Positions 1 through 22,240 of a DNA stretch of 22,240 bases are shown piece by piece. The translations under genes were made by a program, and so were the position numbers. How positions within the stretch are numbered: the stretch's first letter is position 1; each line of letters opens with the position of its first letter. The notes beneath the pieces were generated by a model. That model ran no database searches and had not been told where the DNA came from. It saw only the letters and a list, made by a program, of their open reading frames with translations. The stretch comes from Spirogloea muscicola (taxonomy: Eukaryota > Streptophyta > Zygnematophyceae > Spirogloeales > Spirogloeaceae), in NCBI GenBank assembly GCA_009602725.1, contig WELB01000103.1, forward strand, positions 122,591-144,830, written 5' to 3'.

Positions 1-169
1 GGCGGCGACGGCTCCTAGCCAGCATCGGGCGGCGCCGCTGTGAGGCCCCGCCGGCAGCGCGGCAGTTGCGCGGCCGCCGCATCACGCCGCCGACGTACCT
101 GCTGCGGGCGCTGCTGCTCCTTTCCTGGCAAGGCCAATTTGGCGGAGGCTCCGGCGGCGGCGCCGCGAT

Positions 170-202
<33 letters not shown>

Positions 203-214
203 GGGGGGGAGACC
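1..214. repeat. GC-rich block ending in a (GGC)n run
   Basis: Very GC-rich sequence that ends in an uninterrupted GGC-triplet run and a G tract (about 170-209). The open frames here are low-complexity Ala/Arg and are not convincing proteins. On the minus strand a consensus-like 5' splice site (CAG|GTACGT, near 95-103) and an ATG at 82 could belong to the 5' end of a gene running leftward out of the window. That is inference only. Confidence 0.45.
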
Positions 215-236
215 AAAACCCTAAACCCGAAGCCCT
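215..236 (+). promoter_or_regulatory. Telobox-like plant telomeric motif
   Basis: AAAACCCTAAACCC at 215-228, followed by a degenerate unit (GAAGCCCTAA), equals about two to three CCCTAAA plant telomere units. In plants such teloboxes are common in promoters and first introns of translation-related genes. With so few units this is a promoter motif or an interstitial scar, not a telomere. Confidence 0.45.
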
Positions 237-255
237 AACACAACTTCTTGAAGCC

Positions 256-1005
256 TCGCTTCTGCCAGCTGCATATCTGTCGTTCTAGCGACGACGAGTT
301 TCGGCTGTTGGCATCTCCTGACTGGAGGTTACTGCCACTCCCCTTGCCGCTGTGTTAGTCCTTAGCACTCCGGCTTCATCAGACCTTGTCCATTCCTTTG
401 GGCTGGCCTCTCGCAGCCACCAGTCAATCTGGCCGCGCTTTCTTCTTCTGGGTCGCTAGCGCAGGTGTACAGTATGAGCTTGGCCGTCTCGCTGCAGAGG
501 TCTATGGCCCGCGCGCTGCACCCGCGTGCCGGCAGAGCCCTCGCTGCCGCCTCTGGCTCTGGCCAGGGGACCCGCTTCCAGGAGCCCAGCTTCTCTGACC
601 TGAGGCTGCTTAGCAGAGGTTACCGAGTGCTTCGTAGCTGCTTTGTTTCTTTCTGTGCTTGTTTTTCTTAGCGCTTCCCCTGGCCCATTTTTCGTACTTT
701 GTTCATTCTTTTTTGGGCTGGCTTTTCCAGCCCCTATCCTCAATGGGCGAGCCCTTTCTCTTTCTTCTTTGCATCGTGCTCAGGCTAATGCTTTGCACCA
801 GAAAGCTGGGCGAGCTCTACTTGGTAGCAGAAGGGCTTCGTATCTGCCATCTAGTATCCAGGCATTGATTAGCGACCTTTATGTACTGACCTGTGTTTAC
901 TGAGCGGGTCAATCTGCTGTAGGTTATGTACGTGATGTGCTTGCCCTTGTACTTTGGCCATTTGGCCTTCGTTTGTTTCAAAAACACGTAATGTTCCTTG
1001 GTCTC
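256..1005 (+). mobile_element. Family A non-LTR retroelement 3' fragment, split by an insertion
   Basis: Positions 256-310 and 765-1005 together match the end of the family A ORF and its 3' UTR as seen at 4268-4550. The left piece carries the segment ending GACGACGAGTTTCGG. The right piece resumes at GTGCTCAGGCTAATGC and runs through the ORF end and the 3' UTR (GAGCGGGTCAATCTGC, GGCCATTTGGCCTTCG). The ORF end reads DLYVLTCVY then TGA. The 455 bp between the pieces is family B material, with a short GTTGGCA/CTTTGCA near-repeat at the junctions suggesting a target duplication. Confidence 0.75.
316..764 (+). mobile_element. Composite family B fragment nested in family A
   Basis: Three parts lie in one orientation. 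A hairpin module (about 355-445) has its core at 400-416 and the extension CACCAGTCAATCTGGCCGCG. A C-terminal family B ORF fragment (about 461-645) reads SLAVSLQRSMARALHPRAGR and then LRLLSRGY. A second hairpin tail follows (about 640-764; core GGGCTGGCTTTTCCAGCCC at 715-733, terminal block AATGGGCGAGCCC). The coding piece is out of frame with any longer ORF. Confidence 0.7.
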
Positions 1006-1009
1006 CCAC

Positions 1010-1190
1010 TTCGACCTTGGGTCTCCAATTTTATACCTCTTTTTGCATCTCCTTTTATTTATTTCACTCCAGCATCATTTTGCTTGTCTTGCAAGGCACA
1101 TCCCTTGCCACCACCATCGCCTTGTCTCCTTGCAAGGGCCATCCAAATCTATGCGCACCTGATTGGACTTAACAGACAGGGAATAGTCTG
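1010..1190. other. Unassigned segment with a diverged direct repeat
   Basis: No gene was recognised. CTTGCAAGGCACATCC (about 1088-1103) recurs as CTTGCAAGGGCCATCC (about 1129-1144), a 16-bp repeat with two mismatches. Nothing else is interpretable. Confidence 0.3.
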
Positions 1191-1194
1191 ATGG

Positions 1195-1300
1195 CGACCT
1201 CCTGTAGAAGGAAATTGCGCGCTCATAGAGAAGAAGAATGGCGCGCCCTTAGAGAAGAGGGGCTGGCCAAGCCGGCCCAAAAAGATGGACATTCCTTGAT
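1195..1300 (-). mobile_element. Hairpin tail with a tandem second terminal block
   Basis: On the minus strand the hairpin GGGCCGGCTTGGCCAGCCCC (1259-1278) is followed by TCTTCTCTAAGGGCGCGCC and then a second terminal block, TTCTCTATGAGCGCGC. This is the family B 3' tail with its end duplicated in tandem. No coding part is attached. Confidence 0.65.
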
Positions 1301-1307
1301 GGGGATG

Positions 1308-2196
1308 AGAAATTTCATGTGTTTGAAACAAGTGAAGGCCAAATGGCTAAGTACAAAGGCAAGCACATCTAGAGACCTACATAACCTACAGGAGATTGAC
1401 CCGCTCAATAACCACGGGTCAAAACATGAAGGTCGCTAACGATGCCTGAATACTAGATGTCAGATACGGAGCCCTAATGCCACCAACTAGAGCTCGCCCA
1501 GCTTTCTGGTGCAAAGCATTAGCCTGAGCACGCTGCAAACAGGCCGAAACTCGTCATCGCAAGGACGACAGAGATGCAGCTGGCAAGCCCATCTCAGCCA
1601 GAAACACATCTATACGTCGTGTGTAGCCTAAATTGGCAATATTCTGAAGGAGAGTGTGGAAGCGCGGACCCAGACAGCCAAAGATGTCGACTGCCGCTGG
1701 CAGGAGCTGATCGCATTGGGGGTAGTCGGAGTAGTGCTGCAGTTTTCTTTGTTCAGCACCGCCTACAGCGTGGCCAGCGATGTGTGTCGAAGCTGGACCT
1801 TCATACGCCTCCGTAACAACGACATCGACCAAGGCCGTGGTCCTCCACCAGGTTGCACGCCCACAATGTCAAGTGTGCGTCGATGATGACGTGCCTGGGC
1901 GTCCGTGGTGATAGGCATGATGTCGTTGACTTCCACGACCGCACGGTAGCCGGCGTTGCGCATCAAGCCCGCCAGGGCATCGCGGAGGAGGTTGTGGATG
2001 CCCACCACTTCTGGTCCAGTGGGGCATCTCAGCATGTGAGTGGCGAGCTCAGCACCCTCTGCACGGAAGCCGCACTCACACTGGCGCACCCCAATCAGGC
2101 AGTTGGTGGGAGGCCGAGGAAGAGTTGAAGCGACGTCCGAAATGCCTCATAGCTGATGCTGAAGGCGTTGGCGACGGCGTGTGAGGTGACGCCCTG
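1308..2196 (-). mobile_element. Family A non-LTR retroelement, 5'-truncated copy with a degenerate RLE ORF
   Basis: Reading leftward, the C-terminal part of the element's ORF starts near 2196. It holds a CCHC-type finger (CECGF...HMLRC, about 2085-2030) and the restriction-like endonuclease segment RRTLDIVGVQPGGGPR (about 1895-1845). A frameshift near 1800-1840 moves the reading frame, which continues as VDVVVTEAYEGPAS and VDIFGCLGPRFHTLLQNIAN. The ORF end (GY, TGA, about 1420) and the full 3' UTR down to 1310 follow. The copy is closely similar to the plus copy at 3700-4560. Several frame breaks make it inactive. The 3' end has no poly(A). Confidence 0.85.
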
Positions 2197-2205
2197 GGGA
2201 TATAG

Positions 2206-3041
2206 AGGAGCTTCTCCCTGTTTCTGTCCACCTGCCGGCACATCGCCAGGGCTGCCGTTCCACCACGCATTGCCGACGCTTTAAACTGCAGCCACCTGCT
2301 GGCCCTTGCGAAGCCGACAGGCGGTGTGAGACCCATTGCGATGACGAAGATTACCATGCGGCTGGTATCAAAGGCCGTGTGCAGCGAGCTGAAACCCCAG
2401 CTGAACAGCCACCCTATCACCCCACCAATTTGGTGCTGGCATGCCTGCGGGGCGGAGGCCCACGTCCACGGCATCCGCGCTGCTCTCGACGTGGACCTTT
2501 CAATGATGGTCCTTGGGCTGGATGTCAGTAACGCCTCTAACACAGTGGAGCGCAGAGTCATCATGGAGGAGCTGCACGACCCCTTCCCTTCCCTTCCCTT
2601 CCCTTATACCCTTTTTCCTCATGGCCTATGGCCGTCCAGAGCGGCTGCTGTGGCAAGCCGGAGAGTCGCGGAAGACGCTATGGTCATCTTCTGGCACACG
2701 CCACGGGGATCCCCTTAGCCCAATCCTGTTTGCCCTGCAACATTGCCGGGCTGTACGGCGCACCCAGAGCCAACACCCAGACCTCCTCTTCCCCTCCTAC
2801 GCGGATAATACACACATCATTGGAAATCCAGCTGAAGTCATGGCGGCTTACCCCTTGCTCGTTCGTGAACTCTGGACCTGATGGGCCTGCGGATTTGCCC
2901 GTCCAAGAGCGTGGCATGGTCCCCAAGCGGTCTCCCCGCCAACCTCCAGCTCCCCCAGGGCCGCCAGACCCCTGCCAATAGGCTGGCCATCCTCAAGGTG
3001 TACCTCGGCACACCAGCTCACGTGGCGGTGAACTTGCGGGA
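2206..3041 (+). pseudogene. Reverse transcriptase domain of family A (frameshifted)
   Basis: RT motifs occur in order. HLLALAKPTGGVRPIAM lies at about 2287-2343. Box A is GLDVSNASNTVERR, with the catalytic Asp codon at 2521. The conserved GDPLSPILFAL is at about 2705-2740. The catalytic box is YADN at 2798-2809, where active RTs have YADD. GLRICPSKSVAW and LAILKVYLGTPAH follow. The frame changes at the CCCTT repeat (2581-2605), and a stop at 2879-2881 interrupts the next segment. The stretch back to 2206 (RSFSLFLSTCRHIARAAV) is still in frame. Loss of the second catalytic Asp and the frame breaks make it a pseudogene. Confidence 0.85.
2581..2605 (+). repeat. (CCCTT)5 microsatellite inside the RT
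   Basis: Five perfect CCCTT units lie between RT box A and the next conserved block. Reading frame 1 is used before the repeat and frame 2 after it, so the repeat coincides with the frameshift. Slippage is the simplest cause. A similar CCCTT-rich stretch lies at 3067-3085, in the linker. Confidence 0.85.
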
Positions 3042-4274
3042 ATGCCTTCAACTACACCTCGCCCCCCTCCCTTCCCTTCCCCTCCTTGGGGAGACACAGC
3101 TGGCGTTGGCCATTCCCACTCGCTGCATCGGCCAACGGGCATGCTATCTGTAACGGACGATCGCCCCAATGGGCATGGTGGGCGAGCTTTACAAGAAATT
3201 CGACAGCTCCCTTCTACAGTCCCTGGCATCTCTTCTACATTCTTGATCTTCCCCTCAGCTTCATCTTCCCTCCAAGCTTCCCTTCCCACTCGCATGGGCG
3301 GCCTTGGCTGCCGGTCGTTGGAGCAGACGGCGCAAGCAGCCTTCCTGGGCTGCTGGCACCAAATCGCCTCTCTGCTCCCCATGCCCTTCCCTTGCCTCCA
3401 CGACCCTGTACGCAACGTGGAGGAAGGCTCCTTTCCCTTAAGCGGATCTGAGGAGCATCCGTCACTCAGCCATCGGCTCTTTCCCTTCTCTCTCCAACCC
3501 CTACTCACGCCATTCTCCGCCCTCGCTCAAGCTTCTGATAGAGGGGCACGATCCAGACTTATTACGGCAGTGGAAGACGAGCGCCGCAGAAGGTTGAGGA
3601 GGCTGCCAGAGATTCAGAACAATCCAAGGAGCCTCGCAGGACTTACTTCTCTAGCCACACCTGGTGCCACCGACTGGATCACCTCACACGCCGTCGCCAA
3701 CGCCTTCAGCATCAGCTCTGAGGCCTTTTGGACGTTGCTTCAACTCTACCTCGGCCTCCCACCCAACTGCCTGATTGGGGTGCGCCAGTGTGATTGCGGC
3801 TTCCGTGCAGAGGGTGCTGAGCTCGCCACTCACATGCTGAGATGCCCCACTGGACCAGAAGTGGTGGGCATTCACAACCTCCTCCGCGATGCCCTGGCGG
3901 GCTTGATGCGCGACGCCGGCTACCATGCGGTCGTGGAAGTCAACGACATCATGCCTATCATCACGGACGCCCAGGCACGTCATCATCGTCGCACACTTGA
4001 CATTGTGGGCGTGCAACCTGGTGGAGGACCACGGGCCTCGGTCGATGTTGTTGTTACGGAGGCGTACAAAGGTCCAGCATCGACACACATCGCTGGCCAC
4101 ACAGTGGGCGGTGCTGAACAAAGAAAGCTGCAGCGCTACTACGATTACCCCAATGCGATCTGCTCCTGCCAGCGGCAGTCACATCTTTGGCTGTCTGGGT
4201 CCGCGCTTCCACACTCTCCTTCAGAATATTGCCAATTTAGGCTACACACGACGTGTAGATGTGTTTCTGGCTGA
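3042..4274 (+). pseudogene. C-terminal zinc finger and restriction-like endonuclease ORF of family A
   Basis: This is an open frame of 410 codons, the longest in the window that makes biological sense. After a low-complexity Pro-rich start it contains LPTRMGGLGCRSLEQTAQA, typical of the RT-to-RLE linker. A CXCX11HX3C finger follows (C250, C252, H264, C268). The RLE core is RRTLDIVGV (D320) and VDVVVTE (D335, E340), fitting a PD-(D/E)XK nuclease. About 40 residues before its stop the frame departs from the family. The true continuation (FGCLGPRFHTLLQNIANLGY to DLYVLTRGY) is in frame 1, up to about 4458. Single-base losses around 4147 and 4177, relative to the minus copy, explain the shift. Confidence 0.85.
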
Positions 4275-4561
4275 GATGGGCTTGCCAGCTGCATATTTGT
4301 CGTTCTGGCGACGACGAGTTTCGGCCTGTTTGCAGCGTGCTCAGGCTAATGCTTTGCACCAGAAAGCTGGGCGAGCTCTAGTTGGTGGCATAAAGGCGTA
4401 TCTGACATCTAGTATTCAGGCATCGATTGGCGACCTTTATGTTTTGACCCGTGGTTATTGTGCGGGTCAATCTGCCGTAGGTTATGTAGGTCTTTGAATG
4501 TGCTTGCCTTTGTACTTGGCCATTTGGCCTTCACTTGATTCAAATACACGAAATTTTCTTC

Positions 4562-4630
4562 ATTGGGAGAGCCACTTCTTTATCGGGGCTGGACTTTCCC
4601 AGCCCCGATCCTCTATGGGCGAGCATTATT
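4562..4630 (+). mobile_element. Tandem terminal block plus hairpin tail
   Basis: The sequence directly abutting the family A 3' end begins with the terminal block ATTGGGAGAGCCACTTCTT (4562-4580). A complete hairpin module follows (GGGGCTGGACTTTCCCAGCCCC, 4585-4606) with its terminal block CTCTATGGGCGAGC (4611-4624). Two tails of different subtype are thus fused head-to-tail with no coding sequence. Confidence 0.7.
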
Positions 4631-4774
4631 CAGCACGGAGGACACAGCGGAGAAGCATCCCGTGCCATGCGCTCGGCGGGCAGACCAGCGGCAGGCCGCG
4701 CCGTGGCTGCTGTCTCCGGGGCTTCGTCGCTTTATCAAGTCGCTTCCTATCTGCATTTGTTGCCAAGAGAAAAT

Positions 4775-5318
4775 AGTGCGCCCATAGAGAAGAGGGGCCG
4801 GCAGAGGCCAGCCCAAAAAGAATGAACAAAATCCAAAGAGCCAAAACAGGTGCCGGAAAGGATATCTAAACAGATAGACACGAGATGACGCAAAGGGAAG
4901 CTCAGTGCCCACGAGTGAGCAGCATCAAGTCCGAGTAGCTCGCAGCTGGGAAAGAGGCACCTCGCCTAGACCCAGATGCAGCAGCCATAGCGCGGCCGGC
5001 AAGCGAGTGGACTGCGTGAGCCAGAGAGCGCTGAAACGAGACCGCCAGCCGCATGCGGAACACCTGTACTAGCGAGCCGGCAGCGTTGAAGCCGGGCAGC
5101 TCCCCTGGCTGACCCGGCCGCCGCTCAGTGGCCTGCCGGGCAAGCCGCTGGAGGAAATCCAGCCAGCGGCTGCCAAAAGAAAGAAAAAAAGTGCTCGCCA
5201 AAAGCCCCGTGTACGTCAGTTGCCAGGTGCCTCGAAGCATCACCAGCAGGGTGGTCGGCGTATTTGCGCTCCTTGCCCAGGGCCGCCACAGAGAGGTCCG
5301 ATCGTCCAATTGGCACAA
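4775..5318 (-). mobile_element. Family B non-LTR retroelement 3' copy
   Basis: On the minus strand the end of the RLE-type ORF runs from about 5318 to 4902. It includes FGSRWLDFLQRLARQA, FNAAGSLVQVFRMRLAVSF and YSDLMLLTRGH. The 3' UTR at 4901-4815 (start GCACTGAGCTTCCC) follows, then a hairpin (GGGCTGGCCTCTGCCGGCCCC, 4794-4814) and the terminal block TCTTCTCTATGGGCGCAC. This copy is the clearest evidence that the hairpin is the natural 3' end of family B. Upstream sequence to about 5300 (GGCCCTGGGCAAGGAGCGCA, minus) also fits the ORF, with frameshifts. Confidence 0.8.
5172..5204 (-). repeat. 17-bp tail-only insertion with 8-bp direct repeats
   Basis: GCCAAAAG occurs at 5172-5179 and 5197-5204. 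The 17 nt between them read GAGCACTTTTTTTCTTT on the minus strand, matching the terminal block of family B tails (GGGCGAGCACTTTC). The uninterrupted counterpart at 17582-17600 reads GCGGCCAAAAGCCCC with one copy. Confidence 0.75.
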
Positions 5319-5319
5319 G

Positions 5320-5560
5320 TAATGGAGCGTGCTGTCGTGGTTTGCGCCTCGTACGGCTGGGCCTGGCCTCTGTATTACTCATTCAAAGCAATTGCCTTCT
5401 TTGGGGGAGCTGTTTCTCGTGGAAAGACACCCTTACAGAAGAATGAGCAGTTTTCCGAAGGAGCGGGAGAGTGTGGAGACGAGGGTGAAGAACAGCTCAT
5501 CCAGTGTAAGGCAGTGGCCGTGACAGGCCAGCTGCAAGGAAAGGAAGGAACAAAGGAGAG
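5320..5560. other. Unassigned spacer between family B copies
   Basis: No gene was recognised. Short open frames have no protein-like signature. The segment separates the 5' end of one family B fragment from the tail of the next. Confidence 0.3.
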
Positions 5561-6242
5561 AAGTGGCACTCCCAATGGGGGCAAGGGCTGTGAAAAGCCA
5601 GCCCGAAAAGAATTGACAAAGGTTCAAAAGGGGCCAAATGACGGAGGGGCCTAAAAAAAGCGCTAAGCAGCTACGAAGGGGCCTGAAGAAGCTACGTCAG
5701 AACGGGGGACCACTCAGTACTTACGAGTGAGGAGCCTCAACTCCGACAAAGTAGCTGCCGGAAAACTATCCCCCTGCCGAAAGCCTGAGGCCGCAGCGAG
5801 AGCACGGCCAGCACGCAGATGCAAGGCGTGGGCCATGGACCGCTGAAGGGAGACTGACAATCGCATGCGGTATACCTGGGCCCACGAGCCAGCGGCGTTG
5901 AAGTCAGCCGGCTCACCGCGCCTGCGGGACACAGCGCGCCGCGCAAGCCTGGCCAGCAGGTCGAGCCACTGGGACCCGAGCGCCCCGTGCACGTCCACGG
6001 CCAGGGGTACGAACTCATCTGCAACCGGGTGGTCGGCGTCTTTGGCCGCCTTGCTGCGAGCGGCCTTCGCCGCAGCGTGGCCAGCCCGCGAAGCAGAGAG
6101 CCCCAGGTTGGAGCTGTCGACCACATCAGTGGTGACCACATCAGCAATAATGCGCGCGCCGCCGCCCGGCGTGGACGCCACCAGGTCGACGCGGCGCGTG
6201 TGGAGTCCGTCGGCCCTCTGGAGGATTGGCATGACAGACGTA
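5560..6242 (-). mobile_element. Family B copy B1: RLE C-terminus, 3' UTR and hairpin tail
   Basis: On the minus strand the ORF from 6242 to 5714 reads MPILQRADGLHTRRVDLVAS, GGGARIIADVVTTDVVD, EFVPLAVDVHGALGSQWLDL, VYRMRLSVSLQRSMAHALHL and ends ELRLLTRKY, TGA. The Asp pair in RRVDLV and IADVVTTD fits the PD-(D/E)XK core of an RLE. This frame is unbroken for about 176 codons, so the copy is younger or better preserved than the family A copies. The 3' UTR (5713-5606) is followed by the hairpin GGGCTGGCTTTTCACAGCCC (5585-5604) and the terminal block CCCCCATTGGGAGTGCCAC. A diverged + copy of this 3' end lies at 19515-19710. Confidence 0.85.
6168..6242 (+). repeat. 75-bp direct repeat, left copy
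   Basis: Begins GGCGTGGACGCC and ends GACGTA. It is the partner of 6679-6753, with 71 of 75 positions identical by eye. Both copies encode the same family B RLE segment on the minus strand and flank a 436-bp insert. Confidence 0.85.
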
Positions 6243-6678
6243 AAGGAGGGGTTTTTACCAGTAGAGGGCGGGGTAGCTGTGATTGGGCAGCCCCGTATGT
6301 AGAGATTGAACAAAGTCTGAAGGGCGCTGGTGCGCACTGCGACTTGAGTGGCCACCTTGGCGCCTGCAGCTGGCTGCTGCAAGTGGGGCCGGGGAGGCGC
6401 GCGCGAGTGGGCGGCTAGGCCTCTCGCCGGCCAGCCCCCGGCGCCGCCGCCCGCGGTGCCGACCGGCTCGTGGGACCTTGTCCAAAATTCTTCTGGGCTG
6501 GCCCCGTCCCAGCCAGTTGTCATCCTACACCAGTTCTGGGGAATGGAGTGTGTATCAAGAGATGGAGGGCCTGTGTGGCCAAGCACGAAGGCAAGCACAT
6601 CGACTAATGTACTTCTCTTGCTGCTGAGCAGGTTCTGGGCTGGCCTCCCCCAGCCACCGCCCTCTCCTGGAAGCGTCT
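6243..6678. mobile_element. 436-bp insert in family B with oppositely oriented hairpin modules at its ends
   Basis: The left end carries a minus-strand hairpin module (about 6250-6292; GGGCTGCCC...GGGTAGC equivalents, terminal block CCCTCTACTGG). The right end carries a plus-strand module (about 6635-6672; CTGGGCTGGCCTCCCCCAGCC and CCCTCTCCTGG). Another plus hairpin is at 6493-6513. A weak minus-strand family A tail lies at about 6541-6605. Next to the left hairpin a minus frame reads ALQTLFNLYIRGCP, resembling the segment just before the zinc finger in family A. The insert is probably two opposed retro-fragments, not a DNA transposon. Confidence 0.6.
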
Positions 6679-6753
6679 GGCGTGGACGCCACCAAGTCGA
6701 CGCGGCGCGTGTGGAGTCCGTCCGCCCTCTGGAGGATGGGCATGACCGACGTA
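6679..6753 (+). repeat. 75-bp direct repeat, right copy
   Basis: Partner of 6168-6242, with four substitutions. Its position at the broken end of the family B ORF is what a target-site duplication would give. A length of 75 bp is unusual for one. Confidence 0.85.
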
Positions 6754-7061
6754 TTCTCCATGGCCACCGTGTATCCGGCCTCCTGGAAGATGCCGAACAT
6801 TGCATCTCGGAGGAGGTCGTGAGCAGCTGTACGTTCGCCTCCAGTGGCGCAGCGGAGGATATGCGCCGCCAGCTCCGCCGGGTCCGTCGACCGCTCCCCA
6901 CACTTACACTGCAGCACGCCAAGCAGACAGCGGGGGGAGACACAACAGGCGATGGGTGGCCGTACGGAAGAGTTCATCCGGCCTCCTGAAGGCGTCGTAC
7001 AGGGGGAGCGCGCAGAGCCAGGCTGCCGCGCCAGGGGAGGCGGCCGACAGCAGCCGAGCAT
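6679..7061 (-). mobile_element. Family B copy B2: zinc finger and start of RLE
   Basis: The minus-strand ORF carries a CKCG...HILRC finger (about 6905-6850), then LLRDAMFGIFQEAGYTVAME and the RRVDLVAS motif, ending at the 75-bp repeat. In another frame the preceding residues (YDAFRRPDELFRTATHRLLC) align with the pre-finger segment of family A, so there is a frameshift near 6910. B2 and B1 are best read as two halves of one element split by the 436-bp insert. Confidence 0.75.
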
Positions 7062-7112
7062 GGCCTCGCACGTCTGTGGGAAGGGAGGAGCTGCAGCGAG
7101 GCCGTGAAGGAG

Positions 7113-7800
7113 TGCGCGCCAATAGAGAAGGACGCCTTGTCGACTGCTGCCAAAGAAAGAGGTGCCGAAAAAGGACTACACCACAAAACACTACAAAACA
7201 CCAGACGATGCAGAGGGCAGCTCAGTACCCGCGAGTGAGCAACATCAGGTCGGAGTAGCTCGCTGCAGGAAAAATTCTCGTGTATTCTCTGCAGGGAAAG
7301 AGGCATTCCGCCGAAACCCAGAGGCGGCGGCCATAGCACGGCCTGCTCGCGTGTGGACGGCGTAGGCAAGGGAGCGTTGAAACGATACCGCCAGGCGCAA
7401 ACGGAAGACTTGGGCGAGCGGACCGGCGGCGTTGAAGCCGGGCATCGCCCCTGGCAGACCCGGCCGCCGGTTAATGGCCTGACGGGCAAGCCTCTGGAGG
7501 GGAGAAAGGCGCGCGGGGCGCATGAAATGAAAAGGGAGGCCAATTCAAGCCAATACACAGTTCAAGCAGAGGCGAGTGCAAACTAAACAAGGCTACATGA
7601 TACAGAGACCCGGAGGAGATCCAGCCAGCGGCTGCCGAAAGCCCCGTGTACATCTATCGCCAGGGCCGCGAACTCATCACCAACCGGGTGATCGGCATAT
7701 TTTCGCTCCTTGCCCCGGGCCGCCTGGCCGACCGCGTGCCCTGCAAACGACGCCGATCTGGTGGGATTGGCGGAGTCGATGCAGACAGTTGTCACCACAT
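7113..7800 (-). mobile_element. Family B copy with an internal 105-bp insertion
   Basis: On the minus strand the ORF pieces DEFAALAIDVHGAFGSRWLD (about 7690-7625) and LQRLARQAINRRPGLPGAMP then FRLRLAVSFQRSLAYAVHTR (7500-7330) are collinear with B1. They are separated by the repeat at 7500-7606. The ORF end is corrupted near 7270 by a short duplication (CTGCAGGAAAAATTC/CTGCAGGGAAAGAGG). The 3' UTR (7240-7140) starts TACTGAGCTGCCC and ends in a terminal block TCTCTATTGGCGCGCAC at about 7130-7113. The hairpin itself has been lost. Confidence 0.75.
7500..7606 (+). repeat. Short interspersed repeat R3 (GCGCGCGG core)
   Basis: Begins AAGGCGCGCGGGGCGCATG, continues GAAATGAAAAGGGAGGCCAA and ends near GACCCGGAG. 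It interrupts the family B sequence CTGGAGG-AAATCCAGCC. A GGAG duplication at the junctions is possible. Related copies are at 17125-17170, 17600-17700 and 18268-18350. It has no coding capacity and no tRNA-like boxes that I can recognise. Confidence 0.6.
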
Positions 7801-7844
7801 CGGGCACAGCTTGGCCCCTTCGAACCGTTGTCAAGTCCTTTCGG

Positions 7845-7965
7845 GCTCCGGCTCCCTCGCCCAGGTATTTCGAATGAGGCTGGCGGTCTCGTTCCAGCAC
7901 TCTTTGGCTCGCGCAGTCCACACGCGCGCTGGCTGCGCAAGGGCTGCTGCCTCAGGCAAACCAGA
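7845..7965 (+). mobile_element. Inverted family B ORF fragment
   Basis: On the plus strand this encodes LAQVFRMRLAVSFQHSLARA followed by VHTRAG, the same C-terminal segment found at about 7450-7330 on the minus strand. It is therefore a separate insertion in opposite orientation and not the missing 5' part of its neighbour. Confidence 0.7.
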
Positions 7966-7974
7966 GACGAAAGT

Positions 7975-8400
7975 GCTCGCCCATAGAGAAGAGGGGCTGG
8001 CAAAGCCAGCCCAAAAGAGAATGGACAATGCACAAAGCCAAAGAAAGAGGAGCCAGAAAAAGGATTACACTACAAAACACTGCAAAATACATAGACGATG
8101 CAGAGGGAAGCTCAGTACCCACGAGTGAGCAACATCAGGTCTGAGTAGCTCGCTGCAGGGAAAGAGGCACTCCGCCGAGACGCAAAGGCGGCAAGCGCGG
8201 CCAGATCAAGTGGTGGCTGGGATAGGCCAGCCCAAAGGAATGGACAACAAGGTCGGAAGGAGCCGGAGTGGGAGCCAGATTCTGCTGCAAGGGCGCGCCC
8301 GGCGTGGCGGTGCAAAGCAAGCGCTTGGGAGCGCTGGAGGGACATAGACAATCGCATGCGGTAGCAGGGCACAAGACCCAGAAGGCACCGAGCCTCCTGG
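7975..8400 (-). mobile_element. Family B 3' copy with hairpin tail, interrupted by a module
   Basis: On the minus strand the ORF piece CYRMRLSMSLQRSQALALHR lies at about 8365-8300. The ORF end SASFPAASYSDLMLLTRGY is at about 8170-8112. The 3' UTR (TACTGAGCTTCCCTCTGCAT) is followed by the hairpin GGGCTGGCTTTGCCAGCCCC (7994-8012) and the terminal block TCTTCTCTATGGGCGAGCAC (7973-7992). A hairpin module at 8192-8265 splits the ORF. Confidence 0.8.
8192..8265 (-). mobile_element. Hairpin module, CCAGTCAATCTGG subtype
   Basis: Minus orientation, core TGGGCTGGCCTATCCCAGCCACC (8213-8235), then the extension CACTTGATCTGGCCGCGCTTG. It is inserted into the family B ORF just described. The same subtype is at 388-445, 17940-18008, 19315-19395, 20165-20215 (partial) and 20308-20440. 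Confidence 0.65.
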
Positions 8401-8427
8401 AAGTGCTGCACCCTGGTCCCGGCGCCG

Positions 8428-8475
8428 CTGGGAGAGCCACTCAACACTACCTACCCTCGTTGGGCGAGCCGCTTG
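8428..8475 (+). mobile_element. Tail remnants upstream of the GT92 gene
   Basis: GGGAGAGCCACTCAAC (about 8430) and TTGGGCGAGCCGCTTG (about 8460) are two terminal blocks in tandem without a hairpin. They directly precede the GC-rich sequence leading into the first recognisable GT92 exon. Confidence 0.45.
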
Positions 8476-8559
8476 TGCCGACCCGCCGCAGCCCGCAAAC
8501 GACGGCCCGCAGCGCCGGCTGCAGCCGCCGAGCGCCGCGCCCCCCATGCCGGCGCCCGC

Positions 8560-8560
8560 N
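8560..8560. other. Ambiguous base (N)
   Basis: The only non-ACGT base in the window, inside a GC-rich tract (GCGCCCGCNGAGCG) just upstream of the GT92 coding region. It marks an assembly or sequencing uncertainty and could hide an indel in the 5' part of the gene. Confidence 0.95.
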
Positions 8561-8571
8561 GAGCGATGTGA

Positions 8572-11500
8572 CATGGGCTCTGGCGACGACCGGGCCCCCC
8601 CACAGCACCTCGCCCAGTCGAGGGCGGGCCCGTCGTGGACGCCTGCGCCCTCCTCGCTCACCCGCGTGCTGAAGCTGCAGCTGCCCTGCCGCAACCACCC
8701 GCCGGCGCCCCGCAGGCCACAGACTCCGCCGCAGACTGCTCCGGAGGAGGCGGAGAGTGGGAGACCGCCGGCGCCGGCGACGGCGATGCTGTCGGCGGGG
8801 AGCTCGGTCAGAGTGATGAGGAGGGGCTGCGGAGCAGGCTCGCCTTGGCGGGCGTCCAGCTGGTTCCCTTCAGCACGCGGGAGCGCAGCGGAGGCGCCCT
8901 GCAAGCATATGTGCACGTCAGCGCGTACAGGATAGGCCCAGGCGACTTCGCCGTCGTTGGGACTCACGCGCGCAGCCTCAAGGTGAGTGGACTGGACCAC
9001 TCGCTGGTTTCCAATTGTGTCATGGTCCTGTGGACAGGCAGCCCTGGACCGGAAGCAGATGATGAGCATGGTGTCGGAGGCCCCGAGCAGCTGAGCGTCC
9101 CAGCTGCGACTTGGCTGCTGCTCGCCGAGCGGGCCGCCGGGCCACCCCGTTTCGCCAGCTCACAGACCTCGGCTCCTGGTTGGCTGACCTCTGCTGGCTT
9201 GGCGGGTGCAAAGCAGGACGCATTTGGGGATCCAGCCCACTTCTGCATCTGGGCGCCGTACTCCAGGGAGCCGGTTCGTGTCCAGCGATCCTCGTTGCCT
9301 CAGCAAGTTGCAGCAAGCAGCGAGTTGCATGTTAGGCAGATACGTAGGCAGCGTGGGCTGAGCACTCGCCTCATCTCCGATTGAAAGAACTGGCCGACGC
9401 CCGAGAGCGTATGGCCCCTACTTTTCTTTCTCATGGAGCGGCGCCAGGCATCTCATCAAGCAGGACCAGCAGGGCGTCCATCTTTGTGAATCGTCCAACG
9501 TGCCTCTGCAGGCAGCTCCTTGCCATGAAGTGCTACTCGAGCGAGCGAGCTGATGTGTTAAGCTACTTCTGCAGCTAGACAAAGTGTACCTGCGCGATCT
9601 TGGCGTCAGGGGAAATGCGGTCCATATGGGGCCAGGCAAGTGGCCAGCTCCTCTCACCGGTTGCTGGCTTGCCAAGTGTCATTCCTAGCTCAGGCTCAAT
9701 CTGGCCAAGCAGATGGCCGTGTGCAAGTCAGTACGCGAGGGCACATGCCGTGCCAGCCACTTGAGACCTACTGCAGCCTCTTTGTCGTCCACGTTGCACC
9801 CATTTTGTCGTCCATTGCATGACACAACCTCCAGTGCACAGGCTCGCAGTCGCCCCTCTCACTATCTTGATATGGTGCACTCAGCAGGCAATGGTATGCA
9901 AATGCCATATGAGGCGCTCATTATACATTGCAACTTCTCGGCGAATGACACTGACGCCTCGCAAGGAGGGCAGCTGTACCTCGCACTTCATGACCTCAAT
10001 GTGACCTCCCTGCACTAGCCGTCGCGGTCGCGTAGGCATGGCCATGTGAGCCGGCTTGTGAGCTGACATTTCTGCCCAGCAGATTGAGCAGAGGCAATTT
10101 GCCTGCTTGTACTTCTCATGATGCATCGAAGCTTTTGAGCCCAGCTGAACCCTTGCAGAGGACTTGCGGCGCGCGTTCACAGTGAGGCCCTGCAGTATGA
10201 GGCAAATGAATGGTCCGTAAATCCGTTTTCCGTGACACCTGTGCTTGCTTTGCTCCGCAGCTACGCGTGAAGGAGGAAGATCAAGAACTGGAGTACATGC
10301 TGGTCTATAGAGAAGAACCTTCTGATGTGTCGCAAACCCCGACATCGGCGGGCACCAGCAGGCACGCTCTGGAGCAATTGCCACCGTGCACATTGTGGTA
10401 GCAGAGGCGGGCACCTCGTTTGCTATGGGTGAGGCCTGCCTAGCAAGAGCTTTGGTCTCACCAGGTTGCTGAGCCCGTCATCATCTGTCGCTTGTGGTCG
10501 CAGAGCTCCTCCAGCCTTCAAATACTCATTCTGCGGACCTCCCATGAAAGACTTCATCTATGCCTCAAGGGTGGCGGAATGGCTTCGGTATCACGATCAC
10601 CTGATGCACAACAGCGTCCACTATGTGTTTTACCTGGCAGAGGGCAGCATGACGACAGACCTTCTGAATTTGTATCAGGCAAGTATCATGCCCTTGATGA
10701 TGCCCCACGGAGTAGGTACTGGCGTGGATGCAGGAGGTAGCACACAGTATCCATGGCCACAAGTAGCTCCATGTGGCATGTGGCATGTGGCTTCGGCTAG
10801 GCTGACTTGGTGGCATTCAAGGGTGCCAACTAGCAGATCTGAGGTCTTGGAAGTGCCCTGCGCTCGCACAGCCACGCTTTGCCTGGTCACCATTGCAGCC
10901 TGCAAACAAGTCGGTTGCTGGCACCGTGGTAAGAGGTGGCCTGTGCTGCTCCACAAGTACAGAAATATGTTGAGGATGGCCGCATGACATTGTTGGATGT
11001 GAGGGAGGAGCGCAAGTATCCAACATACAATCACGGCCAGAAAGTGTATTTGAATGACTGCATATATAGGACTAGGGAATTGTCGGAGTGGACCCTCTTT
11101 TGCGACCTCGACGAGTACCTCTACCTAGTGCCCCCCGCAACTCTTGGCAAGGGCCTCTGACCCCTCCCCCCTTCTCCATATACTGCTGACCTCACCAGGA
11201 CGGATGTACGCCGCAGCAATCCAGGCGCCTTGTGTTGCCTGACCAAGTCGAGGCAGCTTGGCGGCTGCAGACACAATCGTGGAGCAATTCAAAGACCAAA
11301 AGTACTTCAGAATTCACGACTACAGGTTTGACGTGCAGTTATGCCTACCTGAGAATGCCACCTCGCACATAGCCAATCCCATCTTGGCACAGCGCATACC
11401 CTACCGAATTACCCATACATTTTTCCGTGAGAAGTGGATGGCCAGGACAGGGGAGGTGGTGGTGGCAGGGGTACATGAGGCTGTCAAGCTTGCAGGCCGC

Positions 11501-11695
11501 TTTCGCGAGCCTGCTGCTTATATCGATGCCCATGTCAGCCCGGAAGTGCTGCACATCAAGCACTTTCGTGGCCTCATCTCCGCAAATGATACCTGTCACA
11601 CGATTGTGACAGACCTATGGACAACGGCCTGGACTGTGCCAGATGTTGACATGCTGGGATGTACTCAGCTTCCGAGCCCCATCATCAAAGTGTGA
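8572..11695 (+). CDS. Glycosyltransferase family 92 protein, GALS-like (multi-exon, 5' end uncertain)
   Basis: GT92 enzymes of plants (galactan synthases) add beta-1,4-galactose to pectic galactan in the Golgi; that specificity here is inference. Exons: 1 to 8982 (VSAYRIGPGDFAVVG); 2 from 9217 to about 9302-9319 (FCIWAPYS); 3 from about 9885 to 10000 (ALIIHCNFS); 4 10261 to about 10328-10331 (EYMLVYREEPSDV); 5 10504-10678 (FKYSFCGPPMKD, ASRVAEWLRYH); 6 10963-11146 (KYVEDGRMTLLDV, and the donor/metal motif FCDLDEYLYL); 7 11271-11695 (THTFFREKWMAR, EVLHIKHFRG), stop TGA. The order matches plant GALS proteins: SAYR...FAVMG, CxWxP, NC, YxYCG, VDEYIYL, EKLVFR. The frame is kept across introns 1, 4, 6 and 7 with the stated junctions; intron 2-3 boundaries are ambiguous. 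No in-frame ATG lies between the TGA at 8569 and 8982, and no membrane anchor is visible, so a first exon is missing, lies upstream, or was lost to repeats. Confidence 0.8.
10679..10962 (+). other. GC-AG intron in the GT92 gene
   Basis: Donor CAG|GCAAGT, acceptor GTACAG|AAATAT, phase 0. Splicing joins LLNLYQ to KYVEDGRM, as in the family. The nearest GT (10672) would drop two residues and break the frame. Confidence 0.75.
11147..11270 (+). other. GC-AG intron in the GT92 gene
   Basis: Donor CTTG|GCAAGG, acceptor GGCTGCAG|ACACAA, phase 1. Splicing yields PPATLDTIVEQFKDQKYF, which fits the plant GALS spacing after DEYxYL. Unspliced reading hits TGA at 11158-11160. No GT donor nearby gives a matching phase with an AG in this interval. 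Confidence 0.75.
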
Positions 11696-11880
11696 GGCCA
11701 TGGAGGGTAACTTTTGCATCTCAAGTCGAGCATGCTCAGTCCTGGATCTTGTAAGGAAGGCTCAAGATAGGCGGCAGATTGGATGATGAGGTCAGCTGGG
11801 TGCTTGGTGACCTCTCAAATTGGCATGACGAAGGCCCGCCTGCCAAACAGAAAGCAGTGCCACGGAGCCTTGTCAGGTAT
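11696..11880. other. Putative 3' UTR of GT92 and left NUMT flank
   Basis: No open frame of interest. A TGTAA element (11748-11752), used as a polyadenylation signal in some green algae, lies 50 bp after the stop. No AATAAA was seen. Confidence 0.3.
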
Positions 11881-11887
11881 TTCGGGT

Positions 11888-12072
11888 TCGCTTCGATCTT
11901 CAATGCCCATTAAACAGGTCTTGTTGTTCTTATTATATAACTCTTTGCGAAAGAGTACAGTAGGAGCTTTTAAGCCCGTATCTACCATTGCCATATCTCC
12001 ATCCATTTGTTCTACAGAGCACCACTCTATTACAGTTCCAGGCAAACCTTGTATACTCAAATTGGAAATTTA
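11888..12072 (-). pseudogene. rps1: Mitochondrial rps1 5' remnant
   Basis: On the minus strand the frame reads MDGDMAMVDTGLKAPTVLF and then GIEDRSEPE. The VDTGLKxP...GIED pattern is that of the N-terminal part of plant mitochondrial ribosomal protein S1. Its place just after rps11 agrees with the liverwort order. The match stops near 11888, where the NUMT ends. The remainder of the gene is absent. Confidence 0.6.
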
Positions 12073-12102
12073 GAAACATTTCATCTTTCTTTCGTTATTT
12101 AT

Positions 12103-12173
12103 GGCAAAGTAACTTAAAGGTGATGTATTGGATTGAAAATCCATAAGTAATGGTTCGATTTCGTCCTTGGCCT
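12103..12173 (+). pseudogene. trnC: Mitochondrial trnC-like tRNA with altered anticodon
   Basis: 71 nt with acceptor GGCAAAG/CTTGGCC (one mismatch), a small D arm and a T arm around GGTTCGATT. The sequence closely follows plant mitochondrial tRNA-Cys (TGTATTGGATTG-CAAATCC; GTCCTTGGCCT). The anticodon at 12135-12137 reads GAA instead of GCA, through a C-to-A change at 12136. It is a decayed copy. Confidence 0.7.
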
Positions 12174-12213
12174 AGTCATCGCGCTATGGCGTTATCTCTT
12201 GTTTTTTTCTCCT

Positions 12214-12287
12214 TGTCTAGAAGTGGATTTGAACCACTGACACAAGGAATTTCATTCCTTGGCTGTAACCAACTGAGCTATTTAAAC
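12214..12287 (-). pseudogene. trnF: Mitochondrial trnF(GAA) copy
   Basis: A full cloverleaf can be drawn on the minus strand. Acceptor GTTTAAA (12287-12281) pairs with TCTAGAC (12221-12215) with one A-C mismatch and one wobble. The D arm is GCTCAGTTGGTTACAGC. The anticodon stem AAGGA/TCCTT holds the loop ATGAAAT, giving anticodon GAA. The T stem AGTGG/CCACT holds TTCAAAT. GTGTCAGTGGTTC is typical of plant mitochondrial trnF. No CCA is encoded. Confidence 0.75.
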
Positions 12288-12329
12288 ATAAATATCAATT
12301 ACCATTCAAAAATTGCTTGCTACAAATGT

Positions 12330-12700
12330 AAATCTTATCGAAGACCTTGTTCTGACTTTCATCGTTATTTATGTGGGATTCGAAATGATATGGCTATTAC
12401 TGATGCAGAAAAACATCCATACAAAGAACCGGTCCTTAACAGGACAGGTTGTCCAACGTTGAGGATCTGGTCGTCTTTTATGGTCAACACCAATCCAGCT
12501 TGTTGCCATCGTAGCTCAAATGGCCATGAAAACATCACAGAGTTACATAAACTCAAAACGGATACCACAATTAGTGGAACGACGAGATCCTTTGAACCCC
12601 ACAAAACCTGCAGAAGACCAAGTTTTGCTGTTTCTGTGAGAATCTGTCATTGCAATAATTGTGTTACTGTAAGTAATTTGAACATGTGCAATGGAAACCA
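12330..12700 (-). pseudogene. rps11: Mitochondrial rps11 remnant
   Basis: The minus frame near 12690-12560 reads [15 protein letters not shown], then [19 protein letters not shown], a signature stretch of bacterial-type ribosomal protein S11. The middle is frameshifted. Near the end, in another frame, KDDQILNVGQPVLLRTG and ISFRIPHK echo the GRDQ...LRTG and IPHNGCRPPK motifs of the S11 C-terminus. At least two frameshifts are present. Confidence 0.8.
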
Positions 12701-13012
12701 TAGTTTCTTCGTACACGACGACAAGTCTTTTAGCATTTGTGTGAGTGCATTGTGCTCTAAGGGGTAATTATGTCGAGAACCTTGATAAGAAGCAATTCTG
12801 ACAAGGCTTTAATATCTCTATCAAGAGCCCTCTTGTATTCAGATCCAATCAGGTGATTTTATTGAATAACCTGAACAATTGTGTTTAGTTAACTTTTGCT
12901 TAATTGATAAACTTTAACACCATCATTTACACCTAATGCCCACGTATTTGTCTTGCCTTGATAATACCAATTCCTAGAATGGAAGTAAGAGAAATACGGA
13001 CTTTGATCTGAT
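12700..13012 (-). pseudogene. rps13: Mitochondrial rps13 remnant
   Basis: Minus frames read IKVRISLTSILGIGIIKARQ, then NDGVKVYQLSKS, EYKRALDRDIKALSEL and SRHNYPL...CTHTNAKR, in the order expected for S13. The switches between frames show several frameshifts. The usual N-terminal dozen residues are missing, and the match begins almost immediately after the rpl6 stop, so a small deletion is likely. Confidence 0.8.
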
Positions 13013-13019
13013 GTACAAT

Positions 13020-13337
13020 TTATACTTGAAATGTACGCCATCTACCCTGTTTTGTACGCACAACCTCATTGCAAAGTCGTATTCCTTTTCCTTTATATAC
13101 TTCAGGAGGTTTGAAAGTCTTACAGAAAGCTGCGAATTAATTGACGTTTTGCAAATTTCTTCCCGTGCAATAATGAGAGTAAGTTTTAGACAAACTATGC
13201 GTACACCTTCGGTGTTTTCAGCTCAATGTCATGACTAAAACCTAACTTGAAATAACAAATAGAACTTATCCGAGATTGTACTAGCTTTGTATCCAACTCC
13301 AACAATTTTATAAAAGCAAACATGTTCATTTTCCCGT
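13020..13337 (-). pseudogene. rpl6: Mitochondrial rpl6, C-terminal half
   Basis: On the minus strand the sequence reads FYKIVGVGYKAST, then SHDIELKTPKV, and after frameshifts KTFKPPEVYKGKGIRLCNEV ending at TAA (13022-13020). These are the core and C-terminal motifs of L6. The N-terminal half is absent: the L6 match starts within ten bases of the rps14 stop. Confidence 0.8.
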
Positions 13338-13341
13338 AAGG

Positions 13342-13641
13342 TTACCAACTTGATTTACTTATACCCTAATAAAGCACCTCGTGGAGCTAATTCACGTAAA
13401 CCAATATGAGAAAGACGAAAAGTCCTATAAACAGAGCGAGATCGACCTGTCATAATGCATCGATCTCGTATTCGAGTTGAGAGCTAATTCTACTTTGAGC
13501 TCATTTGCAACAAATATCTGGTAGCGAGTTTGACTAGGTAGCTAAGGTCATGACAAAGCTCAATAATAATTCACTTAAGCTCATAACTAGCAATGAATAG
13601 ATCTACGTTTGTTGTCACGTATTTATTCTTTAATTAGACAT
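13342..13641 (-). pseudogene. rps14: Mitochondrial rps14 copy
   Basis: About 300 nt from ATG (13641-13639) to TAA (13344-13342), the normal S14 length of about 99 codons. It contains RDNKRRSI, SYELK, DRCIMTGRSRSVYRTFRLSH and GLRELAPRG, then GISKSSW after a one-base shift. Codon 4 is TAA where S14 usually has CAA (Gln). Other frameshifts near the SYELK segment confirm decay. Confidence 0.85.
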
Positions 13642-13680
13642 AAGCTCCTTCTTTTTGGAGTCTATAAAAGTTGATCACCT
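13633..13680 (-). pseudogene. Possible rpl5 C-terminal tail
   Basis: On the minus strand, just before rps14 and overlapping its ATG, the frame reads INFYRLQKEGAYV then TAA. Plant mitochondrial L5 ends in a similar FLQKE segment, and rpl5 precedes rps14 in this cluster. Only about 15 codons support it. Confidence 0.35.
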
Positions 13681-13682
13681 TT

Positions 13683-13999
13683 TGAGCAAGAGCCTCCGCA
13701 GGCTGACTCACCACATCCCAATATCCTAGGGACTTGAGACGGTGCTCCATCACAAACCTCCACGCTCCAGGCATCGGAAGCGACCTTTATGTTTTGACCC
13801 GTGGTTTCTGAGCGGGTCAACCTACTGTAGGTTATGTAGGTCTTAAGATGTGCTTGCCTTTGTACTTGGCCATTTGGCCTTCGTTTCTTTCAGATACACG
13901 AAATTCCCACGCTGGGAAGTCCTTGCCGTCCAAGAGCAGGTGCCGAATGATCGCCTCGCTACTGCTTCTGATACCATGCTGAAGGTTGCTAACATCCAT
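13683..13999 (-). pseudogene. Ty1-copia gag N-terminus, interrupted
   Basis: On the minus strand, from an ATG at 13999, the frame reads MDVSNLQHGIRSSSEAIIRH, then LLLDGKDFPAW. After the family A insertion it resumes as RFVMEHRLKSLGYWDVV. The pattern LDGxNFxxW+F+ME..L+..G.W+VV is the hallmark of copia-type Gag N-termini. It stops at the NUMT edge near 13683. No protease, integrase or RT of this element was seen in the window. Confidence 0.7.
13760..13913 (+). mobile_element. 140-bp family A tail inserted in copia gag with 7-bp direct repeats
   Basis: The insert 13767-13906 starts CCAGGCATCGGAAGCGACC (end of the family A ORF), contains the 3' UTR and ends ATACACGAAATTC. It is bounded by CCACGCT at 13760-13766 and 13907-13913. 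Removing the insert and one repeat restores the gag reading frame. Confidence 0.85.
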
Positions 14000-14039
14000 C
14001 GCTGCTAACCGCGGAGGCGTTGATAAGTCGGTAAAGCGG

Positions 14040-14140
14040 AGGCATATTGCCTCTTTCCATTTTCTTTTCTCTTTTCCTTTTTGGCTTTTGGATATTGTCC
14101 ATTCGTTTTGGGCTGGCTTTGCTAGCCCCTCTTCTACCAA
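14040..14140 (+). mobile_element. Hairpin tail module
   Basis: Pyrimidine-rich lead (TTTTGGCTTTTGGATATTG), then TCCATTCGTTTTGGGCTGGCTTTGCTAGCCCCTCTTCT in two adjoining parts, with the hairpin core at 14110-14128. It matches the family B 3' UTR at 8040-7985 (minus). Confidence 0.65.
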
Positions 14141-14189
14141 CGACGCCACGGAGGCTATCTTGCGATAGCTCCACCCCCGTCCACAACAC

Positions 14190-14336
14190 CCCCTCGAGCC
14201 CTGGGCTGGCGAGCTCCCCAGTCCTCTTGACCTATCGGCAGAGACGCTCCGTGTGGCCCTGACCAAAGCCCCCCGGCAAGGTCTGGAGGCCCTTCTGGAT
14301 GGCTCTTTGAGCACCTACAGGACCTTTATCCCAAAA
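14190..14336 (+). pseudogene. Open fragment, possibly LINE-derived
   Basis: The frame beginning CTCGAGCCCTGG (about 14192) reads LEPWAGELPSPLDLSAET and then LRVALTKAPRQGLEALLDG and STYRTFIP. It has protein-like composition but I do not recognise it. It sits between retroelement pieces, so a family A or B segment upstream of the RT is plausible but unproven. Confidence 0.35.
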
Positions 14337-14780
14337 AAGCCCAAAAAAGGTGCCGAAAAGAAAGACCTACACAGCTAGACACAAAACGACGCAAAGGGAA
14401 GCTCAGTACCCACGAGTGAGAAGTGGCTCTCCCAATGGGGGCTCACGAGTGAGCAGCAGCAAGTCCGAGTACGTCGCAGCTGGGAAATAGAGAAGAAGGG
14501 CTCGCCCATGGAGGATAGGGGCTGGCAAAAGCCAGCCCATAAAAGAATGAACGAAGTACGAGAAAGGGCCAGGGGAAGCACTAAGGTAAACAAGCACAAG
14601 AAGAAACTAAGCAGCTACGAAAGATGCACTCCGACTAGACCCAGATGCAGCAGCCATAGCGCTCGCGAGTGGACGGCGAGAGCCAGGGAGCGATGGAACC
14701 AGACCGCCAGCAGCATGCGGAATACCTGCCAAAGCGAGCAGGCCGCATTGAAGCCAGGCAGCTCCCCTGGCTGACCAGGC
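14337..14780 (-). mobile_element. Family B 3' copy with two nested insertions
   Basis: On the minus strand ORF remnants lie at about 14775-14630 (CAGGGGAGCTGCCTGGCTTC, GGTATTCCGCATGCTGC), then the ORF end CTCACTCGTGGGTACTGAGC and the 3' UTR to about 14337 (GTGTCTAGCTGTGTAGGTC). One insertion (about 14487-14630) is a complete hairpin tail: lead GTGCTTCCCCTGGCCC, core GGGCTGGCTTTTGCCAGCCCC, terminal block CCATGGGCGAGCCC. The second is the 23-bp insertion at 14421-14443. Confidence 0.75.
14411..14453 (-). repeat. 23-bp tail-only insertion with 10-bp direct repeats
   Basis: CACGAGTGAG occurs at 14411-14420 and 14444-14453. The 23 nt between them, on the minus strand, begin AGCCCCCATTGGGAGAGCC and end ACTT: the terminal block of a family B tail with no hairpin. 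Other family B copies have a single CACGAGTGAG here (for example 8120-8129). Confidence 0.85.
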
Positions 14781-14879
14781 CGCCGATCCTATAGAAGAGA
14801 ATTTTGCCATGATTTTGTGAGCGTTTAAAGACAAGACAATAGATTGCTCATTAATCATCAACGACCAATCTTCAAGGAT

Positions 14880-15018
14880 CACAGACTTCATGTGCTAGCT
14901 CCACCTCTATGTCTATGCTCTCCTCTTCATATGCACTTGTCAGTACACGGCTTGTAACAAGCAACTGTTGACCTGAGGCATGGAATGTATCTCTGAGCAG
15001 CGGAACAAGAATTGTCAG
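14880..15018 (-). other. Unidentified minus-strand open stretch
   Basis: About 46 codons read DDLTILVPLLRDTFHASGQQ, then LLVTSRVLTSAYEEESIDIE and VELAHEVCDP, stop. Composition is protein-like (acidic, no low complexity), and the upstream end follows an AG, so it could be a terminal exon or a retroelement remnant. I do not recognise the family. Confidence 0.25.
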
Positions 15019-15122
15019 ATCATCCTATCGTGCTGTTCCAGAATCCATATTGATCTACCCGTGGCAAGCACGTTGCGAGTCAGTTATGTTGTTAATGTGA
15101 TGATTACTGAGATCGGTCAGGT

Positions 15123-15675
15123 GTGACCAGTAGCCGCTGGAGCCACCCGTCTGCCGCATCAATCACCGCCACCATTCTGTGGCCTGGGAACTCCTTGGCG
15201 GCTCAGAGTTGCTGTGCAACGATGCACAATCTCTAGACCTCGTCATACTCGAGTGTCTAGCTTCAATTGTACGAGCAGGCCATATTAAGAAGGCGACGGT
15301 TGTCGAGAGAGGCCAGCCCGACCAGAACCTTAGCTTTCATGGGCACTATCGGAAGTGTTTGCATAGGGCCAGCTTGCACAAGACCGCCATGACAGAGAAG
15401 GTCATAGGAGCTCCTGCATGGACAGTGGTAGCTGGGGTCAGCAAAGATGGTTATTGACAGGCGACTGGTCTAGCACTGTTGAGGGCTAAGAGAAATGAAA
15501 GTTTTCAAAGGGGACGCTAAGGGCTCTAAGTGGCTGAGAGTAAGGTGTGACGGGCGGCCGCTGGAGCCACTAGACAGTCGCATTCATCCAGATGTGCCAA
15601 ATGAGCGGCGTTGCTTCACAACGACCTGCAACTTTCAGATAAGACAATAATCAGAGCGTCTAGCTTCAAATGTAA
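15123..15675 (+). repeat. Two diverged copies of an unidentified ~130-160 bp segment
   Basis: 15123-15292 and 15546-15675 share GTGTGAC, CCGCTGGAGCCAC, the TTGCT.TGCAACGA/TTGCTTCACAACGA region and GTCTAGCTTCAA.TGTA, in the same order. Identity is modest. A 92-codon open frame (15179-15457) spans the first copy and the spacer; it is unrecognised and may be chance. Confidence 0.45.
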
Positions 15676-15709
15676 AAGAAGAGAGAAGGATGGAGCAGGG
15701 AGGGAGGGA

Positions 15710-15816
<107 letters not shown>

Positions 15817-16130
15817 GCGGTGCGCGGGAGATGATTTGAATGCCAAATTAAGCCAAGACCGTGTCCAGGCATGTCCAGGATGAGCCACAAGAGCAGATCC
15901 CCATGCTGAGTACCCCTATAAAGTCCAGGAACTGGGAATGCCCAAGCATCTAAACGCATTGATGATAGATTGCTGCGTGAGTATACACATACGGCTTGCT
16001 CGGCTCTGCAACTCTTCAGATCAGCTTGCCTAGTACAGGAGGTCAATGAACAAGCTGGCAAGCAATGCTGGCAAGTTGGTGTCAGTCTCTTGGATAACAT
16101 TGCGTGGCTCGCTGCCTGCGATATATGTGG

Positions 16131-16164
16131 ATATATATGGACGATATGGATCGTCCATATATAT
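16131..16164. repeat. Perfect 14-bp inverted repeat with 6-bp loop
   Basis: ATATATATGGACGA (16131-16144), spacer TATGGA, TCGTCCATATATAT (16151-16164). A third ATATGGACGAT copy follows at 16168-16178. No adjacent gene explains it. Confidence 0.9.
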
Positions 16165-16455
16165 TGCATATGGACGATGACTGTGGAAAGGCAGCCCACA
16201 ACGGTATGAACTCGGTCCAAGTAAGTCGGAGTGAGAGTGTCGTTGTCGGAGTAAGAGGCTCCTCAAATACGAACAATGACATTGATAGGGTCATAGCAGA
16301 AGAAGACGAGAGTCATATCATCCCGTGCCCGCCATTATCTAGCTGGCTTCCTATAGCGAATCCTATAGCGACCTTGGACCTTCTCCATTGTGCTCCGACC
16401 TTTCACAGTTTTCGCCCCCTTTTGAAGAGCTTTTATCCTCCTTTCTTTGTCCAAC

Positions 16456-16487
16456 AAGCAAGGTCTTACTAAACAAGGTCTTACTAA
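16456..16487 (+). repeat. Tandem 15-bp repeat
   Basis: CAAGGTCTTACTAAA occurs twice in direct succession (within 16458-16487). A shorter pair, CCTATAGCGA, lies at about 16350-16372. Confidence 0.7.
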
Positions 16488-16489
16488 AG

Positions 16490-17060
16490 GAGGGCGACGG
16501 CTGTGCAAGGCCGGCCCCAGAAAGGATGGACAAGATCTACGATGCTGGAAGTGCTACAGCACACATCTATGCTGGCGGCTTCTAAGCCCTGTCCATTCAA
16601 TGGGCTAGCCATTCAGACGTCGCCTCCCTACTTCGTAAGCTTCTCTCTGAAGCTTGATACTTCTCGGGTGGTGACTGCCAATTAAGGCCGTCCTCGGAAG
16701 AGGCTCGCTCAAGAACTTGAAGCCTCTTAAGTGAACAGCTCCTCCAGTGCACGGCAATGGCTGTAAGAGGCCAGCCCAGAAGACGAAGTAAGCTATTCGT
16801 AAGGGGCGAGGGCTGTGAAAAGCTAGCCCAGAAAGCATGGACAAGAACAAGAAACAGCTCTTTCAAGAAGGGGCGAGGGCTAGGACAAGCCAGCCCACAA
16901 ACAAATGAACAAGTTCTGAAGGGGTTTTCAAAAACCAATGGCGCTCCCAATGTAATGCAGTGGCTGTGAGCCCAGCCCAAAGGGATACGGGAGCTCTTTT
17001 AAACAGTGAGCCCTTCCAAAGAGGGCGGGGGCTGTAAAAAGCCAGCCCAGGAAAAGTCAT
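16490..17060 (-). mobile_element. Array of about six hairpin tail modules
   Basis: Minus-orientation cores of the form GGGCTGGCC/T...CAGCC lie near 16499-16518, 16758-16778, 16808-16829, 16871-16896, 16960-16978 and 17022-17049. They are separated by 30-250 bp of lead and terminal-block sequence. Each has the lead CCATNCTTT on the right and a GAGC..CTTCTT-like end on the left. No coding sequence is present between them, so the array grew by tail-only insertions. Confidence 0.7.
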
Positions 17061-17124
17061 GAAGGGTCAAAAGGGCCGAAAGGCGCCAAACCGAAAGGCG
17101 CTATACAGCTATGCAGGAGACTCC

Positions 17125-17170
17125 AGCGAGTGAAGGAAGGCGCGCGGTGCGCCTGAAATGAAAGGGAGAC
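17125..17170 (+). repeat. R3 short repeat fragment
   Basis: GAAGGCGCGCGGTGCGCCTG then AAATGAAAGGGAG. Matches the first 40 bp of the copies at 7500 and 17600. Confidence 0.55.
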
Positions 17171-17179
17171 AATCCCGAG

Positions 17180-17600
17180 CCTTTAAAAGTCCTGGAAGAG
17201 GGCAATAAGCTGGCTAAGGGAGTCTCTAGTACCCACGAGTGAGCACAAATATATCCGATATGAGCCACGGAGCGCTGGAACGAGACCGCCAGCCGCATGC
17301 GGAATACCTGCGCAAGCCAGCCGGCAGCGTTGAAGCCGGAGCACCTCCCCTGGCTTCGTATCTGCCATCTAGTATTCAGGCATCGGTTAGCGACCTTGAT
17401 ATTTTGACCCGTGCTTAATGAGCAGGTCAATCTACCGTAGCTTATGTAGGTCTTAAGATGTGCTTGCCTTTGTACTTGGCCATTTGGCCTTCGTTTGTTT
17501 CAAATACACGAAATCTTTTCCCTGGCTGAGCCGGCCGCCGGTCGATGGCCTGCCGGGCAAGCCGCTGGAGGTGATCCAGCCAGCGGCCAAAAGCCCCGTG
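17180..17600 (-). mobile_element. Family B fragment split by a family A tail
   Basis: On the minus strand LQRLARQAIDRRPAQPG (about 17575-17525) continues, beyond the insertion, as FNAAGWLAQVFRMRLAVSFQ and RSVAH (about 17340-17270). It then jumps to the ORF end (CTCACTCGTGGGTACT, about 17230-17245), showing an internal deletion of about 100 bp. The right flank (CCAGCGGCCAAAAGCCCC) gives the intact version of the site disrupted at 5172-5204. Confidence 0.75.
17348..17527 (+). mobile_element. 164-bp family A tail inserted in family B with 8-bp direct repeats
   Basis: CCCTGGCT at 17348-17355 and 17520-17527 flanks an insert (17356-17519) that begins TCGTATCTGCCATCTAG, passes the ORF end and the 3' UTR, and ends ACACGAAATCTTTT. 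Removal restores continuous family B sequence (CCCCTGGCTGAGCCGGCCGC). Confidence 0.85.
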
Positions 17601-17700
17601 AACAAGGCGCGCGGTGCGCATGAAATCAAAGGGAGGCCAAGCCAACATTTTGTTCAGGCAGAATCTAGTGCAGGATAAACGAGGCTATGTTAAACGGAGC
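17600..17700 (+). repeat. R3 short repeat, longest copy
   Basis: AACAAGGCGCGCGGTGCGCA, then TGAAATCAAAGGGAGGCCAA, continuing to GAGGCTATGTTAAACGGAGC. It parallels the 7500-7606 copy along its whole length (CAAGGCTACATGATACAGAG there). It again lies inside family B sequence, near AAAAGCCCCGTG. Confidence 0.6.
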
Positions 17701-17925
17701 CCTCTGCTAAGGAGCCTAAGGTAACAGGTTGACGGGAACGACAGAGAGGCGCAGAGCATACGGTAGACCTGAGCTAAGGAGCTAGCAATCACAGCCATCG
17801 CCTGCCACTGAAAAGCCTCTCTCTCTGTCTCTCTGTGGAAGGCTAGCCCACATGTTGATGGATGGCTAGGGTCCGGTCGTCATTTGCGTTACTGAGAGTT
17901 TCTAGCAGTTTCTGCAGTCTTAGCA
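17701..17925. other. Unassigned segment
   Basis: No gene seen. Contains a hairpin-module remnant (GAAGGCTAGCCCACATG, about 17838) and a short CTCTCTCTCTGTCTCTCTG run at 17817-17835. Confidence 0.3.
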
Positions 17926-17929
17926 CTTA

Positions 17930-18245
17930 GCACTCCGGCTCCTTCAGATCTTGTCCATTCTGTTGGGCTGGCCTCTCACAGCCACCAGTCAATCTGGCCG
18001 CGCTTTCTTCTAGCTGCTTAGTTTCTGTTTGTTGCTTGTTTTTCTTAGTGCTTCCCCTACGAACCTTGTCAATACTTTTTGGGCTGGCTTCTCACAGCCC
18101 TTGCCCCCATTGGGAGAGCCACTTATTCTTCCCCTGGCCCCTTCTTGCACTTCGTTCCTTCTTTTTTGGGCTGGCCTTTTCCAGCCCCTATCCTCTTTTC
18201 TTATGGGCGAGCCATTCCTTCTATCCTCTATGGGCGAGCTCTTCT
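17930..18245 (+). mobile_element. Three hairpin tails plus extra terminal blocks in tandem
   Basis: Cores at 17965-17983 (CCAGTCAATCTGG subtype), 18081-18100 (TTGGGAGAGCCAC subtype) and 18168-18188 (TATGGGCGAGC subtype). The last is followed by two terminal blocks (TTATGGGCGAGCC at 18201-18213, CTATGGGCGAGC at 18228-18239). Different subtypes lie head-to-tail in one orientation. Confidence 0.75.
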
Positions 18246-18267
18246 TTCTGCGTGTGGCCACCCAGTG

Positions 18268-18352
18268 GGAGAAGGCGCGCGGTGCGCGACAATTGAAAGA
18301 GTGACCACCCCAAGCCAAAGTACATATACAGGCAAGATTAGTGCAAGTGGGG
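18268..18352 (+). repeat. R3 short repeat, diverged copy
   Basis: GAGAAGGCGCGCGGTGCGCG then ACAATTGAAAGAGTGACC and later GATTAGTGCAAG. The first 20 bp match the other copies best. Confidence 0.5.
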
Positions 18353-18354
18353 GG

Positions 18355-18505
18355 AGGAGGAAAGAGAGAAGGGCTCGCCCACTGAGGATAGGAGCTGGAA
18401 GAAGCCAGCCCAGAAAAGGACGAGAAGGGGCCAGGGGCGGAGGAAACCCTGAAGACGCTTCCAGGAGAGGGCGGCGGCTACGAGAGGCCAGCCCAGGGAA
18501 AGTAA
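18355..18505 (-). mobile_element. Two hairpin tails, minus orientation
   Basis: First module: terminal block GGGCTCGCCCACTGAGGATA and core GGAGCTGGAAGAAGCCAGCCC (18390-18411). Second: core GGCGGCTACGAGAGGCCAGCCC (about 18472-18494). Confidence 0.65.
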
Positions 18506-18529
18506 CAGGAGGGGCCCTCGAGCCGGCAG

Positions 18530-19290
18530 GGGAGCCGCGTCGTTCGAGAGGGCCGAAGATTGGTCGTTGAGGTAGTATGTACGGCCCCACGGCCTCGGCC
18601 CGGCTGGTCAACCGCGGTCGCCCGCCGCGCGTCAGGGTCTCGCTGACGGTGCCCCGACAGCCTGTGCGCCACGTGGTAGTGTCGGCAGACGTTGACCAGC
18701 GTCCGCGCCAGATGGCGGTCAGCGTCGGACCGCCAGCTTGGCCCCCCCCAGCAGGGTGACGTGGCGGCAACGTGCCGGACGGCGACAAAGCCTTGTGGTG
18801 ACGTAGCGGGCCAAGTAGGCGCCGGGCCGGGATACGACAGAAACAGCATCCCGCCCTGCGGGCGACCACGTGGCGGAGGCGATGGGGCCCGCCGTGCACG
18901 TGAGCACGTGGCCGGTCACGCGGGGGTCGTGCGGCGGCGCTGTGCCACGTGGCAAATTTTCCGTGAGCGACGCCGGCGGCAGCGGGGGACACCGGACCTG
19001 ACCGGCCGGCCGGGGGGGGGTAGGTGAAAGTGGGGCCCTGACGTGACCGCCGGGCCAGACGCGGACGTGAATGGGGGGCCAGGGACGAGTCGCCGGTCAA
19101 ACGTAGCCCGAGGGGCGCACCGCGGGTTGCTGCAATCAGCTCCCCCTCCTCCCCAGTGCGGGGGGCCTTTTGTGTGGCCTTGCTCGGCTGCCACGTGACA
19201 ATTCGTAGTCCCCCGTTGCGCGGCTTTCCTAGCAAGCAGGGCAGCCTCCCCTGGGTAGTCACGCAGCCGGCACGCCATCGAACGTCGTGA
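18530..19290. promoter_or_regulatory. GC-rich island with a cluster of G-box/ABRE-like motifs
   Basis: CCACGTGG is exact at 18669-18676, 18866-18873 and 18945-18952. Related ACGTG cores are at 18759 (TGACGTGGC), 18897 and 18905 (GCACGTG), 19040, 19064 and 19191 (CCACGTGA). These resemble plant bZIP/bHLH sites. The long minus-strand open frame across the island (to 19262) looks like a GC-composition artefact, and I see no protein family in it. Which gene, if any, the island serves is unknown. Confidence 0.4.
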
Positions 19291-19304
19291 CATCAGCACC
19301 GAGT

Positions 19305-19400
19305 CAACGAGGCAAGCGCGGCCAGATTAACTGGTGGCTGGGAGAGGCCAGCCCAAAAGAATGGACAAGGTCTGAAGGAGTCGGAGTGCTAAGGACTGAG
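19305..19400 (-). mobile_element. Hairpin module, CCAGTCAATCTGG subtype
   Basis: GCGCGGCCAGATTAACTGG then TGGCTGGGAGAGGCCAGCCC (about 19333-19352), lead AATGGACAAGGTCTGAAGG. Close to the copies at 8192 and 20308. Confidence 0.65.
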
Positions 19401-19514
19401 TCAACAGCGTCCAGGGGGGAGGTTACCGCCAGGCGTGTCCCACTCCAGTCTTGTCAAATCCCTCTTTCCCAGGCGCGCTTTTCGGCCCATTTGGGTAGAG
19501 TTTCCCGGCTAGTC

Positions 19515-19710
19515 TGTCGGATTTGAGGCTCCTCACTCGTCAATACTGAGGTGATCTATCCTCCCCCGTTCTGAGCATCTCAGGCCCCTCCGTAGCTGCT
19601 TAGCGCTTTTTAGGCCCCTCCGTTACTTGGCCCCTTCGAACCTTTGGCAATATTTTTTGGGCTGGCTTTTCACAGCCCTTGCCCCCGTTGGGAGTGCCAC
19701 TTCTTTGGAC
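19515..19710 (+). mobile_element. Family B 3' end of the B1 subtype
   Basis: GAGGCTCCTCACTCGTCAAT then ACTGAG is the ORF end of B1. The 3' UTR (CGTAGCTGCTTAGCGCTTTT, GGCCCCTTCGAACC) follows, then the hairpin GGGCTGGCTTTTCACAGCCC (19659-19678) and the block CCCCCGTTGGGAGTGCCAC. It is collinear with 5725-5560 on the minus strand, so this is a severely 5'-truncated copy. Confidence 0.8.
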
Positions 19711-19859
19711 CTTCTCCACTCTTCTCGGGCTCGCTGTTCATATGCATTGCGCCTTTGGGAGACCCACTTTCTTTCAAAGAGGACCTGCTACTCGGAGACT
19801 AGTTGCTAAGACCTGCAGCTGCTCAACAGCACCCAGTGGCCGCTTGAGTCGCTATGTGC

Positions 19860-20215
19860 TTTTCTGGCCCCATTCCATTTTCTGGGCTGGCTAATCACAG
19901 CCATCGCCCTCTACTGGAAAAGTCTGTCTTTCTTCGGAAATCAGAATATAAAAGAGAAATATATCCAGCAGCTGCAATATATCCAGCACGAAAAATGGGC
20001 TTGCTTTTCACCCTCGCCCCCTTTTGAAGAGCCACGTTCTTCCTTCTTAAGGGCACCTTTTCCGCACCATTATTGGCTCTCTGGATTTTCTTCAATTCTG
20101 CTTGGGCTGGCTTTGCCAGGCCCTCTTCTCTATGGGCGAGCAATTTCTTCTTACATGAAGGCGAGAGCTTTGGGCTGGCCTCTCACAGCCACCAGTCAAT
20201 TTGGATGAGCTGTTC
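19860..20215 (+). mobile_element. Three further hairpin tails
   Basis: Cores at 19884-19902 (with CCCTCTACTGGAAA), 20104-20122 (GGGCTGGCTTTGCCAGGCCC, then TCTTCTCTATGGGCGAGC) and 20172-20190 (with CCACCAGTCAATTTGG). The last starts 30 bp after the terminal block of the one before. Confidence 0.65.
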
Positions 20216-20304
20216 TCTTCACAAGAGGCTGTGGCTCTGCAACACTTCCAAAAAAATCTGAACGGAGGTTGTAGGTGAAGGCCCACCTTGAAGAACAAAA
20301 AAGA

Positions 20305-20440
20305 AGAAAGCGCGGCCAGATTGACTGGTGGCTGTAAGAGGCCAGCCCAAAAGAAACGTTCGTATATTTGAAACGAACGAAAGGAATGGACAAAGGTATG
20401 GACAAGGTCCGATGGAGCCGAAGTGCTAAGCGCTAAGACA
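20305..20440 (-). mobile_element. Hairpin module carrying a micro-insertion of family A
   Basis: The core GGTGGCTGTAAGAGGCCAGCCC (20328-20349) and the lead ATGGACAAGGTCCGATGG are separated by about 45 bp (20354-20398). That piece resembles the reverse complement of the family A 3' end (TTCGTATATTTGAAACGAAC against TTCGTGTATTTGAAACAAAC). An ATGGACAA duplication is visible at the right junction. Confidence 0.55.
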
Positions 20441-20695
20441 GCAGCAAGGGACTCTCAGTAACCCCAAGTCAGTAGATGCAAGAACAAGCCGGCTCAGCCA
20501 AGACGACTGGGTGCTGTGAAGTTACTCATTAGCTACTCCTTACTTACCCAGCCAATAGCCGCGTATCGCAACACGCGACAGTACGGAAGAAAAGAAGCTC
20601 TACCAAAAGGAGGTAGCGATGTGAAGGAAGCACAGCGGCTGCTGTGCTTCCTGCTAGTATCAAAAGAAGTAAGACATCCGACTGTGGAAAGGAAA
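20441..20695. other. Unassigned segment
   Basis: No gene recognised. Short open frames on both strands lack protein signatures. GCACAGCGGCTGCTGTGC (about 20630-20647) is a near-perfect inverted repeat. Confidence 0.3.
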
Positions 20696-21222
20696 GTGGC
20701 TCTATCGAAGGGCACGAGGGCTGTGAACAGCCAGCCCGAAAGAAAACAAACAGGATCAAGCAGGGGAGTTGTTGCCCCCCCGTTAGCTTGAGGCAGCAGC
20801 CAAGGCAGGGTCAGCACACACATGCAAAACAAAGTGAGCACCTGAAACAACATGGTGTGTGTGACAAGCCTGAGACAGCGAGCATTGAGCGCTGGAATGG
20901 AATGGAAGATAGACTCTTCCAGTAGAGGGCGATGGTTGTGATTGGCCAGCCCAGAATAAAGAAGCGGAGCATTGGCTTCTCTCTGTGACTTCACTACACG
21001 CAACGCGAAGAGAGAAGGGGCTCTCTCAAATAAGAAGAAGTGGCCCTCCCAATGGGGGCAAGGGCTGTGAAAAGCCAGCCCGAAACAAAGGTCCGAAGGT
21101 GCCAAATGACGGATAACCTTTTGGGAGAGGGCTTCAAAGGGGAGGTCATGAAGCCCGTGGGGTGTCCCAGGTGGCGCTGAAGAAGAAGTGGTTCTCTTAG
21201 TGGGGGCAAGGGCTGTGAAAAA
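20696..21222 (-). mobile_element. Series of four hairpin tails, the last truncated
   Basis: Cores near 20718-20737, 20928-20952 (with CCAGTAGAGGGCGATGG), 21062-21081 (block GTGGCCCTCCCAATGGGGGC) and 21208-21222. The last one is cut off within the hairpin where a plus-strand family B fragment begins. Confidence 0.7.
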
Positions 21223-21425
21223 CCGCTCACACCCAACCCAGTGTGCCACCAAGGCTGGGTATGCGGTAGCCTGCGCCGCTTGGGCCAAGGAGCTAAAATA
21301 TGCAGATCACCCGCGGGAAGACGAGTTCTTCCCGCTCGCCATCGATACGCACGGGGCGCTGGGCTCTCGGTGGCTCGAGCTGCTCAACCACATCTCACGT
21401 CACGCCATTGTCCTTTCTAATATGG
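21223..21425 (+). mobile_element. Family B RLE fragment, plus strand
   Basis: The frame reads AGYAVACAAWAKELKYADHP, REDEFFPLAIDTHGALGSRW and LELLNHISRHAI, collinear with the post-nuclease segment of B1 (EFVPLAVDVHGALGSQW). It ends at a T run near 21425 without the remaining C-terminus or a tail. Confidence 0.75.
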
Positions 21426-21439
21426 ACTTTTTTTTGAAG

Positions 21440-22222
21440 GCACTCCGCGAGACGACAGTGGAGCAACTGCATGGGTGGCCGCAGTACGATATCGCGTCGC
21501 CTCGGGGACAAGCATTTCCAGGAAGCCCAAACACGGCCGCGACGTTGCCGGAATTCCGGAGGCCGGCGCGCCGAGGCGAGGCAGCCACGACCTACCCACT
21601 AAGCTGCCGACGCGTTGCCAACGGCCCGCAGCGTCAGCGGCAGGCAGGCGCTCTGCAGTAAGCACCGTCCGATGCAAGACATCCACGGCTTTGAGCCGCC
21701 TGAATCTTCCTGTCGGCGATGCTGGGGCTTACCTGTTAACGGCTCCCCAGCCGACGGGGCGGGCAAGATTTGACCCATCATTTGACCCCGGCCCTAAGCC
21801 GCCCCCGCTCCAACGTGCCGGAGCCGTTGGTCCCGGGCGAGTCGTCGGGCGACCGCCCCGGCCACTGGGATAGCGACACGTGGCGGCCAAGCGATGCAGC
21901 GGGCTGCGGGGCGGCGCCCGGGCGGCGAGGGGCCCGCACGGTGACGGGAGCGGCGGGCGGGGAGGGGGGTGGCGCGACCTCCGCCCCTCCCCCGATCGGG
22001 GACGCGACCTCTTCTCTCCCTCCCCGGCAACAGGAAGTAAAGCTGATCAGCTTCTCGCTTTTTGATGAGTGCCTCAGGCGAAGGCTCCTCGCCTGATCGG
22101 CGCCTCCCCCCCTCCTCGGCAAGCAGGAGCTTGATTGCGGCCCCTGCGAAGCTCGAGTCTTCAGGCTGCGCTTCTCCGCCGCCGCCGCCGCCGCGTCCAC
22201 TGCCGCCGCCGCCGCCGCCGCC
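21440..22222 (+). promoter_or_regulatory. GC-rich putative promoter and 5' leader
   Basis: No repeats of families A or B and no convincing ORF. Contains a G-box-like ACACGTGG (21877-21884) and CCG-triplet runs just upstream of the ATG at 22223 (22182-22222). Composition and position suit a CpG-rich promoter for a gene leaving the window on the right. This is inference. Confidence 0.4.
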
Positions 22223-22240
22223 ATGGCGCGCGCCGCGGGC
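22223..22240 (+). CDS. Possible gene start cut by the window edge
   Basis: GCCGCCGCCATGG is a near-ideal eukaryotic start context. Only six codons (MARAAG) are inside the window, so nothing can be said about function. The Ala-rich start would suit a transit peptide, but six residues prove nothing. Confidence 0.35.

Follow-up and report, generated by a model that had tools for sequence, protein, structure and literature searches.

The window, that is, the whole stretch of 22,240 nucleotides analysed from contig WELB01000103.1 of Spirogloea muscicola, contains coding remnants of family-B LINEs together with many short tail modules, in which a hairpin stem is followed by a terminal block. With a strict stem pattern, the window yields 25 sense-oriented matches; 100 dinucleotide-preserving shuffles yield a mean of 0.11 and a maximum of 2. 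Once degenerate copies are added, the total comes to about 30 modules on both strands, as the first-pass annotation had claimed, and the three kinds of terminal block that it had distinguished (TATGGGCGAGC, TTGGGAGAGCCAC and CCAGTCAATCTGG) are real and define subfamilies. The stem is nearly palindromic, so that antisense copies also match the stem pattern. Genome-wide, at no more than one mismatch, type II was found at 5,138 places and type III at 3,013 (8,151 for the two together), with a reversed-pattern control of 0 for each. The features of the window are as follows.

400..438, +: type III tail module (stem and CCAGTCAATCTGGCCGCGC block)
475..633, +: Ib LINE C-terminal coding remnant (...ALAAASGSGQGTRFQEPSFSDLRLLSRGY)
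715..752, +: type Ib tail module, 3' of the Ib C-terminus
1241..1278, -: type I tail module with a C.A mismatch in the sense-strand stem, followed by another terminal block that has no hairpin
4586..4624, +: type I tail module, extended stem
4776..4814, -: type Ia tail module, 87 nt past the stop at 4902
4902..5318, -: family-B (Ia) C-terminal ORF fragment, ending ...SDLMLLTRGH
5562..5604, -: type II tail module, 109 nt past the stop at 5714
5714..6220, -: family-B (II) C-terminal ORF, ending ...SELRLLTRKY
6495..6514, +: degenerate tail module within a family-B ORF copy
6637..6675, +: type IV-like tail module
7975..8012, -: type Ia tail module, 99 nt past the stop at 8112
8195..8233, -: type III tail module
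14110..14127, +: type Ia stem, terminal block damaged
14421..14443, -: 23-nt insertion of a type II terminal block only, in the end of a family-B ORF; 10-nt direct repeats 14411-14420 and 14444-14453
14500..14538, -: type Ib tail module
16480..17090, -: degenerate tail modules in a head-to-tail array (16517, 16777, 16829, 16896, 16978, 17048)
17965..18003, +: type III tail module
18059..18127, +: 69-nt type II insertion in a type Ib lead, stem from 18081; 8-nt direct repeats CTTCCCCT at 18051-18058 and 18128-18135
18168..18212, +: type I tail module; extra hairpin-less block, ending at 18239
18373..18411, -: type Ib tail module
18455..18494, -: type IV-like tail module
19316..19354, -: type III tail module
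19659..19701, +: type II tail module, 109 nt past the stop at 19549
19884..19925, +: type IV tail module
20104..20141, +: type I tail module
20172..20212, +: type III-like tail module, head-to-tail with the module at 20104..20141
20310..20348, -: type III tail module
20695..20737, -: type II-like tail module
20912..20952, -: type IV tail module
21039..21081, -: type II tail module

The modules are the 3' ends of one LINE superfamily, which is present in the genome in very high numbers and includes young copies. Six near-identical LINE copies of about 4.3 kb (L029-L034), with open frames of 1,386-1,433 codons, carry the module. Their identity is 99.7-99.95% over the ~4.3 kb in 14 of the 15 pairs; the remaining pair, L031-L033, is 98.5% identical in an alignment reaching into the flanks. 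Homology stops just after GGGCGAGCCTTC, a few nucleotides past the block, in L029, L030, L032, L033 and L034, and just before the terminal block in L031.

Downstream of the stop, a sense hairpin was found within 330 nt in 49 of 57 family-B C-termini, at a median of 90 nt and, for 37 of the 49, at 80-110 nt, with two of the matches (at 120 and 192 nt) probably being a neighbouring copy's module. This count required the sense strand, ended each search at the next C-terminus, and left out L001 and L003, which fall within the window, as well as L004, which duplicates it. In the window and L002-L028, which are loci not chosen by tail or ORF, the hairpin follows 23 of 27 family-B C-termini, and when all C-termini are counted it follows 52 of 62. 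Together with the ends of the full-length copies, these counts support the earlier claim that family-B elements terminate in the module at their 3' side. The other eight C-termini have no sense hairpin within 330 nt. Among these, L033:326 is split by a 4.3-kb insertion, L006:489 runs into another element after about 90 nt, only the terminal block is left at 7222 in the window and only a lead remnant at 14403 (where an antisense stem is also near), and at L034:5097, L045:451 and L046:300 the nearby stem is antisense only; for L006:1983, no explanation was found. Of four modules said to adjoin family-B ORFs, those at 4775, 5560 and 7975 do lie 87, 109 and 99 nt past same-strand stops, while near 14337 the ORF strand has only a lead remnant (TTTTTTGGGC...) and no hairpin. 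Subfamily VI and family A, whose ORFs are related, end in other sequences, and the hairpin is therefore not universal in the superfamily.

That these elements are LINEs is indicated by a reverse transcriptase domain (PF00078, E 2.4e-13), target-site duplications and frequent 5' truncation. In pairwise alignments of copies, no LTRs were seen. The single ORF has the RT in the middle, a knuckle of CCHC-like form and, towards the C-terminus, a D...D motif, with finger-like motifs discerned by eye at the N-terminus. Downstream of the RT, a candidate PD-(D/E)XK-type endonuclease can be picked out by eye from the motif RRADLV...ITDVV. Pfam, NCBIfam and PDB searches gave no support for a restriction-like endonuclease (RLE) domain and no match among solved structures, and the family A domain, modelled from one sequence, reached a mean pLDDT of 38, so that the model is useless. 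The superfamily is possibly of the restriction-like-endonuclease type.

Within the 3' UTR, the hairpin is the best-conserved part. Between four subfamilies its identity is 0.83 versus 0.56 when shuffled, while the 30-120 nt upstream reach 0.53-0.59 versus 0.55-0.58; outside the hairpin, the UTR cannot be aligned. Because the hairpin stands out in an otherwise unalignable 3' UTR, a role in recognition of the RNA 3' end by the RT is supported, and sequence conservation of this kind would fit such a role. It had been proposed that the stem arms differ between copies in a paired way. This is not supported: the copy at 1259 reads GGGCCGGC-TTG-GCCAGCCC on the minus (RNA-sense) strand, with a C.A mismatch, and the copy at 4585 does have a longer stem, yet is a single copy. 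In 72 distinct copies, found through their flanks and not through the stem, there are 2 compensatory changes against a shuffled mean of 1.29, a number reached by 295 of 1000 shuffles, and at least one of the two (L023:8666) stems from badly placed arms. Covariation of the stem above background is rejected; what the arms do show is conservation of sequence. Of the two conditions that the first-pass annotation named as refuting its reading, this one went against it, with the reservation that covariation is not to be required of dead copies and that the stem keeps its sequence; the other, full-length elements ending elsewhere, came out mostly in its favour, given the 49 of 57 C-termini. RNAalifold retained four stem pairs and no more on 42 alignment rows, which were picked by hand from 209 stem matches, many of them not modules. 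These matches, like the analysis of pairing between lead and block, leave out L001, L003 and L004.

Type I tails fold better than shuffles (z -3.79 and -4.05), and type II and III tails fold no better (z -0.84 and -0.73). In type I, the lead can pair with the terminal block in a second helix, with duplex energies of -5 to -16 kcal/mol; in types II and III this helix is weak or absent. Across nine groups, matched leads and blocks give -8.37 kcal/mol versus -7.65 when swapped, a difference driven by type I; 2.4% of permutations reach so low a value. Covariation in the second helix comes to one compensatory pair in 17 rows, a number that 133 of 500 shuffles also reach. A second helix is thus a possibility for type I tails and not a general feature.

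In types Ia, Ib, II and III, the leads correspond to LINE 3' UTR or coding sequence, and the modules extend 5' from as little as 14 nt to beyond 350 nt. Very short copies, of about 23-70 nt, are found with target-site duplications. The clearest direct repeats among ten filled sites inspected are those at 14421 and 18059 in the window and those of 11 nt around a 60-nt insertion (L002 3148), of 11 nt around 277 nt or 16 nt around 272 nt (L006), and of 14 nt around 377 nt (L026), all sizes being given without the repeats; at L023 8621 and L044 593 the direct repeats measure 0-3 nt only. In two samples, the hazard of a 5' break peaks at a distance of 45-95 nt from where the block ends. Both samples leave out L001, L003, L004, L049-L068 (loci chosen by stems) and scores under 14, and the second also primary LINE hits over 350 nt. 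Part of the peak could come from subfamilies that are not among the references, whose leads then seem truncated.

Short elements of this kind had been called SINE-like in the first-pass annotation. True SINEs would be independently transcribed small RNAs with a borrowed LINE 3' tail, moved in trans, and the lack of an ORF in most modules, the size of many (60-90 nt) and the green-algal SINE/LINE pairs with common tails described in PMC3747384 all fit such a view. However, the leads are the 3' UTR and C-terminal coding sequence of different LINE subfamilies, cut variably and with target-site duplications, and for this reason the modules are not SINEs. No fixed 5' end is apparent among the variable breaks. 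Rfam and ARAGORN in the window, and the search of 14 other loci, found no tRNA head beside a module: the two tRNAs of the window both lie in an AT-rich stretch, and the one tRNA-Lys of the other loci (L011:2490) is likewise away from modules. Neither was a small-RNA head of their own found by Rfam in the window, or by the search of the other loci for tRNA only. An origin as true SINEs is quite improbable to us. The same peak in break positions might instead reflect processing and not RT stops, if a discrete 60-90-nt piece of the LINE mRNA 3' UTR were reused by the LINE machinery. Five insertions of about 58-70 nt, for each of which there is either an empty site or a pair of direct repeats, would suit this, but the breaks spread over tens of nucleotides and both shorter (14-33 nt) and longer products occur in the same families, which makes it improbable.

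The modules are also short, abundant and equipped with an inverted repeat, as would be MITE-like non-autonomous DNA transposons with the repeat as their end. Yet the repeat lies near one end only, not at both termini, the direct repeats vary in length (~3-16 nt) where a fixed-length duplication would be due, the copies form a 3'-anchored nested series with a common 3' end and a variable 5' end, and the same tail terminates an RT-coding element; we give this reading next to no credence. A further question is how the arrays arose. Of 30 pairs of neighbouring modules no more than 130 nt apart, 26 are head-to-tail on the same strand, which could mean that an array is made in one event, by the RT jumping between RNA templates, and not by repeated insertion. 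In the sole case examined closely, the inner copy at 18059 sits between its own 8-nt direct repeats in another copy's lead, which shows a nested insertion in that case, and we consider template jumping unlikely. The array at 16480..17090 is part of an 800-bp stretch of which there is an 89.6% copy at L002.

We therefore favour, with a probability of roughly three in four, the reading that an autonomous LINE superfamily has the module as its 3' end and that its hairpin tail is recognised, with target-primed reverse transcription from the tail and early RT stops giving rise to stubs. At its 3' end, the LINE RNA has a GGGCTGG/CCAGCCC hairpin, then a terminal block, then a pyrimidine tail (about CTTTCTTCT). 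The LINE protein would recognise this hairpin tail, reverse transcription would begin there and would often stop early, and the resulting stubs of about 20-150 nt, commonest at 45-95 nt, would look like SINEs while in fact being 5'-truncated LINEs. New copies would often insert next to existing ones and with their orientation, and head-to-tail arrays would follow. In this way, many small repeats of the window, and thousands genome-wide, would be accounted for by one mechanism; the modules would not be a separate kind of element, yet a rich natural record of how LINE copying starts and fails. Less probably, thousands of ultra-short LINE insertions may have 5' ends that mark RT stops, with a peak directly past the copied hairpin. 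Such a peak would mean that the hairpin-bound protein lets go of the template there, or else that a tail RNA of 60-90 nt is mobile by itself, as a headless, tail-only retroposon. The 8,151 places form a large natural data set for mapping where LINE RTs start and stop relative to a structured 3' tail.

R2, NeSL and Utopia are restriction-like-endonuclease LINEs, and UnaL2 with its partner SINE is of the stringent type, with recognition of the 3' stem-loop. The elements described here share with the former group a single ORF, an RT in mid-protein, a CCHC-like knuckle, a C-terminal D...D and, by eye, finger-like N-terminal motifs; Utopia has N-terminal fingers, RT, a C-terminal finger and the RLE (PMC4640811). 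In contrast, the knuckle spacing in families A and B is CX1CX11-12HX3C and not the CX2-3CX7-8HX4C that PMC5678591 gives for RLE LINEs, a match to solved structures is lacking, and insertion is dispersed and not confined to one site. As for the stringent type, a 3' stem-loop is conserved among members of four subfamilies, though not in subfamily VI or family A, and the stem is not backed by compensatory changes. Zebrafish ZfL2-1 and ZfL2-2 are also of this type; in them, as here, a stem-loop near the RNA 3' end, conserved in the family, is followed by a short tail, and for ZfL2 protein binding to the cognate stem-loop was shown (PMC4176376). ZfL2 and UnaL2 are, however, L2-clade LINEs with a different stem and block, and recognition is something we infer here. 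The Chlamydomonas SINEX elements are listed as SINEs, some of them tRNA-derived, while here a separate head was not found; with SINEX and RandI (Dualen), our modules have in common that they are green-algal short elements with LINE tails and 3' repeats, e.g., (CTTT)n (PMC3747384).

The hairpin module (a GGGCTGG/CCAGCCC stem followed by a terminal block) is conserved at the 3' end of family-B LINEs. Stop codons bearing the C-terminal signature number 62 across the loci examined: 57 of family B, three of family A and two of subfamily VI (assigned by sequence), the last two groups being related LINEs with other 3' ends. Within 330 nt of the stop and before the next C-terminus, a sense hairpin follows 49 of the 57 family-B C-termini, at 80-110 nt in 37 of the 49 (median 90); two of the 49 hairpins, those at 120 and at 192 nt, are probably the tails of neighbouring copies. 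In the subset not fetched for ORF or tail (the window and loci L002-L028), the hairpin is present after 23 of 27. The family-B C-termini without a sense hairpin are as follows.

L033:326, interrupted by the 4.3-kb element inserted at L033
L006:489, another element starts after about 90 nt
window 7222, terminal block alone remains
window 14403, lead remnant alone remains
L034:5097, L045:451 and L046:300, nearby stem antisense only
L006:1983 (+), LSDLGLLTRSY, no module of any kind within 330 nt, unexplained

A protein search of the genome with one of the window's family-B C-termini, from which the best 150 of 17,461 first-look candidates were listed, led to the retrieval of 20 loci. Among them, L029-L034 are near-identical full-length copies: 14 of their 15 pairs share 99.7-99.95% identity over about 4.3 kb, and the remaining pair, L031-L033, reaches 98.5%, its alignment running on into the flanks. 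Measured between stops, their open reading frames span 1,386-1,433 codons. Homology ceases a few nt past GGGCGAGCCTTC in five of the six, the exception being L031, where it ceases just before the terminal block. The first-pass annotation was right to regard the module as the family-B 3' tail; its check on whether such elements always end in the module came out mostly in favour, with eight exceptions among the 57 C-termini. The L029 protein contains a reverse transcriptase domain (PF00078, 2.4e-13) with YADD and, by eye, two N-terminal finger-like motifs and a CCHC-like knuckle. The endonuclease is possibly of the restriction-like type (RLE); the knuckle is spaced otherwise than in published RLE elements (PMC5678591), and neither databases nor one poor structural model supported this type.

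The sequence 5' of the hairpin, the lead, distinguishes the tail subtypes together with the block. Followed upstream, the Ia, Ib, II and III leads continue into C-termini of one and the same protein (...SDLMLLTRGY, ...SDLRLLSRGY, ...SELRLLTRKY and ...SDLHLLTRGY), so these subtypes are LINE subfamilies; type IV and several small groups may be subfamilies too. Used as a query, the type II C-terminus found at least 150 genome places, and in some of them the frame runs to about 1,400 codons, N runs possibly included. Conservation of the hairpin across subfamilies is the main evidence that the tail matters: between four reference copies, identity is 0.83 in the hairpin (0.56 when shuffled), 0.72 in the preceding 30 nt (0.60) and 0.67 in the terminal block (0.56), as against 0.53-0.59 (0.55-0.58), no higher than in shuffles, in the part of the 3' UTR that lies 30-120 nt before the hairpin.

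The proposal that the stem arms differ in a paired way found no support, the stem showing no covariation above background. Searching by flanks gave 72 distinct copies with two compensatory cells between them, where shuffles average 1.29 and 295 of 1000 yield at least two; among 17 type I rows, one pair is altered on both sides, equalled by 133 of 500 shuffles; and RNAalifold on 42 hand-picked rows retained four pairs, none changed on both sides. In the 72 copies the inner pairs form in 93-99% and the two outer pairs in 74-78%, an outer pair being mismatched in types II and III. Type I tails fold much better than their shuffles do (z -3.79 and -4.05), since their lead (TTGTCCAT, or CTCGTCC and GTTCAT) is able to pair with the block (ATGGGCGA, GGGCGAG), whereas types II and III fold no better than shuffles (z -0.84 and -0.73). 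Over nine groups, leads pair slightly better with their own blocks than with those of other groups (2.4% of permutations do as well), an advantage owed mostly to type I; this second helix is a putative feature of type I.

The assembly containing the window comprises 153 Mb in 471 contigs. A strict pattern search of the window retrieved 25 sense-oriented hairpins (shuffled mean 0.11, maximum 2), and with degenerate copies the total is about 30; the recurrence first annotated is real. Genome-wide there are 762 perfect type I stems (exact match), 5,138 type II cores and 3,013 type III cores (up to one mismatch), with no matches to reversed-pattern controls for the two cores at the same threshold. 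Twenty hand-chosen 10-kb places, 16 with more than 3 kb readable, held 40 modules in 131,558 non-N bases, distributed over 10 of the 20.

Comparison of filled and empty places revealed 3'-anchored, 5'-truncated copies with direct repeats (sizes without repeats), and it is these unusually short insertions that are of interest in an otherwise known kind of element.

L002, 60 nt, repeats TTCAAAGCAAT
L002, about 64 nt, repeats CATTGA
window 18059-18127, 69 nt, repeats CTTCCCCT
L006, 277 nt with 11-nt repeats, or 272 nt with 16-nt
L026, 377 nt, 14-nt repeats
L026, type Ib, 197 nt, repeats TCTGGA
L023 and L044, two insertions, about 58-66 nt, repeats of 0-3 nt only
window 14421-14443, type II terminal block alone, 23 nt, 10-nt repeats

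Blocks without a recognisable hairpin make up 12 of 62 in type I, 10 of 28 in type II and 2 of 16 in type III over all loci. Some of these loci were chosen for their stems, a few of the hairpins are damaged rather than absent, and isolated short matches could have arisen by chance. In 50 copies from the window and hand-chosen places, the 5'-break hazard per 10 nt rises from 0.04-0.05 in the first 45 nt to 0.12-0.14 between 45 and 95 nt, then drops to 0.06-0.07 between 95 and 260 nt; in 46 copies from other-locus flanks it is 0.05-0.07, then 0.17-0.19, then falls from 0.12 to 0.03 by 260 nt. Part of the 45-95 nt peak could be mimicked by copies of unsampled subfamilies. Neither set has a fixed 5' end, and Rfam and ARAGORN placed no tRNA next to a module in the window and 14 other loci (two tRNAs in the window, one elsewhere). 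With variable 5' ends, and leads that are LINE sequence in four of the types, a SINE-like nature of the modules is unsupported.

Neighbouring modules at most 130 nt apart share orientation in 26 of 30 pairs: all 15 from the window and hand-chosen places, and 11 of the 15 from other loci. Were the pairs independent, the binomial probability would be about 3e-5. Not all are, since some arrays were copied as blocks (window 16355-17159 matches L002 1-774 at 89.6% identity). Repeated insertion near older tails explains the inner copy at 18059, which has its own direct repeats; template jumping may have built some of the other arrays.

Family A shares 38% identity with family B over the C-terminal region and resembles it at the C-terminus itself (...VLTRGY). 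Inspection by eye shows an inverted repeat, TTGACCCG...CGGGTCAA, around its stop codon; its 3' end is without the GGGCTGG module. In a further tail type, GGCCTCCCTTTCATTTCATGCGCNCCGCGCGCC + CTTCTCTC (19 pattern matches in the loci examined), a GCGC hairpin replaces GGGCTGG; it appears to terminate subfamily VI, whose related C-terminus is SLSDMHVLTRGY (L023:8689). These and other nearby features are listed here.

window 3042-4560, 1310-2411, 13766-13905 and 17352-17530, family A copies
window 17638 (-), 17171 (-) and 7540 (-), L023:8891, L011:8455 and L037:487, GCGC-hairpin tails
window 11900-13750, AT-rich (GC about 0.35-0.40, about 0.5-0.55 on both sides), candidate nuclear insert of organellar DNA
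window 12103-12173 (+), tRNA-Phe(GAA)-like gene
window 12213-12288 (-), tRNA-Phe(GAA)-like gene
window 148-2263, 2.1 kb, 99.7% identical in opposite orientation to L004 925-3044 (contig C73), a recent segmental duplication or an allelic contig
window 15700-15814, (GA)n microsatellite, about 115 bp
window 8600-11700 (+), ORFs resembling a host gene, apparently one multi-exon gene; no Pfam match for the two ORFs searched

By established LINE biology, the LINE protein would recognise the hairpin, TPRT would begin at the pyrimidine tail and the reverse transcriptase would release early. Two zebrafish L2-clade LINEs have been demonstrated to bind their cognate stem-loops (PMC4176376), and SINE/LINE pairs with common tails are catalogued from green algae (PMC3747384).
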